Below are positions 1 through 64,000 of a stretch of 64,000 bases of DNA, one piece after another (positions within the stretch are counted from its first letter, which is position 1; the number at the start of each line of letters is the position of its first letter). Origin of the DNA: Thiomicrorhabdus lithotrophica (lineage in GTDB: Bacteria; Pseudomonadota; Gammaproteobacteria; Thiomicrospirales; Thiomicrospiraceae); NCBI RefSeq assembly GCF_029201445.1, contig NZ_CP102381.1:310001-374000 (forward strand), read 5' to 3'. The notes beneath the pieces are model-generated. The model worked only from the letters and a program-made list of their open reading frames with translations, searched no databases and had not been told where the DNA came from. The position numbers and the translations under genes were made by a program.

Positions 1-455
1 AGCATATCGCCGGTATCTAAGCCGGCATTCATCTGCATAATCGTCACGCCACTTTCTTTGTCACCGGATTCAATCGCACGTTGAATTGGCGCCGCACCAC
101 GCCAGCGCGGAAGTAGCGAAGCATGAATGTTCAAGCACCCCATCTTTGGCATATCCAGCACAACCTGAGGCAGAATGAGTCCATAGGCAACCACAATCAT
201 AATATCTGCATTCAGGCTATTAAGTGTTTGTTGAGCCTCTACGTCTTTTAAAGATTCAGGTTGGTAAACTGCGATGCCATTTTCTTCTGCAACCTGCTTA
301 ACCGGGCTTGCGGTGAGCTTGCGTCCACGTCCAGCAGGTCGGTCAGGTTGAGTGTAAACGGCAATAACATCGTGTTGAGAGTTTAGTAGGGCTTGAAGTG
401 GCGCAACTGAAAAATCAGGTGTACCCGCAAAAATAATGCGTAATGCTTGGCTCAT
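1..455 (-). CDS. fmt: Methionyl-tRNA formyltransferase, partial (C-terminus beyond window)
   Basis: Transfers a formyl group from 10-formyl-tetrahydrofolate to Met-tRNAi for translation initiation. About 151 N-terminal residues are visible on the minus strand, starting [16 protein letters not shown]. The folate-binding and catalytic stretch [16 protein letters not shown] carries the family's Asn and His, and the frame stays open to the left edge, so the gene is cut by the window rather than broken. The start at 455 lies 6 bases after the def stop, the classic def-fmt operon order. Family and neighbour agree, so the call is firm. Confidence 0.95.
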
Positions 456-461
456 ATTGGA

Positions 462-968
462 TTATTGCTCTTTTTCTTCAAGTGATTTACGGAACTTCTG
501 CAAAGCGCGACTGCGTTTCAATCCGGATAAATGGTCAATAAACAAAGTTCCATTCAGATGATCAATTTCATGCTGAATACAAACGGCTAATAATTCATCG
601 GCCTCAAGCTCTATGATTTTGCCGTCACGGTTCATGCCGCGAACAATAATATCGCTTGGTCTTTTTACGGTTGCGTAAATACCTGGAATAGACAGGCAAC
701 CTTCTTCCCATGAAATTTGTCCTGCCGAACGAATTATTTCAGGATTGATTAAGGCAATCGGTTGGTCTTTAGTTTCAGAAACGTCCACCACAATAATTCG
801 CTCTTGAACCGCAATTTGCGGTGCGGCCAAGCCAATTCCTGGCGCATCATACATGGTGTAAAACATGTCGTCGATGAGCTTATCAATCTCATCATTCATT
901 TCTGGAACAGGGGCGCAGACTTCACGAAGTCCAGCTTCAGGGTAGAGAACAATATCGAGTTTTTCCAT
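462..968 (-). CDS. def: Peptide deformylase
   Basis: Metalloenzyme that removes the N-formyl group from new proteins. At 168 aa it has the usual length. All three motifs are present: GIGLAAPQ at residues 44-51, EGCLSIPG with the metal ligand Cys91, and HEIDH with His133, Glu134 and His137. It is the first gene of a def-fmt pair and is divergent from dprA, with about 48 bases between the two start codons, so the two transcripts share a short promoter region. Confidence 0.97.
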   Translation of the reverse strand: MEKLDIVLYPEAGLREVCAPVPEMNDEIDKLIDDMFYTMYDAPGIGLAAPQIAVQERIIVVDVSETKDQPIALINPEIIRSAGQISWEEGCLSIPGIYATVKRPSDIIVRGMNRDGKIIELEADELLAVCIQHEIDHLNGTLFIDHLSGLKRSRALQKFRKSLEEKEQ

Positions 969-1016
969 AGCGTCGTATATACTTCAATAAATAATTGCGA
1001 TCTATTATAGCTGACT

Positions 1017-2132
1017 ATGTCAAATTTTGCCGATTTACCCACAATCTTACGCCTACATAATTGCCATGTAACTTTTAAACAGTTAGAGGCCATTCAGCAG
1101 CACTTTGGCAGCTTAAATGTTGCGCTTGATTCTAATGAATCGGATTGGAAGCATGCCGAACTTTTAAAAGAAAATCAGTTGGCAATGTTATTTTCTGACG
1201 ACTCAAAACAAAGATTAGAGCAGGCTTTAGATTGGGGACAACAAACTAACCAGGCCTGGTTAATGTTGGGCGAAATGGTATATCCTAAACAGCTTACTGA
1301 AATCAGTGATCCACCTATTTTGCTGGGTGTACGTGGTAATGCGGGGTTATTGAACGACCCGCAAATTGCGATTGTGGGCAGTCGACATGCATCCAAACAA
1401 GGTGCTGAAACGGCAAAGGATTTTGCTCATTATCTTTCACAGCAAGGTTTAGGTATTACGAGTGGGCTAGCATTGGGCATTGATACTGCAGCACATCAAG
1501 GCGCTTTGTTAGGTATAGGCAAAACCGTAGCGGTGGTGGCAACAGGGCTCGATCGGATTTATCCAGCCTCTAACCAAAAACTTGGGCACCAAATAGTAGA
1601 AGAGGGGGTGATGATTTCTGAATTCCCTCTAGGTACAAAACCTCTAAATTTCAATTTTCCAAGACGTAACCGTATCATTAGTGGTTTAAGTGTCGGTACT
1701 TTGGTAGTTGAAGCGGCTTTAAAAAGCGGATCCTTAATCACTGCCAGAACAGCTTTAGAACAAGGTCGAGAAGTGTTTGCGGTACCCGGTTCTATTCATA
1801 ATCCTCAAGCAAAAGGTTGTCATCAGTTAATCAAGCAAGGTGCAAAGCTGGTTGAATCAGGTCAAGATGTTTTAGAAGAGCTAGCGAGCAATTTACAGTA
1901 CGCTTTAGATCTCGATAGCCACGAGCCCCAAGCGGCTAAAACTGCATCGACTAATCACGAAAGAAACACAAGCCGTTTGTTAGAGTGGATTGGTTATGAT
2001 GCCATTAGCCTGGATGAACTTGTGGTGTTGAGTAAAATGCCGGTATCAGGGCTGCAAGGTGAGTTAATGATGTTGGAGCTGTCAGGTGAAATTGAGGCTT
2101 TGTCTGCAGCGCGTTGGCGTAGAATTAAATAA
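1017..2132 (+). CDS. dprA: DNA-processing protein DprA (Smf)
   Basis: Loads RecA onto incoming single-stranded DNA during natural transformation. The 371 aa protein has a short N-terminal domain, the Rossmann-like DprA core (GSRHASKQG, SGLALGIDTAAHQG, FPRRNRIISGLS, GSLITARTALEQGREVFAVPG) and a C-terminal winged-helix-like tail (about 310-371). Its 3' end converges on the RsbW-like gene with only 18 bases between. The coding sequence carries copy P1 of the dispersed palindrome at 1247-1262, read as N-Q-A-W-L in the poorly conserved N-terminal part. Confidence 0.95.
   Translation: MSNFADLPTILRLHNCHVTFKQLEAIQQHFGSLNVALDSNESDWKHAELLKENQLAMLFSDDSKQRLEQALDWGQQTNQAWLMLGEMVYPKQLTEISDPPILLGVRGNAGLLNDPQIAIVGSRHASKQGAETAKDFAHYLSQQGLGITSGLALGIDTAAHQGALLGIGKTVAVVATGLDRIYPASNQKLGHQIVEEGVMISEFPLGTKPLNFNFPRRNRIISGLSVGTLVVEAALKSGSLITARTALEQGREVFAVPGSIHNPQAKGCHQLIKQGAKLVESGQDVLEELASNLQYALDLDSHEPQAAKTASTNHERNTSRLLEWIGYDAISLDELVVLSKMPVSGLQGELMMLELSGEIEALSAARWRRIK
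1247..1262. repeat. Dispersed palindrome P1 (TAACCAGGCCTGGTTA)
   Basis: Perfect 16-bp palindrome inside dprA, translated in frame as aac-cag-gcc-tgg-tta (N-Q-A-W-L). It is one of 15 copies of the CCAGGCCTGG core in this window. Confidence 0.9.
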
Positions 2133-2150
2133 AATTTATTCGGCAGTAGC

Positions 2151-3077
2151 CTAAGTGTTAACGCGGCAGATAACGGTTGAACCAGAATCGCGATACTCTA
2201 AATAATCAAAACTTAAACGATTGGCAATCATAATGCCTCTTCCATGACTGTCTGTTGCACGATTCTCTTCAAAATCTAAAAAGTTTGTGTAATTAAATCC
2301 CGCGCCATTATCTGAAATAGTAAATTCAAAAAAATCAGTTTTTCGTTCGAGTGTGACGGTAACAAATTTGTCACTGTTTTCTTCTAGAGATAGTCGGCGT
2401 GTAACTTCGGTTTGAAGTTTTGAATTTGTAATTAATTGTGACTTTAATTTATAGCCAATGCCCAAATTTCCATGCTCAATTGAATTTAATATCAATTCAA
2501 ATAAACCAATGGCTATGCGTTTTTGATCTGGGGTCATATAGGCTAAAACAGAGGCGATAGCCTGAGCTTCGGAAACGGTCTGAATATGAAAAACCGCTTT
2601 TTGTAACCGAGGGTGAGCTATCTCAAAATTGGCTAAACGTTTACTAATCTCTTGATGATTACTAAGGCCGAGTGTTGCCGTAAGTATAACGGTGTTTAAT
2701 AGTTCGGCTTTGAAAGGATAAATTAAATAAAAATACATTCCTAGATCAAACCCTTTTTGAATAGCATCAGACTGTGGATTATTCACTTGTAAAATAAATG
2801 GGGTTAATCCAAAGCATGAGTATTCTCTAAAAGATTTAAGTTCAGTTAAGTCATGTTGGTTCAGAGCGCTTTCATCAATTATCAATGCGTCATACTGAAT
2901 GACTGGAGAGTTTTTAACTTGTAAAACAGCTTGTGTAACGGTTGAACAAAACGTCAGAAAATAAATTCCTTTATCCAAGGAAGCTTGAATATGGTTTTGC
3001 CTTTCCATATTACAGCCTACAATTAAGAGGTGTTTTTTAGAAGAAGGGCTGGTTAATGTGTTTTTAAGGGCTGACAT
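2151..3077 (-). CDS. Receiver-like plus HATPase (RsbW/SpoIIAB-like) regulatory protein
   Basis: 308 aa. Residues about 16-135 look like a CheY-type receiver (LLIVG near the start, then ALIIDESAL at the expected phospho-Asp strand, and a Y-PF near the end). Residues about 165-308 are a GHKL ATPase of the anti-sigma/serine-kinase type: N-box around FELILNSIEHGN, then SDNGAGF and GRGIMIANRLSF. No HisKA dimerisation helix is evident, so this is not an ordinary histidine kinase. By analogy with RsbW-like partner-switching proteins it may bind or phosphorylate an anti-sigma antagonist, but no STAS-domain or PP2C partner gene lies nearby. Function is inferred from domains only. Confidence 0.7.
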   Translation of the reverse strand: MSALKNTLTSPSSKKHLLIVGCNMERQNHIQASLDKGIYFLTFCSTVTQAVLQVKNSPVIQYDALIIDESALNQHDLTELKSFREYSCFGLTPFILQVNNPQSDAIQKGFDLGMYFYLIYPFKAELLNTVILTATLGLSNHQEISKRLANFEIAHPRLQKAVFHIQTVSEAQAIASVLAYMTPDQKRIAIGLFELILNSIEHGNLGIGYKLKSQLITNSKLQTEVTRRLSLEENSDKFVTVTLERKTDFFEFTISDNGAGFNYTNFLDFEENRATDSHGRGIMIANRLSFDYLEYRDSGSTVICRVNT

Positions 3078-3459
3078 CCATGTTCCCAGTTTGCTGGTAA
3101 GCGGTGAATTCTAGTGGTTTACTAAAATTAATATGAATAAAAAATATTATAACGAATAAACCATTAATAGAATATGGCTGATTTAGTATAAAAACGTATT
3201 GAGTATGATATTACTTTAATTTTAACCGTACTTTACCTGTATTTATGGGAAATAACTTAAGTATGTGAATAAATACCTATAAATAGCTTAAATGTAGACA
3301 AAAATAAAATTAGTGTTTGCAAAAGCTTAAAAAATTATGCATCTTAAAAAAAGAAGAAAATTTTGGTTTGATCTAAAGTTCCTATTTTAAATAGAGATTG
3401 AATCAAACGCGATATTAAAAAAATCTAACGCACATGCAACTTAAATTAGAGTTAACTAT
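3078..3459. other. 382-bp AT-rich intergenic region upstream of topA
   Basis: Divergent promoter region between the RsbW-like gene and topA, strongly AT-rich. The only structure I can point to is a 7-bp inverted pair, GTTTGAT at 3366-3372 and ATCAAAC at 3412-3418, about 40 nt upstream of the topA start, possibly a leader stem. I see no gene, RNA gene or known repeat. Confidence 0.5.
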
Positions 3460-5994
3460 ATGACGAATTTGGTGATAGTGGAGTCCCCCGCTAAAGCAAA
3501 AACAATCGAAAAATATTTGGGTAAGGATTTTACTGTCCGTTCAAGTTATGGTCACATCCGCGATATTCAGAAAAAGGGTATGGGTATCGATCTTGAAAAC
3601 GGGTTTTTACCCAATTACGAAATTTCGTCTGATAAAAAGAAAAATGTTACAGAGTTAAAAAAGCTCGCTAAAGCCTCTGACACTATCTGGCTCGCAACGG
3701 ATGAGGACCGCGAAGGGGAAGCCATTGCTTGGCACCTAGCGGAAGCCTTAAACTTAGATATTAAAACCACCAAACGAATTGTATTTCATGAAATTACCAA
3801 ACCGGCTATTCAGGCAGCGATTGCTAATCCGAGAACGGTAGATTTAGATTTGGTTGATGCACAGCAAGCTAGACGAATATTAGACCGTATTGTAGGTTTT
3901 GAGTTATCTCCTATTTTGTGGAAGAAAATTCGTACTGGCCTTTCGGCTGGACGTGTTCAGTCTGTGGCAGTGCGTTTAATTGTTGAGCGTGAAAAAGAAG
4001 TAGAAGCCTTTGAATCTAATTTTGTTTTTAGAGTACAAGGTCAGTTAAAGCTGCTTGATAAAAGCGGTAACCCAGTAGGCGATTTAGACGTAAAACGTAC
4101 GGCTACTTTTGCAACAGAAGAAGAGGCAACGGCATTTTTAGAAGCCGTAGCAAAAGCAAATTTATCGGTGGTTTCATTAGAAGAGAAACCAGCAAAGCGA
4201 ACTCCAAAAGCCCCGTTTACCACCTCAACCTTGCAACAAGAAGCCTCTTCAAAATTAGGCTTTTCTGTTAAGCAGACGATGATGGTGGCACAGCGCTTAT
4301 ACGAGTCTGGAAAAATAACGTACATGCGTACCGATTCGGTGAATCTCTCTGAGTTAGCGATTGCCCAGGCAAAAGAGACAATTACCTCTGAATACGGTGC
4401 AAAGTATAGTGAATCAAGACGCTATAAAACTAAAAACGCCGATGCTCAAGAGGCACACGAAGCCATTCGTCCAACTGACTTTGGTGTAGAAAATGTGACA
4501 GGAGAGCGAAACGAGCAGCGTTTATATCAGCTGATTTGGCGTAGAGCCATTGCTTCTCAAATGGCAGATGCACAATTAAAAAGAACCACTGTAGATGTTG
4601 GGATTGATTTGTTACCAGATGATAAATTAACCGCCAAGGGTGAGGTGGTTATCTTTGATGGTTTCCTTAAAGTTTATGACTTTGACGCTAAAGATGGTTC
4701 AGGATTGTTGCCACCAATGACAATCGGACAGGCGTTAAGTGTCACTGAGCTTGGTGCTAAACAAAGTTACAGTCGTCCTCCAGCTCGTTATAACGAAGCA
4801 AGCTTGGTGAGAACCTTAGAAGAGATGGGGATTGGTCGTCCTTCAACTTATGCTCCGACGATTGATACAGTTCAACAACGTGGTTATGTGATTAAAGAAG
4901 ATCGTGAAGGTAAGCCAAGAGATTACCGACAAATCACTTTAGTTGACGGTAAAGTTAGTGCTGAAACATTGTCAGAAATGGCGGGTACAGAGAAAAATAA
5001 ACTGTTCCCTACTGATATAGCCGGCATTGTAACCAACTTTTTAACGAAACATTTTGGTGATATTTTAGATTACCAATTCACGGCTAAGGTTGAAGGCAAG
5101 TTCGATGTGATTGCAGAAGGTAAAATGCAATGGCAAGACATGTTGAGTGAATTCTATACACAGTTTCACCCAAGAGTTGTAGCGGCCGAAGATGTCTCTC
5201 GAGAAGAGGCTGGTCAAGCACGTTCTTTAGGTAATCATCCTGAATCAGGTAAGCCAATGTTTGTGAAAATTGGGCGTTATGGGCCTTATGTTCAAGTTGG
5301 TGATGGTGAAAATGAAGAAAAGCCGACTTTTGCAAGCTTGATGCCAGGTCAAAAAATGGATTTACTCACTTTAGAGCAAGCATTAGATTTGTTTAAGCTG
5401 CCAAGAGAAGTGGGTGAAATGCCAGAAACCTTTAAGGCAAAAGCCGTTGATGGTTCAGAGTTTGGCGTTGAGAAGGGGCAGATGATTATTGCTAAACAAG
5501 GACCGTTTGGACCTTATTTAGAATATGGTGTCAAAATGTACGCACCGATTAAAGGTTTTGACCCCCTAAGCATAACGTTAGAAGAATCGGTTGCTTTGGT
5601 TGAAAATAAAATTCAGGCTGATGCCGATAAGATTGTTAAAACTTTTCCTGGTACTGATGTCAAAATATTGAAAGGACGTTGGGGGCCTTATATTACCGAC
5701 GTTACGACTAAGAAAAACGCAAAAATTGCCAAAGATGAAGATGCTTTAGAACTCTCTTTAGAAGAGTGTGAAAAGCGTTTAGAAGAAGCGCCAGAACCCA
5801 AAAAACGTGGACGCGCGGCGGCCAAAAAAGCACCTGCTAAGAAAGCGGCAGCGAAAAAGCCGGCGGCTAAAAAGACGCCTGCTAAAAAAGCAGCGGCTAA
5901 GAAACCAGCCACAAAAAAACCAGCAGCTAAAAAAACGACTACCCGAAAAGTAGCCGCCAAAAAGGCAGCAGTAAAGAAAATAGATGCGAAATAA
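3460..5994 (+). CDS. topA: DNA topoisomerase I, zinc-finger-free with Lys/Ala-rich tail
   Basis: Relaxes negative supercoils through a transient 5'-phosphotyrosine link. The 844 aa protein has an N-terminal Toprim domain (ESPAKAKTIEKYLG; ATDEDREGEAIAWHL), the RTGLSAGRVQSVAV segment, and catalytic Tyr288 in YMRTDS. Downstream are repeated topoisomerase C-terminal modules (IGRYGPYVQVG, KQGPFGPYLEYG, LKGRWGPYITD). Unlike the E. coli enzyme there are no CxxC zinc fingers. The last 60 or so residues are a histone-H1-like run of AKK and PAKK units, likely to increase DNA binding or processivity. The ribosome-binding site before the ATG is weak. Confidence 0.96.
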   Translation: MTNLVIVESPAKAKTIEKYLGKDFTVRSSYGHIRDIQKKGMGIDLENGFLPNYEISSDKKKNVTELKKLAKASDTIWLATDEDREGEAIAWHLAEALNLDIKTTKRIVFHEITKPAIQAAIANPRTVDLDLVDAQQARRILDRIVGFELSPILWKKIRTGLSAGRVQSVAVRLIVEREKEVEAFESNFVFRVQGQLKLLDKSGNPVGDLDVKRTATFATEEEATAFLEAVAKANLSVVSLEEKPAKRTPKAPFTTSTLQQEASSKLGFSVKQTMMVAQRLYESGKITYMRTDSVNLSELAIAQAKETITSEYGAKYSESRRYKTKNADAQEAHEAIRPTDFGVENVTGERNEQRLYQLIWRRAIASQMADAQLKRTTVDVGIDLLPDDKLTAKGEVVIFDGFLKVYDFDAKDGSGLLPPMTIGQALSVTELGAKQSYSRPPARYNEASLVRTLEEMGIGRPSTYAPTIDTVQQRGYVIKEDREGKPRDYRQITLVDGKVSAETLSEMAGTEKNKLFPTDIAGIVTNFLTKHFGDILDYQFTAKVEGKFDVIAEGKMQWQDMLSEFYTQFHPRVVAAEDVSREEAGQARSLGNHPESGKPMFVKIGRYGPYVQVGDGENEEKPTFASLMPGQKMDLLTLEQALDLFKLPREVGEMPETFKAKAVDGSEFGVEKGQMIIAKQGPFGPYLEYGVKMYAPIKGFDPLSITLEESVALVENKIQADADKIVKTFPGTDVKILKGRWGPYITDVTTKKNAKIAKDEDALELSLEECEKRLEEAPEPKKRGRAAAKKAPAKKAAAKKPAAKKTPAKKAAAKKPATKKPAAKKTTTRKVAAKKAAVKKIDAK

Positions 5995-6054
5995 ACCGTA
6001 TTATTCGTTTTGCTATAAGGTTAAATTTACGAGTAATCATGCCTAGAATAATTT

Positions 6055-6066
6055 ACCAGGCCTGGT
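6055..6066. repeat. Dispersed palindrome P2 (ACCAGGCCTGGT)
   Basis: 12-bp perfect palindrome, flanked as TTACCAGGCCTGGTTA, in the 252-bp gap between topA and argS. It lies 93 bp centre to centre from copy P3 in the same gap. Confidence 0.9.
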
Positions 6067-6145
6067 TACTTGTTTATTCGAAATAAAGTTCTGTTTTTAA
6101 CATTCGTTAAAGATTTTAAAGCTACAAATTTTAAGTATTTCTAAT

Positions 6146-6161
6146 CTACCAGGCCTGGTAG
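6146..6161. repeat. Dispersed palindrome P3 (CTACCAGGCCTGGTAG)
   Basis: 16-bp perfect palindrome, the second copy in the topA-argS gap, about 85 bp upstream of the argS start. Confidence 0.9.
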
Positions 6162-6246
6162 TTTAAAATTAACCTCGTTACTCACCATTAATTTAGTAAA
6201 ATATCCTGTTTTATAAAATCCATAGTTCAAGTAAAGAGACCATCGC

Positions 6247-8010
6247 ATGAAGCAGCAAATTGCGCAGATTTTGATCGAAGTTGTTCAACAGCTTAAGCAA
6301 CAGGGTGTGATTCCTGAAGATACATCGCCACGCATCAATGTGGAAAATACCCGTGATAAATCGCATGGTGATTTTGCGACAAACCTTGCAATGATGCTTA
6401 CCAAGCAAGCTGGAATTCCGCCGAGAGAGCTAGCGCAAAAAATCGTTGATCTAGTAAAAGATGTGCCAGTTGTGCAAAAGGTTGAGATTGCAGGGCCAGG
6501 TTTTATTAACTTTTTTGTAGACGACTCGGCTAAATTCGATGTGGTTAAGACGGTTTTGGAGAAAAAACAAGACTTTGGGAAGTGTAATGTAGGTCAAGGA
6601 CGTTCTGTTTTAGTCGAGTTTGTTTCTGCAAACCCTACAGGTCCTTTGCATGTGGGTCATGGTCGTGGTGCGGCTTATGGTGCCAGTGTTGCCAATTTAC
6701 TTGAAACGGCTGGCTTCAGTGTTGCCAAAGAATATTATGTAAACGATGCTGGTCGTCAAATGGATATTTTAGCGACGTCGGTATGGCTACGTTATTTAGA
6801 ACAGTGTGGTGAAAAGTTCGCCTTTCCAAGTAATGGTTATAAAGGGGACTATATTTACGCTATTTGCGATAGTCTTCAAGCGCAGTTTGCAAGTACATTA
6901 CAAAAACCTGCGTTAGAAATCTTTGCAGGGATAACACCTGATGAGGGTGAAGAAGGCGGTGATAAAGAAAAACACATCGATGATCTTATTGTTAAGGCTA
7001 AGAACCTATTAGGTTCACACCACTATGAAGCCGTTTTTAATGCTGCGATTGATTCAATTCTTTCTGATATCAAAGAAGATTTAAAAGGTTTTAACGTCAA
7101 CTTTAATGAGTGGTTCTCAGAGCGTTCATTGATGGATTCGGGCGTGATTGATGCTGCGATTGCTAAGCTACAAGCCGCTGATAAAATCTATGAAAAAGGT
7201 GGGGCTTTGTGGTTTAGATCAACCGACTACGGTGATGAAAAAGACCGCGTTGTTGTCCGTGATAATGGGATAAAAACTTACTTTGCTTCAGATATCGCCT
7301 ACCACTTTAATAAGCTAGAACGTGGCTTTGATATCCTGATTGATATTTGGGGTTCTGACCACCATGGTTATGTTCCACGAGTTAAAGCCGCTATGGAAGC
7401 GATGGGAACTGATGCTGAAGCGTTAAAAGTGTTATTGGTTCAGTTTGCGGTATTGTATCGTGGCGGTGAAAAGCTGGCTATGTCTACCCGTAGTGGTCAG
7501 TTTGTGACCTTGCGTGAACTGCGTGAAGAGGTGGGCAGTGATGCAGCGCGTTTCTTCTACGTGCAGCGTAAGTCTGAGCAACATATGGATTTTGATTTGG
7601 ATTTAGCGAAGTCTAAATCAAATGAAAACCCAGTTTATTATATTCAGTATGCTCATGCGCGTATTTGTCGTGTTATGGAGCAAGCAAAAGAAAAAGGTTA
7701 TACCTTGGATCTTGATGCAGGCCTGGTAAATATTGATAAGCTTGAAAGTGAGCATGAAGTTAAATTAGCGACAGAATTGGCTAAATACCCTGAAATTATT
7801 GCGCGTGCTGCGGGTGTGTATGAACCACATCAAATCGCCTATTACTTAAAAGATTTAGCGCATGGTTTACACTCATACTACAACGCGAGCCAATTTATTG
7901 TTGAAGATGATGCAACGCGTCAGGCACGTTTAACGCTAATCTCAGCAGTACAGCAAGTATTGCAAAATGGGTTGGCCATAATTGGGGTCTCTGCTCCAGA
8001 GAAGATGTAA
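6247..8010 (+). CDS. argS: Arginine--tRNA ligase
   Basis: Class I aminoacyl-tRNA synthetase charging tRNA-Arg. 587 aa, normal length. An N-terminal Arg-tRNA synthetase domain (about 1-85) precedes the catalytic core. The HIGH-type motif is HVGHGRG at residues 135-141 and the KMSKS-equivalent is AMSTRSG near residue 411, a common ArgRS variant. The C-terminal DALR anticodon-binding domain covers about 465-587. The stop codon directly abuts the start of the SPOR gene, so the two are probably cotranscribed. The degenerate palindrome GCAGGCCTGGTA sits in frame at 7717-7728, read A-G-L-V. Confidence 0.97.
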   Translation: MKQQIAQILIEVVQQLKQQGVIPEDTSPRINVENTRDKSHGDFATNLAMMLTKQAGIPPRELAQKIVDLVKDVPVVQKVEIAGPGFINFFVDDSAKFDVVKTVLEKKQDFGKCNVGQGRSVLVEFVSANPTGPLHVGHGRGAAYGASVANLLETAGFSVAKEYYVNDAGRQMDILATSVWLRYLEQCGEKFAFPSNGYKGDYIYAICDSLQAQFASTLQKPALEIFAGITPDEGEEGGDKEKHIDDLIVKAKNLLGSHHYEAVFNAAIDSILSDIKEDLKGFNVNFNEWFSERSLMDSGVIDAAIAKLQAADKIYEKGGALWFRSTDYGDEKDRVVVRDNGIKTYFASDIAYHFNKLERGFDILIDIWGSDHHGYVPRVKAAMEAMGTDAEALKVLLVQFAVLYRGGEKLAMSTRSGQFVTLRELREEVGSDAARFFYVQRKSEQHMDFDLDLAKSKSNENPVYYIQYAHARICRVMEQAKEKGYTLDLDAGLVNIDKLESEHEVKLATELAKYPEIIARAAGVYEPHQIAYYLKDLAHGLHSYYNASQFIVEDDATRQARLTLISAVQQVLQNGLAIIGVSAPEKM

Positions 8011-8691
8011 ATGGCACGAGATTTTCGTCACGGACATCACCATAATAAACAGCAGTTTCAACGTAAGTCTCAATCATCTTCTCAGTCTGTAACTAACGGA
8101 AAATCTTCAGTACCCATGATTTGGGCTGGAGGTTTTTTGGTCTCAGCTGTTTTACTCATTGGTTTTTTTGTAACTCAACACTTTGTTTCGCAAGGTGCTA
8201 AATCAGAAAAGAGCGCTGAAACCTCAATATTTAAAGCCGCCAAAGAGATTAAAGAGCAGACCGTTGAAAAAGTGCAGGAAGTTTCTGAGATAATGCAACC
8301 TAAGCCTGTTGTGGTTGAAGCAGTTAACCTTCAGGTTGGTGAAGAGCTTGCTGAAACGGAGCAGAAGCCTTCTTATAGTTTTTATGAGGGGTTGGGGCAG
8401 ATGGAAGTCGTTGTGGATGCTGTGCCGCTTTCTGTTGCTTTAAAGCAGCCCTATTATATTCAGGCTGGTACGTTTGGTTCCGAAAAAGTTGCTAAGCAAG
8501 AGCAGGCTAGATTAGCTAAGTTGGGTGAGTCTTTGCAAATATCAGTTTTAACGACCAAGAAACGCACTTACTATCGATTAAGAGTTGGGCCTTTTGTTGA
8601 CCGTCTGGTTTTGAATAAAAAACGTAATGAACTTAGGCGTTTGGGTGTTGATACTTTGTTATTGAAGGCGCCAAAAGTAGAATCGGATTAG
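8011..8691 (+). CDS. SPOR-domain membrane protein (FtsN-like)
   Basis: 226 aa bitopic inner-membrane protein: a short basic His/Gln-rich cytoplasmic tail, one transmembrane helix at about 35-56, a charged periplasmic linker rich in Glu and Lys, and a C-terminal SPOR domain (about 147-222; YYIQAGTFGSEKVAKQEQ and YRLRVGPFVD). SPOR domains bind denuded peptidoglycan at the division septum. A SPOR gene directly after argS is a frequent gammaproteobacterial arrangement. It could be FtsN or another SPOR protein, as the essential FtsN region cannot be recognised by eye. Confidence 0.85.
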   Translation: MARDFRHGHHHNKQQFQRKSQSSSQSVTNGKSSVPMIWAGGFLVSAVLLIGFFVTQHFVSQGAKSEKSAETSIFKAAKEIKEQTVEKVQEVSEIMQPKPVVVEAVNLQVGEELAETEQKPSYSFYEGLGQMEVVVDAVPLSVALKQPYYIQAGTFGSEKVAKQEQARLAKLGESLQISVLTTKKRTYYRLRVGPFVDRLVLNKKRNELRRLGVDTLLLKAPKVESD

Positions 8692-8712
8692 TCTACGTTA
8701 GTGGTTTAAAAT

Positions 8713-8741
8713 AAAAAAGGGCGTCTATACGCCCTTTTTTT
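8713..8741. terminator. Bidirectional rho-independent terminator
   Basis: A-run, then stem GGGCGT / ACGCCC with loop CTAT (8719-8734), then T-run. It serves both the argS-SPOR operon and the convergent diguanylate cyclase gene. Confidence 0.9.
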
Positions 8742-8759
8742 ATTGAAACTGTTTTTCGA

Positions 8760-9812
8760 TTATTCTGCTTTTTCAGGTAGTTCAGTTTCTAATATAATTC
8801 TATTTCGGCCATCCTGTTTGGCTTTATATAAAGCTTCATCGGCACGAGCAATAAAGTCTTCATCCGTTTCTATTTCGCCTTTGTAGGAAGCAATTCCAAA
8901 AGAGGCGGTAATCTTTGAAATTGGTTGAGTTTCATTTTTACGTTTTAGCTGTGCTGATTCAATTCCTAAACGAATTTCGTCAGCGCGTTTTTGGGCTTCT
9001 TCGAGTGAAGAGTTTGCAAGTAAAATCGCGAATTCTTCGCCTCCATAACGACAAATCGTTTCATTGTCATTCTTGCTTTTTTTCATGATGCTGGCGTAAT
9101 AACGTAATACGCTATCACCGACTAAGTGGCCATAGGTGTCATTGAATTTTTTAAAGTGGTCAATGTCACTAAGAATGAGGCATAATTTGCTTGGATCATC
9201 TTGCGCATCAAACATGAGTTCTTGTATAGCATTGTTAAAAGCTTTACGGTTGCCAATTTCAGTCAATTCATCTTGCATTGCTTCGGATCGTGCTTCAATT
9301 AATTGTTGACGAAGAACTTTGACCTCTTCAGAACTTTGTGACATCTCATTCTGAAAGGCCATACTGCTTTCTTTCATGGAAGACGCAGCATTTAAGACGT
9401 TGGAGGTAATCGCTTTGACCTGCTCTGCGTTTAAGTTTGGGTTTGAAAGTTGTGATTTACATTCATCTAGTTCTTGAGTATGTGTTTCTAATTTATCACT
9501 CCATGCGTTCATTTTTTTGACCATCATGTCAATTAAACGTCTAAAGGCGCGGTCAAATTCAGAGCTAGAACTATCAGTATCGGTTAGGTATTCGTCATAT
9601 AAACGTTTGCCAACACGATCATTGTAACCAAACGGGTCATGGAGAATTGAATCCATTTCCTGGCGGAATTTTGGATTGTCTCCTTTATAGTACTGGTACC
9701 AAACAAAATAGTTTAGTGGAGTCGGATTGATATTTTGCTCTTCAAAGGCGTCAACTAAGGTTGTAAAGATACGTTTCGCTTTTTCTGGAGCATCTTGTAT
9801 ATCAATTAGCAC
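8760..9812 (-). CDS. GGDEF diguanylate cyclase
   Basis: 350 aa soluble protein making c-di-GMP from GTP. The N-terminal part (about 1-170) is helical with no recognised domain and a coiled-coil-like stretch around 100-175. The GGDEF domain covers about 178-340, with an intact GGEEF signature at residues 257-261 preceded by CRY, so activity is likely. I do not see an RxxD inhibitory site just upstream. The start is GTG, with an AAGGA ribosome-binding sequence 9 bases before it. Single gene bounded by the bidirectional terminator. Confidence 0.9.
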   Translation of the reverse strand: MLIDIQDAPEKAKRIFTTLVDAFEEQNINPTPLNYFVWYQYYKGDNPKFRQEMDSILHDPFGYNDRVGKRLYDEYLTDTDSSSSEFDRAFRRLIDMMVKKMNAWSDKLETHTQELDECKSQLSNPNLNAEQVKAITSNVLNAASSMKESSMAFQNEMSQSSEEVKVLRQQLIEARSEAMQDELTEIGNRKAFNNAIQELMFDAQDDPSKLCLILSDIDHFKKFNDTYGHLVGDSVLRYYASIMKKSKNDNETICRYGGEEFAILLANSSLEEAQKRADEIRLGIESAQLKRKNETQPISKITASFGIASYKGEIETDEDFIARADEALYKAKQDGRNRIILETELPEKAE

Positions 9813-9999
9813 AGGTAAGATTCCTTATATTTTGGCTCTCATTCTTTAGAATTCTACCATGAAAACTGCGTAATTATAGTGGTTTAATCTATCACTTTGA
9901 GGTGTTTTGAATATCAAATTAAAATCCATGAATCTATAGAGAAATTTAAAATAAAGGGTTATAGTTTGGCTTTGTTTAAATGCTTTTGAGGTCTCTAAA

Positions 10000-10251
10000 A
10001 TGTTAAATCCATCTCAACTGGAATCTGTTGCTAAAAAAATTGCTGAAATCATCCCTGAGGGTTTTGGAGAAATGCCTGCTGGTATGCAGTCACAAGTGAA
10101 GACTGTGTTGGCCAGTGCTTTTGATAAGATGGAGTTAGTGACACGTGAAGAGTTTGATATTCAATCAGGAGTGCTTGCCAAAACGCGTTCTAAGTTAGAG
10201 CAACTTGAAAAGCAAGTGGTTGAGTTGGAACAGCTTTTAAAAGATAAATAA
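10000..10251 (+). CDS. ubiK: Ubiquinone biosynthesis accessory factor UbiK (YqiC family)
   Basis: 83 aa. N-terminal amphipathic helix and a C-terminal coiled coil (about 57-83, Leu/Glu/Lys heptads), typical of the BMFP/YqiC family, which forms a trimer and assists the aerobic ubiquinone pathway with UbiJ. It lies 12 bases before comM, and a UbiK-ComM pairing is common in gammaproteobacteria. Confidence 0.85.
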   Translation: MLNPSQLESVAKKIAEIIPEGFGEMPAGMQSQVKTVLASAFDKMELVTREEFDIQSGVLAKTRSKLEQLEKQVVELEQLLKDK

Positions 10252-10263
10252 CACGGTAATCAA

Positions 10264-11796
10264 ATGTCTTTAGCCTCTTTAAGCACACGTGCCGTTTTAG
10301 GTATGCAATCGCCTCAAGTAACAGTTGAGGTACATGCCAGTAATGGTTTACCTTCCTTCTCCATAGTGGGCCTACCCGAAGCTTCTGTAAAAGAGAGTAA
10401 AGAACGTGTTCGTAGTGCGTTGATTAGCTCTGGATTTAAATTACCTCCTAAACGAATTACTGTAAATCTAGCACCTGCCGATTTGCCGAAGACCGGTGGA
10501 CGTTATGATTTACCTATTGCTTTAGGCATTTTAATTGCCACAGAGCAACTTCAGGTGACGGGCATAGAGAGCTATGAATTTTTTGGTGAACTTGCTTTAA
10601 CGGGTGAGCTACGAGGTATTAAAGGTGTTATTCCAAGCTTGCTAGCAACACATGAACAACACAGAAAAATTATTCTTCCTTTAGAGAATTTAGAAGAAGC
10701 AAGTCTCGTTTTACAAACTTATCCAGAGCTAAAAGGTTTACTGTTTGCGGTTTCTAACCTAAGAGATGCTTGTCGGGTTTTATTAGGTGAAATGCAAGCT
10801 GTTAGTCCTACAAAATCAGAGAACATTTTATCCAATCACTACCTAGAAGATTTATCTGATGTGCAAGGGCAGTTTCAAGCTAAAAGAGCTTTAGAAATAT
10901 CAGCTAGTGGACACCATTCTATGATGATGGTAGGCCCTCCGGGAGCAGGAAAAAGTATGCTTGCTTCTCGGCTGGTAACGATTCTTCCTGATTTAAGTTC
11001 TGAGGAAGCGGTTGAGGTTGCAAGTATTCGTTCCTTAGCTGGTCAGAGTATTACGTCGAGTGACTTTTATCAAAGACCTTTTATCCATCCGCATCATACA
11101 GCATCTTCTGCTGCGATGGTGGGTGGTGGAACAACGCCGAAACCTGGAGCACTTTCTTTAGCACATCACGGAATACTTTTTTTAGATGAACTCCCCGAGT
11201 TTAATCGCGCCGTGTTAGAAGCTTTGCGAGAACCCTTAGAGACCAAATCGGTCAATATCTCAAGGGTCAATCAACATGTTACTTATCCTGCAAACAGTCT
11301 GTTAATCACTGCGATGAATCCCTCGCCTAGTGGTTATTTTCCAGATGATTTAATGGGGCGTTGTAAAGATACACCAGATCAAATACTAAGGTATCAAAAG
11401 AAGATATCAGGCCCATTGTTAGACCGTATTGATTTACATATAGAAGTGCCAGCGGTTGATATTACTGATTTACAAGTCAATAAAGCGAACACTTCAGAGA
11501 AAAGCGAAGATGTTAGGAAGAGAGTATTAAATACAAGAACTATACAGCTGCAAAGGCAGGGCTGTTTTAACTCTGAGTTAAAGGTAAGTGAGCTACAGGA
11601 TTTAATCGAGTTGGATGAGATAAGCCAAGCTTTAATTGAAAAAGCCGTGACTGATTTAGGTTTGTCGGCTCGAGGTTATCATCGTATATTGCGGGTAGCG
11701 AGAACGATAGCGGATATGGATAAGCTGCAAATGATACAGTCTCAACATATTGCAGAGGCTTTGAGCTATCGTTCTACCTCCAAGGTTTTTATGTAG
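10264..11796 (+). CDS. comM: ComM/YifB AAA+ branch-migration helicase
   Basis: 510 aa. N-terminal Lon-like ChlI domain (about 1-190), then a Mg-chelatase-type AAA+ module with Walker A GPPGAGKS at 224-231 and Walker B ILFLDELPEF, and a C-terminal lid (LSARGYHRILRVARTIAD). ComM extends recombination tracts during natural transformation in gammaproteobacteria. With dprA in the same window it supports competence. The stop codon abuts the start of the next gene. Confidence 0.93.
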   Translation: MSLASLSTRAVLGMQSPQVTVEVHASNGLPSFSIVGLPEASVKESKERVRSALISSGFKLPPKRITVNLAPADLPKTGGRYDLPIALGILIATEQLQVTGIESYEFFGELALTGELRGIKGVIPSLLATHEQHRKIILPLENLEEASLVLQTYPELKGLLFAVSNLRDACRVLLGEMQAVSPTKSENILSNHYLEDLSDVQGQFQAKRALEISASGHHSMMMVGPPGAGKSMLASRLVTILPDLSSEEAVEVASIRSLAGQSITSSDFYQRPFIHPHHTASSAAMVGGGTTPKPGALSLAHHGILFLDELPEFNRAVLEALREPLETKSVNISRVNQHVTYPANSLLITAMNPSPSGYFPDDLMGRCKDTPDQILRYQKKISGPLLDRIDLHIEVPAVDITDLQVNKANTSEKSEDVRKRVLNTRTIQLQRQGCFNSELKVSELQDLIELDEISQALIEKAVTDLGLSARGYHRILRVARTIADMDKLQMIQSQHIAEALSYRSTSKVFM

Positions 11797-12483
11797 ATGG
11801 ACTCAATTTATATTACGGCTTTCATTGTCGGTGTTTTGGGTGGTGTGCACTGCTTAGGAATGTGTGGAGGCGTGGTTGGTGGCCTTACTTTTAGTTTAGA
11901 GAGCCGTGTGCAAACGAGTTGGTGGAAAATGATGCCTTTCCAACTATCTTATAATGTAGGGCGATTAAGTAGTTATGTGATTATTGGCGCGATTTTTGGT
12001 GCTTTTGGCGCAACATTAGGCTCGCTTGCCGCTTTTCTTCCAGCGCAACAACTTTTACAAACTATTGCTGGTCTATTTATGATTGCTTTAGGATTATACT
12101 TAGGTGGTTGGTGGTTTGGAGTGGCTAAGATTGAGCGGCTTGGTCAAGGGTTGTGGAATAAAATCGCACCTTTAACGTCAAAGTTAACGCCAGTTAAACA
12201 TTATCACCAGGCCTGGTTATATGGTTTAGTTTGGGGCTGGTTGCCTTGCGGTTTAATTTATAGCATGTTGATAATGGCAATGTCTTCAGGAAGTGCTTTA
12301 AACGGTGCAGGCGTGATGCTAGCCTTTGGTTTAGGAACTTTGCCTAATTTAATGTTAATGGGTGTGTTCGCGTTTTACTTTACGCGTTTATCGAGAATGG
12401 TCTGGGTAAAACGTTTTGCAGGGTTGAGTGTGATTTTAATGGGTGTTTGGCAGTTATATTTAGCCTACAGTGTAACCATATAG
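11797..12483 (+). CDS. Sulfite exporter TauE/SafE-like membrane protein
   Basis: 228 aa, about six hydrophobic helices, with HCLGMCGG at residues 18-25 in the first helix and GWLPCGLIYS in the second half, as in the TauE/SafE-like proteins often found near cbb3 oxidase maturation genes. Substrate unknown; copper or sulfur export are both possible. It starts directly on the comM stop. Copy P4 of the dispersed palindrome is embedded at 12206, read H-Q-A-W-L just before the second conserved motif. Confidence 0.8.
   Translation: MDSIYITAFIVGVLGGVHCLGMCGGVVGGLTFSLESRVQTSWWKMMPFQLSYNVGRLSSYVIIGAIFGAFGATLGSLAAFLPAQQLLQTIAGLFMIALGLYLGGWWFGVAKIERLGQGLWNKIAPLTSKLTPVKHYHQAWLYGLVWGWLPCGLIYSMLIMAMSSGSALNGAGVMLAFGLGTLPNLMLMGVFAFYFTRLSRMVWVKRFAGLSVILMGVWQLYLAYSVTI
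12206..12217. repeat. Dispersed palindrome P4 (ACCAGGCCTGGT)
   Basis: 12-bp perfect palindrome inside the TauE/SafE-like gene, in frame as cac-cag-gcc-tgg-tta (H-Q-A-W-L), the same reading frame as P1 and P10. Confidence 0.9.
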
Positions 12484-12524
12484 AAACTAAAGATACTCAC
12501 CGGAAAAAACAATAAAAGGGAAAT

Positions 12525-12553
12525 AAAAACCAGGTGTTAATACCTGGTTTTTT
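12525..12553. terminator. Bidirectional terminator (ACCAGGT / ACCTGGT stem)
   Basis: Stem ACCAGGT (12529-12535) and ACCTGGT (12542-12548) with a 6-nt loop, flanked by A-run and T-run. It ends the comM operon and the convergent lapE gene. The stem resembles a split half of the dispersed palindrome. Confidence 0.88.
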
Positions 12554-12590
12554 ATTGGGTTAGAACAAAAGTTTAAAATCAAGAATCAAA

Positions 12591-13931
12591 CTATTGATTA
12601 GAGTAATCTGATTCAACAGTGGCATATTTAACATTAACTTGTAGTGTGTCAAGCAGTGTTCCCATACCGTTAAGAATACGGTATTGAGCAATTAAATATT
12701 CACTTTCGCTAGTGACTAATGTTCTTAAGGCGCTATTGTATTCATCTTCAGTGTTTAATAAATCAAGTAAAGAACGACGACCAATGCTGAATTGTTTACG
12801 GTACCCTTCTAAAGTTTCGTAAGTTAGTTTGATATGTTCTTTAATATAAACTAATTGCTCCCCCACATACTTTTTAGCACTCCAAGCATAGCGTAAGTTT
12901 TCAATGGTTTGACGGCGTGCATTATTACGAATTTCAGCAGACTGTTGAACAGCAGCTGCTGTACGATTACGGTTAGCTGAATCTTTACCACCATTGTATA
13001 GGTTGTATCTCATGCGTAGCATGGCTTGTAGGTTTTCGTCTTTTCCTTCAATCCCATTGATGTCTTCATCCCAGCGCTTTTCAATCTCAATATCAAAACG
13101 AGGATAATATGTGCTCTTAGCACTTCGATGCTGAGCTTGAGCTTCTGCAATATCCGCATTAGCTGAGCGTAAAGTAGGGTGGTTCAATAAAGCAATATCG
13201 GTCGCTTCTGTCAAAGAAGCAGGAAGCTGAAACTCGACTGATGGTTTAATTAAGTCATTATCAGGCATTCTACCCAATACGCGTTGAAAACGGCTTAAAG
13301 CATCATTGTAGTTGTTTCGAGCGGCCATTTCATTTGAGTTAGCAAGGGCTAGACGAGCTTTTGCTTGGTCAACTTCTACCTGGTTACCAATACCTGCATC
13401 AGTACGTTGCGTGATTTGATCAAGAATTCGTTCATGTGTTTTTTTATTGTCACCCTCGAGTCGAAGTAACTCCTGCTCTTTTAGTAAATTAACATAGGCT
13501 TCGGTCATGTCTAAAGCAATTTGATTTGCTTTGGCTTCAGCGCTATAGGCGGCCGCATCCATCTTGGCTTGCTGGCGATCAATCTCATTCTCAGTTTTAA
13601 AGCCTTCAAAAAGGTTTTCTGTTATGCGAATTGAAGATTCTTTACGAGTTAAACTCGTTGAGGAACCATTAGAGACGTTGTCAGTCTCTTCCAAACCTAT
13701 CCCAGCAGCAATATCAACCGTTGGTAACCAGCTACCTTCAGCGCCATCTAATTCAGCTTGAGTGCCTTGATACACTTTTAACTGCTCTCTGAACTCAGGG
13801 TTATGAATAATTGCATCTTCAATCGTTGGAACGAGTTCCATCGCGTAGCTAGGGTTGGTAAAGCTTGCCTGAAGAATTGCAAGGCTAACTAGCGTTTTGA
13901 CCAGTTTTGAATTCACGTGAGAGTGTCTCAT
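12591..13931 (-). CDS. lapE: TolC-family outer-membrane channel of the Lap type I secretion system (LapE-like)
   Basis: 446 aa. N-terminal signal peptide ending near PSYA, then two repeats of the TolC outer-membrane efflux fold with long helices (for example the LNHPTLRSANADIAEAQAQ region and the GRRSLLDLLNTEDEYNSA segment). It forms the outer-membrane duct for type I secretion and is the last gene of a lapB-lapC-regulator-lapE series on the minus strand. The specific LapE role is inferred from the neighbours. Confidence 0.88.
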   Translation of the reverse strand: MRHSHVNSKLVKTLVSLAILQASFTNPSYAMELVPTIEDAIIHNPEFREQLKVYQGTQAELDGAEGSWLPTVDIAAGIGLEETDNVSNGSSTSLTRKESSIRITENLFEGFKTENEIDRQQAKMDAAAYSAEAKANQIALDMTEAYVNLLKEQELLRLEGDNKKTHERILDQITQRTDAGIGNQVEVDQAKARLALANSNEMAARNNYNDALSRFQRVLGRMPDNDLIKPSVEFQLPASLTEATDIALLNHPTLRSANADIAEAQAQHRSAKSTYYPRFDIEIEKRWDEDINGIEGKDENLQAMLRMRYNLYNGGKDSANRNRTAAAVQQSAEIRNNARRQTIENLRYAWSAKKYVGEQLVYIKEHIKLTYETLEGYRKQFSIGRRSLLDLLNTEDEYNSALRTLVTSESEYLIAQYRILNGMGTLLDTLQVNVKYATVESDYSNQ

Positions 13932-13979
13932 CTTAATTTCCGATACAATTTAATATAATTGAAATCTAATATATTGATT

Positions 13980-14576
13980 TTATTGCCAATTTTTTATCTT
14001 TAATACTAGCGCAAGTCGGTCTGAGACTTCAAGCTTTTCAAATACATTACGTAAATGCGCTTTTACTGTGCGTTCAGTTATTTCAAGTTTTTGGGCAATG
14101 TCTTTATTGGATTGAGCTTCCAAAACCAAAGCGGTAACTTCTTGTTCCCTTTCGGTTAGTAAATTCTTCCAGTCTTCTTTGGGTTGGCTTTCGTTAATTA
14201 ATGATTGTATCATTGCTTGCATTACATTTTGACCAAGCCAAATGCTACCCGCTCTAATGGTAACCAGCGCTTGCTCAATTCTTTCAACACCAGCAAAGGT
14301 GTTCAGATAACCTTTTATGCCTTGTTGAAATAGTTGAAGGCCTTCTAAGTTATTAGGTTCATTTGCAAAAGCGATAACATCAAACTCTTTGGCTAATTCA
14401 GCAATCTGCTCAACAGTAGAATTGGCTGATATCTGGATTAAAATAAGATGTGATTGTGTATCATAGCGATTTGATAAATCAGTTAAGTCATAGAGTATTT
14501 TGGCATCTGTACCACATGCCGTTAACCAGTTTTTTAACGCATTTGGATCTTGTACAAAAATTAGGGGGCGCTTCAT
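13980..14576 (-). CDS. LuxR/FixJ-type regulator with degenerate receiver domain
   Basis: 198 aa. The N-terminal half folds like a receiver but lacks the acidic pocket and phospho-Asp: the strand that should carry Asp reads HLILIQIS. The C-terminal HTH (about 136-198; LTEREQEVTALVLEAQSNKDIAQ, TVKAHLRNVFEKLEV) is typical LuxR. A WLGQ sequence lies where CsgD/VpsT-like biofilm regulators have the c-di-GMP-binding W-[FLM]-[TS]-R, but it does not match that motif. Its place between lapC and lapE suggests control of adhesion or secretion genes. Not phosphorylated in the usual way (inference). Confidence 0.8.
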   Translation of the reverse strand: MKRPLIFVQDPNALKNWLTACGTDAKILYDLTDLSNRYDTQSHLILIQISANSTVEQIAELAKEFDVIAFANEPNNLEGLQLFQQGIKGYLNTFAGVERIEQALVTIRAGSIWLGQNVMQAMIQSLINESQPKEDWKNLLTEREQEVTALVLEAQSNKDIAQKLEITERTVKAHLRNVFEKLEVSDRLALVLKIKNWQ

Positions 14577-14691
14577 TCGTGTGTTAAAACCTTTTTGGTT
14601 TTTAATTCAGTAACTTATAACGGCTCTGAGATTTTTTACGTATTCTAGTGTAAAAGCTATGTGGTTTCTAGTTTATTGTTTCACAATTAGT

Positions 14692-16080
14692 TTACGACTC
14701 TCTTAAAGCGGTATCTTTAGCCTTAATAATCGGTTTAAGTAAATAGTCTAGAACGGTATGTTTGCCAACAATAATATCAACAGAGCTGGTCATGCCTGGT
14801 AGCAAATACAAGGGGTTATCTTTTGTCCCTAAGTGATTTCTATCGGTTTTGATTCGCGCAATATAAAAACTGTTTCCTTCTTCATCGGTAATTGTATCGG
14901 CAGAGATCCGAACGACTGAACCATCTAAACCACCATAGATAGCAAAATCATAGGCCGTAAACTTCACTTTGGCTTTTAGGCCTGGATAGATAAACCCTAT
15001 GTCCGCGGGCAAAATTTTAGTTTCTAGTACAAGTGAATCATCATCTGGTACGATTTCGACAATATCGCTACCTGGTTGAACTACACCGCCAATAGTGTTC
15101 ACAAACATTTGTTTGATGGTTCCATTTACAGGTGATTTTATATCGGTTCTGTCTACTCTGTCTTGTAATGCTGCTTTAGATTTAATTAATTGTTCTTTTT
15201 CCGCTAATACTTCGTTCATCTGTTCTTGTGCGTCATTGGAAAAGGTTTCTTTGGCATCATCTCGTTTTGAGCGCGCTTCAGAAATAGCAGATTTTATTCT
15301 TGGAATAGAGAATTGAACACCTTTTAGTTTAGATAATGCTTCATTCTCTTCTCGTTCTAGTTTGAGTAAATCAACCTGTGAAGCAATCCCTTGCTTTACT
15401 AAAGGCTTCATAAAACTTACTTCTTTTTTAAGAAGGTTGAGTGAGCGCGTCAGTTGTTTTTGTTGACTGTAGGCGTCTTCAAGTTCTAGTTTTTTTTGTT
15501 CGAGTTGTTCAACTAATATATTGTCCGTTGTCAGGAGTTGTTTCTGGCGACCAAGATACAGTTGGTGCTCTCTATCATAGAGTGCTTGTATTAATGGATC
15601 GGTAATAACTTCTTTAGAAATCACAAAAGGAGTATTAAACGCTTCTGCTGCTAAGCGTTGAGATTTAGCCGTTAATTCTGCTTCACGTAATTCACTCTCA
15701 TCAAAAGAGCTTGCAAACTGCGTGTTGTCTAACTTAATTAGAACCTGACCCTTAGTTACCTTATCACCAGAGCGAATGAATAGCTCCTCGACAATACCGC
15801 CTTCTAAGTTTTGAATAATTTGAATTTGAGAGGAGGGTACGACTTTACCTTCACCACGCACGATTTTATCTAGCTCAGCGTAATTCGACCAGACAATTAA
15901 CCAAACAGCGACTAGCAAAATAACCCACACTACCATTTGTGATTTAACCGTAGGTTTTTCTAACGCAGCTTGGCTTAGGCTCGACATATAAGCAATATCC
16001 TGTTCAGCAATATGCTCTTTACGAGATTTTTGAGACACGCTCGGCTCAGCTGATGAATTATCTGGTATTTGATCAGTCAT
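14692..16080 (-). CDS. lapC: HlyD-family membrane fusion protein of type I secretion (LapC-like)
   Basis: 462 aa. Cytoplasmic N-terminus, one transmembrane helix (about 48-66), a biotinyl-lipoyl-like half (GEGKVVPSSQIQ, NLEGGIVEELFIRSGDKV), a long helical hairpin (about 150-310) and a C-terminal beta domain (SPVNGTIKQMFVNTIGGVVQPG). It links the LapB ABC transporter with the outer-membrane channel. It starts 3 bases after the lapB stop, so the genes are translationally close. Confidence 0.92.
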   Translation of the reverse strand: MTDQIPDNSSAEPSVSQKSRKEHIAEQDIAYMSSLSQAALEKPTVKSQMVVWVILLVAVWLIVWSNYAELDKIVRGEGKVVPSSQIQIIQNLEGGIVEELFIRSGDKVTKGQVLIKLDNTQFASSFDESELREAELTAKSQRLAAEAFNTPFVISKEVITDPLIQALYDREHQLYLGRQKQLLTTDNILVEQLEQKKLELEDAYSQQKQLTRSLNLLKKEVSFMKPLVKQGIASQVDLLKLEREENEALSKLKGVQFSIPRIKSAISEARSKRDDAKETFSNDAQEQMNEVLAEKEQLIKSKAALQDRVDRTDIKSPVNGTIKQMFVNTIGGVVQPGSDIVEIVPDDDSLVLETKILPADIGFIYPGLKAKVKFTAYDFAIYGGLDGSVVRISADTITDEEGNSFYIARIKTDRNHLGTKDNPLYLLPGMTSSVDIIVGKHTVLDYLLKPIIKAKDTALRES

Positions 16081-16083
16081 AGT

Positions 16084-18276
16084 TTAGGTGTTCTTATTAA
16101 TTTTTCCAGTTTTTAAGGCTTCTAATACAGTTTGTTTAGCGCCGTCGGCAATCAGTTTACCGTTTTCTATCACCATGAGCCTTTCGGTAAGTTGTAATAG
16201 ACTCATCTTGTGAGTGACGACTAGAGTTGTACTGTTCAAAGTTCCTTTCTGTAGACGGTTAATCATTAATTGTTCTGTTTTAGCATCCATCGCATTAGTT
16301 GGTTCATCGAATAGGTAGATAGGCGCATCAAGTAGTAAGGCTCTAGCTACCCCTATGCTTTGACGCTGACCACCAGATAATGAAGTACCGCCTTCATTGA
16401 CTTTCAAACTATATCCAGATGGGTGCTGTTTAATAAAGTCGTCTACTCCCGCTAATTTAGCCGCTCTAATAATGGTAGAGTCTTCAACATAAGGTGCCCT
16501 ATAGGAGATGTTATCTCTTACATCACCACTGAATAAAGTCACATCTTGAGGTACATAGTTAATGTTGCGGCGAACTTCTGCGGGGTCAAGTTGAGTAATA
16601 TCAATACCATCAATTAAAATTGAACCTTCATCTGCGGTGTAGAAACCTAATATCAGTTTTTCAATGGTCGATTTGCCTGAACCTATTCTTCCGATAATAC
16701 CGACTTTCTCGCCTGGTTTAATAACAAAACTCACTCGGCTTAAAGCGGGTTTGCTTTCACCTGGGTAGGTAAAGCTGACATTGTTAAATTCAATTCGGCC
16801 TTCAAAAACAGGATGTTGAATAAAGCGTTTATGTAATGGGCGTTCAACGTCTTTTGCCATGAGTTCTTCTAAAGACGTCAGTGCTGTTTTAGTTTGTTGG
16901 TAACTCGTGATTAAGTTAGCAAATTGACCCATTGGACCAATTGCACGTTGGCTCAGCATAACGGTGGCAATTAATCCCCCCATAGTTAGGTCACCAGCTT
17001 GAATAATATAAACACCGGCTAAAACGATAATCACTGTACTCATCTGTTGCATAAAGCCCGTCATGCGGCCTAATGAACTTTGTAGCATTTTAGACTTTAA
17101 GCTTGATTTGGCAATCTCGCCAATAGCCTGCTCCCAACGCCATTGAGATCGAGCCTCAACACCTAATGATTTAATGGTTTCCATCGCGGTCAGTGTTTCG
17201 ATTAATACCGCATTTTTTTGGCTGTTTGCTTCATAAGTTGCTTCAATGGCACGTTTAACAGGGCCTTTAAGCGCAAAGCTATAAAAGAGAATAAATAGAA
17301 TAATCGCAATGGGAATCAAGACAATGCTGCCAGCAATATAGAAAATAACCAATAAGAAAATAATGGTAAAAGGCAAATCTACCAAGGTAGCGATAGTACC
17401 AGAGGTTAAGAAACTACGAATACTATCGAACTCTTTGAGCTGGTTGGCAAGCACACCGATAGAACCACCACGATTAGACATGGTTAAGCCAAGCGTTTGT
17501 TCAAAGAGTTTACCTGACATGATTACGTCACTCTTTTTACCGGCAATCTCTAAGAAATAAGAGCGCAAGTACTTGAGAATGATGTCAAACATGTAGACTA
17601 CGCTAACACCAATCGCCAAAACCCATAAAGATTCAACTGCGTTATTAGGAACAATTCTGTCGTAGACGTTCATAACAAATAAAGGGTTGGCAAGCACAAA
17701 AAGATTGATGACAATTGACGCGATTAAGACATCTCTGTAAATCGACTTTGATGACCAAATTGTGCCCCAAAACCAGTGACCTTCTTGAAAGCCCATGAGA
17801 TTTTCAGTTTTTTGCTCATGAAAAGTCTTGTTGGTTAGGTAGATTGCATAACCGAGATAGTCTTCATTAAGTTGTTCAACAGAGACTTGTTTAGAACCTT
17901 CAGGCGCTTCAGGGATAATGATTTTTGCACTATTGTTGTCAATATCCAAGTGTTCGAGAATACAGGCCTGGTTGTTTGAAAGGGTAAGAATACAAGGTAA
18001 AACCAGATTAGAAATATTTTCTAACTTGCGTTCTTTAAAGGTAGCTTCAATATTGGCTCTTTGAGCAGCTCGCTTGAAAATTTCTGGCGTGATATTTTGT
18101 GGATCAATCGGTAAACCAGCAATCAAAGAATCTTTTGAGTAGGGTTGGCGATTTAATTTTGTATAGATAACTAAGCAATCAAGTAAAGGGCTATTTAATT
18201 CAGTATGTACTGAATTTTCATGCTCATTCACGTCTTCTGGAATAATCTCTATTTTATCGTCAATTTGATTCGGCAT
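16084..18276 (-). CDS. lapB: Type I secretion ABC transporter/ATPase (LapB-like)
   Basis: 730 aa. An N-terminal C39-like domain (about 25-150) lacks the clear peptidase signature, as in adhesin exporters that do not cleave a leader. Then come an ABC transmembrane region (about 170-450) and an ATPase with Walker A GRIGSGKST (near 525), signature LSGGQRQSIG (near 630) and Walker B IYLFDEPTNAMD. It would export a large RTX-type adhesin. No such adhesin gene is in the window. A one-armed palindrome copy (ACAGGCCTGG) occurs in the coding DNA at 17962-17971. Confidence 0.93.
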   Translation of the reverse strand: MPNQIDDKIEIIPEDVNEHENSVHTELNSPLLDCLVIYTKLNRQPYSKDSLIAGLPIDPQNITPEIFKRAAQRANIEATFKERKLENISNLVLPCILTLSNNQACILEHLDIDNNSAKIIIPEAPEGSKQVSVEQLNEDYLGYAIYLTNKTFHEQKTENLMGFQEGHWFWGTIWSSKSIYRDVLIASIVINLFVLANPLFVMNVYDRIVPNNAVESLWVLAIGVSVVYMFDIILKYLRSYFLEIAGKKSDVIMSGKLFEQTLGLTMSNRGGSIGVLANQLKEFDSIRSFLTSGTIATLVDLPFTIIFLLVIFYIAGSIVLIPIAIILFILFYSFALKGPVKRAIEATYEANSQKNAVLIETLTAMETIKSLGVEARSQWRWEQAIGEIAKSSLKSKMLQSSLGRMTGFMQQMSTVIIVLAGVYIIQAGDLTMGGLIATVMLSQRAIGPMGQFANLITSYQQTKTALTSLEELMAKDVERPLHKRFIQHPVFEGRIEFNNVSFTYPGESKPALSRVSFVIKPGEKVGIIGRIGSGKSTIEKLILGFYTADEGSILIDGIDITQLDPAEVRRNINYVPQDVTLFSGDVRDNISYRAPYVEDSTIIRAAKLAGVDDFIKQHPSGYSLKVNEGGTSLSGGQRQSIGVARALLLDAPIYLFDEPTNAMDAKTEQLMINRLQKGTLNSTTLVVTHKMSLLQLTERLMVIENGKLIADGAKQTVLEALKTGKINKNT

Positions 18277-18321
18277 TGTGTCCGTTCAGTCCTGAGTTTG
18301 CTAACCTTTCATCTCTGAAGA

Positions 18322-18339
18322 AATATGAATAATCATATT
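18322..18339. promoter_or_regulatory. Inverted repeat upstream of lapB, candidate operator
   Basis: AATATGA-ATAA-TCATATT, 7-bp perfect arms, 46 bp upstream of the lapB start codon. The position fits a regulator site; the binding protein is unknown. Confidence 0.4.
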
Positions 18340-18384
18340 ATCATGGCGAAAAAGGGTGATGAGCCTATTGTAAGGTATTTACGA

Positions 18385-18407
18385 TTAATTATTTTAATGA
18401 TAATTAA
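18385..18407. promoter_or_regulatory. AT-rich inverted repeat upstream of lapB
   Basis: TTAATTAT and ATAATTAA, 8-bp perfect arms with a 7-nt spacer, about 110 bp upstream of lapB. It resembles a Fur-type site only loosely. In AT-rich DNA such dyads can arise by chance. Confidence 0.3.
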
Positions 18408-18583
18408 ACGTTAATAGGTCTTCTTATAAAGTGTTCTAGCAAGCTATTATGCAGAAATAGTCTTAAAAAAAGAACTCTTTAGTTAGGAAATGATAAAAAG
18501 CTTATTCAAAGAAAGGGAAATGTGGAGCTTAGAAGGTTAAACCGATTATTTTGAGTAATGTTTTTGACAAGCTTCTGGTCATT

Positions 18584-18618
18584 AAAACCCTCTATTTTCT
18601 AATGAAAGAAAGAGGGTT
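18584..18618 (-). terminator. Terminator after lapD
   Basis: Stem AACCCTCT (18586-18593) / AGAGGGTT (18611-18618) directly downstream of the lapD stop. On the minus strand it is followed by a short T-tract. Confidence 0.65.
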
Positions 18619-18626
18619 GAATTATT

Positions 18627-20570
18627 TTACTCATGAAGCGCGCTTGGTGCTCCGTAAAAATAGCCTTGAGAGTATTTAACACCTAATTCATTAAAGGCTT
18701 TTAATTGCTCTTCATTTTCAACTGCCATGGCAATGACATCAATATCTAAGCTATCCGCCAATTCACATAGGCTAGAAACATAGCTACGAGTTTGTTCATC
18801 GTTTTCGATGGCTTTACTAAATGCAGCATCAAGTTTGATATAGTCAGGACGCAAATCTTGCAGATACCGCACATTGCCCAGTCGTGTACCAAAGTGGTCA
18901 ATACCGATATTAATGCCGAACTTGCGTAAGTCAGCAATTAGCGGCCAAGCTTGTGCTTTTTGATCAGTAATTAAGTTTTCAGGGAGTTCAAAAGCAATCC
19001 GATGGGTTAGTTTTGCATTGCTGGCTAGAGTATGTAATAACGTACGCTGAAAGGTTTCGTCTTCCAGAACTGATTTTGAAAGGTTAATCGCCAGAATCAC
19101 TGAATCCAGGTGGGTTTTTAGATGCTGAATGACTAGATTGATTACCAGTTGGTCAATCTCTGAAGTTTTACGTAATTTTTCAACAGCGGGCATAAAATAG
19201 CCAGCTGAACGAATGGTGCCATCCGTGTCTTTAAGGCGAATGAATAACTCTTGATCATGAACTCTACGGTCAAGATTGTAAGCACTCTGCTGGAATAGAA
19301 TAAAACGTTTCTCATCAATAGCTTGAGTAAGAGTTTGTTCCCAAGATTCTGTTGGGCTTTGTTGATCTTGTTGAGTATTGTAGTAGTAGACGGTGTTCTG
19401 TCCTTGTTTTTCAGCTTGCTCAATAGCGAAATCTAAATTTCCAAGTAGTGGGCCGCGACTTTCTCCAGGTTGGTAGTCAGTATAAGCTAAAGAGATAGAA
19501 GTGGCGGCTTCAGCAGCGTCTAATGAAGTTAATATGGCTGGCATGGCTTGCGTTATTTGTTGGGTAGGTTTATCTATTTGCTGACCTACCAGGCCTGGTA
19601 AAACAGCGATTAATTCAGTGCCGTTTAAGCGTGCAAAAACACCTTTTTCATGATTTAAGTTAAGCTTCATTTCATCTGCAAGGGACTTCATTAGCTTGTC
19701 ACCCACTAAGTACCCAAATTGATCATTAAGCTCTTTGAGTTCTTTTACACGGATAAGGCAAATGATTCCAGCTGGAACATCCTCATTAGGATCAAGCAAG
19801 CTATCAACAATCATTTCAAAATGACGACGGTTGCTTAATTCAGTCACGCTGTCTTGATAAGCCATTTTTTGTAATTTTTCAGCGGTATTCGCATCTCTTT
19901 CAAACACGGTTTTGAGTTTGTTCACCATCGCATTCATGGCGCTGACCACTTGTCTAAACTCAATGGTTGAAGGCAGTTGATCTTGAATTAGGTATTCTTT
20001 TTTAACAATTGCTTCTGCCTGTTTTTCCATGTCTTTTAGAGGTTTAAGCATTAAGTTAAGTGTATAAATTACGATTAAAATAGCCGCTAATGCCGCAATG
20101 CCAAACCAGGCTAATAATGTTAAAGCGGTTTTCCAAAGCTCTGCATAAGCGTGGCCTGTGTGGCTGATTACGCTAAGCGAGCCGACAGGAATCCAGCCTG
20201 TTTGAACTAAGGCTTGAGCTTCGGGTGCCTCTAGTTGTATGGTGTTAATAAACCAATCTGGAACAGAGTCCATGGATTTACTGTTTGTTCTTTGATAGAG
20301 CGTAATTTGTTCCATATCGATTAAGCTAATGCTAGCGTAGTAACCACGATCAAAAACCGCATTAATCATAGTTTCCATGCTAGAAATGTCTTCTGGGTTT
20401 TCTATACTACTTAGAGATAAACCGAGTGAAGTGGCTGTGTCTTGAGCATGAGATTCTAATTGTGCTTGTAAGAAGTTCTTAGTGTTGTTCAAGTTTAAGG
20501 TAAAAGTCCCCAATAGCAGAATGAACACCATCGAAGCAATAAAGAGAATCATTTGTTTATTTAAACTCAT
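18627..20570 (-). CDS. lapD: LapD-type c-di-GMP receptor with degenerate GGDEF and EAL domains
   Basis: 647 aa inner-membrane protein: TM helix about 7-27, periplasmic sensor domain about 28-150, second TM about 150-172, HAMP about 172-225, GGDEF about 237-385 and EAL about 405-647. Both catalytic motifs are degenerate: RLNGTEL where RxGGDEF is expected, and FILFQQSAYNL / QELF in the EAL region, with DHFGT in place of DDFGT. This is the pattern of LapD, which binds c-di-GMP inside the cell and sequesters the periplasmic protease LapG. lapG lies just upstream, which strongly supports the call. Copy P5 of the palindrome is inside the GGDEF coding region. Confidence 0.93.
   Translation of the reverse strand: MSLNKQMILFIASMVFILLLGTFTLNLNNTKNFLQAQLESHAQDTATSLGLSLSSIENPEDISSMETMINAVFDRGYYASISLIDMEQITLYQRTNSKSMDSVPDWFINTIQLEAPEAQALVQTGWIPVGSLSVISHTGHAYAELWKTALTLLAWFGIAALAAILIVIYTLNLMLKPLKDMEKQAEAIVKKEYLIQDQLPSTIEFRQVVSAMNAMVNKLKTVFERDANTAEKLQKMAYQDSVTELSNRRHFEMIVDSLLDPNEDVPAGIICLIRVKELKELNDQFGYLVGDKLMKSLADEMKLNLNHEKGVFARLNGTELIAVLPGLVGQQIDKPTQQITQAMPAILTSLDAAEAATSISLAYTDYQPGESRGPLLGNLDFAIEQAEKQGQNTVYYYNTQQDQQSPTESWEQTLTQAIDEKRFILFQQSAYNLDRRVHDQELFIRLKDTDGTIRSAGYFMPAVEKLRKTSEIDQLVINLVIQHLKTHLDSVILAINLSKSVLEDETFQRTLLHTLASNAKLTHRIAFELPENLITDQKAQAWPLIADLRKFGINIGIDHFGTRLGNVRYLQDLRPDYIKLDAAFSKAIENDEQTRSYVSSLCELADSLDIDVIAMAVENEEQLKAFNELGVKYSQGYFYGAPSALHE
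19587..19600. repeat. Dispersed palindrome P5 (TACCAGGCCTGGTA)
   Basis: 14-bp perfect palindrome inside lapD. In the gene's frame it reads tta-cca-ggc-ctg-gta (L-P-G-L-V), the same frame as P6. Confidence 0.9.
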
Positions 20571-20686
20571 ACCTAAGTCCTTTGTAACACAGCGTATTGA
20601 GCTGTATTTTAGTCTAATTAATTTGTGTGAATGATATTTTCATTTCTTAAAAAGTGTACTCAATAAGTTGCAGAGTACCCAGTCTT

Positions 20687-21346
20687 CTAGTTGTCTAAAC
20701 GCTTTAGTAGGTTGTTCCAATTTTTTAATTTGGATGTCCCGCCCTTAACAGACCTACCTTTACCACGTTGTTTAGCTAACCAAAGCCCATCACCGTTAAA
20801 ACTGTAAATAGGCACTAAGTCTCTACGTTTCGTGGCTTTTAGTATTCTTTTATTAATGTTATCCAGTACTAGGGGGATAGACTTTGGGGTTTCAAAGTAC
20901 GTGAGAACCATGTGAGCTTGATTTAAGCGTATTGCTTTTACATAGGTAATGTAGAGTTTGTTTTCAGGTACGCCAAGTGCTTTAAGTGTGAAGTATTTAG
21001 CAATGGAGTAGTCTTCGCAGTCACCAGCATCCGTTGCTAAAAGTTCCAATGGTGTTGCCCAGTAGTCTTTCTGTTTCCAGTGGATAATGTCATCAACAAA
21101 GCGCACACGGTTAAAAAAATCATTTACTAACTTTAGTTTGTCTTGTTCAGATTCGTTTTGGTTTTTATCTATAAGTTCTTGCCATTGCACAAGGCGGTTT
21201 GCAGCAGGTGAGCCATATTGGGCTTGAGTTTTTTTGATTTCTTGTGGAGTAACCACTTTAGGAGAGTCGCCTGCAGTAACCCAAACAGCTGAAAATAGCG
21301 TTATAAGGCAAAACAAAAGGGTTTGTTTACGCAGTGAAATATTCAT
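20687..21346 (-). CDS. lapG: LapG periplasmic cysteine protease (transglutaminase-like)
   Basis: 219 aa with an N-terminal signal peptide ending near residue 25. Bacterial transglutaminase-like cysteine protease fold with a catalytic triad visible as Cys110 in DAGDCEDY, His145 in QAHMVL and Asp162 in LDNIN; spacing matches LapG. In the known system LapG cuts the N-terminus of the LapA adhesin and releases it from the surface unless c-di-GMP-loaded LapD holds the protease. It is followed 116 bp later by lapD. Confidence 0.93.
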   Translation of the reverse strand: MNISLRKQTLLFCLITLFSAVWVTAGDSPKVVTPQEIKKTQAQYGSPAANRLVQWQELIDKNQNESEQDKLKLVNDFFNRVRFVDDIIHWKQKDYWATPLELLATDAGDCEDYSIAKYFTLKALGVPENKLYITYVKAIRLNQAHMVLTYFETPKSIPLVLDNINKRILKATKRRDLVPIYSFNGDGLWLAKQRGKGRSVKGGTSKLKNWNNLLKRLDN

Positions 21347-21370
21347 GAACTAAGTTTATCGACTGCCAAA

Positions 21371-21400
21371 AATAAAGGCAACCAATTGGTTGCCTTTATT
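21371..21400 (-). terminator. 30-bp perfect palindrome, probable terminator after the ompA-like gene
   Basis: Perfect palindrome of two 15-bp arms (first arm AATAAAGGCAACCAA). In RNA it gives a stem AAAGGCAACC / GGTTGCCTTT with an AATT loop, followed by TATT. It lies between the ompA-like stop and the lapG start, both on the minus strand. Confidence 0.75.
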
Positions 21401-21427
21401 CTGTTTGAAAAGCATCATTTGTGAAAC

Positions 21428-22366
21428 TTATCTAACTAACATTTCAGTTGGAATGGTTAGTAAAGTATCAGATGGAAGTTCTGATTGTTGGATGATTTTC
21501 ATCTCAATTCTTCGGTTCTTCTGACGACCGTCAGCTGTTTTATTGTCCGCCACAGGTTCCATTTCTCCTTTACCGTTAATGTAAATTCGTTCAGAATCAA
21601 AGTTTAGCTGACCTTGTAAGAAGTCTTTTGTACTGTTTGCACGACGCCAAGATAGGCGCTCATTAAGCGAGGCTTTGCCTTGTGAGTCGGTATGTCCAGT
21701 GATTACAATCACTTCACCTTCTTTAAGTTCGCTTAACACGCCAGCATCGTGTTTTAATGTGTCAATTTGATTTGGGCGGATAGCATGCTCAAATGAATCG
21801 AAGATGATATTCGATAAAGCGATTGCTTTTGGCTGGCAACCATTCTTGTTAACGACAGCACCTGCTGGCGTATCAGGACATAAATCATCCGCATCGTTAA
21901 CACCATCTTTGTCGGCATCACCAATGGTCTTACAGCCTACTTCATCAACGGGTGTACCTTCTGGAGTACCTGGACATTGGTCTTTGCTGTCAAAGACGCC
22001 ATCGTTGTCTTCATCACCTTCACAGCCAAAACGATTTACTTTAACGCCTAGTGCTGTTCCAGGACATTGATCTAAGCGATCAAAAACGCCATCTTGATCG
22101 GTATCCAGTTCGCAGCCTTTGGAGTCAACACTTACATGCAAGATAGTATTTGGACAGTGATCGAGCTTGTCCTGAATGCCATCTTGGTCTAAATCCTTAT
22201 AAGCATTTTGTACAATGCCAGCATCTCGGCTTGGAATGCTTTTTAAGGCTTCAGTTTCTTGTCCAGCTGGATTGTAATCTAAAGGGATAGGTTTAGTTTC
22301 GTCTGCTTGAGCAGGACTAAAAAAAGTGACTAAACTTAATGCTAGAAAGGCGTTGAAGTGTTTCAT
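21428..22366 (-). CDS. OmpA-family protein with calcium-binding (thrombospondin type 3) repeats
   Basis: 312 aa from the ATG at 22366; a TTG 15 bases further upstream is in frame but less likely, because the ATG gives a clean signal peptide (MKHFNAFLALSLVTFF, cut near AQA). Residues about 45-165 hold four D-x-D-x-D-G type repeats (DQDGIQDKLDHCP, DQDGVFDRLDQCP and so on), with paired cysteines between them. The C-terminal OmpA domain (about 180-290; ITGHTDSQGKASLN) anchors to peptidoglycan. OmpA-like genes next to lapG/lapD are seen in other genomes, so a role in surface attachment is plausible. Confidence 0.9.
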   Translation of the reverse strand: MKHFNAFLALSLVTFFSPAQADETKPIPLDYNPAGQETEALKSIPSRDAGIVQNAYKDLDQDGIQDKLDHCPNTILHVSVDSKGCELDTDQDGVFDRLDQCPGTALGVKVNRFGCEGDEDNDGVFDSKDQCPGTPEGTPVDEVGCKTIGDADKDGVNDADDLCPDTPAGAVVNKNGCQPKAIALSNIIFDSFEHAIRPNQIDTLKHDAGVLSELKEGEVIVITGHTDSQGKASLNERLSWRRANSTKDFLQGQLNFDSERIYINGKGEMEPVADNKTADGRQKNRRIEMKIIQQSELPSDTLLTIPTEMLVR

Positions 22367-22456
22367 ATTTCTTTTTCTCAATATAAAGTTGAGTGGAAGG
22401 TTTATTTAATGACTAATCATACACTTTTTTTAAATGTGGATAACAGGAAAAACACG

Positions 22457-22496
22457 AAAAAACACTAGCTTTGAATGTGTGGTTCAAAGGCGCTAG
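22457..22496 (-). terminator. Terminator after the iron alcohol dehydrogenase gene
   Basis: Stem CTAGC-TTTGAA / TTCAAAG-GCGCTAG (22465-22496, with a small bulge) overlapping the stop codon. It is followed on the minus strand by a six-T run (22457-22462). Confidence 0.65.
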
Positions 22497-23683
22497 ATAG
22501 CTTGTAACAATGCCTCGATAAGTTGAGAATCCTCTAAAATAACAGAGTTACCTAACATGCTTCCACTTCTGCAATTGGCAATAACAGGTGATATGTTTTC
22601 GGCGGTTAATCCGTATTGTCCTAAGCCTAAAGGGGTATATTTTTCGGCATAATCGTTTAATAGAGTTACCAGGCCTGGTAATAATGACTTGTCAGCTTGG
22701 TTTGGATTAAGCATCTGGCTGACTTGCTGATATTTTATTAAGGTAGTGTTTGCATGGGCACTTTTTTCTTGTTGCAAGCTATGAATGTTGGCTTGTGTGA
22801 TTGGTGCAAGTAGGCGTGCGCAAACAATGCCGTGTGGTGCATCAAAAAATGCGCCAATTGGACCCGCTAAACCATGAACCGCTCCAAGTCCAGAATTGGC
22901 TAAGGTAGTACCAGATAGTGATGCTGCTAGCATTAAATTACTATAACCGGCTTTTTGATGTTCTGTATTAGGGCTATTAATGTCTTCAAAAGCGCCTTTA
23001 AAAAGAGTCATTCCCTGCCAGGCTAGCGCATCCGTAATTGGGTTTGGATTTAACGTTGTGTAGGATTCTAGTAATTGAGTAAACGCATCCATACCTGTTG
23101 AATACAAAACCTCTTTTGGACAGCTAACCAGTAATTCAGGGTCTAACCAGGCTTCTTTAGCCAAAAGTTTGTTGTCACGAAACGACTTCTTGAATTGACC
23201 AATGCGAGATAAAACGGCATTTTTAGTGGTTTCACTTCCTGTTCCAGCGGTAGTTGGGATGGCTATAAAAGGGCAGGTTTCCACGTGAAACTTTTTGCCA
23301 GCCCCAACACCCTCTAAATAGTCCATAACCGAAGTTTGGCTTGGAATTAAACCTGCAATCGCTTTAGCTGCATCTAAGACACTTCCTCCCCCTAAACCAA
23401 TCACTATGTTGGTGTCTGTGTCACATTGGATAACGATTTCATCGACCACTTCTGGAGAAGGTTCACCTGAGACAACAAAATGTTTAATCTGTGATGTTGA
23501 TTTGATGGTTTGATAAAGCTCGTCAGCAAACTCGCCTGGATTAGCGAGCGTTTTGCCGGATACTAAAACGATTTTATTGTGATTAAGGTTTTGTAGGTTT
23601 TGAATGAGTTGGTGACGAATCCCCCAACCAAAATGAATGTGTGGCATTGGAGCAAATTCAAAAGGCTTGATTGGGTTTGTCAT
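22493..23683 (-). CDS. Iron-containing alcohol dehydrogenase
   Basis: 396 aa group III (iron) ADH, NAD(P)-dependent. The nucleotide-binding GLGGGSVLDAAKAIAG and TTAGTGSE motifs are present, followed by the metal-binding signature around HGLAGPIGAFFDAPHG. Substrate cannot be told from sequence. It starts 29 bases after the rep stop and is probably cotranscribed with rep. Copy P6 of the palindrome lies near the 3' end of the gene, read L-P-G-L-V-T. Confidence 0.9.
   Translation of the reverse strand: MTNPIKPFEFAPMPHIHFGWGIRHQLIQNLQNLNHNKIVLVSGKTLANPGEFADELYQTIKSTSQIKHFVVSGEPSPEVVDEIVIQCDTDTNIVIGLGGGSVLDAAKAIAGLIPSQTSVMDYLEGVGAGKKFHVETCPFIAIPTTAGTGSETTKNAVLSRIGQFKKSFRDNKLLAKEAWLDPELLVSCPKEVLYSTGMDAFTQLLESYTTLNPNPITDALAWQGMTLFKGAFEDINSPNTEHQKAGYSNLMLAASLSGTTLANSGLGAVHGLAGPIGAFFDAPHGIVCARLLAPITQANIHSLQQEKSAHANTTLIKYQQVSQMLNPNQADKSLLPGLVTLLNDYAEKYTPLGLGQYGLTAENISPVIANCRSGSMLGNSVILEDSQLIEALLQAI
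22666..22681. repeat. Dispersed palindrome P6 (TTACCAGGCCTGGTAA)
   Basis: 16-bp perfect palindrome equal to the family consensus, inside the iron alcohol dehydrogenase gene. In frame: tta-cca-ggc-ctg-gta (L-P-G-L-V). Confidence 0.92.
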
Positions 23684-23712
23684 ATTTAATCCAAGTTTAT
23701 TAAAGGTTAAGG

Positions 23713-25746
23713 CTAGTCTTTTTTAAGAAACGATTTCAAGTTGGCGATATGGGCGTTACCTGTTTCCAGCTGTTCTTCTTTAGAAACTACCACACCTGGT
23801 TTTCCTTCCCATTGCAGAGACTCTGACGGTAGTTCTTCTAAAAATCGACTTGGCTCACAGCGCATGTCTTCACCATATTTTCTACGCTTGGTGGCGTAAG
23901 TCATGGTTAAAGAGCGTTGTGCTCGGGTAATACCTACATAGGCTAAACGACGTTCTTCTTCCAGGCCTGGTGACTCTAGATTTTGTTTGTGTGGCAGTAA
24001 TTCTTCTTCCATACCAATTAAAAAGACATGTGGAAACTCTAAACCTTTAGAGGCGTGCAAAGTCATTAGGCTGACCATGTCATGATCGTTTTCGGATTCA
24101 TTACGTTCCATCATATCCATTAATGCCATATGGGTCACAATGGTTTCTAAGCGTTTTTCTTCGCCATCTTGTTCCAGTGCTTTTTTAACAATACGTTCAA
24201 TCCATAAAATCAGATCGCGTACATTGTTAATGCGGCGCTCAGCGGTTTTTGGGTTGCTTGAGTTTTCATGAATCCAGTTATCGTATTCGATTTTTTCAAC
24301 CAATTGACGTACAAAAGAGGGAACTTCTTCGCCTTGTGCACTGTCTGCTTCTTGCATCCAGCTGAGTAATTGGTCGCCAAAATGCTGAACACGTTTTAGC
24401 GCTTTATCAGACAAAATAGTGGTTAAACCAAACTCTTGTGTCGCCTCAAATAAGCTGATGTCACGGCCTGTTGCATAGGTCGCTAATTTTTCTAAAGTGG
24501 ATGCACCGATTTCTCGTCTTGGAGTGTTCACAATTCGTAAGAAAGCGGCATCATCATCTGGGTTAACAATAATGCGCAAGTAACTCATGATATCTTTGAT
24601 TTCGGCATGGTCAAAAAAGGATTTACCACCTGAAATAACATATTGAATATTTTGTTCACGCAGGGCGCGTTCCATTAAACGAGCTTGGTGATTACCACGA
24701 TATAAAATAGCGTAATCGCGGTTTTTGGTTTTGTATTTAAACTTATGCACAATAATTTCTGAAACCACACGTTCAACTTCTTGGTTTTCATTGGCGCAGG
24801 CAATGACTCTTAAAGGATCACCTGCACCCATATCACTCCATAGCGTTTTTTCAAATACGTGTGGATTATTGGCGATAAGTTGGTTAGCTGATTTAAGAAT
24901 TCGGTTGGTTGAGCGATAGTTTTGCTCAAGTTTAATCAGTTCTAATGCGGGAAAGTCTTCTTTAAGCATGGCCAAGTTTTCAGGCTGTGCACCACGCCAA
25001 GCGTAAATAGATTGGTCATCATCTCCAACCACGGTAAAGCGTGCCTGTACGCCTACTAATTGTTTCACTAAGGCGTATTGCGCCGCATTGGTGTCTTGAT
25101 ATTCATCTACCAATAAATAACGCACTTTATTTTGCCACTTTTGCAAAATCTCAGGGTTTTTGGTAAAGAGTTTTACAGGAAGGCCAATCAGGTCATCAAA
25201 GTCGACCGCATTGTAAGCTTTTAATTGTTTTTGGTAGGCCTGGTAGAGAATAGCCCGTGCTTTATCTTGCGCATCTTCTGCTTTATTAATGGCGTCTTCT
25301 GGGCTGATGTGCGCATTTTTCCAGTTTGAAATATCCCACTGCACACCATCTAACACTTCAGGATCTAATGTCTGTTTGTGCATCAGCTCTTTTAGAATTT
25401 GCCCACTATCTGCGGCATCCATAATCGAAAAGTTAGACTTATAACCCAGAGCTTTATATTCGCGGCGAATGATATTTAAGCCCAGGTTATGAAAGGTAGA
25501 AACGTTTAAACCAGTCGTGTTCTCATTTTTGAGCAGTTTGGTAACGCGCTCTTTCATCTCTTTAGCGGATTTATTGGTAAAGGTTACCGCGTAAATATTA
25601 TGAGATTTAACGTCGCATTTACGAATTAAATAGGCAATCTTTTCGGTAATTACACGTGTTTTACCCGAGCCAGCACCAGCTAATACCAGGGCGGGGGTGT
25701 CTATGTGTTTTACGGCTTTTTGCTGTCTATCGTTTAAACTGTGCAT
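23713..25746 (-). CDS. rep: ATP-dependent DNA helicase Rep
   Basis: 677 aa SF1A 3'-5' helicase that helps replication forks pass protein roadblocks. Walker A AGAGSGKT at 23-30, Walker B LVDEYQDTN, motif III VGDDDQSIYAWRGA, and the C-terminal motifs VSLMTLHASKGLEFPHVFLIG and RRLAYVGITRAQ. Length and the DDDQ form fit Rep better than UvrD (usually about 720 aa). Divergent from the methyltransferase gene. Copy P7 of the palindrome lies between the last two motifs, read S-P-G-L-E. Confidence 0.93.
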   Translation of the reverse strand: MHSLNDRQQKAVKHIDTPALVLAGAGSGKTRVITEKIAYLIRKCDVKSHNIYAVTFTNKSAKEMKERVTKLLKNENTTGLNVSTFHNLGLNIIRREYKALGYKSNFSIMDAADSGQILKELMHKQTLDPEVLDGVQWDISNWKNAHISPEDAINKAEDAQDKARAILYQAYQKQLKAYNAVDFDDLIGLPVKLFTKNPEILQKWQNKVRYLLVDEYQDTNAAQYALVKQLVGVQARFTVVGDDDQSIYAWRGAQPENLAMLKEDFPALELIKLEQNYRSTNRILKSANQLIANNPHVFEKTLWSDMGAGDPLRVIACANENQEVERVVSEIIVHKFKYKTKNRDYAILYRGNHQARLMERALREQNIQYVISGGKSFFDHAEIKDIMSYLRIIVNPDDDAAFLRIVNTPRREIGASTLEKLATYATGRDISLFEATQEFGLTTILSDKALKRVQHFGDQLLSWMQEADSAQGEEVPSFVRQLVEKIEYDNWIHENSSNPKTAERRINNVRDLILWIERIVKKALEQDGEEKRLETIVTHMALMDMMERNESENDHDMVSLMTLHASKGLEFPHVFLIGMEEELLPHKQNLESPGLEEERRLAYVGITRAQRSLTMTYATKRRKYGEDMRCEPSRFLEELPSESLQWEGKPGVVVSKEEQLETGNAHIANLKSFLKKD
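23961..23970. repeat. Dispersed palindrome P7 (CCAGGCCTGG core)
   Basis: 10-bp core inside rep, one arm extended (CCAGGCCTGGTGA). In frame: tca-cca-ggc-ctg-gaa (S-P-G-L-E). Confidence 0.8.
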
Positions 25747-25851
25747 GAGTTTTGAATATTTACTTCTTGAGATTACGCTTTTTAAATTAGCGATGGTATA
25801 AAAGGTACAATATGATAATTCAAATTGAACAGAATTACTTTGGGAAATATC

Positions 25852-26436
25852 GTGGCAACAATCGAAGAATTAAAACAAGACCTACATATCCAAGCAAACT
25901 TAGCAGGAAAAGATCTGCGGTTTGCTACTACATGGGGGATTTTCAGTCCTAGAGAAATTGATTCAGGAACTGATCTTTTTCTAAAATATTTAGAAATAAA
26001 AGAGGATGAAGTTGCTTTGGATATCGGTTGTGGCTACGGGCCTATTGGTTTAGCGATTGCGGCCAATGCGCCAAAAGGTCAAGTGCATATGGTGGATAAG
26101 GATTTTGTAGCGGTGGATTACTCTAATAAGAACGCTAAGTTAAATAATTTGGCCAATGCGCAGGCCTATTTATCAAATGGATTAAGTGCTGTTCCTAAAG
26201 ATATTCAGTTTACAACGGTGGTTTCCAATATTCCCGCCAAGGTGGGTAAAGAGATGTTGAGTATTATGTTGCATGATGTACATAAGCAGTTGGCGCCAGG
26301 CGGACAATTTGTGGTGGTGACCATTAATGGTTTACGGCAGTATATGAAGCGTAACTTTATGGAAGTCTTTGGTAATTACGATAAAGTTAAGCAAGGTAAG
26401 GATTACACGATTTCACGTTGTGTGAAAGAGTCTTAA
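25852..26436 (+). CDS. Class I SAM-dependent methyltransferase (RsmC/MTS-like)
   Basis: 194 aa from a GTG at 25852 preceded by GGGAAAT; an in-frame TTG at 25825 would add nine residues. Rossmann methyltransferase with motif I DIGCGYGPIG at about 57-66, an acidic motif II (MVDKD), and VVSNIPA where the MTS family normally has N-P-P-[FY]. RsmC/RlmG relatives methylate guanine N2 in rRNA; the changed motif IV makes the substrate uncertain. The last segment (TINGLRQYMKRNFMEVFGNY) is typical of this family. Confidence 0.8.
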   Translation: MATIEELKQDLHIQANLAGKDLRFATTWGIFSPREIDSGTDLFLKYLEIKEDEVALDIGCGYGPIGLAIAANAPKGQVHMVDKDFVAVDYSNKNAKLNNLANAQAYLSNGLSAVPKDIQFTTVVSNIPAKVGKEMLSIMLHDVHKQLAPGGQFVVVTINGLRQYMKRNFMEVFGNYDKVKQGKDYTISRCVKES

Positions 26437-26464
26437 GAATCCGTTAGAATAGTTACAAAATTAG

Positions 26465-26484
26465 AGTTACCAGGCCTGGTAACT
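26465..26484. repeat. Dispersed palindrome P8, the longest copy (20 bp)
   Basis: AGTTACCAGGCCTGGTAACT, perfect over 20 bp, between the methyltransferase stop and the Tim44-like gene, 36 bp upstream of the latter's start. Confidence 0.93.
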
Positions 26485-26519
26485 TAAAAAATTAGAATTT
26501 ACAGTTTTAGGAGTTATGC

Positions 26520-27521
26520 GTGAAGTCGCTATTTAATTTAAGTCTTTCAAAAATGAGTATTCAACCCAGCCTTGTTGTTTTAATTGCCTTAATGTTTGGC
26601 ATGCTATCGGTTTCGCATGTTGCTGAAGCGAAGCGTTTTGGTATGGGAAAAAGCATGGGGTATAACAAGCAAGTAGCACCTAAATCTTATAATAAAACAC
26701 CAACCGCACCTAAAGCAGCACCAGCTAGTGCAGCGCCTAAAGCAGGTGCTTCAGGTCGTCCTGCTTCTGGTGCTTCAAAGTGGTTAGGGCCTTTAGCGGG
26801 TTTAGCCGCAGGGGGTTTATTAGCGGCTATGATTTTTGGTGATGGTTTTGAAAGTCTGCAGATATTTGATATTTTGTTATTTGCTCTAATCGCCTTTGTT
26901 TTATTTAAATTGTTTACACGCAAAGTTCAAAACAATTCTCAGCAAGCTTATCAATCTGCCTACGCAGAACAGGATAGACAGCAAGAAGTTAATCGCTCTC
27001 AACAGCAAGCCGCTTACCGTCAAACTCAACAAGAAGCACCAGTGAATCCAGCAAATAATGGTGGTTCTATCTTTGGTGCCGATTTAGAAGACGGTGTCGG
27101 TCAAGGCGTGAGTGATAATGCTCAGTACTTAAATGAAATTCCGGCTTGGTTTGATGAGGAAGGTTTTGTTGATGGCGCTAAATCGCATTTTATGGCGTTA
27201 CAAAAAGCTTGGGATAATGTCGATTTATCTGAGATTGAATCTTACTGTACACCGGATTTGTTTGCGGCACTTCAACAAGAATTACGTGGTGTTCAAGCGG
27301 GCGATAATCATACCGTTGTGGATACATTAGATGCAGAGATTGCTACCATGGCGGTAGATGGTGAGTACTTTGTAGTGAGCATGCGCTTTACTGGCTTTAT
27401 TCAAGAAGATGCTGTTCAGGGGGCTCATGCATTCAGTGAAATTTGGCATATTCGTCGTTTAGCAAATGATGAAGGTAATTGGCAAGTTGCTGGTATTCAA
27501 CAGGTTAATGGTTCGTTATAA
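26520..27521 (+). CDS. Tim44-like domain membrane protein
   Basis: 333 aa with a GTG start chosen because TAGGAG lies 5 bases upstream; the ATG at 26516 is out of frame and stops after six codons. N-terminal signal or anchor helix (about 12-37), an Ala/Pro/Ser-rich linker, a hydrophobic segment (about 85-135), a Gln-rich linker, and a C-terminal Tim44-like domain (about 205-330; WFDEEGFVDGAKSHFMALQKAW). Bacterial Tim44-like proteins are membrane-associated with unknown role. The palindrome P8 sits in its promoter region. Confidence 0.8.
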   Translation: MKSLFNLSLSKMSIQPSLVVLIALMFGMLSVSHVAEAKRFGMGKSMGYNKQVAPKSYNKTPTAPKAAPASAAPKAGASGRPASGASKWLGPLAGLAAGGLLAAMIFGDGFESLQIFDILLFALIAFVLFKLFTRKVQNNSQQAYQSAYAEQDRQQEVNRSQQQAAYRQTQQEAPVNPANNGGSIFGADLEDGVGQGVSDNAQYLNEIPAWFDEEGFVDGAKSHFMALQKAWDNVDLSEIESYCTPDLFAALQQELRGVQAGDNHTVVDTLDAEIATMAVDGEYFVVSMRFTGFIQEDAVQGAHAFSEIWHIRRLANDEGNWQVAGIQQVNGSL

Positions 27522-27599
27522 TCAAATTCATTAACAGAAAAAATACCCGTTTTGGGCTTAAAGTCACTTATTAAAACTTTATAAAAATCGAGGTAATGT

Positions 27600-28055
27600 A
27601 TGCAACAGTCATGGGTTAAGTTTCCAACTTTTGGTGCGTTAATTTTAAGTTTGTTAACGTTGGTAGGGTGCAGCAAAGACCCTGTTAAGATTACCTCAGC
27701 GCAAGTCGTGAGTAGTTTGGATAAAGGCTCGGGTAATTTTGACCGTGTGCTACAAATCTGTTTTGATAAGCCTTTAAGTTCGACCTATTATCATAAGATT
27801 GTGATTGTCACTAAAGAGAACGTGAAAATAGCTGGATCGGGTCTTCTGCGCCCATTAGCGTCTGATCCAGATAACAAATGTCATTTGCGTAACGTGTATT
27901 TATATATTAATAAAGACTCCCCTGTTGATGCTCGTCAGTTGATTAAAGATTACGTTGTACCAGGCAATGTTCGTCAGGTATTAGTTCAATTGTATAATGA
28001 AAAACCTAAAGGCAAAGAATTGCCAATTGCTGAAAAAATCTTTACCGGTTTATAA
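27600..28055 (+). CDS. Putative lipoprotein, unknown function
   Basis: 151 aa. A hydrophobic N-terminus ends in the lipobox LVGC with Cys24, so it should be a lipid-anchored periplasmic or outer-membrane protein. I do not recognise the rest; it contains two further cysteines and looks mostly beta/alpha. It follows the Tim44-like gene on the same strand with a 78-bp gap and ends in a terminator built on palindrome P9. Confidence 0.7.
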   Translation: MQQSWVKFPTFGALILSLLTLVGCSKDPVKITSAQVVSSLDKGSGNFDRVLQICFDKPLSSTYYHKIVIVTKENVKIAGSGLLRPLASDPDNKCHLRNVYLYINKDSPVDARQLIKDYVVPGNVRQVLVQLYNEKPKGKELPIAEKIFTGL

Positions 28056-28090
28056 TTCTTAAAAGTTTTAAAACGTTATTTTATAAAGTT

Positions 28091-28102
28091 ACCAGGCCTG
28101 GT
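28091..28102. repeat. Dispersed palindrome P9 (ACCAGGCCTGGT)
   Basis: 12-bp perfect palindrome downstream of the lipoprotein gene. Its right half forms the left arm of the adjacent terminator hairpin. Confidence 0.9.
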
Positions 28103-28120
28103 GAAATACCAGGCTTTTTT
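28096..28120 (+). terminator. Rho-independent terminator using palindrome P9 as its left arm
   Basis: GCCTGGT (28096-28102), loop GAAAT, ACCAGGC (28108-28114), then six T. Canonical. It lies upstream of the truD start chosen here and would block an earlier in-frame truD start. Confidence 0.88.
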
Positions 28121-28148
28121 ATTTCCTTTCATTTACTTCTGGTTCACT

Positions 28149-29348
28149 ATGTCAGACACGCAAACTACTATCTCTAATAGATCTAAGGCTGATTTTTCGC
28201 AACTTGCTTATGTGTTAGGTAAACCGGTTCTGCAAGGGGTGTTGAAAAGTGAGCCAGAAGATTTTAGAGTTGAAGAGCAAATTGCTTATGCGTTAAGCGG
28301 CGAGGGCGAACATCTTTGGTGTTGGGTTGAAAAGCGTGGTGAAAATACCGACTGGGTTGCTGGCATGTTAGCTAAGTGGGCAGGCACGTCAAAACGTAAT
28401 GTCGGTTTTGCGGGTCAAAAAGACCGCCAAGCGGTGACTAAGCAATGGTTTAGCATTCAGCTTCCAGGTAAAGAAGATCCTAATCCTGATATGCTCCATG
28501 TTGACGGGGTGAAAATCCTTTGCATGCAGCGACATAACCGAAAGTTACAGCGCGGCGGATTATCAGGCAACCGATTTGAGTTAGTTATACGCGATATTAG
28601 CAAGGCGAATAGTTGCGTGCATGATATGAGCCGTGAGGCTGTTATCTCAGAAATCAATAACCGTTTACACTCGATAGCAGAGCAGGGTGTTCCAAACTAT
28701 TTTGGTGAACAGCGTTTTGGTAAAGGCGGCAATAATTTAAGCGAAGGCGAAAAGTTACTCACTGCGGATAACCGAGATAATCAATCGAATAGAAGACGTG
28801 GAAACCGCAATAAATCGGGTAATCGTAATCAGCAAAGTTTATATATTTCCGCTTTACGTTCTTGGATGTTTAATGACTTATTAAACCAACGTATTCAGAA
28901 CGATACTTGGAACCAAGTCATAGCCGGTGATGTTGTGCAATTAGCAGGCTCAGATAAATGGTTTGTTGCAGATGACAATGAAGACTTAAGTGATTTACAG
29001 CAAAGAGCATTAAACGGTGATTTAAATCCAACAGGTGGTTTATTTGGTGATGGTGCTTTACCTACTTTAACTGCAGCGTTGCAGCTCGAAACAACGATTG
29101 TTGAAAAGTACCAGGCCTGGTGTGATGCTTTGGCTAAGAACCGTGTTAAGCAAGATAGACGTTCTTTACGACTCATGCCGGAAAATTTAACTTGGTCTAT
29201 TGAAGAATCTCAAGAAGAAGAGCTTGCTATAAACTTCAAGCTCGCTTTTACTTTACCAGCAGGGAGTTTTGCAACGATGGTTCTGCGAGAAGTTTTGCAT
29301 ACAGTAGAAAAAGGGTATTCTGCACCTTTAACGAAAGTCTTAAATTGA
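28149..29348 (+). CDS. truD: tRNA pseudouridine synthase D
   Basis: Makes pseudouridine 13 in tRNA-Glu. 399 aa from the ATG at 28149. The frame is open further upstream to 28101, but that stretch overlaps a terminator and encodes an unlikely hydrophobic leader. Catalytic Asp92 is in FAGQKDR; NYFGEQRFGKGGNN is the second family signature. It is longer than E. coli TruD (349 aa), partly from a basic insert around residues 208-228. Copy P10 of the palindrome is inside, read Y-Q-A-W-C. Confidence 0.95.
   Translation: MSDTQTTISNRSKADFSQLAYVLGKPVLQGVLKSEPEDFRVEEQIAYALSGEGEHLWCWVEKRGENTDWVAGMLAKWAGTSKRNVGFAGQKDRQAVTKQWFSIQLPGKEDPNPDMLHVDGVKILCMQRHNRKLQRGGLSGNRFELVIRDISKANSCVHDMSREAVISEINNRLHSIAEQGVPNYFGEQRFGKGGNNLSEGEKLLTADNRDNQSNRRRGNRNKSGNRNQQSLYISALRSWMFNDLLNQRIQNDTWNQVIAGDVVQLAGSDKWFVADDNEDLSDLQQRALNGDLNPTGGLFGDGALPTLTAALQLETTIVEKYQAWCDALAKNRVKQDRRSLRLMPENLTWSIEESQEEELAINFKLAFTLPAGSFATMVLREVLHTVEKGYSAPLTKVLN
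29110..29121. repeat. Dispersed palindrome P10 (ACCAGGCCTGGT)
   Basis: 12-bp perfect palindrome inside truD, in frame tac-cag-gcc-tgg-tgt (Y-Q-A-W-C). Confidence 0.9.
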
Positions 29349-29848
29349 TAATAGGCCTTCTAATATCAAGCGTGTAGGCGGTTTATTATCGTTATATTTT
29401 ATAGATTAATCCTTAAGAATCAGCTCATCTATTATCACTGTTTGTCGCCCTCACCTGGCACTATGATGTATGCCAATTTCTCCAAATAGCATGCGATATC
29501 ATGAATGCAACGCCTTCATTGTTCGATACATAAATTTGTGTATCAAGTCCCCTGCTTTATACGCATAGCTTTGTCACTTAATTCGAATTCTATAATGTTA
29601 ATTATTTTTGATGAGTAATTCATTTACCAAATTTTTGAATTCTAGTTTAAAAGAGCATGTGTCCAAGTAACTGGTTAGATTTGGGTGGAAATATTTTGGA
29701 TAGGCAAACTAGATTTGCGTGTCTCTCTCCTGCGGTTACAATAGAATTTGTTTTATAAACAACTTTTCTTGTCCAGATGGTAAGGAACGGTTTTGTTTCA
29801 AATGAGCTTTGTGCAAAAGTCTCAAACTAGTTAAGTGTCATATGTTTT
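29349..29848. other. 500-bp gap with no recognised gene
   Basis: Longest non-coding stretch of the window, between truD and the hybrid kinase on the same strand. The left end has a weak inverted pair, GATAATA (29347-29353) and TATTATC (29384-29390), possibly a truD transcript end without a T-run. I see no ORF of note, tRNA or palindrome copy. The base composition around 29440-29530 is less AT-rich than nearby gaps, which leaves room for a small RNA or decayed gene. Confidence 0.4.
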
Positions 29849-32725
29849 ATGCCTAAATCAAGAAAATCTTTAGAATCTTCCCATTTATTTAGTTTAGCTA
29901 AATTCAAGTTTCCCATTTATTTCTGGCTTTCCATGATAAGTTTTGGGCTTTTTATTGTGGTGATGGGGTCTTACATTATTAGCCAAAATGAATCTAGGGT
30001 GACTCAAGCGGCAGTTTTGTCTTCTAATGGTCTGGCTTCATTTGTTTCAGATTATGTAGAAAAACATCAATTATTGATTAAGTCGATTGCTTACCACAAC
30101 CAGGATCGGATTTTACAGCTCTCTAAAGGGGCTGGTTACCCATATGATTTAGATGAAATTCATGATGACATTAAAGAGTTATTTCCAGATGGGACCGAGT
30201 TTGCCATCGTTAATCAGAACGGCAGAATTGTTGTAGGTAGTGATGTTGGCCATATGGGTGAAAGGTGCCAAAGTCTAATTACACAAACCATGAGAGGGTT
30301 GTCATCAACCGTTTCAAAGGTAAAGGCTCACCAAACACCACAAGGTGAATTTCATTTTGATGTTCTATTCCCTATTGTGGTTGGTGAGGAGCGCGCTGGC
30401 TTTTGGGTGAAACTCTCTTTTAGTCCGTTAGAAAAATTCATTGTTAATTTAAATATCAAAGATTATGACTTAGTTGTCACCGAACAAGTACCACCCTATC
30501 GCGTTTTACTCGGAAAAACATCAGACAACCGTCGTGCTGAGCCTGTCGATTTTATCTATATGGCAAATCAGCAAGATGGTACGAATTCATTAAAGACTGT
30601 GTTAGCCGTGGCACCCATTACTAATGTTGCTTGGCAAGTAAGGGCAATCCATAACGATGAAGTTCATAAAGCTTACGTTAATAATGTATTTATGATTGCT
30701 ATCACAGTGTTTTTGTCGGTTTTTATTGTCGTTAGTATCGTTTATTTCTTTGTGAGAGGCTTACAAGAAGAGAAAGAAAAGATTAGACAAGATGCCGTGC
30801 ATGATGAAATGTTTAATGCCGGTCCAACCGTACTTTTAGAGAAGCAAACTGATATGAAGATGCAGGTCTTGTATGCTTCACCCAATGTTGAACCTCTTTT
30901 GGGCGTTAGCTCTAAAAAGACTTTAGACAAATCTTATTTAAATTGGATATATCCCGATGATGTTCCGATGGTTAGGGAGACTTTGTTAAAAGCTTATCGA
31001 GATGAAAAATCCACGGTTGAAATGGTCTATCGACTAAAAACCAGTGAAAATGGTGGATTTGTATGGATTTATGATTTAAGTCACATTCTCTATAGTTCTA
31101 ATGGTAAACCCAATATTCTCCGTGGCTATATTACTTCTGTACACGCTCAGAAAATAGCCGAAAAAAATGCAACCGACTTGATTCAATCTGTTCCAGAAGC
31201 CATTTTTGTTTTGGACTTAGATGGCAATATTATTAATTCGAATCGCGCAGCAGAGGTTTTGTTAGGTTGTGATAGAACTAACCTAATGAATAGTTTATTC
31301 AGTCACTGGTTAGAAGCAGATAGTTTTCCGCTTTACGAGTGTATGAAGCATAAATATTTAACGGAACAACAATCTCCAAAAGAGGAAAGCTCTCGAGTAG
31401 ATTCTTTATATTTACGTAATTCTCAAGGTACCAGAGTTTCGGTTGAAATCGGTTTTAACAGAATTGAGCTAAAAGGCGAACCTTTGTTAGTTCAAGTGGT
31501 ACGCGATGTCACTTTGCAGATGCAAACTCAAGAACAGTTAAGTCTTGCTAAAGAACAAGCTGTTGCTCTAGCGAAAGCAAGAAGCCGCTTTGTAGCAACT
31601 ATCAGTCATGAAATTAGAACGCCTATGAATGGTGTTTTAGGTATGACAGATTTGTTATTTGATACGCAGCTGAATAATATCCAAACTCAGTATTTACAAG
31701 CGATAAAACAAAGCGGTGATGTATTGCTTAATATCATTAATGAAGTATTAGATTTCGCCAGGCTTGACGAAGGTCAAGTTACATTAGTTAATGCAGATTT
31801 AAATTTAAAAGATATCCTGGAAGAGACACTTCATTTGTTATCGAACATGGCTGAAGAAAAGGGGCTCAAACTGACCTACGATGACACTCACTTACAATCA
31901 GAAAATTACCTTGGGGATGCTATGCGCATCCAGCAGTTGATATTTAACTTGGTTGGTAATGCGTTGAAGTTCACTGAAAAAGGTCAAATTATTATCAAAT
32001 TGAGTAATGTGTTGGCGGAAGATGGTAATCAGTTAGTATTGATTGAGGTTGTTGATAGCGGTATTGGAGTGGCACAAGAGAATCTATCTAAATTGTTTGA
32101 ATCTTTTACTCAAGCAGATGACTCCACTTCCAGGCAGTTTGGTGGAACAGGTTTAGGCTTAGCTATTTGTAAACAGTTAGCAGACTTGATGCAAGGAACC
32201 ATAGGTGTTGAATCTGAGCTTGGCAAAGGAAGTACTTTTTGGGTTAAGTTACCTTTGCGCAAAGTGGTAAAAACCGGCGAAATTGAAGGTGGCGTTGAAT
32301 CTGTTAGTGGTCCTGTATTAGCGGATAAAAATTTGCCTCTAGCTGGTAAAACCATTTTGTTGATTGAAGACAATGTTATCAATCAGCATGTTATTGAAGG
32401 TTTTTTATTGCGTTTAGGCGCTAAGGTTGATGTGGCAGAGAACGGTTTAAAAGGAGTCGATTTTTGGCGTCTAGGAGGGCTTAAATATCAGCTGGTGTTG
32501 ATGGATTGTCAAATGCCTGTTATGGACGGTTTTGAGGCCACCAAAATAATACGCAAAGAAGAGAAAGTGAGTGCGCGGACACAAACCATACCTATTGTGG
32601 CTTTAACTGCAAACGTTATGAGTGAAGATAAAGATAAATGTTTGCAAGCAGGTATGAATGATTTTTTATCTAAACCTATTGAAAAAGAGTCTTTTGAAGC
32701 AATGGTTTTAAAGTGGGTGGTTTAA
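29849..32725 (+). CDS. Hybrid sensor histidine kinase with PAS domains and C-terminal receiver
   Basis: 958 aa. Two TM helices (about 21-45 and 272-300) flank a periplasmic Cache-like sensor. Then come two PAS domains (about 320-445 and 450-560), HisKA with His587 in ATISHEIRTPMNG, an ATPase domain with N box NLVGNALKFTEKG and GTGLGLAICKQL, and a receiver domain with phospho-Asp886 in LVLMDCQMPVMDG. No Hpt domain is attached, so a separate phosphotransfer protein is expected. The gene overlaps mobA by one base (TAATG), an odd functional pairing. Confidence 0.93.
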   Translation: MPKSRKSLESSHLFSLAKFKFPIYFWLSMISFGLFIVVMGSYIISQNESRVTQAAVLSSNGLASFVSDYVEKHQLLIKSIAYHNQDRILQLSKGAGYPYDLDEIHDDIKELFPDGTEFAIVNQNGRIVVGSDVGHMGERCQSLITQTMRGLSSTVSKVKAHQTPQGEFHFDVLFPIVVGEERAGFWVKLSFSPLEKFIVNLNIKDYDLVVTEQVPPYRVLLGKTSDNRRAEPVDFIYMANQQDGTNSLKTVLAVAPITNVAWQVRAIHNDEVHKAYVNNVFMIAITVFLSVFIVVSIVYFFVRGLQEEKEKIRQDAVHDEMFNAGPTVLLEKQTDMKMQVLYASPNVEPLLGVSSKKTLDKSYLNWIYPDDVPMVRETLLKAYRDEKSTVEMVYRLKTSENGGFVWIYDLSHILYSSNGKPNILRGYITSVHAQKIAEKNATDLIQSVPEAIFVLDLDGNIINSNRAAEVLLGCDRTNLMNSLFSHWLEADSFPLYECMKHKYLTEQQSPKEESSRVDSLYLRNSQGTRVSVEIGFNRIELKGEPLLVQVVRDVTLQMQTQEQLSLAKEQAVALAKARSRFVATISHEIRTPMNGVLGMTDLLFDTQLNNIQTQYLQAIKQSGDVLLNIINEVLDFARLDEGQVTLVNADLNLKDILEETLHLLSNMAEEKGLKLTYDDTHLQSENYLGDAMRIQQLIFNLVGNALKFTEKGQIIIKLSNVLAEDGNQLVLIEVVDSGIGVAQENLSKLFESFTQADDSTSRQFGGTGLGLAICKQLADLMQGTIGVESELGKGSTFWVKLPLRKVVKTGEIEGGVESVSGPVLADKNLPLAGKTILLIEDNVINQHVIEGFLLRLGAKVDVAENGLKGVDFWRLGGLKYQLVLMDCQMPVMDGFEATKIIRKEEKVSARTQTIPIVALTANVMSEDKDKCLQAGMNDFLSKPIEKESFEAMVLKWVV

Positions 32726-33342
32726 TGGTTGATGTTAATAAACATCAAATAATTGAATCTAACGTGATTACTGGAGTCATTATCGCAGGTGGACAAGGTA
32801 GTCGAGTTGGTTTTCAGCAAAAGGCGTTATTGCCTTATCATGGTGAGCCAATACTAAAACCCATTTTAGCCTTGCTGAGCTCACAAGTGCATACTGTTTG
32901 GGTTAATACAAACGTTGAGATAGAACGGTATCAGGCATTTTCTGAGCAGCTATTTTCTGATGAGTATCAAGGCTTTCTTGGGCCTTTAGCTGGTATGCAC
33001 GCAGCTTGGCAATATATTCAAACAGACTGGGCTGTATTTGTACCGTGCGACAACCCTAACTTACCGAATGATTTTGTTAGCCGGATGATAAATGCTTATC
33101 AGAACCAGCCTAACCCGATTGTGATTGTGAATGATGGTGTAAGGTTACAGCCTTTATATATTATGATGCATCGTTCAATGGCAGAGTCTTTAAACCAGGC
33201 AATTGCTAAAGGGCACTTAAGTGTAAATCGTTGGGTCAAAGAGAATGATTTTACTGAAGCCTGTTTTGCAGATTGTTGCTCTAAAGCTTTTCAAAATATG
33301 AATACGTTAGCAAGTTTTGATGTTTTAGAAGAGCCAAGCTGA
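32725..33342 (+). CDS. mobA: Molybdenum cofactor guanylyltransferase
   Basis: 205 aa from the ATG at 32725, which shares a base with the kinase stop; an in-frame GTG at 32713 lies inside the kinase. Links GMP to molybdopterin to form the MGD cofactor. Nucleotidyltransferase fold with GVIIAGGQGSRVGF, KALLPYHGEPIL, GPLAGMHAAW and PCDNPNLP, matching MobA. Its product would serve DMSO-reductase-family enzymes, none of which lie in this window. A palindrome copy follows its stop. Confidence 0.92.
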   Translation: MVDVNKHQIIESNVITGVIIAGGQGSRVGFQQKALLPYHGEPILKPILALLSSQVHTVWVNTNVEIERYQAFSEQLFSDEYQGFLGPLAGMHAAWQYIQTDWAVFVPCDNPNLPNDFVSRMINAYQNQPNPIVIVNDGVRLQPLYIMMHRSMAESLNQAIAKGHLSVNRWVKENDFTEACFADCCSKAFQNMNTLASFDVLEEPS

Positions 33343-33345
33343 TCA

Positions 33346-33390
33346 TTACCAGGGCAAACATGTTTAACCAGGCCTGGTAACTTTTATTTT
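33346..33390 (+). terminator. Possible hairpin terminator incorporating palindrome P11
   Basis: TTACCAGG (33346-33353) can pair with CCTGGTAA (33373-33380), which is the right half of palindrome P11, followed by CTTTTATTTT. The loop is long (19 nt), and P11 can also fold on itself, so the call is tentative. Confidence 0.45.
33367..33378. repeat. Dispersed palindrome P11 (ACCAGGCCTGGT)
   Basis: 12-bp perfect palindrome between the convergent mobA and hisI genes, flanked as TAACCAGGCCTGGTAA. Confidence 0.9.
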
Positions 33391-33424
33391 GATGGTTTTT
33401 GACAGTCTCAAGAGGTGTTAAAGA

Positions 33425-33865
33425 CTATTTTTTGTAGAGGTCTTCAGGGTTTATAAGCGGATTACTGGTTATAACTGCTTTTTGTGCCTCTACTTGAGTA
33501 TAAAAACAGCTTCTTCTGCCTGAATGACAAGCAGGGCCAGTTTGGTCTACTTGTAGCAAAATAGTGTCACCATCACAGTCAAAGCTTAAAGATTTTAATA
33601 CTTGAATCTGTCCTGATTCCTCACCTTTACGCCAGTAATTTTGGCGTGAACGTGACCAATAGCAAACTCGTCCGGTGTTTAAGGTTTCTTCTAAGGATTG
33701 GGCGTTCATCCATGCCATCATAAGCACTTCTTTGCTATCAAACTGTTGTGCAATCGCAGGGATAAGACCGTCTTTATCAAATTTAACTTGAGACTTTAAG
33801 GCTTCCCAATCAAATTCATCACCTTGTTTGGCTTTTTCAAGTTGTTTAAAAGTGGTGTTACACAT
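33425..33865 (-). CDS. hisI: Phosphoribosyl-AMP cyclohydrolase
   Basis: 146 aa monofunctional HisI, third step of histidine synthesis. Core motifs: LMMAWMNAQSLEETLNTGRVCYWSRSRQ, FDCDGDTILLQVDQTGPACH and GRRSCFY, with the zinc and magnesium ligands (CDGD, the two Cys of ACHSGRRSC). No HisE domain follows. It is preceded 12 bases upstream by the exonuclease gene on the same strand, away from other his genes. Confidence 0.96.
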   Translation of the reverse strand: MCNTTFKQLEKAKQGDEFDWEALKSQVKFDKDGLIPAIAQQFDSKEVLMMAWMNAQSLEETLNTGRVCYWSRSRQNYWRKGEESGQIQVLKSLSFDCDGDTILLQVDQTGPACHSGRRSCFYTQVEAQKAVITSNPLINPEDLYKK

Positions 33866-33877
33866 CTAAAGTTCTCG

Positions 33878-34945
33878 TTATTTAAGTTGCGCTAAAGCGG
33901 CAAATGGGTTGTTAGTGATTTGCTCTTGTTTCTTCTTAGGTTTTTTCTCTTCTACCTTCGATTGAGTGCCTTTTTCTAACATAGCGTTAAACAAATCTAC
34001 CGTAGCACGAGCATCAGCCAATGCGTCATGCGCATCGCCAGGGAATGGTTTTTCTAAAATAACCTCGTAAGCGTGAGTTAATTTAGGTGTTTTAAAGAAC
34101 CAGTACATTTTTTCGCTATGCCAGCGCATTGCGCCAATAAGGTCTTTACTCAACTCAGCGGCATCTAACCATGTGTTGTAGTCAAGCTCAAAACGTAACA
34201 GTTTTTTCTCAGCACTCTTCTCAAGATACATAAAGTCACTTTCGGTGCTATAAGCTAGAACAATGTCTGCGTTCAGTAGGGTGTCGTGAATTTGATCCCA
34301 GGCTTCGGTAAGTGAAGGTTCTCCTTGCACCATATCAGTAGTGATGTTGTGCTTTTCATTTTCAGGAATGTCGTAACCAGGGTTAATTAACTGGTTAAAT
34401 AACTCTTTGCCGTTAATGTCGCAGGCAGAAACTTGAATAATGTCCGCTTCCGGGTCAGTAGAGATATTAGTGGCTTCAATATCAATACAAACAATATTTT
34501 TACCTTTTAAATCTTTGGCATGATTTTTTAACTTAAATAGCGCATCATTTCGGCTTTCTTGAATCAGAGGAATGACATCAGAATCACAAAAAGTCTTAAT
34601 GAGTTTTTCGAGGTTTTTAGTAAACCTAGCAAGCGACTTTTTTAGTGCTGCGCGAACCGCTTCGTCTTCTGAGCAGCGCTCAATAAAGGCTTCAATGGCA
34701 ATAATCTCTTCGCCAATAGTCAGTTTAGTTAATGATTCTACTGCCAATTTTTTGGGGTTGTAATCAAACTTTTCTAAAGGGGGAATGTAGATGTTTGCGT
34801 TAAGTAAGGACTTTTCACCTTTGGCTGGCGAAGCCATGACTTCTACCCCTTTAATATTTAAGCCATCTGAAGCGGCTACTGCTACTAGGTATTCTTTTAA
34901 AGGTTGATTGCGCTTATCCAGCAAAATTAATTGTGCGTTGCTCAT
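33878..34945 (-). CDS. DnaQ-like 3'-5' exonuclease with N-terminal extension
   Basis: 355 aa. The DEDDh exonuclease domain occupies about 155-330: ExoI CIDIEATNIS (D and E), ExoII around LNADIVLAYSTESDF, and ExoIII HDALADARATVDL. The first 150 residues are not recognised; they are charged and mostly helical. The C-terminus is Lys/Gln-rich, ending NPFAALAQLK. It may act in DNA repair or RNA trimming. Probably cotranscribed with hisI. Confidence 0.82.
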   Translation of the reverse strand: MSNAQLILLDKRNQPLKEYLVAVAASDGLNIKGVEVMASPAKGEKSLLNANIYIPPLEKFDYNPKKLAVESLTKLTIGEEIIAIEAFIERCSEDEAVRAALKKSLARFTKNLEKLIKTFCDSDVIPLIQESRNDALFKLKNHAKDLKGKNIVCIDIEATNISTDPEADIIQVSACDINGKELFNQLINPGYDIPENEKHNITTDMVQGEPSLTEAWDQIHDTLLNADIVLAYSTESDFMYLEKSAEKKLLRFELDYNTWLDAAELSKDLIGAMRWHSEKMYWFFKTPKLTHAYEVILEKPFPGDAHDALADARATVDLFNAMLEKGTQSKVEEKKPKKKQEQITNNPFAALAQLK

Positions 34946-35257
34946 GGTAAAGGGGCTTTATGTTAAAAAATAATGTGAAGTATTGTAACGTTTATAAGCA
35001 CAGATAACTATGAAATCAACGGTTTAAATCTTGGTTTGATGTGCTTACAAGCTTGTTATGAGATAGAGATAATAGGTTGTGATTCTTTTTACCAGTTAAT
35101 TATGGCTAAAACATGAATGCATTGATGCTTAGTATGTTTCCAGGCGAATTATGAAATGAATGGCTCAAGTTTTAAAGGAAGAGGGATAAAGGAGTTGATA
35201 GTTATATTTAAACAAGCCTAGTCATAATAACCAGGCCTGGTAAGGTTAAAAGTCGCT
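34946..35257. other. 312-bp intergenic region holding palindrome P12
   Basis: Between the exonuclease start and the glycerate kinase stop, both on the minus strand, so it should include the exonuclease promoter. Besides palindrome P12 near the kinase end I see no gene or structure. Confidence 0.5.
35230..35241. repeat. Dispersed palindrome P12 (ACCAGGCCTGGT)
   Basis: 12-bp perfect palindrome 17 bases after the 3' end of the glycerate kinase gene, flanked as TAACCAGGCCTGGTAA. Confidence 0.9.
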
Positions 35258-36379
35258 TTACTTGAGGAGTTTAATAACCGAATTTAAGGTTTGTTGTAGT
35301 AAATACGGTGCATTGCCCATCGCTTCGGATTCATCCATAATTTTGTTGACGATGCTAAAGATGGCTTTAAACTCAGGCAGTTCTTCTGTAGAGCAAGTCA
35401 AGCTTCCACATATGCCTATGGTTGGAATATTATGTTGGTTACCCAATTGGGCAATTCTCAGTGGCAGCTTACCAAAACGAGTTTGGCTATCAAAACGTCC
35501 TTCACCAGTAAAAATATAATCGATTGATTCGTTTTGGAGTAACTCATCTAGTTTGAGTGTTTCATTGATAACATCAAAACCAGGAACGAGTTTTGCATTA
35601 AGTAAACCCATAAAGCCGGCTGCCATGCCGCCAGCAGCGCCAGCACCGGGTTCTAAATGAATCGTTTTTTTAGTGTGTGTTTCGAGTAATTCAGCATAGT
35701 TTTCTAATGCTTTTTCAAGTAGTGCGAGTTGTGACTCATTACCGCCTTTTTGCGGGCCAAAAACCGCGGTTGCACCGTCTTCACCCAAAAGAGGGTTAGT
35801 CACATCACATGCAATCTTCCATTCTATTTGTAGAAGATGAGAGGGGATTTCACCAATCGTGACTAAGTCTTTAAGCGCTTGACCACCAAGGTTAATTGAA
35901 TGACCTTTGCTGTCTAATAATGGAACGCCTAGCGCCATTAATGCACCTGCGCCGCCATCATTGGTTGCTGAACCTCCCAAGCCCAAAATGATTTTTTTTG
36001 CACCCATGTCGATTGCCGCTTGGATTAATTGCCCCGTTCCGTAGGTATGAGTGTTTAATGGGTTGAGTTCAGGTCTACGTATTTTAGTAATACCTGAAGC
36101 TTGAGCCATTTCAATAATGGCGGTTTGGTTATCTGCTTGCCAAGCAAAAGTGGCTTTGGTTTTTTTGCCCAAGGGGCCAGAAACCCAGATTGAGTGGGGT
36201 TCTCCAACGCCAGCATAGGTAAAAGATTCTACAAACCCTTCACCCCCATCAGACATCGGGCGAGAAAAAACTGTCGCTTGAGGTTCAATGGAGTGAATAA
36301 CTTGAGTAGCGATTTGGCAAAAACTAGAGGCATCTAAAGAGCCTTTAAAGCTGTCGGGTGCAACGAGATAAGTGGACAT
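35258..36379 (-). CDS. Glycerate 2-kinase (GarK/GlxK family)
   Basis: 373 aa, typical length for the family. Start MSTYLVAPDSFKGSLDA, then RPMSDGGEGF, GLGGSATNDGGAGALMALG and GAAGGMAAGF, all family motifs. It phosphorylates D-glycerate to 2-phosphoglycerate; in an autotroph it would recover glycerate made from Rubisco oxygenation (photorespiratory salvage). No glyoxylate carboligase or tartronate semialdehyde reductase lies next to it. Confidence 0.93.
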   Translation of the reverse strand: MSTYLVAPDSFKGSLDASSFCQIATQVIHSIEPQATVFSRPMSDGGEGFVESFTYAGVGEPHSIWVSGPLGKKTKATFAWQADNQTAIIEMAQASGITKIRRPELNPLNTHTYGTGQLIQAAIDMGAKKIILGLGGSATNDGGAGALMALGVPLLDSKGHSINLGGQALKDLVTIGEIPSHLLQIEWKIACDVTNPLLGEDGATAVFGPQKGGNESQLALLEKALENYAELLETHTKKTIHLEPGAGAAGGMAAGFMGLLNAKLVPGFDVINETLKLDELLQNESIDYIFTGEGRFDSQTRFGKLPLRIAQLGNQHNIPTIGICGSLTCSTEELPEFKAIFSIVNKIMDESEAMGNAPYLLQQTLNSVIKLLK

Positions 36380-36460
36380 AAAGTTAACCTTTTTTGTTTT
36401 TTTGCGGGTCTATGCTTCGTTGCATGCCGAACGTTTGTACTGAAATTTAACTAAGATTAT

Positions 36461-37018
36461 CTATGATTTCCACTTGATTGAACAGCCCATTGATGGGATT
36501 TGCTCTAATGGGCCTTGTCCCGTTTTAGCAACTTGTTTCATAGCTTCAAGAAGGTCTCTACGAACGCCTTCTGGAGAAGTCTCTTTACGAGATTCATCTA
36601 AACGACCACGATATTGTAGTTTTAACTCTGCGTTATAACCAAAGAAGTCCGGAGTACAGACTGCACCATACGCTTTAGCGATGTCTTGAGATTCATCAAG
36701 TACGTAAGGGAAAGGGAAGTCCCACTGTTCAGAAATTAGTTTCATGTTTTCAAATGAGTCTTCGGCATATTCATTTGGATCATTTGACATAATCGCAATA
36801 CTGTTGATGCCAAATTCATCGCGTAAGATACGAGTGTCTTCTACTAAACGGTTATGAATGGCTTTAACATAGGGGCAGTGGTTACAAATGAACATAATTA
36901 AAAGCCCATTTTTGCCGTTGGCTTTTTCTAAAGTCCAGTTTTGGCCATCTACGCCAGGTAAGTCAAAATCGATTGCGGGTTGGTTAAAGTCGCATACAGG
37001 CGTGGTTAAACTGACCAT
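36461..37018 (-). CDS. Thioredoxin-fold redoxin (AhpC/TSA-like)
   Basis: 185 aa. Redoxin fold with an active-site-like CNHCPY in the position of the thioredoxin CxxC, then the PNEYAEDSFENM segment and GAVCTPDFFGYNAELKLQYRGR. This belongs to a widespread group of cytosolic thiol peroxidase-like proteins with no fixed name. No signal peptide. Single gene with its own promoter region on the right. Confidence 0.87.
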   Translation of the reverse strand: MVSLTTPVCDFNQPAIDFDLPGVDGQNWTLEKANGKNGLLIMFICNHCPYVKAIHNRLVEDTRILRDEFGINSIAIMSNDPNEYAEDSFENMKLISEQWDFPFPYVLDESQDIAKAYGAVCTPDFFGYNAELKLQYRGRLDESRKETSPEGVRRDLLEAMKQVAKTGQGPLEQIPSMGCSIKWKS

Positions 37019-37305
37019 TGGATATTTCCTTTACTTAAATAAATGTTTAATAGATAGTTTACATAAAACCCAATGATTTGATTCGTAATTCTAGGATATT
37101 AAAAAATTTAAGTTGGCCGAATCAATATATAGGATCCACAATGATTGTAAAAAACCTTATGTTAGTTGTACTTTATTGCGCGCATTAATTAGTTTGCGAG
37201 GTGGTTTTTCAAAAAATCTTTGCACTGATAAAATTTTCTTGCGAGAGTCTAATCGTTTTGTCGTGTTTAATAGAAATCAATATGTATGAATGAGATTTAT
37301 AAGTG

Positions 37306-38196
37306 ATGGGGTTTCCCTCAGTTTCCAAGTTTTTAGTTGATCAGCCGAACACCAAACAGGTTCTTTTTTTTGGGTCTGTAGTACTTTATCCAATTCTTTT
37401 TTATGTTCTTCATAGCAAGATTGGTAATGCTGTTATCTTTTTAAGTGCATTTCCTGTTTTTATTGCGGCTTACGCTTATGGGATTAAATATGGATTAATT
37501 GCAAGTCTGTTAGCTTTGCCAATTAATTATTTGTTTGTCTCAATGTCTGGGGTGGATGGCCTAGAAGAGCTAAAGATGACAAGGTTTATTGGGCTTCATA
37601 TTCTTATTCTTGTTGGAAGTCTTATGCTAGGTTATTCCTGTTTAATGCAGAGACGTCTAAAAACAGAAGTTAAGCGTCGCAAAGAAGTTGAAAAGCGGTT
37701 AAAGCATTTGGCACATTATGATCAATTGACAGAAGTTGCTAACCGTCATTATGGTGATGAGTTGATGCAGCAAATGTTACAGAAGGCAAAGTTAGAGAAT
37801 ACACGCTTTATTATTATTTTTATCGATCTAAACGATTTTAAAAAATTAAATGACCAATATGGACATCATATAGGTGATTTGGCACTGCAGGTAGTAGCAA
37901 ATCAACTAAAAACCTGTGTTGGAGATGAGGGTGTGATAGTTCGTAATGGAGGGGATGAGTTTTTAGTGTTATTGGAACCGAATGACAGTTTTGAATTGGT
38001 AGAAGAGGTTGTTGGAACCATTCAGCGAGTGTTTTCTCGTCCTGTTTTTTTGGAAGATTATATCGTACATTTGTCTCTTAGCTACGGCATGGCTAGCTAT
38101 CCCGATGATGCTGATAACCTAGAAGAATTGATTAGAAAAGCAGATAATCAAATGTACATCTTTAAAGAACAGAAAAAACCTAGAGTAGAGTTATAA
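37306..38196 (+). CDS. Membrane-bound GGDEF diguanylate cyclase
   Basis: 296 aa from the ATG at 37306 (a GTG directly before it is also possible). Three or four TM helices in residues 20-115, a short basic coiled coil (about 115-135) and a GGDEF domain with an intact GGDEF at 215-219 preceded by RN. The linker HYDQLTEVANRHYG is the usual start of active domains. It would feed the c-di-GMP pool read by LapD. Confidence 0.9.
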   Translation: MGFPSVSKFLVDQPNTKQVLFFGSVVLYPILFYVLHSKIGNAVIFLSAFPVFIAAYAYGIKYGLIASLLALPINYLFVSMSGVDGLEELKMTRFIGLHILILVGSLMLGYSCLMQRRLKTEVKRRKEVEKRLKHLAHYDQLTEVANRHYGDELMQQMLQKAKLENTRFIIIFIDLNDFKKLNDQYGHHIGDLALQVVANQLKTCVGDEGVIVRNGGDEFLVLLEPNDSFELVEEVVGTIQRVFSRPVFLEDYIVHLSLSYGMASYPDDADNLEELIRKADNQMYIFKEQKKPRVEL

Positions 38197-38331
38197 ATGG
38201 ATTCATAGCTCTCACTTTGCAGAAAGTGTTAATCATGCCCAGTCAAATTTGTATTTTTAGGCTAAAATGCAGCTTTTATAAAAAATGCCCCGTTAATACG
38301 AGGCATTGATTCAAGTTGATAGGTATTGGGT

Positions 38332-39834
38332 TTAATCTATTTCGATTTTATCTGCGATTCCATCAGAGTTTGTGTCTTCAACTTCAATTTGTGTTGTATT
38401 TGGATTTAATTTGGGTTCTAAAGTTGCCCAACTATTAGGGGCTAAAATGACATCATTTTGTTCATATGTGGTAGTGCCATCGAGTGCTGAAAAGGTTGCT
38501 CCAAGAATTGTTACCGTTTTTGCGCCAGCATCAAAGCTTTCGAGTACACCGTCAACCGCTATGCCGTCTAAACCATCAATTACAACAACCTTATCCGCAA
38601 ATACGTTTCCATTCTGAAGTTCGAAACCTTCGATGGCAACATGCATACTGTTGTTTATATTTTCAAGGTAAAAAGGTTCTGTATCATTTACTTCATCCCT
38701 GAATTCTGTTTCATTGCCTACTTCAATGGTGATAAAGTCAGGTAAAGTAGTAGCTTGAATGGTTAATGTATTGTTTAAAGTGTCAACACTTGATACGGGT
38801 GCTTCAATTTTGATTTCGCCACCACGCAATGATATTTCATCAGCAATGAGTACATTATTTACAATTTGACCTTCTGCTTCCACTTTCAGGTCATTGGTTA
38901 AAGCAGTACCAGCTGGCTCGATTTGGGCACCGCTTGCATCAATACTCATACCGTTGATTTTAAAGTCGCTATTACTATTGAAGTTGGTGATATAACCTTC
39001 AACTTCAAACTCATCAGTATCTTCTATTTCAAAATACTCAGATTCAACTTTGTCGGCTGTAATGGTATTGCTACCTGAGTTATAAGTTCCTTCTACTTCA
39101 ATGAACGCGCCATCTGCAATTCCATTAGGTAAGCCTTCGATTGAAGATGCTGAAGATGCATCTACATTGACAGTAACAATAACGCTGTTATTGCTATCCA
39201 ATCTCACGATATCAAAATTACTAACATCAACATAATTATCAACCGTACCTTTCATCTCAACTGTTGAATCGCTTTGTTTTTCGATGCGGCTAGCATGGAG
39301 CACACCGTTTGAATCAAAGAAACCACTGATTTCAATATGATTGCCATCAACTAGGTTGCCTGCGGTTGAATCAAATAAAGTAGCGCCATCAAAGTTTGTG
39401 GTGATACGGTCAGCATTTACTGTGACACCTAAAACTGTGAAAGAGACTGAGTCTGCTGTATCTGCTGTTGATAATGCTGGGCTGTATATAACTCCAGCAA
39501 TAGGCCCTTGCAATTCATCATCAAAGACGATGCTGGTTGCAGTTCCAGTCGTACCATCTGTATTAATGGTTCCGTAGACTTTTACAATCATACCAATCGA
39601 TAGATTAGCTTGGTTACTGCTGGTGTCACCTTCAATATCAAAGGTCGCACTATCAGTTTCAAATTTTACCCCGTTGACGTATACGCTACCAAAACCAGTG
39701 ATGGTACCTGAGGATATGAAACCAGAACCACCTATTCCAGCAGTGTCACCAGTCGTGTCTCCACCACCTCCACAGCCGGCGATTGAAATGGCAAGGGCTG
39801 CCGCCAAGGCGGTTAATTTAGTCTTAAGTTTCAT
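38332..39834 (-). CDS. DUF5666-type lipoprotein, beta-repeat
   Basis: 500 aa from the ATG at 39834, chosen because GAGGA sits 8 bases upstream; an ATG 15 bases earlier is in frame. Lipobox SIAGC with Cys21, then a Gly/Thr linker and repeated 60-80 residue beta units (for example GTITGFGSVYVNGVKF, VEGYITNFNSNSDFKINGM, VDGVLESFDAGAKTVTILG). The repeat form matches DUF5666. It ends with acidic Asp/Asn-rich calcium-site-like residues. The start overlaps the upstream gene by 11 bp, so the two are coupled. Function unknown, probably surface-exposed. Confidence 0.8.
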   Translation of the reverse strand: MKLKTKLTALAAALAISIAGCGGGGDTTGDTAGIGGSGFISSGTITGFGSVYVNGVKFETDSATFDIEGDTSSNQANLSIGMIVKVYGTINTDGTTGTATSIVFDDELQGPIAGVIYSPALSTADTADSVSFTVLGVTVNADRITTNFDGATLFDSTAGNLVDGNHIEISGFFDSNGVLHASRIEKQSDSTVEMKGTVDNYVDVSNFDIVRLDSNNSVIVTVNVDASSASSIEGLPNGIADGAFIEVEGTYNSGSNTITADKVESEYFEIEDTDEFEVEGYITNFNSNSDFKINGMSIDASGAQIEPAGTALTNDLKVEAEGQIVNNVLIADEISLRGGEIKIEAPVSSVDTLNNTLTIQATTLPDFITIEVGNETEFRDEVNDTEPFYLENINNSMHVAIEGFELQNGNVFADKVVVIDGLDGIAVDGVLESFDAGAKTVTILGATFSALDGTTTYEQNDVILAPNSWATLEPKLNPNTTQIEVEDTNSDGIADKIEID

Positions 39835-40639
39835 GGTTGAATTCCTCATTGTTGGATTCGTAGTAGTAAATCCCCAGACTTACATACTGACTTTCAGTAT
39901 TAGGTTCTGCCTCATGCGCGGATAACCAGGCATCCAAGTCCTCAAGCAGTGCTTGAGAATGCTGTGCAGAGAGTTTCTTAAATTCTTCGGTTGCCATTTT
40001 GGAAAGTTTCGTGGTCGATACTTTCCGTTGAAAGCGTTTATTGTGGTCATCAGTTGCCATGTTATGGCTGATGGTCTTGATGAGTTCATGGGTATCTGAT
40101 CCCAAGATAAGCGCCACTTCTGCAGAATCATTACCCGGCAAATAGGCAGGTTTGATCAGATGGATAAGTTCATCCTCCTGTGAGATACATTCAGCAGACA
40201 GCAATAAATCAAACATGGCTTTGGTTGTGATATCTCCGCTGTACATTTTGACGAGATTGGCAAAAGAGGCTTCTTCGTTATCTAAGCGCAAAGCTTTGGG
40301 TTGGCCTGTGCTGTCCACAAATATTTCATCGTTCGTCCAGCCACTGATGACTCTTGTGGCGCGGTTGTACTTTTGGTCATTCTGGTCACGGTTCAGATTT
40401 TCGAGTTCTTTGAGGCGTTTTACTTCTTTACGCGATAGACCCGTTTGGGCAGAAACACTGGATACGGTGGTTTTATTGGACTGCTCATGACCAAGTGCGA
40501 AAGCTTCATCTACATAAGCCTTTCGGACCATCTCTTCAAAGTTGCCGCAGGAGACGCCGTTACGAATCATGATTCGTATGAGCGGGCGTAATATTTTTGT
40601 TGCGCTGATGCTCAACGCTGTTTGTAATGTCTCTTTCAT
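39824..40639 (-). CDS. DUF6502-like putative HTH regulator
   Basis: 271 aa, no signal or TM helix. The N-terminal half has a helix-turn-helix-like stretch (TVSSVSAQTGLSRKEVKRLKEL at about 58-79). The rest is helical and charged. It resembles the DUF6502 family, which I recall being next to DUF5666 genes; I could not check this. It overlaps the DUF5666 gene. Its promoter is near-consensus, carries an inverted repeat over the -10 box, and places the transcription start at or within two bases of the ATG (see the promoter entry), so autoregulation is plausible. Confidence 0.7.
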   Translation of the reverse strand: MKETLQTALSISATKILRPLIRIMIRNGVSCGNFEEMVRKAYVDEAFALGHEQSNKTTVSSVSAQTGLSRKEVKRLKELENLNRDQNDQKYNRATRVISGWTNDEIFVDSTGQPKALRLDNEEASFANLVKMYSGDITTKAMFDLLLSAECISQEDELIHLIKPAYLPGNDSAEVALILGSDTHELIKTISHNMATDDHNKRFQRKVSTTKLSKMATEEFKKLSAQHSQALLEDLDAWLSAHEAEPNTESQYVSLGIYYYESNNEEFNHET

Positions 40640-40675
40640 GTTTTGGGATTATATTCCCAAAGATAAGAAAGTCAA
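40640..40675 (-). promoter_or_regulatory. Near-consensus sigma-70 promoter with embedded operator, predicting a leaderless mRNA
   Basis: Read on the minus strand: -35 TTGACT (40675-40670), 16-bp spacer, -10 TATAAT (40653-40648), then CCCAAAAC and the ATG. The inverted repeat TTTGGGA / TCCCAAA (40642-40661, 6-nt centre) covers the -10 box. No ribosome-binding site fits between the -10 and the ATG. Confidence 0.8.
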
Positions 40676-40795
40676 ATTTTTAATGTGTCTAATTTTTTAA
40701 ATTTCTGATGAGAATCTTAGAAATAACAAAAAAAGTGGTGGATTATCAATAATGGTGGCAAAGAGATTTTTTTATGAAGTTATATGTCTAGGCAT

Positions 40796-40818
40796 AAAAA
40801 AACCAGCCGAAGCTGGTT
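40796..40818 (-). terminator. Terminator after sodB
   Basis: On the minus strand: stem AACCAGC / GCTGGTT with a stable TTCG tetraloop, followed by a run of T. It lies 24 bases after the sodB stop. Confidence 0.9.
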
Positions 40819-40841
40819 TTGAAGGGAAATATACGAAAGGT

Positions 40842-41450
40842 TTATTTTGCTGCTGAATAAAGCTCTGAAACTTTGTCCCAGTTTACTACGTCCCACCAAG
40901 CTTGCATGTAAGCTGGGCGAAGGTTTTGGTAACGTAGGTAGTATGCATGTTCCCAAACATCTAGACCTAGGATTGGTGTTCCTTGAACGTCCGCGCAATC
41001 CATTAATGGATTGTCTTGGTTTGGCGTAGAAGAGATTTGTAATTTACCATCTGCACCAACTGTTAACCATGCCCAACCAGAACCAAAACGAGTTGCACCA
41101 GCAGTGTTGAACTGTTCTTTCATGGCGTCGAAGCTTCCGAAAGTAGCGTTGATGTCATCAGCTAAAGCACCTTTAGGAGCGCCCATGCTGTCACCTGACA
41201 TTACATCCCAGAAGAAAGAGTGGTTCCAATGTCCACCACCGTTATTACGAACAGCTGGAGGTAAAGTACCAGCTTTAGCCATCATGTCTTCAAGTGATTG
41301 ATCTGCTAATGCTGTATCTGCAATCGCGTTGTTTAGGTTTGTGATGTATGCGTTGTGGTGTTTGGTGTGATGAATTTCCATTGTACGCGCATCAATTGAA
41401 ACTTCTAAAGCGTCGTAATCATAAGGTAGATCTGGAAGAGTAAATGCCAT
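40842..41450 (-). CDS. sodB: Superoxide dismutase (Fe type)
   Basis: 202 aa. Converts superoxide to hydrogen peroxide and oxygen. The metal ligands are visible in [20 protein letters not shown] and DVWEHAYY, and GSGWAWL precedes the third. QDNPLM is consistent with an iron enzyme but does not settle iron against manganese. Monocistronic with its own terminator. Confidence 0.96.
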
Positions 41451-41546
41451 GGTGATTTCCTTGTATTTTATTCAAAGGTAAAACGTCTATTGTATTCACA
41501 AATAAGGCTTTGTAAATACCTGAGTGATTTTATTGGTTATTCAGAT

Positions 41547-41843
41547 TTAAAAGATATTGTCTAAACGTTCTGGCGGCGGAGTCATATGCCCCATTTTTTC
41601 CATTTCAGTTGGAGGCATTTGCATAAAGTAGCCTTTGCTTTCAATTGCTTGCATGACTGTTTCAGCATTTTCGCGAGCCAACTTTTTGTCAGGGGTTAAT
41701 TCAAAGTCAATGACATGTGTAGGCTGACCAAACATGACTAATAATTCATCAGGTAGGCCATCTAAACCTTTTTCTTGCGGTACAAATAAGTAAAGCTCTG
41801 CTTTTTTAGGGCTTCTGAACGCCGATATTTTCATTAAAGACAT
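41547..41843 (-). CDS. YcgL-domain protein
   Basis: 98 aa. Matches the small YcgL family (KISAFRSPKKAELYLFV, GLPDELLVMFG, LARENAETVMQAIESKGYFMQMP). Function unknown; cytoplasmic. A second in-frame ATG three codons in is an alternative start. Its 3' end lies about 97 bp upstream of the sodB start, on the same strand. Confidence 0.88.
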   Translation of the reverse strand: MSLMKISAFRSPKKAELYLFVPQEKGLDGLPDELLVMFGQPTHVIDFELTPDKKLARENAETVMQAIESKGYFMQMPPTEMEKMGHMTPPPERLDNIF

Positions 41844-41987
41844 GGTTAAATCCTATTTCTAATTTGTGCGTATTGTAACAAATTACAGTTGAGTAATGAG
41901 TGCTTTGAGTCGATTAAAGCTTGACGTGACATCAGCATTTACTTATTCTTGTAGGGTTTTGTAAAAAGATTAACTATTGGATAAAGC

Positions 41988-42959
41988 ATGCTATTAGGAA
42001 ATAAAGTCAGTGTATTTGGTGGAACAGGTTTTGTAGGTAAAGCTGTTGTTAATGAACTGTCAAAAGCCGGTTATGAAATTAAAGTGGTGGTTCGCCGTCC
42101 TGAACGTTTTAGAGAGTTTTTGCTTTACCCGAATACTACGCTGCACACTTTAGAGTCTTATGATGACGCTGAGCAGTTAAATACTGCTGTTAAAGGTGCC
42201 GATATTGTTGTGAATTTAATTACAGATCGCTCAACAGGAACAGAGATGATTGAGCAAGCAGATTTAACCGCAGTAACGCAAAAGATTAAATCAGCAACAG
42301 AGTCTGCGTCGGTTAAGCGAGTATTAAGTTTATCGCAAATTGGTGCTAGTACCGATGCACCTAACTCGAATTGGTTTGGTGTGTTAGGAGAAGTTGATAA
42401 CTTGATGCACAATGTGGCCAATGCACGTGTGACTATTTTAAAACCAAGCTTATTGATTGGTGCTGGCGATGATACGACGGCGCGTTTTGTGACTCAATTA
42501 AATCGTATGGATTTATTGATGGTTGCTCAGTCAAGTACAGTAGTTCAGCCGTTGTGGATTAAGGATTTTGCCCAAGCGGCGGTTTCTGTTATTAAAAATG
42601 AGAGCACGTTTGATAAAAAACTAGAGATGGCTGGAGAAGAGCGTTTAACATTGAAAGAGTTAGCGGAGTTGGTTGCTGAGCTGATGCAAAAAGACGCGAT
42701 TGTTTTCCCTATGTGCAAATTAAACGCTAAGATTATGGCGATGTTGGGTGCGTTTGCGCCTGTTGCGTCAGTATCAAAATCGCAGTTATTGATGTTGCCA
42801 AATGACGTAGTGACGGACACAGACTTTAATACTCAGTTTGGTTTTGTTCCAGCTAGTTTAGAGTGGGCTATTTCAACTTATGCCGCACCGCATGATATTC
42901 GTGAACGCTATAATTTCTATCGAAAAGAAGCGGGTCGAGATGCACAAGAATTGGTGTGA
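41988..42959 (+). CDS. NDUFA9-like NAD(P)-binding SDR
   Basis: 323 aa atypical short-chain dehydrogenase. The N-terminal dinucleotide-binding motif is VFGGTGFVGKAVVNEL. The family is related to the mitochondrial complex I accessory subunit NDUFA9 and is common in proteobacteria as a probable sugar-nucleotide epimerase-like or quinone-related protein. The last 60 residues are not catalytic-like. The gene ends in a good terminator, so it is its own unit. Confidence 0.85.
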   Translation: MLLGNKVSVFGGTGFVGKAVVNELSKAGYEIKVVVRRPERFREFLLYPNTTLHTLESYDDAEQLNTAVKGADIVVNLITDRSTGTEMIEQADLTAVTQKIKSATESASVKRVLSLSQIGASTDAPNSNWFGVLGEVDNLMHNVANARVTILKPSLLIGAGDDTTARFVTQLNRMDLLMVAQSSTVVQPLWIKDFAQAAVSVIKNESTFDKKLEMAGEERLTLKELAELVAELMQKDAIVFPMCKLNAKIMAMLGAFAPVASVSKSQLLMLPNDVVTDTDFNTQFGFVPASLEWAISTYAAPHDIRERYNFYRKEAGRDAQELV

Positions 42960-42990
42960 TTTGGCTTGAGTAGCGAAGCCAAAAGCAAAT

Positions 42991-43018
42991 AAAAAACCGT
43001 CTTTTTTGGCGGTTTTTT
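42991..43018 (+). terminator. Terminator after the NDUFA9-like gene
   Basis: Stem AACCGTC / GGCGGTT (one G-T pair) with a six-T loop, flanked by A-run and T-run. A second hairpin, TTGGCTT / AAGCCAA, lies just before it at 42961-42982. Confidence 0.85.
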
Positions 43019-43077
43019 GGTTTTAGGCTAAGATGTTTTAAATACGATATAAAAAATAATAAACAGGTTGTATATAG

Positions 43078-44325
43078 ATGCAGATATATCTTGTAGGCGG
43101 AGCGGTTAGAGATGCACTTTTAGGCGGTAAAGCTTATGACCGTGATTGGGTGGTTGTTGGTGCGACGCCGCAAGAAATGTTAGACCTGGGTTATCAACAA
43201 GTTGGAAAAGACTTCCCTGTTTTTTTACATCCTAAAAATAAAGAGGAATTTGCTTTAGCCCGAACTGAGCGCAAAGCGGGTGTGGGCTATCACGGCTTTG
43301 AAGTGTTTGCCGACCCAGGTGTCACTTTAGAAGAAGATTTGATTCGTCGAGATCTAACCATTAATGCAATGGCGCAAGATGCGGATGGCCAAATTATTGA
43401 TCCTTATGCAGGCCTGGTAGATTTAGAAAATAGAATTCTAAGGCATGTGTCGGGTGCTTTTTCAGAAGATCCTTTGCGTGTGTTGCGTGTAGCACGATTT
43501 GCAGCCAAGCTAGCTTCTTATAATTTTACTTTAGCGCCTGAAACGGAGGCTTTAATGGCTCAGATGGTTGCCTCTGGGGAATTATCTGATTTAACCCCCG
43601 AGCGTGTTTGGCAAGAGGTTGTTAAGGCGCTGAGTACGGAAAAGCCAAGTGTGTTTTTTGAGGTATTGGATAAAGTTGGAGCGGTTGAACTTCTTTTCCC
43701 TGAGTTGTATGCGTTGCATGATGTTACTCAGCCTGAAAAATACCACCCAGAAGGCGATGTGTGGATTCACACAATGATGGTTTTGGATGCGGCTGCTGGA
43801 TTGTCATCTTCAATAGACGTACGATTTGCTGCTTTAGTGCATGATCTAGGTAAGGGTCTAACGCCTAAAGATTTATGGCCAAGTCATAGAGGGCATGAAG
43901 CAGCAGGTGTGCCTTTGGTTAAAAAATTATCTAAACGCTATCGTTTACCTAAAAAAACTCAAATTTTGGCTGAAAAGGTAACAGAATTTCATGGTTTGAT
44001 ACATCAAGGTTTAACAGCGGAGGGGTTGCCATATCTAAAGCCCAAGACCTATTTAAAAGTATTAAAGGCCTGTAGCGCTTTAAAGAATGCCGATAATTTT
44101 CAGCAAGTTTTATTGGCTTGTAAGGCAGATGCTAAAGGTCGTTTAGGTTTTGAAGATGTAGCTTATCCTCAATTCGATTTTTGGTTGAAGGTTTTGGATG
44201 TGGCGAATCAAGTCGATAATCAGGCAATTATCGCAACGGGGGTGCAAGGCCCTGATATTGCTTTAGCGATTGAAGAGTCAAGAATAGAGTTAATTAAAGC
44301 ATTTATTCATACTTATTCTCAGTAA
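43078..44325 (+). CDS. cca: CCA-adding tRNA nucleotidyltransferase (multifunctional, with HD domain)
   Basis: 415 aa. Adds or repairs the tRNA CCA end. The nucleotidyltransferase core has [10 protein letters not shown] (7-16), the catalytic DRD (Asp21, Asp23), [10 protein letters not shown] and [16 protein letters not shown]. The C-terminal HD phosphohydrolase domain has [11 protein letters not shown] and LVHDLGKG, as in the multifunctional gammaproteobacterial type. A one-armed palindrome copy (GCAGGCCTGGTAG) is in frame at 43408-43420, read A-G-L-V. Confidence 0.96.
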
Positions 44326-44366
44326 TGCATCGTATTGTAGGGTGGATGGGGTTAAACTTTACACCT

Positions 44367-44380
44367 TACCAGGCCTGGTA
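44367..44380. repeat. Dispersed palindrome P13 (TACCAGGCCTGGTA)
   Basis: 14-bp perfect palindrome in the cca to RND-adaptor gap, flanked as TTACCAGGCCTGGTAG, about 95 bp upstream of the adaptor start. Confidence 0.9.
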
Positions 44381-44474
44381 GCTTTTGTTAATAGGTTTTA
44401 ATAACCTTTTGATTCTCATAGGTCTATATAAATAACACGTTTAACGCAGCAAACTTCAAAAAGAGCTTATAAAA

Positions 44475-45707
44475 ATGTTCCATAAACTAAAACGTATTCT
44501 TATTCCTTTGTTAATTATTGCAGTTGCAGTTGCTGTGTTTGTGTATATGAAATCGACCAAGCCTGAGCAAAAGCCTGTAAGTGTTCAAGAGAAAGTTTGG
44601 ATGGTTGAAAGTATGGTTGCGGAATTTGAGACTTTGTCGCCAGTGCAAACTCTGTACGGTAAGGTTGAATCAAATTCTATGGTTTCGGCATCAGCTCCTG
44701 TAACAGGCGTGGTGGATAAGGTGTTGGTGAAAGAAGGGGAGAGTGTTAAAAAAGGGCAGGCGTTACTTTCAATTAGTGAGCCAGATTTAACGATTCCATT
44801 AGCGCAAGCAAATGCAGATTTTGAAGATGCAAAAGCACAGCTTAGTTTGCAGCGTTTAACTAACCAGGCAAATCAAAAGCGTTTTGAACATGAAAGCAAG
44901 GTGCTAAAGTTAAAGCAAACCGCTGTTCAACGTTCTCAGCAGCTTATGGCTAAAAATTTAGCTTCACAGTCTTCTCTGGATGCGGCTAATGAAGCATTGG
45001 TTCGTCAGGAATATGTCGTGGTTGGTTCTAAGTTAGCGGTACAAGAAAATCAGTTGAAAATTGCGCAATCTGAGGCACGTTTAGCTAAAACAAAAGCGGC
45101 TTTACAGCAGGCAGAATTGAACCTGCGACGCGGACAGTTAGTGGCACCGTATGATGCACGAATTGCTAAAGTAAATGTGAGTGAAGGGTCAAGAGTAAAT
45201 GCGGGCGCAGTTATGATTAGTTTTTATGCGCTAGAGAGTTTAGAGCTGCGTGCTAAGTTACCGACTTCTTTATTGGTTAGTGTTACTAAAGCCTTGCAGG
45301 ATGAAGTTGCAATGAATGCATTTTATCAAACTGCAACTAAAGAAGAGTCATTGCGTCTTTTACGTTTGGCAGGTGAAGCAACAACTAGCGGTGTGGATGC
45401 CTTCTTTGCTGTGCCTTCTGTGTTGTCAGAATTGAGGCCTGGTGAATTGATGGAAATTAACTTGAAAGGGGTCGCAGAAGATAGTGTTGTTGCTGTTCCT
45501 TATAGTGCAATTTACGGTAATGATCGCCTATATTTAATTGAAGATGAACGTTTAGTTTCTCATACAGTAAACGTTGTAGGGGAGGTGTTAAGAGATGGAC
45601 GATTATGGGCTTTAGTAAAGCCTGACTTTGCAGCAGGTTCAAGAATTTCTATTACGCATTTGCCTAATGCAACAACCGGACTTAAAGTTTCAGAGGTGTT
45701 GAAATGA
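44475..45707 (+). CDS. RND efflux periplasmic adaptor (HlyD/MFP family)
   Basis: 410 aa. N-terminal anchor helix (about 9-26), lipoyl-like domain (SAPVTGVVDKVLVKEGESVKKGQALL), long alpha-hairpin (about 110-215), closing lipoyl strand (LVAPYDARIAKVNVSEGSRV), and beta-barrel and membrane-proximal domains. It joins the following RND pump to an outer-membrane channel; the window's only TolC-like gene is lapE, so the partner is probably elsewhere. The start of the pump gene overlaps its stop by ATGA. Confidence 0.92.
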   Translation: MFHKLKRILIPLLIIAVAVAVFVYMKSTKPEQKPVSVQEKVWMVESMVAEFETLSPVQTLYGKVESNSMVSASAPVTGVVDKVLVKEGESVKKGQALLSISEPDLTIPLAQANADFEDAKAQLSLQRLTNQANQKRFEHESKVLKLKQTAVQRSQQLMAKNLASQSSLDAANEALVRQEYVVVGSKLAVQENQLKIAQSEARLAKTKAALQQAELNLRRGQLVAPYDARIAKVNVSEGSRVNAGAVMISFYALESLELRAKLPTSLLVSVTKALQDEVAMNAFYQTATKEESLRLLRLAGEATTSGVDAFFAVPSVLSELRPGELMEINLKGVAEDSVVAVPYSAIYGNDRLYLIEDERLVSHTVNVVGEVLRDGRLWALVKPDFAAGSRISITHLPNATTGLKVSEVLK

Positions 45708-48700
45708 GCCAGTTAGAATCTCTAGATAGGGATGATGCGGACATTTATCCAAAGGAAAAAGCCTTTAAATCGCGCGGTGTTATCGGCATGTTTGCTCGTC
45801 ACAAGGTTGCACCTAACTTATTGATGATAATTATGATTCTTGCGGGAATCATTGCGTTAATGAAACTCAATGTACAGTTTTTTCCAACCTTTACCTTGGA
45901 TTATGCTTCGGTAAAAGTGATTTGGCCGGGGGCGAATGCTCAGGATGTTGAAAAAAGCATTACCGAGCCGGTTGAGAGGGTTTTACGAAACCTAGATAGT
46001 CTGGATGAAATGACATCTACTTCTTCATTGGGGATTTCTTCGATTTCTTTAAAGTTTGAAGAAGGTACGGACATGATTGAGGCAGTGGATCAAGTTAATC
46101 AAAGGGTAAGCGAACTAAGGAACTTACCTCAAGATTCACAAAAGCCCATTATAGAACGTGTGGTGCGTTATGAGTCTATTGCAAGAGTGCTGCTAATCTC
46201 TGAAAAAGGGAGTCTGGATGAATTAAGGCCTTTAGTGCGTAGTTTTGAAAGACAGTTACTTGATGCTGGTATTGATAAGGTTAATTTTAAAGGCTTGCCT
46301 CAAGAAGAGATGGCAGTTGAAATTTCTCAGCAGGCGCTAGAGCAGCATAATTTAACGTTAGAATCGATTGGTAATCAGCTTGCAGGTATGAGTCGTGATT
46401 ATCCAGCAGGTTCAGTAGGTGATAATGATAGTGTTCGAGATTTACGAGCTTTAGAGCAAAAGCGTGATGAAGTTGCGTTTTCTCAAATGTCACTGGTTTC
46501 CTCTGATTCTGAAAATCTATCTTTAGGCGATATAGGAACGGTAGAAAGGCGGCCGATTAAGAACGCGCCATTTTTAACGGTAGATGGTTCTACTGCAATT
46601 GAAATGCAGCTAATGCGTGCAGAAAGTGGTGATACCTTAAAATCCTCTAAAATCATGCAAGACTGGTTGTTAGAGGCTGAACCTCAACTTCCAGAAGGGA
46701 TGCGTTTACAGGTTTATGACGAGACTTGGTCTCTAGTGAATCAGCGTATTATGTTACTGGTGAATAACGGTATTGGTGGACTGATACTGGTTGTATTGAT
46801 TCTGTATATTTTTATGCACGGACGAGTCGCTTTTTGGGTGGCGGTAGGCATTCCAGTTTCTTTTGCTGCGACCCTAATGATTATGTTGTTGGCGGGTGGT
46901 TCTATTAACATGGTAAGCCTGTTTGGCTTAATTATGGCGCTGGGTATTATTGTTGATGATGCCATAGTAGTTGGAGAGGATGCTTTAGCACATCACGAAA
47001 TGGGTGAACCAGACTTACAAGCGGCAGAAGGTGGCGCGCACCGTATGCTTGGACCCGTCACAGCTTCTTCCCTAACAACAGTGGGTGCATTTCTGCCTTT
47101 GATGATGGTCGGGGGTGAGATGGGAAATATTTTATTTGCCATTCCATTGGTGATAATTGCTGTTATCTTTGCATCTTTGATTGAGAGTTTTACGATTCTT
47201 CCTGGACATTTACGCCATGCCTTTAAGGGTGTTAAAAAAGCAGAACCTGGCACAATTCGTTATCGCTTAGATTCGGCAATAAATCACTTTAGACATCATC
47301 AATTTAGGTATGCCATTCGTTGGGTATTGAGCCATCGAGGTATTACTTTGGCAACGGCATTAGCCTTAATGATTTTTGTGATTGGTTTGCTGGTTGGTGG
47401 ACGCTTGTCTTTTGTCTTTTTCCCATCACCGGAGTCGACCAAAATCAATGCTGATGTCCGTTTTGTGGCAGGAACGCCCTCTTCTGTCTCATCGAGCTAT
47501 GTTGATGGTCTTTATCAGGCTTTGCTTGAAACAGAGAAAGAATTAGAGCCTGGAATATTGAAAGTTGCTATTGTTCATTACAATGAAACCACAACGCAGG
47601 CAGGTGCAAATTACGGTGGTATTAATATTCAGCTAGAAGAGCCAGATTTAAGAAAAACGCGTAATGCCCAGTTTATAAGAATGTGGCAAGAAAAAGCAGG
47701 AAACGCACCAGGCTTGGATTCTTTAACGATTGCTTCACCGAGAGCAGGACCACCTGGTAGTGATGTTGATATACGTCTTACGGGTGCAGAACCGATGATT
47801 TTAAAACAGGCGGCCTTAGAGTTGGAGCAGGCGATAGAGCAGATACAAGGGGTGAGTGGGGTTCGCGACGATTTACCTTTTGGACGAGATCAGTTGATAT
47901 ATCGTCTAACGCCACAAGGTGAGGCGCTTGGTTTTACTTATGTTTCGTTAGGCGCGCAGTTATCTGATGCTTTTTCAGGTCGTTTAGTGCAAATCTTTAC
48001 GGATGGCGAGGATGAGATCGAAGTAAGAGTGCAATATCCGAAATCGGAACAGTTTTCTTTAGCGACTATGAATAAAATGCAGGTTGTCTCACCAACAGGA
48101 GAACGAGTTTCATTGAGTGCAGTAGCAACCTGGACGGCTCAACGCGGTTTCGATGCTATTCGCCATGTTGATGGTCAGATGGCGGTAACGGTTTTAGGGG
48201 ATGTAGATTCGAGTGCTAATAACCCGAATGCGATTTTAGCTGAATTGCAGAAAGAGACATTACCTCAATTAGAGGCTAAGTATGGTTTAAGTTATTCTCT
48301 TGAGGGTCAAAATGCACGCCAAGCTGAAACAATGGCTGATATGAAGGTAGGACTTTTGATTGGGCTTTCGATGATTTATATCGTTTTGGCCTGGGTGTTT
48401 GGCTCATATGGTTGGCCTTTGGTTGTGATGATGGCCATTCCATTTGGTTTGGTTGGAGCGATTATGGGGCACTGGTGGATGGGCTTGGATATGACGATAC
48501 TGTCGTTATTCGGTTTTTTTGGTCTATCAGGTATTGTGGTGAACGATTCCATTATTTTAGTGAGTTTTTATAAAAATCTCAGAGAGTCCGGTTTGGCGGT
48601 TAACCAAGCTTTAGAGGAGGCGGCTGTGCAAAGGGTGCGGGCGGTATTATTGACTTCTTTGACTACGGTTGCGGGTTTAACCCCACTATTGTTTGAAACT

Positions 48701-48886
48701 TCATTACAAGCACAGTTTTTAATTCCAATGGCCACGGCAATTGCATTTGGTTTGATCTTTTCGACCTTTTTAATTTTATTGGTTCTGCCAGCCATGCTTT
48801 CATATTATGAGCATGCTATGGAATGGTATTTGAATAGATCCAATCGAATTGATGGTATTAAGGCTGAGTTGGATACTGTCACTTAG
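45704..48886 (+). CDS. RND efflux transporter permease (AcrB/HAE family)
   Basis: 1060 aa, twelve TM helices in the classic one-plus-five arrangement twice. Family motifs include WPGANAQDVEKSITEPVERVL near the N-terminus and the proton-relay region GIIVDDAIVVGEDAL, with a second copy GIVVNDSIILV in the C-terminal half. Substrate not predictable; the acidic DD in the first half and ND in the second fit hydrophobic/amphiphilic efflux families rather than heavy-metal pumps. Translationally coupled to the adaptor; a terminator follows. Confidence 0.93.
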   Translation: MSQLESLDRDDADIYPKEKAFKSRGVIGMFARHKVAPNLLMIIMILAGIIALMKLNVQFFPTFTLDYASVKVIWPGANAQDVEKSITEPVERVLRNLDSLDEMTSTSSLGISSISLKFEEGTDMIEAVDQVNQRVSELRNLPQDSQKPIIERVVRYESIARVLLISEKGSLDELRPLVRSFERQLLDAGIDKVNFKGLPQEEMAVEISQQALEQHNLTLESIGNQLAGMSRDYPAGSVGDNDSVRDLRALEQKRDEVAFSQMSLVSSDSENLSLGDIGTVERRPIKNAPFLTVDGSTAIEMQLMRAESGDTLKSSKIMQDWLLEAEPQLPEGMRLQVYDETWSLVNQRIMLLVNNGIGGLILVVLILYIFMHGRVAFWVAVGIPVSFAATLMIMLLAGGSINMVSLFGLIMALGIIVDDAIVVGEDALAHHEMGEPDLQAAEGGAHRMLGPVTASSLTTVGAFLPLMMVGGEMGNILFAIPLVIIAVIFASLIESFTILPGHLRHAFKGVKKAEPGTIRYRLDSAINHFRHHQFRYAIRWVLSHRGITLATALALMIFVIGLLVGGRLSFVFFPSPESTKINADVRFVAGTPSSVSSSYVDGLYQALLETEKELEPGILKVAIVHYNETTTQAGANYGGINIQLEEPDLRKTRNAQFIRMWQEKAGNAPGLDSLTIASPRAGPPGSDVDIRLTGAEPMILKQAALELEQAIEQIQGVSGVRDDLPFGRDQLIYRLTPQGEALGFTYVSLGAQLSDAFSGRLVQIFTDGEDEIEVRVQYPKSEQFSLATMNKMQVVSPTGERVSLSAVATWTAQRGFDAIRHVDGQMAVTVLGDVDSSANNPNAILAELQKETLPQLEAKYGLSYSLEGQNARQAETMADMKVGLLIGLSMIYIVLAWVFGSYGWPLVVMMAIPFGLVGAIMGHWWMGLDMTILSLFGFFGLSGIVVNDSIILVSFYKNLRESGLAVNQALEEAAVQRVRAVLLTSLTTVAGLTPLLFETSLQAQFLIPMATAIAFGLIFSTFLILLVLPAMLSYYEHAMEWYLNRSNRIDGIKAELDTVT

Positions 48887-48912
48887 TTGTAATGATAGCT
48901 TCATTGTTCTTT

Positions 48913-48937
48913 AACCCAGGTTTATCCTGGGTTTTTT
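48913..48937 (+). terminator. Terminator after the RND operon
   Basis: AACCCAGG (48913-48920), TTTAT loop, CCTGGGTT (48926-48933), then T-run. Canonical. Confidence 0.9.
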
Positions 48938-49139
48938 ATATTGTCTGACTGGAAATACCAGTAGAGTTTTTATTGTCTTTAGATAGGTGTAGGAGTTTTT
49001 ATGCATTCTATTCATTAAATCTTCATGATTTATATCATTTTTGCATCATAAAAAAACAATGAATGGATAAGAAAACTTGATGATTTTGTCATTTTAAGAG
49101 AGAATAATCGTCCAAATTTATATTGTGGTTCTATTTTTG

Positions 49140-49191
49140 ATTCCTAAACCAGTTAAAAAACTGTTCAGATAACAGTCTGATTGTTAGGAAT
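49140..49191 (+). promoter_or_regulatory. Nested inverted repeats in the tkt leader
   Basis: Outer arms ATTCCTAA (49140-49147) and TTAGGAAT (49184-49191) enclose two mutually exclusive inner hairpins: CAGTT / AACTG (49150-49163) and ACTGTT / AACAGT (49160-49176). It lies 46 bases before the tkt start. It could be an operator or a switching leader RNA; no known riboswitch is recognised. Confidence 0.4.
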
Positions 49192-49237
49192 AATTTCACC
49201 GCAAGTACCGAATTTTTAAATATGTTGAGGAAGTTGT

Positions 49238-51226
49238 ATGGCAACTCGTAGAGATCTAGCAAACGCAATCCGTGCTTTAAGTATGGATGCTGTTCAAAAA
49301 GCAAATTCTGGTCACCCAGGTGCACCGATGGGTATGGCGGATATCGCTGAAGTATTGTGGAACAGCCACATGAAATTCAACCCAACTAACTCTAAGTGGG
49401 TTGATCGCGATCGTTTCGTTCTTTCGAACGGACACGGTTCTATGCTTATGTATTCTCTATTGCACCTTTCAGGTTACGACTTAAGCATGGAAGATATCAA
49501 GCAGTTCCGTCAGTTACACTCTAAGACAGCGGGTCACCCTGAATATGGTTATGCTGAAGGTATTGAGACAACAACAGGTCCTCTAGGACAAGGTTTGACA
49601 AACGCAGTGGGTATGGCAATTGCAGAACGTACTCTTGCAGCCCAGTTCAACAAGCCAGGTCACGATATCGTTGACCACAATACTTATGTATTCATGGGTG
49701 ATGGTTGTTTGATGGAAGGTCTTTCTCACGAAGCAGCAGCAATGGCTGGGACTTTAGGTCTTGGTAAGTTGATTGCATTCTGGGATGACAACGATATCTC
49801 TATCGACGGTAACATCGGTGATTGGATGGAAAAAGGCGTTCCTGGACGTTTTGTTTCTTATGACTGGCACGTAATTCCTAACGTTGATGGTCATGATGCT
49901 GATGCTATTAATGCAGCCATCGAAGAAGCTAAGAAAGTAACAGACAAGCCTACGCTTATCTGTACTAAGACAGTAATTGGTTTTGGTTCGCCAAACAAAT
50001 GTGGTACTTACTCATGTCACGGAGCACCTTTAGGTGATGAAGAGATTGATTTAGTTCGTAAAGAGCTTGGTTGGACTGCTGCTCCGTTTGAAATTCCAGA
50101 AGATATCTATGCTGGTTGGGATCATAAAGCACAGGGTGCTAAAGATGAAGCGGCTTGGAATGACAAGTTTGCAGCTTATAAAGCGGCATATCCAGCTGAA
50201 GCAGCTGAATATGAGCGTCGTATGGCGGGTGATCTTCCAGCTAACTTCGAAGTGGATTTTGATGCGTTCATCGCTAAGACTCAAGAAGAGTCTCCAAAAC
50301 TAGCTTCACGTCAAGCGTCACAAAAAGCAATTGAACAGTTAGGTAGTATGCTTCCAGAAATGTTCGGTGGTTCTGCTGACTTAACAGGTTCTAACTTAAC
50401 TAACTGGTCTAAGATGGTTAAGGTTAATAAGGAAAATGCTGACGGTAACTACCTATCTTGGGGTGTACGTGAATTCGGTATGGCTCACATGATGAACGGT
50501 ATGGTTCTTCACGGTGGTTTCAAAGTATTCGGTGGAACATTCTTCATGTTTATGGAATTCATGCGTAACGCTTTACGTATGTCTGCATTAATGAAGATTG
50601 GTACTATCTATGTTTACACTCATGACTCTATCGGTCTAGGTGAAGATGGTCCTACTCACCAGCCTGTTGAACAGTTAGCCACAATGCGTGTTATTCCTAA
50701 CTTCCAAACTTGGCGTGGTTGTGATGCGGTTGAGTCTGCTGTTTCTTGGAAGATGGCTGTTATGCGTGATAAAGCGCCTACTGCACTAGTGTTCTCTCGT
50801 CAAGCTCTAACGCCTATGGCGCGTACTGCTGAGCAAGTTAAGAATATCGAAAAAGGTGGTTATGTACTTAAAGATTGTACTGGTACTCCAGACATTATCT
50901 TTATCGCTACTGGTTCTGAGGTGGGTCTAGCGGTTGAAGCGGCTGAAGCAATGGATGCAAACGTACGTGTTGTTTCTATGCCTTGTACAGATGCTTATGA
51001 CGAGCAAGATCAAGCATATAAAGATTCTGTACTTATCCCTGGTGTTAAGCGTGTTGCTATCGAAGCTGGTGTTGCTGATGGTTGGTATAAGTATGTTGGT
51101 CTTGAAGGTGGAACAGTTTGCATGTCTACTTTCGGTGAATCTGCACCTGCAAACGAACTGTTTGAAATGTTCGGTTTCACAGTAGAAAACGTTGTAGCAA
51201 CAGCTAACAAGGTTTTAGGTAAGTAA
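49238..51226 (+). CDS. tkt: Transketolase
   Basis: 662 aa thiamine-diphosphate enzyme moving two-carbon units among Calvin-cycle and pentose-phosphate sugars. Motifs: [14 protein letters not shown], the TPP motif GDGCLMEG, and the pyrimidine-binding region [15 protein letters not shown]. Codons are strongly biased (ggt, aac, gtt), as in gap, pgk and cbb genes here, suggesting high expression. First of a run of carbon-metabolism genes. Confidence 0.97.
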
Positions 51227-51288
51227 TGTAATGGCCGTCTTAATTGTTTGCGGTAAATATTAAAATTTTTTATAAAGTCAGGCCTGAT

Positions 51289-51304
51289 TTACCAGGCCTG
51301 GTAA
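51289..51304. repeat. Dispersed palindrome P14 (TTACCAGGCCTGGTAA)
   Basis: 16-bp perfect palindrome, family consensus, in the tkt-gap intergenic region 18 bases before the gap start. A related 10-bp palindrome, TCAGGCCTGA, lies directly beside it at 51278-51287. Confidence 0.92.
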
Positions 51305-51316
51305 TAATTGGAGTAA

Positions 51317-52321
<1,005 letters not shown>

Positions 52322-52322
52322 T

Positions 52323-52431
52323 AATTGATTCATCTCATTAGCGGCTGATTTCTTCGTTGGTTGTCGGTCGTGTGCACTTGCACACTCCCTTCGCCCGCCT
52401 TGAGCTCAACTCGCTACTGAGCGAATCAATT
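52323..52431. repeat. About 110-bp structured element between gap and pgk (MITE-like or RNA)
   Basis: Terminal inverted repeats AATTGATTC (52323-52331) and GAATCAATT (52423-52431) continue as the imperfect stem CTCATTAGCG / CGCTACTGAG. Inside is a strong hairpin, GTGTGC-ACTT-GCACAC (52370-52385). The interior is clearly more GC-rich than its surroundings. It could be a small non-autonomous element, a structured RNA or part of the gap transcript end. Confidence 0.6.
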
Positions 52432-52586
52432 TATTATTTTGTTTTAGTTTGGAGGGAGTAAAATCCTTCCAAATTAAATTTTCTTGTTTGTATTCGGTTA
52501 TGAGTATAAAAAAGTAAGTTTAATTATTTAATCCAATGATCATTTCGTTTAGAAATGGTTTCCAACTTGAAGAAAGAGGACTCAAC

Positions 52587-53768
52587 ATGTCTGTAATTAA
52601 GATGTCTGATCTAGATTTAGCTGGTAAGCGCGTACTTATTCGTGAAGACCTAAACGTTCCAGTTAAAGATGGTAAAGTTACTTCTGATGCGCGTATCCGT
52701 GCTTCATTACCTACAATTAAAATGGCTGCAGAAGCAGGTGCAAAGGTAATGTTAATGTCTCACCTTGGTCGTCCTACTGAAGGTGAATATGCTGAAGAGT
52801 TCTCTCTAGCTCCAGTTGCTGCTGATTTATCTGCAAAGTTAGGTAAAGAAGTACGTCTTGTTAAAGACTATTTGGATGGTGGTTTTGATGTTGCTAATGG
52901 TGAAGTTGTTCTTTTAGAAAACGTTCGTTTTAACGTTGGTGAAAAGAAAAACACTGAAGAGCTTTCTAAAAAGTATGCTGCTCTATGTGATGTATATGTA
53001 ATGGATGCGTTTGGTACGGCTCACCGTGCACAAGCTTCTACACATGGTGCTGGTGCTTTTGCTGATACAGCATGTGCTGGTCCGTTATTGGCAGCTGAGT
53101 TGGATGCTTTAGGTAAGGCTTTAAATAATCCAGCGCGCCCAATGGTTGCTATCGTTGGTGGTTCTAAGGTCTCAACTAAGTTAACTGTTCTAGAATCACT
53201 TTCTGAGAAAGTTGATCAGTTAGTTGTTGGTGGTGGTATCGCGAATACATTTATTGAAGCAGCTGGTTACAACGTTGGTAAGTCACTTTCTGAATCTGAC
53301 TTAGTGCCTACTTGTAATAAGCTTAATGAAATCATGAATGCACGTGGGGCTGGAATTCCTCTAGCATCTGATGTTGTGTGTGGTAAAGAGTTCTCTGAAA
53401 CTGCTGTTGCAACTACTATGAATGTTTCTGAAGTTTCTGATGACGATATGATTTTTGATATCGGTCCTGATTCTGCAGCTGAGCTTGCTGAAATCATCAA
53501 GAATGCTGGAACAGTTGTTTGGAATGGCCCAGTAGGTGTATTTGAGTTTGATCAATTCGGTGAAGGTACTAAAGCAATCTCTATGGCGATTGCAGAATCT
53601 TCAGCATTCTCTATCGCAGGTGGTGGTGATACTTTAGCGGCTATCGATAAGTATGATATTGCTGATAAAGTTTCTTATATCTCTACTGGTGGTGGTGCAT
53701 TCTTAGAATTCCTAGAAGGTAAAGAGTTGCCTGCAGTAACTATGCTTGAAGCTGCTGCTGCAAAATAA
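52587..53768 (+). CDS. pgk: Phosphoglycerate kinase
   Basis: 393 aa from the ATG at 52587, which has AAGAGGA six bases upstream; the frame is open further back but without a better start. Motifs: [35 protein letters not shown] and the nucleotide-binding GGGDTLAAI. Interconverts 3-phosphoglycerate and 1,3-bisphosphoglycerate in the Calvin cycle, next to gap. Confidence 0.97.
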
Positions 53769-53788
53769 TTCGGTTTACGAATAAGTTG

Positions 53789-53798
53789 CCAGGCCTGG
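53789..53798. repeat. Dispersed palindrome P15 (CCAGGCCTGG core)
   Basis: 10-bp core, flanked as TTGCCAGGCCTGGTTG, 20 bases after the pgk stop. Last copy before the carboxysome operon. Confidence 0.85.
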
Positions 53799-53935
53799 TT
53801 GCTCTAAATAATTAGGTCTGGTGCTAATTACAGTTCATAATTGTGTGGGTTGTATTCATTTTAATGTCATATAACTCTGTTAGATTAAAGGTTTCATAAA
53901 AGAGGGTGACTCGGTAAATAACACTTTAGACACCT

Positions 53936-53954
53936 CAGCCAAAAAGATTGGCTG
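53936..53954 (+). promoter_or_regulatory. Hairpin in the pyk leader
   Basis: CAGCCAA / TTGGCTG, 7-bp perfect stem with a 5-nt loop, about 84 bases before the pyk start. No T-run follows, so it is more likely an mRNA-stability or regulatory hairpin than a terminator. Confidence 0.4.
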
Positions 53955-54037
53955 TTCAGTACGGTAGGAGTTTATTTTGCGAGACATCTTTTTTGAATGC
54001 TAACGAGTTCAAATTTATATAAGGTAGAAAAAACAAA

Positions 54038-55480
54038 ATGCCAAGTGGTTTAAGAAGAACAAAAATTGTTGCAACTTTAGGTCCTGCTACGGATCGTGAA
54101 GGTGAATTAGAAAAAATTATTAAAGCTGGTGTAGATGTTGTTCGTATCAACATGTCTCACGGTATTGCTGAGGATCATATTAAACGTGCTCAAGCAGTTC
54201 GTGAGATGGCAGAAAAGTTTGATAGACAGGTTGGGGTTTTAGTGGACCTTCAGGGCCCTAAGATTCGTATTGCTCGTTTCGCAGACGATAAAATCTTTCT
54301 GCAAAGTGGTGATAAGTTTGCCCTTGATAATAATGTTGATAATAATTCTGGAAACCAGCATGAAGTAGGTCTTACTTATAAGAATCTACCATATGATGTT
54401 AAAGAGGGCGATAAGCTTTTACTAGATGATGGTCGCCTGGTTTTTCAGGTAGATACTGTTGTTGGGGAGCGTGTTAATTGTACTGTAGTGGTCGGTGGCG
54501 CTTTATCTAATAACAAGGGTATTAACTTGGCCGGTGGTGGTTTATCTGCTGCAGCACTTACGGATAAAGATAAAGAAGATATTATTACTGCGGCAGAGAT
54601 TAATGCTGACTATTTGGCGCTGTCTTTCCCTCGTTCAGCGGAAGATGTTGAATATTGCCGTTCTTTAGCGTCTAAAGCAGGTTTGAACTGTAGTATCGTT
54701 TCTAAGGTAGAACGTGCTGAAGCGGTTGCAGATGATGCAACATTAGACGGAATTATCTTAGCGTCGGATGTAATCATGATTGCTCGTGGTGACTTAGGTG
54801 TGGAAGTGGGCGATGCTCAGCTTCCAGCTCTTCAGAAGAAAATGATTAAGCGTTCTCGTCAATTAAATCGTGTAACAATCACTGCTACACAGATGATGGA
54901 GACAATGATTGATAACGCAATTCCTACGCGTGCTGAAGTGTTTGATGTTGCGAACGCAGTTATGGATGGAACTGATGCAGTAATGCTTTCTGGTGAAACT
55001 GCTACTGGTCATTCACCAAGCTTAGTTGTGGAAACAATGGGTAATATCTGTCGTGAAGCTGAGAAATCACGCACTTCACGTGAATCAACGCATCGCATTG
55101 ATGAGTCATTTACTGCCATTGATGAAACAATTGCTATGGCATCAATGTATGCGGCTAATCATTTTGGTGTTAAATGTATTGCAGCATTAACCGAATCAGG
55201 GAATACGGCACTTCTTATGTCTCGTATTAGTTCTGGAATGCCAATTATTGCTTTAACACCACATTTAGAAACACGTCGAAAAGTAACACTTTTCCGTGGT
55301 GTTTATCCATCTACATTAACTTACGATGGACTAACCGATGAAGAAGTTAAGTCTTCAATTTTAGATCGTATCAAAGAATTTGGTATTGCTAAATCTGGCG
55401 ACCTAATTCTTATGACTCGTGGTGAAGTAAATGGCGCTATGGGTGGAACAAACAAAATGGAAATTGTTAAACTTCCATAA
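54038..55480 (+). CDS. pyk: Pyruvate kinase
   Basis: 480 aa. RRTKIVATLGPATD at the start, VDLQGPKIRI, the active-site region IMIARGDLGVEVG, and the ITATQMMETMIDNAIPTRAE motif. The C-terminal domain is of the type II (PykA-like) form. Makes pyruvate and ATP from phosphoenolpyruvate. It sits inside a Calvin-cycle gene run, between pgk and fba. Confidence 0.96.
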   Translation: MPSGLRRTKIVATLGPATDREGELEKIIKAGVDVVRINMSHGIAEDHIKRAQAVREMAEKFDRQVGVLVDLQGPKIRIARFADDKIFLQSGDKFALDNNVDNNSGNQHEVGLTYKNLPYDVKEGDKLLLDDGRLVFQVDTVVGERVNCTVVVGGALSNNKGINLAGGGLSAAALTDKDKEDIITAAEINADYLALSFPRSAEDVEYCRSLASKAGLNCSIVSKVERAEAVADDATLDGIILASDVIMIARGDLGVEVGDAQLPALQKKMIKRSRQLNRVTITATQMMETMIDNAIPTRAEVFDVANAVMDGTDAVMLSGETATGHSPSLVVETMGNICREAEKSRTSRESTHRIDESFTAIDETIAMASMYAANHFGVKCIAALTESGNTALLMSRISSGMPIIALTPHLETRRKVTLFRGVYPSTLTYDGLTDEEVKSSILDRIKEFGIAKSGDLILMTRGEVNGAMGGTNKMEIVKLP

Positions 55481-55604
55481 TCATTTCTTTACAAAATAAT
55501 GGTTCAGTTTATTTTGAGTCATTATTTGATTTGGCTCGCTTATAAAAGCTTGTTAAACTGCAAAGATAAATATTTTTTGAAAACCAACTAGAGGAGTCTC
55601 GCAC

Positions 55605-56669
55605 ATGGCGATGATTACACTTCGTGAATTAATGGACTACGCAGCAGAAAACAATTTCGGTATGCCTGCGTTTAACGTAAACAACATGGAACAAGTACGT
55701 GCAATCATGCGCGCTGCTGACGCCGTAGATTCTCCGGTAATCCTTCAAGGTTCTGCTGGTGCACGTAAGTATGCTGGTGAGCCAATGCTGCGTCATATGA
55801 TTGCTGCTGCAGTTGAAATGTTTCCTAACGTACCTGTTGTAATGCACCAGGATCACGGTTCTGATGTTGGCGTATGTCTACGTGCAATTCAGTCTGGTTT
55901 TACATCTGTAATGATGGATGGTTCTTTAGAAGCTGACATGAAAACACCAGCGTCTTATGAATATAACGCTGGTATCACTGCTGAAGTAGTTAAGATTGCT
56001 CACGCTGGTGGTGTTTCTGTTGAGGGTGAACTTGGCTGTCTAGGTTCTCTTGAGACTGGAATGATGGGTGAAGAAGATGGACACGGTTCTGATGAAAAGT
56101 TAGATATGCATAGCCTGCTAACTGATCCTGAAGAAGCGGCTCAGTTCGTTAAAGATACAAATGTTGACTGTTTAGCAGTAGCGGTTGGTACTTCTCATGG
56201 TGCTTATAAGTTCACTTCTAAGCCATCTGACGATGTTCTTAAAATTGATCAAATTAAGAAAATCCACGAGCGCATTCCTGATACTCATATCGTGATGCAC
56301 GGTTCTTCTTCTGTACCAGAAGAGTGGTTGGCAACTATCAATAACTTCGGTGGTGATATGGGTCAAACTTATGGTGTGCCAGTTGAAGCAATCGTTGAAG
56401 GTATCAAGTATGGTGTTCGTAAAGTAAACATCGATACTGACTTGCGTATGGCATCTACTGGTGCAATTCGTCAACACTTATCTGAAAATACAGCTAACTT
56501 CGATCCACGTAAATTCTTCAACGCTGCTGAAAATGCAATGATGGAAATTTGTAAAGCACGTTTTGAAGCGTTTGGTTGTGCTGGACATGGTTCTAAAATC
56601 AAGGCTCTTGGTCTTGAAGAAATGCAGGCTCGTTATGCTGCTGGTTCTCTAGATCAAACTGTAAGATAA
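55605..56669 (+). CDS. fba: Class II fructose-bisphosphate aldolase
   Basis: 354 aa zinc aldolase. [20 protein letters not shown] (zinc His), [24 protein letters not shown] and [11 protein letters not shown] fit the Calvin-cycle subtype of class II, which also handles sedoheptulose-1,7-bisphosphate in autotrophs. AGAGGAG precedes the start. A strong terminator follows, separating it from cbbL. Confidence 0.97.
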
Positions 56670-56689
56670 GTTTATCTACTGAAAAAATA

Positions 56690-56712
56690 AAAACCGCTTC
56701 TGCGGTTTTTTT
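56690..56712 (+). terminator. Terminator after fba
   Basis: AAACCGC (56691-56697), TTCT loop, GCGGTTT (56702-56708), T-run. It makes the carboxysome operon a separate transcription unit. Confidence 0.92.
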
Positions 56713-56854
56713 ATATGTAACTTAATATTAATGCCGGCTTATACGGTATTGAAATTAGATTATTTTTACTTATTCGGCCTACATTTAATTTAATTTGATA
56801 TTTAAAATTTATTACGTTTAAATAGCAAGCTTCGGCACGCAAGCCAATGTATAG

Positions 56855-56882
56855 ATAACCGTCAATGTTTCCTATCGGTAAT
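56855..56882 (+). promoter_or_regulatory. Candidate CbbR-type operator upstream of cbbL
   Basis: Dyad ATAACCG-N14-CGGTAAT, one mismatch between arms, centred about 44 bp upstream of the -10 box, a position where LysR-type activators usually bind. No cbbR gene is in the window, so the regulator is inferred. Confidence 0.4.
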
Positions 56883-56887
56883 TGCGA

Positions 56888-56918
56888 TTAGACTATAGTT
56901 TGTTAACTATTCTATAAT
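56888..56918 (+). promoter_or_regulatory. Probable cbbL operon promoter
   Basis: Consensus -10 TATAAT at 56913-56918 with a poor -35 (TTAGAC at 56888-56893, 19-bp spacer). A weak -35 with good -10 suits an activator-dependent promoter. A start near 56925 would leave a leader of about 38 nt. Confidence 0.5.
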
Positions 56919-56962
56919 TAGGCTCGAATTCAACTCAACTCCATAAATTAAGGAGAGCACTT

Positions 56963-58372
56963 ATGGCTAAAACTTTTGATGCTGGTGTACAAGACTATAA
57001 ATTAACTTATTGGACCCCAGATTACGTTCCTTTAGACACGGATTTACTTGCGTGTTTTAAAGTTGTTGCACAGGAAGGCGTACCTAGAGAAGAGGCTGCT
57101 GCTGCTGTAGCTGCTGAATCATCTACTGGTACATGGACTACTGTATGGACTGACTTATTAACTGACATGGAATTCTACAAAGGTAAATGTTACCGTATTG
57201 AAGACGTTCCTGGTGATCCATCTGCATTCTACGCGTTCATTTCTTACCCACTAGACCTTTTCGAAGAAGGTTCAGTAGTTAACGTTCTTACTTCACTTGT
57301 TGGTAACGTATTCGGTTTCAAAGCTGTACGTTCATTACGTTTAGAAGATTTACGTTTCCCTATCGCATTCATTAAAACTTGTGGTGGACCACCAAGTGGT
57401 ATCCAGGTTGAGCGTGATAAATTAAACAAGTATGGTCGTCCTATGCTTGGTTGTACTATCAAGCCTAAGCTTGGTTTATCTGCTAAGAACTATGGTCGTG
57501 CTGTATATGAGTGCCTACGTGGTGGTTTAGATTTAACTAAAGATGATGAGAACATTAACTCTCAGCCGTTCCAGCGTTGGAGAGATCGTTTTGAGTTTGT
57601 TGCTGAAGCTGTAGATAAAGCTGCTGCTGATACTGGTGAAGTTAAAGGTCACTACCTTAACGTAACTGCTGGTACTGTTGAAGAAATGATGAAGCGTGCT
57701 GAGTTCGCAAAAGAGATTGGTCAGCCAATCATTATGCATGACTTCTTAACAGCTGGTTTCACTGCTAACACAACACTTGCTAACTGGTGTCGTGAAAACG
57801 GTATGCTTTTACACATTCACCGTGCAATGCACGCTGTAATTGACCGTAACCCTCACCACGGTATCCACTTCCGTGTACTAGCTAAGTGTCTACGTCTGTC
57901 TGGTGGTGATCACCTACACACTGGTACTGTTGTTGGTAAGCTTGAAGGTGACCGTGCTTCTACTTTAGGTTTCGTTGATCAGCTTCGTGAAGCTTTCGTT
58001 CCTGAAGACCGTTCACGTGGTATCTTCTTCGACCAAGATTGGGGTTCAATGCCTGGTGTAATGGCAGTTGCTTCTGGTGGTATCCACGTATGGCACATGC
58101 CTGCATTGGTTAACATCTTTGGTGATGATTCTGTACTTCAGTTTGGTGGTGGTACTCAGGGTCACCCTGGTGGTAACGCTGCTGGTGCGGCTGCTAACCG
58201 TGTTGCGCTTGAAGCTTGTGTTAAGGCACGTAACGAAGGTCGTGATTTAGAAAGAGAAGGTGGTGACATCCTACGTGATGCAGCACGTCATAGTAAAGAA
58301 CTAGCAGTTGCTCTTGATACTTGGAAAGAGATTGTGTTTGAGTTCGATACAGTTGATAAGCTTGACGCTTAA
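56963..58372 (+). CDS. cbbL: Rubisco large subunit, form IA
   Basis: 469 aa. Fixes CO2 on ribulose-1,5-bisphosphate. The carbamylated lysine is Lys193 in [31 protein letters not shown] and loop 6 GKLEGDR are intact. Length, sequence and the cso genes downstream indicate the carboxysomal form IA enzyme. AAGGAGAG precedes the ATG. First gene of the carboxysome operon, unusually followed by a csoS1 gene and not by cbbS. Confidence 0.98.
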
Positions 58373-58413
58373 AACTAAACCAAATTGATTGAAAAGTATT
58401 AAGGAGAAATATT

Positions 58414-58707
58414 ATGAGTACTGAATACGGTATTGCTTTAGGAATGATTGAAACTCGCGGCCTAGTGCCTGCAATTGAAGCTGCTGATGCAATGACAAAA
58501 GCTGCTGAAGTTCGTCTAGTAAGTCGTGAGTTCGTTGGTGGTGGTTACGTAACTGTTTTAGTTCGTGGTGAAACTGGTGCGGTAAACGCTGCAGTTCGCG
58601 CTGGTGCTGACGCATGTGAACGTGTAGGTGACGGTCTTGTTGCTGCACACATTATTGCACGCCCTCACAAAGAAGTTGAGCCAGTTTTAACAGCTGAAGC
58701 TAAGTAA
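58414..58707 (+). CDS. csoS1: Carboxysome shell hexamer protein CsoS1, located between cbbL and cbbS
   Basis: 97 aa single BMC-H domain: GIALGMIETRGLVPAIEAADAM, then VTVLVRGETGAVNAAV with the pore-lining loop region, and HIIARPH near the end. Forms hexamers tiling the shell facets. Nearly identical in protein to the two copies at 63212 and 63524, and it shares a 56-bp block of identical DNA with both (58570-58625 here). Strong AAGGAG ribosome-binding site. Most alpha-carboxysome operons have csoS1 genes before cbbL or after csoS4B, so this position is unusual. Confidence 0.96.
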   Translation: MSTEYGIALGMIETRGLVPAIEAADAMTKAAEVRLVSREFVGGGYVTVLVRGETGAVNAAVRAGADACERVGDGLVAAHIIARPHKEVEPVLTAEAK

Positions 58708-58724
58708 AATAGGGAGACAGAATT

Positions 58725-59075
58725 ATGTCAACAATGATGCAATACGATGATTTTCGTACTAAGCCGAATACATTAGAAACATTCGGTTTCCTACCTGAAT
58801 TTACAGCTGATGAGATTTACGACCAGATCGTATATATCATCAACCAAGGTTGGACTCCAGCTCTTGAACATGAAGCACCAGAAAATGCTTCTGCTCACTA
58901 CTGGGGTATGTGGAAGCTACCATTCTTTGGTATGCGTGACCCTAATGAAGTATTAGCTGAATTAGACAAGTGTCGTGCAGCTTATCCTGACCACCTTATT
59001 CGTATGATTGGTTATGATAACTATACACAGTGTCAAGGGCACAACTTTGTGGTTTACCGTCCAAGAGGCATGTAA
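58725..59075 (+). CDS. cbbS: Rubisco small subunit
   Basis: 116 aa. [26 protein letters not shown] at the start and [11 protein letters not shown] are family blocks; the short betaA-betaB loop fits form IA. The C-terminal [10 protein letters not shown] is typical of the proteobacterial enzyme. It is 17 bases after csoS1 and 35 bases before csoS2, so all are in one operon, but csoS1 separates it from cbbL. Confidence 0.97.
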
Positions 59076-59110
59076 TCCATTATTTTCTGGAATTATAAGG
59101 AGGCTTTAGC

Positions 59111-61105
59111 ATGAGTGGAAATATTCCAACGCAAAGCGGGCGTAATGCTGCAAGAGCACACCGTCAAGGACAAAAAGGTGGAAAGAATGGGAAGGTTATT
59201 TCTACTGTTCCAGCTTCACGTCCTACGGCAAATGTTGCTCCTGTAGTTGAGCCAGTTACTGCTGCTAAGTCACCTGCTAGACGTTCTGTTGCCCCAGTTG
59301 CTGCACCTGTTGCAGTATCTGGTGGTCGCGAGGCTGCTAAGCAGGCAAGACAACAGCAGAAATCCGGAAAAGTGTCTAAGGTACAAAGTACTTCTAACTC
59401 GCAGCCTCAAGGTAGAGCTCGTAAGAAAGCTCCTGAGCCTATAGTTGAGCCACGTGCTAAGGATTCAGCAAAATCTGAATCGACTTCTCGTCGTTCAGTT
59501 GATCGTAAGATTAATGTTAAATCTGAAGCTATTGCTCAATCTAGCGGGCGAAACGTTGCAAAAGCTTGGCGTCAAGCTGGTGCAATTGGTAAGGCGGGTC
59601 AAAGTGCTTATAAGTCTAAAGGTTCTCAGTCAGGTGCATTAGCTAAGATGGCTAACCCTGGTGCATCTACTCGCGAAATTGCTCGCAAAATTCGTGAGGA
59701 AAGATGCACAAAGGGAAAGTCGGGATGCGCAGTTCCGACTGAGACTGCAAGTGCTAAACGTACTCGTCAATCGAAGGAGCGTAACGAAGCACCTTCAAAG
59801 GTTGGTGAGTCGAGCACTCTTAGTGGGCAAACTGTATCAGGAACTCAGGTTGGTCAGGGTCGTAAGGTCATGACTGGTGCTGAGACTGGTGCATGTCAAC
59901 TTGTGAGTGGTACTGAGTACTTAGGTACTGAAGAATTTGCTGGTAGCTGTGAAACGCAACCAAGTGCACAGCCTGCAAAAGTAACACATACAAAAACAAC
60001 TCGTGGACAAGTCGTGAGTGGAAATGAAGTTGGTAACTCTAAGAGCGTAACTGGTGATCAAGCCGGTCAATGTTCTTCTGTTACAGGAACTGAATATATT
60101 CCTGCAGATCAGTCTGCATTGTTTTGTGGAGCAGATGCAACTGTCAAGAGTGCAGTAAATGCTTTTACAGTTATGAGCCAGCCGTCACAAGCAGGAAGAG
60201 ATTCTAATGTGACTGGTGGTGATGGTTATAAGTCACAATCGACTACTATCCGCCCGAAAGATGCTCCTCAGAAAGTTGTTGCTTCAGCAACAGTTATGGG
60301 GAATATGACAACGGGTACGCAAGTTGGTCGTCAAGAAAGTGTGACTGGAGTTGAAGCAGGTTCTTGCAAATCAGTAACTGGTACTGGTTACCAGGGTGCT
60401 GAAGAAGTAAAGGCTTGTAATACTGATGCTGTTCCGGCAGCAACAAAAGTAATCGTTTCAGGAACAGGTTCAGGTCAAACTGTTACGGGTGATCGTAGCG
60501 GGGGAAACTCTGATATGACAGGGGCCGAATACGGAACTTGTCAAGCTGTAACTGGAACTGCTTACATGGGTACAGAATCTTTAGAAAGTTGTTCAGCAGA
60601 TCAGCAAAAGGCAGTTCAAATGCGTCAGCGTATGGGTGCTAATCACGCAGTTTCTGGTGTTCAACCTGGTCTTAGCGGGCTAACAGGTGCACAAAAAGGT
60701 GCTTGTTCTTTAGTTTCTGGTACACATTATCAAGGTAATGATCAGACTGCTTTAGTTTGTGATAGCTCTAATGCTGCACAACCTGGTCAGTCAGATTTTC
60801 CAATGATGATGGGTCAGGCTCAGCCAATGGCTGCAGCTGCTCCCGTGGTAGCATCTGAACCTGAGCAAGGTTCAAAGATTACTGGCGACGGATGGGATCG
60901 TGGTACTAAGGTAACTGGTACAGAAGGTCCGTGGGCTGCTTCACGCAACTCTTCAATCCGTGGTGCAAGTGGACAATCTCCAATGAGTGCAAGTCAATAT
61001 CGACCTGTAGCCATGGAAGAAGTTCCACAAAGCCCTATTACTGGTTCTGCTGGTAATACGAATGTCGGTGCAAAAGTGACTCTATCTGGTGGTGCAAGAG
61101 CATAA
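59111..61105 (+). CDS. csoS2: Carboxysome scaffold protein CsoS2
   Basis: 664 aa, intrinsically disordered, basic N-terminus. Four N-repeats that bind Rubisco at residues 9-28, 70-90, 145-165 and 186-206 (pattern SGR-x-AA-x-A-x-RQ). Five M-repeats with paired cysteines and V-[ST]-G motifs at about 241-280, 301-339, 400-436, 456-494 and 512-550. A short C-terminal region (about 588-664) should anchor to the shell. Shorter than the H. neapolitanus protein (869 aa), mainly in the C region and M-repeat number. A very strong AAGGAGG precedes the start. I found no obvious slippery site for the ribosomal frameshift known in H. neapolitanus. Confidence 0.95.
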   Translation: MSGNIPTQSGRNAARAHRQGQKGGKNGKVISTVPASRPTANVAPVVEPVTAAKSPARRSVAPVAAPVAVSGGREAAKQARQQQKSGKVSKVQSTSNSQPQGRARKKAPEPIVEPRAKDSAKSESTSRRSVDRKINVKSEAIAQSSGRNVAKAWRQAGAIGKAGQSAYKSKGSQSGALAKMANPGASTREIARKIREERCTKGKSGCAVPTETASAKRTRQSKERNEAPSKVGESSTLSGQTVSGTQVGQGRKVMTGAETGACQLVSGTEYLGTEEFAGSCETQPSAQPAKVTHTKTTRGQVVSGNEVGNSKSVTGDQAGQCSSVTGTEYIPADQSALFCGADATVKSAVNAFTVMSQPSQAGRDSNVTGGDGYKSQSTTIRPKDAPQKVVASATVMGNMTTGTQVGRQESVTGVEAGSCKSVTGTGYQGAEEVKACNTDAVPAATKVIVSGTGSGQTVTGDRSGGNSDMTGAEYGTCQAVTGTAYMGTESLESCSADQQKAVQMRQRMGANHAVSGVQPGLSGLTGAQKGACSLVSGTHYQGNDQTALVCDSSNAAQPGQSDFPMMMGQAQPMAAAAPVVASEPEQGSKITGDGWDRGTKVTGTEGPWAASRNSSIRGASGQSPMSASQYRPVAMEEVPQSPITGSAGNTNVGAKVTLSGGARA

Positions 61106-61120
61106 TTTATTTTGAGTATT

Positions 61121-62638
61121 ATGAATAGAAAGAGTAAACGTACAGCAAGTTCAATTAGGCGTAAACCTACGCCATTGGCTTACCGTAATAATTATTCTTC
61201 AACTTCACATGTTAATTCGTTACATGTGAAAACTGAAGGTGGTTACTCATTTGAGCATGGTACTCATCCATTAGTTAATGATGCTAAAAATCGGGCGTTA
61301 CGCGACTATGAAACTAAAACTAAAGCACGTTTCGATAATATTGAAACTGTTTTGAAAAGTATCATTGGTCAGCAGTTACGCCCAGATTTCAAACATTGGG
61401 CTAATAATGAATTGTTCGCACAATTAGGTGTAACACTTGATGATAATGTTTGGGAGTTGAATTCAAATTCTAATTCCCAGCGTTATTTCCAAGATTTATT
61501 TACAAAAATTGTTTTTGCGCAGTTTATGCGTATGTCAAAAGACTTTTTTGTAAATGATCCTTTACAAGGTCAGGTTCAACAAGAAGCTAGACAGGTGTTT
61601 AGAGACTCTGGGATTCATGCTATAGGTATTGCTCCTTGCGCAGATGGTCGTCTTGCTCATTTTGTCAGCTATATTTTGAGACTACCTTACTCATTAGCTA
61701 GAAGAAAAGCTCATGCAGGAGCTTTATTTGATATTAGTGAGAGTGTAAGAAATTGGGTATTCATTGAACATAGTCGGTTTAGAGAACAAAAGCCTAATCC
61801 CGCAGATGAACCAACACGATACCTAAAGATGGCAGTTTATCATTTTTCAAAAGCGGATCCTTCTCACCAAGGTTGCGCTGCGCATGGAAGTGATGATCAT
61901 AAAGCTGCTGAAGCTGCTTTGACAAAACTTAAAGACTTTAGGCAAGCGATTGAAAATCGTTTTGGATGCGGTTCAACTGTTGAGACTATTTTAATTGGTG
62001 TTAACACAGATGATGATAGTCTAAAAGTACACGTTCCAAATGAGAATGGAAAAGTTTGTTTAGAACGTTATGTTGAAACATCCGAATTATATTCTCAAAC
62101 AAAAAACATGTCTGTTGATGATGCTAAATTTATTATTGAGAATGCTATAGATAGCTGCAATATAAATCGTCATTCAACTAAACCTCGAGACGGCATTAAA
62201 AGGTTACTCTCTTGGTTTATTGCTAATAATTTTTCACAGATTGAATATGTGAATAATTATGAACAAGGTTGTTATGACGATATTGGTCATGCAGAGAGAT
62301 TTATTGGTATAGGAAGTGGTTTTGAGGAAGTTCAGTTACGAAACCTTAGTTACTATAGTTTTTTAGACACCATTGAAGAAGGTGTTAATGACGTAGATGT
62401 TGGTATTAAGATCTTTAAAGGTTTAAATATCAAGCGGGGACTTCCGATACCAATTATAATTAGATGCGATTATGATGGCAGAGTACCAGGTTCTAAAGAA
62501 CGTGCAAAAAAGAAAGCTTCACGGTTAGAAAAGGCTGTACATAATCGTTATAAAGAGTTGTCAACTTGTGGTTTAGTTCAGACAATGGCAACTTTACGTG
62601 ATTACACAGGATGTCAGCCAGTAGAAAAGCTGGCTTAA
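61121..62638 (+). CDS. csoS3: Carboxysomal carbonic anhydrase CsoSCA
   Basis: 505 aa from the ATG at 61121; an in-frame TTG nine bases earlier is less likely. Beta-class enzyme that supplies CO2 to Rubisco inside the shell. Zinc ligands are Cys173 in PCADGR, His241 in YHFSKADP and Cys252 in HQGCAAHG; the Asp175-Arg177 dyad is present. These positions match the H. neapolitanus enzyme almost residue for residue. The basic N-terminus (about 1-20) probably binds Rubisco. The ribosome-binding site is weak, fitting a low-copy product. Confidence 0.96.
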   Translation: MNRKSKRTASSIRRKPTPLAYRNNYSSTSHVNSLHVKTEGGYSFEHGTHPLVNDAKNRALRDYETKTKARFDNIETVLKSIIGQQLRPDFKHWANNELFAQLGVTLDDNVWELNSNSNSQRYFQDLFTKIVFAQFMRMSKDFFVNDPLQGQVQQEARQVFRDSGIHAIGIAPCADGRLAHFVSYILRLPYSLARRKAHAGALFDISESVRNWVFIEHSRFREQKPNPADEPTRYLKMAVYHFSKADPSHQGCAAHGSDDHKAAEAALTKLKDFRQAIENRFGCGSTVETILIGVNTDDDSLKVHVPNENGKVCLERYVETSELYSQTKNMSVDDAKFIIENAIDSCNINRHSTKPRDGIKRLLSWFIANNFSQIEYVNNYEQGCYDDIGHAERFIGIGSGFEEVQLRNLSYYSFLDTIEEGVNDVDVGIKIFKGLNIKRGLPIPIIIRCDYDGRVPGSKERAKKKASRLEKAVHNRYKELSTCGLVQTMATLRDYTGCQPVEKLA

Positions 62639-62674
62639 CAGAATTTAATACATATCCTGATTACGGAGTTTAAT

Positions 62675-62947
62675 GTGAAAATATATAAAGTCGATAGTAC
62701 GCTTGTTTCAACAAACCGTATAGCGATGATGGAACATAAGCCACTATTAGTCCTTCGTGAAAAGGAAGGTGGTACACCAATGGTTGCTGTGGATCCAATT
62801 GGTTGTAAACCTGGTGACTGGGTTTTGTGTTGTGGTAGTTCTGCAGCGCGTGATGCAACTGGTGTTAAAGGATATCCAAGTGACCTAACTATTGTTGGAA
62901 TTATCGATAAATGGGATACAGCTGAAGATGGAAATTCATCAAGTTAA
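62675..62947 (+). CDS. csoS4A: Carboxysome vertex protein CsoS4A
   Basis: 90 aa BMC-V protein that forms pentamers at shell vertices. GTG start with GGAG six bases upstream. Family block VDPIGCKPGDWVLCCGSSAARDA and the start KIYKVDSTLVSTNRI. It overlaps the start of csoS4B by 20 bp, so the two are translationally coupled. Confidence 0.95.
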   Translation: MKIYKVDSTLVSTNRIAMMEHKPLLVLREKEGGTPMVAVDPIGCKPGDWVLCCGSSAARDATGVKGYPSDLTIVGIIDKWDTAEDGNSSS

Positions 62948-63173
62948 ACAACAGCTACTTTTAACCAGTCGATTAGATGACATGGGGCATTTACCTGTAA
63001 AGGTTTTAAAGAGCATGTCAGGTGCAACGTTAGTTGCATTGGATCCAATTGGTACAAAGCCAGGTGACTGGGTTTTTACTATAGCTAATTCAGCTGCTCG
63101 AGATGCAGCAGGTGATAAAAGATATTTAACAGATTTAACGGTTGGCGGCATTATTGATAACTGGCAACCTTAA
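62928..63173 (+). CDS. csoS4B: Carboxysome vertex protein CsoS4B
   Basis: 81 aa BMC-V protein, paralogue of CsoS4A (LDPIGTKPGDWVFTIANSAARDA). Start set at the ATG at 62928 (MEIHQVKQQLLLTSRLDDM), which lies inside the csoS4A coding region; an upstream in-frame start would overlap even more. Pentamer at the shell vertices, needed in low amount. Confidence 0.93.
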   Translation: MEIHQVKQQLLLTSRLDDMGHLPVKVLKSMSGATLVALDPIGTKPGDWVFTIANSAARDAAGDKRYLTDLTVGGIIDNWQP

Positions 63174-63211
63174 TATAGATGTAAAAAGTGATAAATTCTA
63201 AGGAGAATGGA

Positions 63212-63493
63212 ATGAGTGATTACGGTATTGCTTTAGGAATGATCGAAACGCGCGGTCTAGTTCCAGCGATTGAAGCAGCAGATGCAATGACTAAGGCAGC
63301 AGAAGTACGTCTTGTTAGTCGTGAGTTTGTTGGTGGTGGTTATGTAACAGTATTAGTACGTGGAGAAACTGGTGCGGTAAACGCTGCAGTTCGCGCTGGT
63401 GCTGACGCATGTGAACGTGTTGGTGATGGTCTTGTTGCTGCACACATTATTGCACGCCCACACAATGAAGTTGAGCAAGTTATTACTGCGTAA
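63212..63493 (+). CDS. csoS1: Carboxysome shell hexamer protein CsoS1 (second copy)
   Basis: 93 aa BMC-H protein from the ATG at 63212, which has AAGGAGA before it. Differs from the other two copies at the N-terminus (MSDYG in place of MSTEYG) and has the shortest C-terminus (EVEQVITA). It shares the 56-bp identical block at 63365-63420 while its flanks have many silent differences. Confidence 0.96.
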   Translation: MSDYGIALGMIETRGLVPAIEAADAMTKAAEVRLVSREFVGGGYVTVLVRGETGAVNAAVRAGADACERVGDGLVAAHIIARPHNEVEQVITA

Positions 63494-63523
63494 TAACTAA
63501 TTCTTTTATTTAAGGAGAAAAAA

Positions 63524-63832
63524 ATGAGCACTGAATACGGTATTGCTTTAGGTATGATTGAAACACGTGGACTTGTACCTGCAATTGAAGCAGCAGATGC
63601 AATGACAAAAGCTGCGGAAGTTCGTTTAGTTAGTCGTGAATTCGTTGGTGGTGGTTACGTTACTGTTTTAGTACGTGGTGAAACTGGTGCGGTAAACGCT
63701 GCAGTTCGCGCTGGTGCTGACGCATGTGAACGTGTTGGTGACGGTCTTGTTGCTGCACACATTATTGCACGCCCACACAATGAAGTTGAACCAGTGATTA
63801 CTGCTGGTGGTAATGCAGCTTCTCGTAGCTAA
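63524..63832 (+). CDS. csoS1: Carboxysome shell hexamer protein CsoS1 (third copy)
   Basis: 102 aa BMC-H protein with a short C-terminal extension (GGNAASRS). Identical in protein to the 58414 copy through most of the domain. AAGGAG ribosome-binding site; 30 bases after the previous csoS1. The 56-bp shared block is at 63680-63735. Confidence 0.96.
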   Translation: MSTEYGIALGMIETRGLVPAIEAADAMTKAAEVRLVSREFVGGGYVTVLVRGETGAVNAAVRAGADACERVGDGLVAAHIIARPHNEVEPVITAGGNAASRS

Positions 63833-63846
63833 ATTACAAATGTTAT

Positions 63847-63864
63847 AAGGGTTTAATTACCCTT
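63847..63864 (+). terminator. Intercistronic hairpin after the csoS1 pair
   Basis: AAGGGT-TTAATT-ACCCTT, 6-bp perfect stem, followed by GTTATTTT. It may stabilise the abundant shell mRNA or terminate part of the transcripts before the next gene. Confidence 0.5.
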
Positions 63865-63883
63865 GTTATTTTAGGAGAGAGAC

Positions 63884-64000
63884 ATGCGTTATTCGTCAGG
63901 AATGCCAGGTGGAGTTATGCCAGGTGCTGGTGCGTATCCACAAATGCCTGAGATTCAAATGACTATGGCAAATAGTCAGATTCTTGGTTATTTAGGAAGA
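63884..64000 (+). CDS. Start of the next carboxysome-operon gene, possibly bacterioferritin-like (partial)
   Basis: 39 residues visible before the right edge, starting MRYSSGMPGGVMPGAG and reaching NSQILGYLGR. AGGAGAG precedes the ATG. The position after the last csoS1 is where other alpha-carboxysome operons carry a bacterioferritin-family gene, and NSQILGYLGR could be the start of its first helix. With so little sequence this is a guess; a Gly/Pro/Met-rich leader is the only firm observation. Confidence 0.4.
   Translation, partial: MRYSSGMPGGVMPGAGAYPQMPEIQMTMANSQILGYLGR

Follow-up and report, generated by a model that had tools for sequence, protein, structure and literature searches.

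This locus raises the question of why a 10-bp palindrome, CCAGGCCTGG, should recur 15 times in the window (the whole 64,000-nt stretch analyzed here), where a mean of 0.01 copies was expected and none of 100 dinucleotide shuffles reached that count.

Abundance in the window, the genome, and the host family

The positions of the copies were compared with the original prediction, and all 15 coordinates were exact. As had been claimed, 13 of the 15 copies extend to the 12-mer ACCAGGCCTGGT, and the ORF list places nine in intergenic DNA and six within genes. Perfect symmetry spans 10 to 20 bp, in line with the 14 to 20 bp reported earlier for several copies. The 16-mer palindrome TTACCAGGCCTGGTAA proposed as the repeated unit stands as a consensus but is exact in just 3 of 15 copies; the flank consensus around the core is AAnTTACCAGGCCTGGTAAnTT. 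Copy 9 touches the GTG start that the ORF list gives the following ORF.

Table 1. Motif copies and possible transformation genes in the window
Feature	Positions	Strand	Context
dprA (transformation recombination mediator)	1017..2132	+	PF02481 4.9e-77, PF17782; contains copy 1
Copy 1	1250..1259	.	CCAGGCCTGG within dprA, encodes TNQAWL
Copy 2	6056..6065	.	spacer 3' of topA
Copy 3	6149..6158	.	same spacer as copy 2, ahead of argS-like ORF
YifB/ComM-family AAA ATPase	10264..11796	+	TIGR00368 1.1e-176
Copy 4	12207..12216	.	within DsbD_2-family gene
Copy 5	19589..19598	.	within LapD-like GGDEF/EAL gene
Copy 6	22669..22678	.	within Fe-ADH gene
Copy 7	23961..23970	.	within UvrD/Rep helicase gene
Copy 8	26470..26479	.	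spacer; perfect 20-bp palindrome; terminator-like score on - strand
Copy 9	28092..28101	.	spacer; terminator-like stem with downstream half-site and T-run
Copy 10	29111..29120	.	within truD
Copy 11	33368..33377	.	spacer flanked by convergent ORFs
Copy 12	35231..35240	.	spacer on 3' side of glycerate kinase gene
Copy 13	44369..44378	.	spacer
Copy 14	51292..51301	.	tkt|gap spacer; GGCC end 24 bp ahead of gap
Copy 15	53789..53798	.	spacer, phosphoglycerate kinase/pyruvate kinase genes; shared by other genomes in other dialects

The motif extends well beyond this segment: the whole closed 2.5-Mb genome (G000), that of a Thiomicrorhabdus-like organism, contains 531 copies of CCAGGCCTGG (reversed control, 0) and 454 of ACCAGGCCTGGT. 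An order-3 Markov model predicted 0.33 copies in 464 kb of G000, where 95 were found. Neither outcome named beforehand as fatal to the motif, a count near the Markov expectation or restriction to this segment, was observed. Chance is ruled out by the shuffles, the reversed control, and the Markov expectation, and a local repeat or island is ruled out by the genome-wide count. Site density is 211 per Mb in G000 (1 per 4.7 kb) and 337 per Mb in a relative, G018. The copies are sharply conserved: the same 464 kb holds 56 singly mismatched copies to the 95 perfect ones, and the outermost base accounts for 45 of the 56. Samples of G018 and G023 gave 12 singly mismatched per 46 perfect and 11 per 44, respectively.

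Next, the distribution of the motif among genomes was examined. ACCAGGCCTGGT is frequent in the host family only: 3 of 5 members surveyed have 181 to 660 copies, and each of 364 genomes of the class outside the family has 0 to 5. Of 37 family genomes, 18 had 325 to 877 matches to a generalized motif (0 to 42 for controls). Seventeen family genomes lie near background, and most of these still exceed the reversed control (62 versus 24 in G026), an excess that may consist of relics. Nine of the 17 (G001, G010, G011, G016, G022, G028, G029, G032, and G034) contributed counts and gene searches only and stand outside the tree, in which the rows DE12 and ZodW390 lack more than a third of the columns. 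A non-exhaustive literature search found no published description of the motif.

Dialects and the origin of sites

Four dialects in the host family are palindromic, D1 (ACCAGGCCTGGT), D2 (AGCAGGCCTGCT), D3 (AACAGGCCTGTT), and D4 (ACCGGCCGGT), and a fifth, D5 (AACAGGCCGGGT), is asymmetric, its A-tract lying on a single side, 10 to 13 bp from the center. D1 and D4 show A/T preferences about 10 to 12 bp from the center on both sides, and GGCC is the sole part common to the dialects. In a 60-kb sample of the D5-rich genome G020, 29 sites were of the CAGGCCGG type and 1 was CAGGCCTG, with both strands used. The two adjoining CCWGG sites once ascribed to every copy are not a general feature, as dialects other than D1 do not contain CCWGG. 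One clade has no abundant version of the motif; ACCGGCCGGT is nonetheless present within that clade.

Sites persist in position between genomes. The spacer of copy 13 carries a site in all five other genomes of G000's clade in the tree (G009, G014, G015, G021, and G030), and in two orthologous spacers the site was kept and the dialect altered. A site in the tkt|gap spacer, 23 to 25 bp upstream of gap, is present in 10 of 21 genomes and in 0 of 7 motif-poor genomes. Seven aligned coding sites arose by substitution, with no indels, and one of them has a residue unique among 21 genomes. That origin, together with flank conservation that ends about 12 bp from the center, makes it hardly credible that the copies are remnants or targets of mobile elements, for which a single example speaks: an IS4-like element in G015 inserted within a motif copy, with duplication of the 10-mer.

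The dialects also bear on the proposal that a DNA methylase acting with methyl-directed mismatch repair generates the palindrome, as described for the HIP sequences of cyanobacteria (Elhai 2015, PMC4390886). That source describes HIP1 and alternate HIPs as palindromic and very abundant, with other palindromes replacing them in relatives and one-base deviations falling on the outermost base, all of which resembles what is seen here, and G000 encodes two C5 methylases. In the same account, HIP-rich genomes encode a methylase that can act at the HIP sequence and have about 500 to 2,500 sites per Mb (PMC4390886), whereas densities here are those of G000 and G018 given above, and three motif-rich genomes (G014, G020, and G021) lack both PF00145 and PF01555, the two methylase families searched. 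The absence of these two families leaves the methylation role that had been suggested for the motif without support. D5, unlike D1 to D4 and unlike the HIPs described in that source (PMC4390886), is nonpalindromic, and a HIP-like process predicts neither the intergenic bias nor the plasmid depletion described below. We regard it as improbable.

Placement of sites on the chromosome and on a plasmid

Although intergenic DNA is about 11% of the sequence, it holds 45 of 95 sites, and the other 50 lie within genes. Divergent spacers make up 25% of spacer length but hold only 2 of 44 classed spacer sites (P = 0.0004), and in 27 of 53 measured distances, the intergenic site lies no more than 60 bp past a stop codon. 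The last result is what transcription terminators or attenuators would give, and some sites build stems with T-runs (copy 9 and a D5 pair). However, a scan of positions 20 to 60 kb of the window scored 2 of 10 sites, by which termination as the main function was rejected, and with half of the copies within genes this explanation retains only a slender chance. A global transcription regulator with the motif as its operator would fit a palindrome of this size and the conserved site upstream of gap. The depletion in divergent spacers, by which promoter operators were rejected, and the many sites within genes make this very doubtful.

The spread along the chromosome was close to random. Sixteen spaced 20-kb samples contained a mean of 4.4 sites with a variance of 3.6 and no domain structure, and the first 100 sites had a spacing CV of 1.10 (random, 0.82 to 1.20). 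These samples, taken without reference to a mapped origin, gave no sign of an uneven origin-to-terminus distribution. These data can be set against an intracellular chromosome-organization or nucleoid protein (Noc, SlmA, or MatP-like), a dimer of which would bind the dyad at hundreds of places. The dyad symmetry, the two-sided A/T preferences of D1 and D4, the genome-wide occurrence, and the persistence in position all agree with such a protein, and parS, Noc, SlmA, and matS sites are likewise dispersed palindromes of similar size. Those sites number tens of copies in domains; the motif, in contrast, has hundreds of copies in a random-like arrangement. Because of this arrangement and the nonpalindromic D5, the segregation or nucleoid role raised by the original prediction is not favored; its specificity would also have been switched repeatedly and lost within one genus, and sites are depleted on a plasmid. 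We consider it unlikely. In a broader version, the motif would be read by some two-fold-symmetric DNA-binding system other than an uptake pilin, one that labels hundreds of positions on the chromosome. Within one genus, the specificity of this system would several times have changed, disappeared, and arisen anew, each time carrying all sites of the genome along; we see this as a minority possibility.

The plasmid in question is the second replicon of G018, which carries Rep, ParA/ParB, TraI, and TrbI genes, conjugation genes among them. In the 60 of its 97 kb that were read, 4 sites were found versus 20.9 expected (P = 8e-6), a fivefold depletion; scarcity on mobile elements was seen for this one plasmid. 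The idea that long site-free gaps represent mobile DNA failed: one gap is repeat rich, and the other, a 37-kb gap in G000, comprises nonmobile rpoBC-ribosomal genes. A low-GC stretch of G000 had 1 site in 20 kb.

Probable role in DNA uptake and comparison with known uptake sequences

Of the roles originally suggested for the motif, uptake is the one we favor, because of the dialects, the asymmetric dialect, the plasmid depletion, the intergenic bias, and the coding sites made by substitution. CCAGGCCTGG, extended as AAnTTACCAGGCCTGGTAAnTT, would be the form taken in this genome by a family-wide watermark of the uptake-signal type, likely a self tag for DNA of its own kind; we put the probability of this reading at roughly 0.6. 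We infer that the motif is read by an uptake receptor and that its copies accumulate by drive. The receptor, which probably resembles a type IV pilin, would bind the motif on free DNA in competent cells; motif-bearing DNA would be imported preferentially via ComEA/ComEC and recombined into the chromosome with DprA and ComM. The resulting biased replacement by motif-bearing alleles could cause copies to accumulate and stay near perfect and could leave the motif scarce on newly arrived elements, and a change in receptor specificity would change the copies together.

In the window, dprA is possibly part of this pathway, and the YifB/ComM-family gene is another possible member. ComEA was found in 32 of 37 family genomes, and ComEC was above the cutoff in 25 of 28; the ComEC match is split into two pieces 37 kb apart in G020 and is weak in the motif-rich, fragmented G004. 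The occurrence of competence genes does not follow that of the motif, since most motif-poor genomes also carry ComEA and ComEC. Their presence alone is weak evidence, as the two models also match control genomes (9 and 12 of 14, respectively), E. coli among them. The ComP_DUS receptor model had no match above the cutoff in 37 family genomes, and GspH/FimT matched only G010, G019, and G026 among those searched, all motif poor. Pilin-signature genes occurred in all 8 genomes searched (of 37) and pointed to T2SS-like pseudopilin clusters and another pilus cluster. Because these clusters occur in motif-rich and motif-poor genomes alike, no pilin candidate separates the two groups among the 8.

Sequence-specific DNA uptake is known from the Neisseriaceae and Pasteurellaceae, both host associated. 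If the uptake reading is correct, this family of free-living sulfur oxidizers would add an independent third case; the mostly palindromic dialects with one asymmetric dialect would reveal how uptake systems arise and switch, and the recognized unit may be a half-site plus an A-tract. If it is not, some new explanation must be sought for a palindrome that is spread over the whole chromosome and switches specificity. With rich, switched, and empty relatives in one genus, gain, loss, and dialect change are directly testable.

The DUS of Neisseriaceae are, like the motif, very abundant and near identical, with several dialects per family around a short core (CTG there, GGCC here), one dialect, wadDUS, set apart by an insertion (cf. 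D1 and D4), and some family genomes with none (PMC3630211). DUS density is reduced in genomic islands and reaches 1 per 400 to 1,100 bp in Neisseria (PMC7371117), about 4 to 12 times denser than the motif in G000. DUS have a known receptor, ComP, whereas none was found for the motif among the family genomes here; they are also not palindromic, unlike the core of most dialects. Uptake sequences are described as nonpalindromic words (PMC1939737), a description that D5 fits and D1 to D4 do not. The USS of Pasteurellaceae, as presented in PMC12616744 and PMC1939737, differ likewise from the 4 of 5 dialects that are palindromic, and they have two AT-rich regions on one side where D1 to D4 have one weak A/T region per side. 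They resemble D5 in joining a core to an AT-rich flank at helical spacing. Their coding share is 65% (53% here), and H. influenzae has 764 singly mismatched per 1,471 perfect USS, a ratio of 0.52, compared with 0.59 in G000 (PMC12616744, PMC1939737).

Abundance and placement of the palindrome in the source genome

The palindrome is a real, genome-wide, family-specific watermark that occurs in dialects. All 15 copies of the 10-mer core CCAGGCCTGG listed for the window by the original prediction were exact at their positions (0.01 expected from dinucleotide shuffles), and 13 of the 15 extended to the 12-mer ACCAGGCCTGGT, as claimed. The outcomes that the original prediction named as refuting, a genome-wide count near the Markov expectation or a motif confined to this segment, did not occur: the source genome (G000; 2,516,205 bp, single contig) carries 531 copies of CCAGGCCTGG and none of the reversed control, and a 464-kb sample of it (the window plus 20 stretches) held 95 perfect 10-mers versus 0.33 expected under an order-3 model. 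Singly mismatched copies numbered only 56 in that sample; 45 of these differed at the outermost base, with 0 to 3 at each inner position. The flank consensus of sites of the source genome's dialect (D1) was AAnTTACCAGGCCTGGTAAnTT; a weak A/T preference lay ∼10 to 11 bp from the dyad, beyond which there was no clear flank signal.

A simple ORF call on the 464 kb placed 50 sites in coding and 45 in intergenic sequence, with coding sequence making up 89% of the total. Intergenic sites with both neighbours in the sample (n = 44) comprised 31 in tandem, 11 in convergent, and 2 in divergent spacers, whose compared lengths were 28158, 7110, and 11751 bp, respectively. Because only 2 of 44 sites fell within 11751 bp, sites are depleted in divergent spacers (P 0.0004); convergent spacers were only suggestively enriched (P 0.06). 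The upstream stop codon was ≤60 bp away for 27 of 53 measured site distances, and the reading frames of coding sites were uneven (26, 20, and 4). Site counts in 16 spaced 20-kb samples had a mean of 4.4 and a variance of 3.6.

The two longest site-free gaps in the first 518 kb of the genome were a repeat-rich stretch, whose array is apparently one giant repetitive gene, and the rpoB-rpoC-fusA-L2-SecY cluster. The latter is not mobile DNA, which counts against a simple mobile-DNA reading of the gaps. Over the 60 kb read of its second contig, G018 had 4 sites, against the 20.9 that the chromosomal density predicts (P 8e-6), and a low-GC stretch of the source genome with a single copy (L060) is likely a defence island. 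A transposase element in G015, presumably IS4-like, lies inside a motif copy with CCAGGCCTGG duplicated on both flanks, which would fit use of the palindrome as a target site (a single example among the loci examined).

Coordinates of features in the window and compared genomes
Feature	Location	Description
Site-free gap, 37 kb	G000:C1:404697-441336	Coincides with rpoBC-fusA-ribosomal protein-SecY cluster
Repeat array, within a 27-kb motif-free gap	G000:C1 about 153.8-171.6 kb (L049 13799 to L050 11585)	58 marker-word copies every ~312 bp
L060	G000:C1:1620001-1640000	1 motif copy in 20 kb; GC 0.35; C5 methylase, SNF2 helicase, AAA
G018 second contig, 96.8 kb		Rep3, ParA/ParB, TraI_2, TrbI
G015 element	L182, about 1679-2996	DDE_Tnp_1 + DUF4372
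G020 ComEC, two pieces	G020:C1:88072-89325 and 50689-51309	37 kb apart
LssB-type type I secretion ATPase	window 16084-18276	Adjoins LapD-like gene
LapD-like gene	window 18627-20570	
CsoS2	window	Carboxysome protein

Dialects across the family and persistence of sites

Among 58 genomes searched, CCAGGCCTGG was abundant inside the family only (top outside count 35, control 10). A class-wide survey of 369 genomes gave ACCAGGCCTGGT counts of 454 in G000, 660 in G401, and 181 in G035, zero in G026 and G321, which also belong to the family, and 0 to 5 per genome in the remaining 364. The generalised word ANCNGGCCNGNT matched 325 to 877 times in 18 of 37 family genomes (controls 0 to 42), 149 and 140 times in two intermediate ones, and only 5 to 62 times in 17 (controls 0 to 33). 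G023 is among these 17, yet bears its own dialect, ACCGGCCGGT, with 44 copies per 120 kb versus about 0.15 expected (the listed 88 and 0.30 count the palindrome on both strands). Samples of relatives showed AGCAGGCCTGCT in G008, AACAGGCCTGTT in G017, G025, and partly G005, and the asymmetric AACAGGCCGGGT (dialect D5) in G020 and records L038 and L040, whose aligned sites read aaaactcaaCAGGCCGGgt with a one-sided A-tract. A 60-kb G020 sample held 29 CAGGCCGG-type sites, 1 CAGGCCTG, and 2 CCGGCCGG, with sites on both strands. GGCC is common to all dialects.

In a tree from six proteins, rooted by choice on Hydrogenovibrio, G003, G013, G031, G026, G019, G024, G012, and record ZodW390 formed a clade without abundant motif, G023 was nested within the motif-poor clade, and D5 adjoined the genomes of palindromic dialect D3. 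The simplest reading, with some internal supports low (0.47-0.66), would be motif loss followed by a new dialect in the G023 lineage.

Of 21 genomes, 10 had a site in the tkt|gap spacer whose GGCC lay 23-25 bp upstream of gap; it took the form of the local dialect, a hybrid, or a degenerate copy (G021). None of the 7 motif-poor genomes had one. The phosphoglycerate kinase/pyruvate kinase spacer likewise had sites in several dialects and hybrids. None of seven coding site positions, all found in the compared genes, had an indel among aligned relatives; therefore, those sites arise by substitution. In the RND gene alignment, codons 332-336 contain the G023 site, which bears an alanine; Q, K, E, or V stands there in the remaining 20 genomes. 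The closest named records to the window's RND transporter protein were from a Thiomicrospira sp. MAG (85%) and then Thiomicrorhabdus species (77-78%). Together with the CsoS2 gene in the window, these matches make the source organism probably a sulfur oxidiser akin to Thiomicrorhabdus. D5 sites also occurred as a terminator-like inverted pair with a T-run. Excerpts of two papers note that such USS pairs are known in H. influenzae (PMC5217627) and that inverted repeats are only about 10% of uptake sequences, with termination argued against as function (PMC1939737).

Candidate readers of the motif

Like uptake sequences, the motif is abundant, sharply conserved, split into dialects, biased towards intergenic sequence, depleted on a plasmid, and formed by substitution, and it occurs alongside competence genes. 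By this analogy it may be a DNA-uptake sequence, to which we give a probability of roughly 0.6. It is unlike them in its palindromic core, lower density, and missing receptor; that an intracellular dimer-binding system reads it instead seems unlikely to us. The one literature match on palindromic or novel uptake sequences calls DUS non-palindromic. No bacterial genome motif study of CCAGGCCTGG appeared by title among the literature matches listed, nor was such a motif described among those listed for palindromic/novel uptake sequences, for Thiomicrospira/Thiomicrorhabdus competence or uptake, or for the motif with genus names, subscription literature being mostly outside these searches.

HIP, a cyanobacterial palindrome linked to methylation, offers another, unlikely model: section 2.5.3 of Elhai (PMC4390886) assigns to every HIP-rich cyanobacterial genome a putative methylase that could modify the site. 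A search of family genomes G000-G022 found PF00145 in motif-rich G000, G007, G008, and G018, with no more than a sub-cut-off match in motif-rich G015, and not in motif-rich G004, G005, G009, G014, G017, G020, and G021. Among 19 genomes searched, PF01555 matched in G005, G030, G035, and G036 and was absent from motif-bearing G000, G014, G015, G018, G020, G021, G023, G025, G027, and G033. G014, G020, and G021 thus lack both families, so the HIP pattern does not hold for PF00145 and PF01555.

For the uptake reading, the window encodes dprA, with motif copy 1 inside the gene, and a YifB/ComM-family gene. ComEA matched in 32 of 37 family genomes at E 0.001 (20 above cut-off) and ComEC in all 28 searched of the 37 (25 above cut-off; below it in G004, G031, and G032); of 14 named control genomes, 9 also matched for ComEA and 12 for ComEC. 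Motif-rich genomes share these competence genes with most of the motif-poor ones, so the genes make uptake possible without accounting for the pattern. A profile search of the 37 family genomes gave no ComP match above cut-off, and GspH/FimT matched only in three genomes, all motif-poor. A pseudopilin cluster, which we take to be T2SS-like, was present in seven of eight genomes searched and not seen in G003. The split ComEC of D5-rich G020 reflects either gene disruption or misassembly. The adjoining LssB-type ATPase and LapD-like genes in the window hint at an export system for a giant adhesin.
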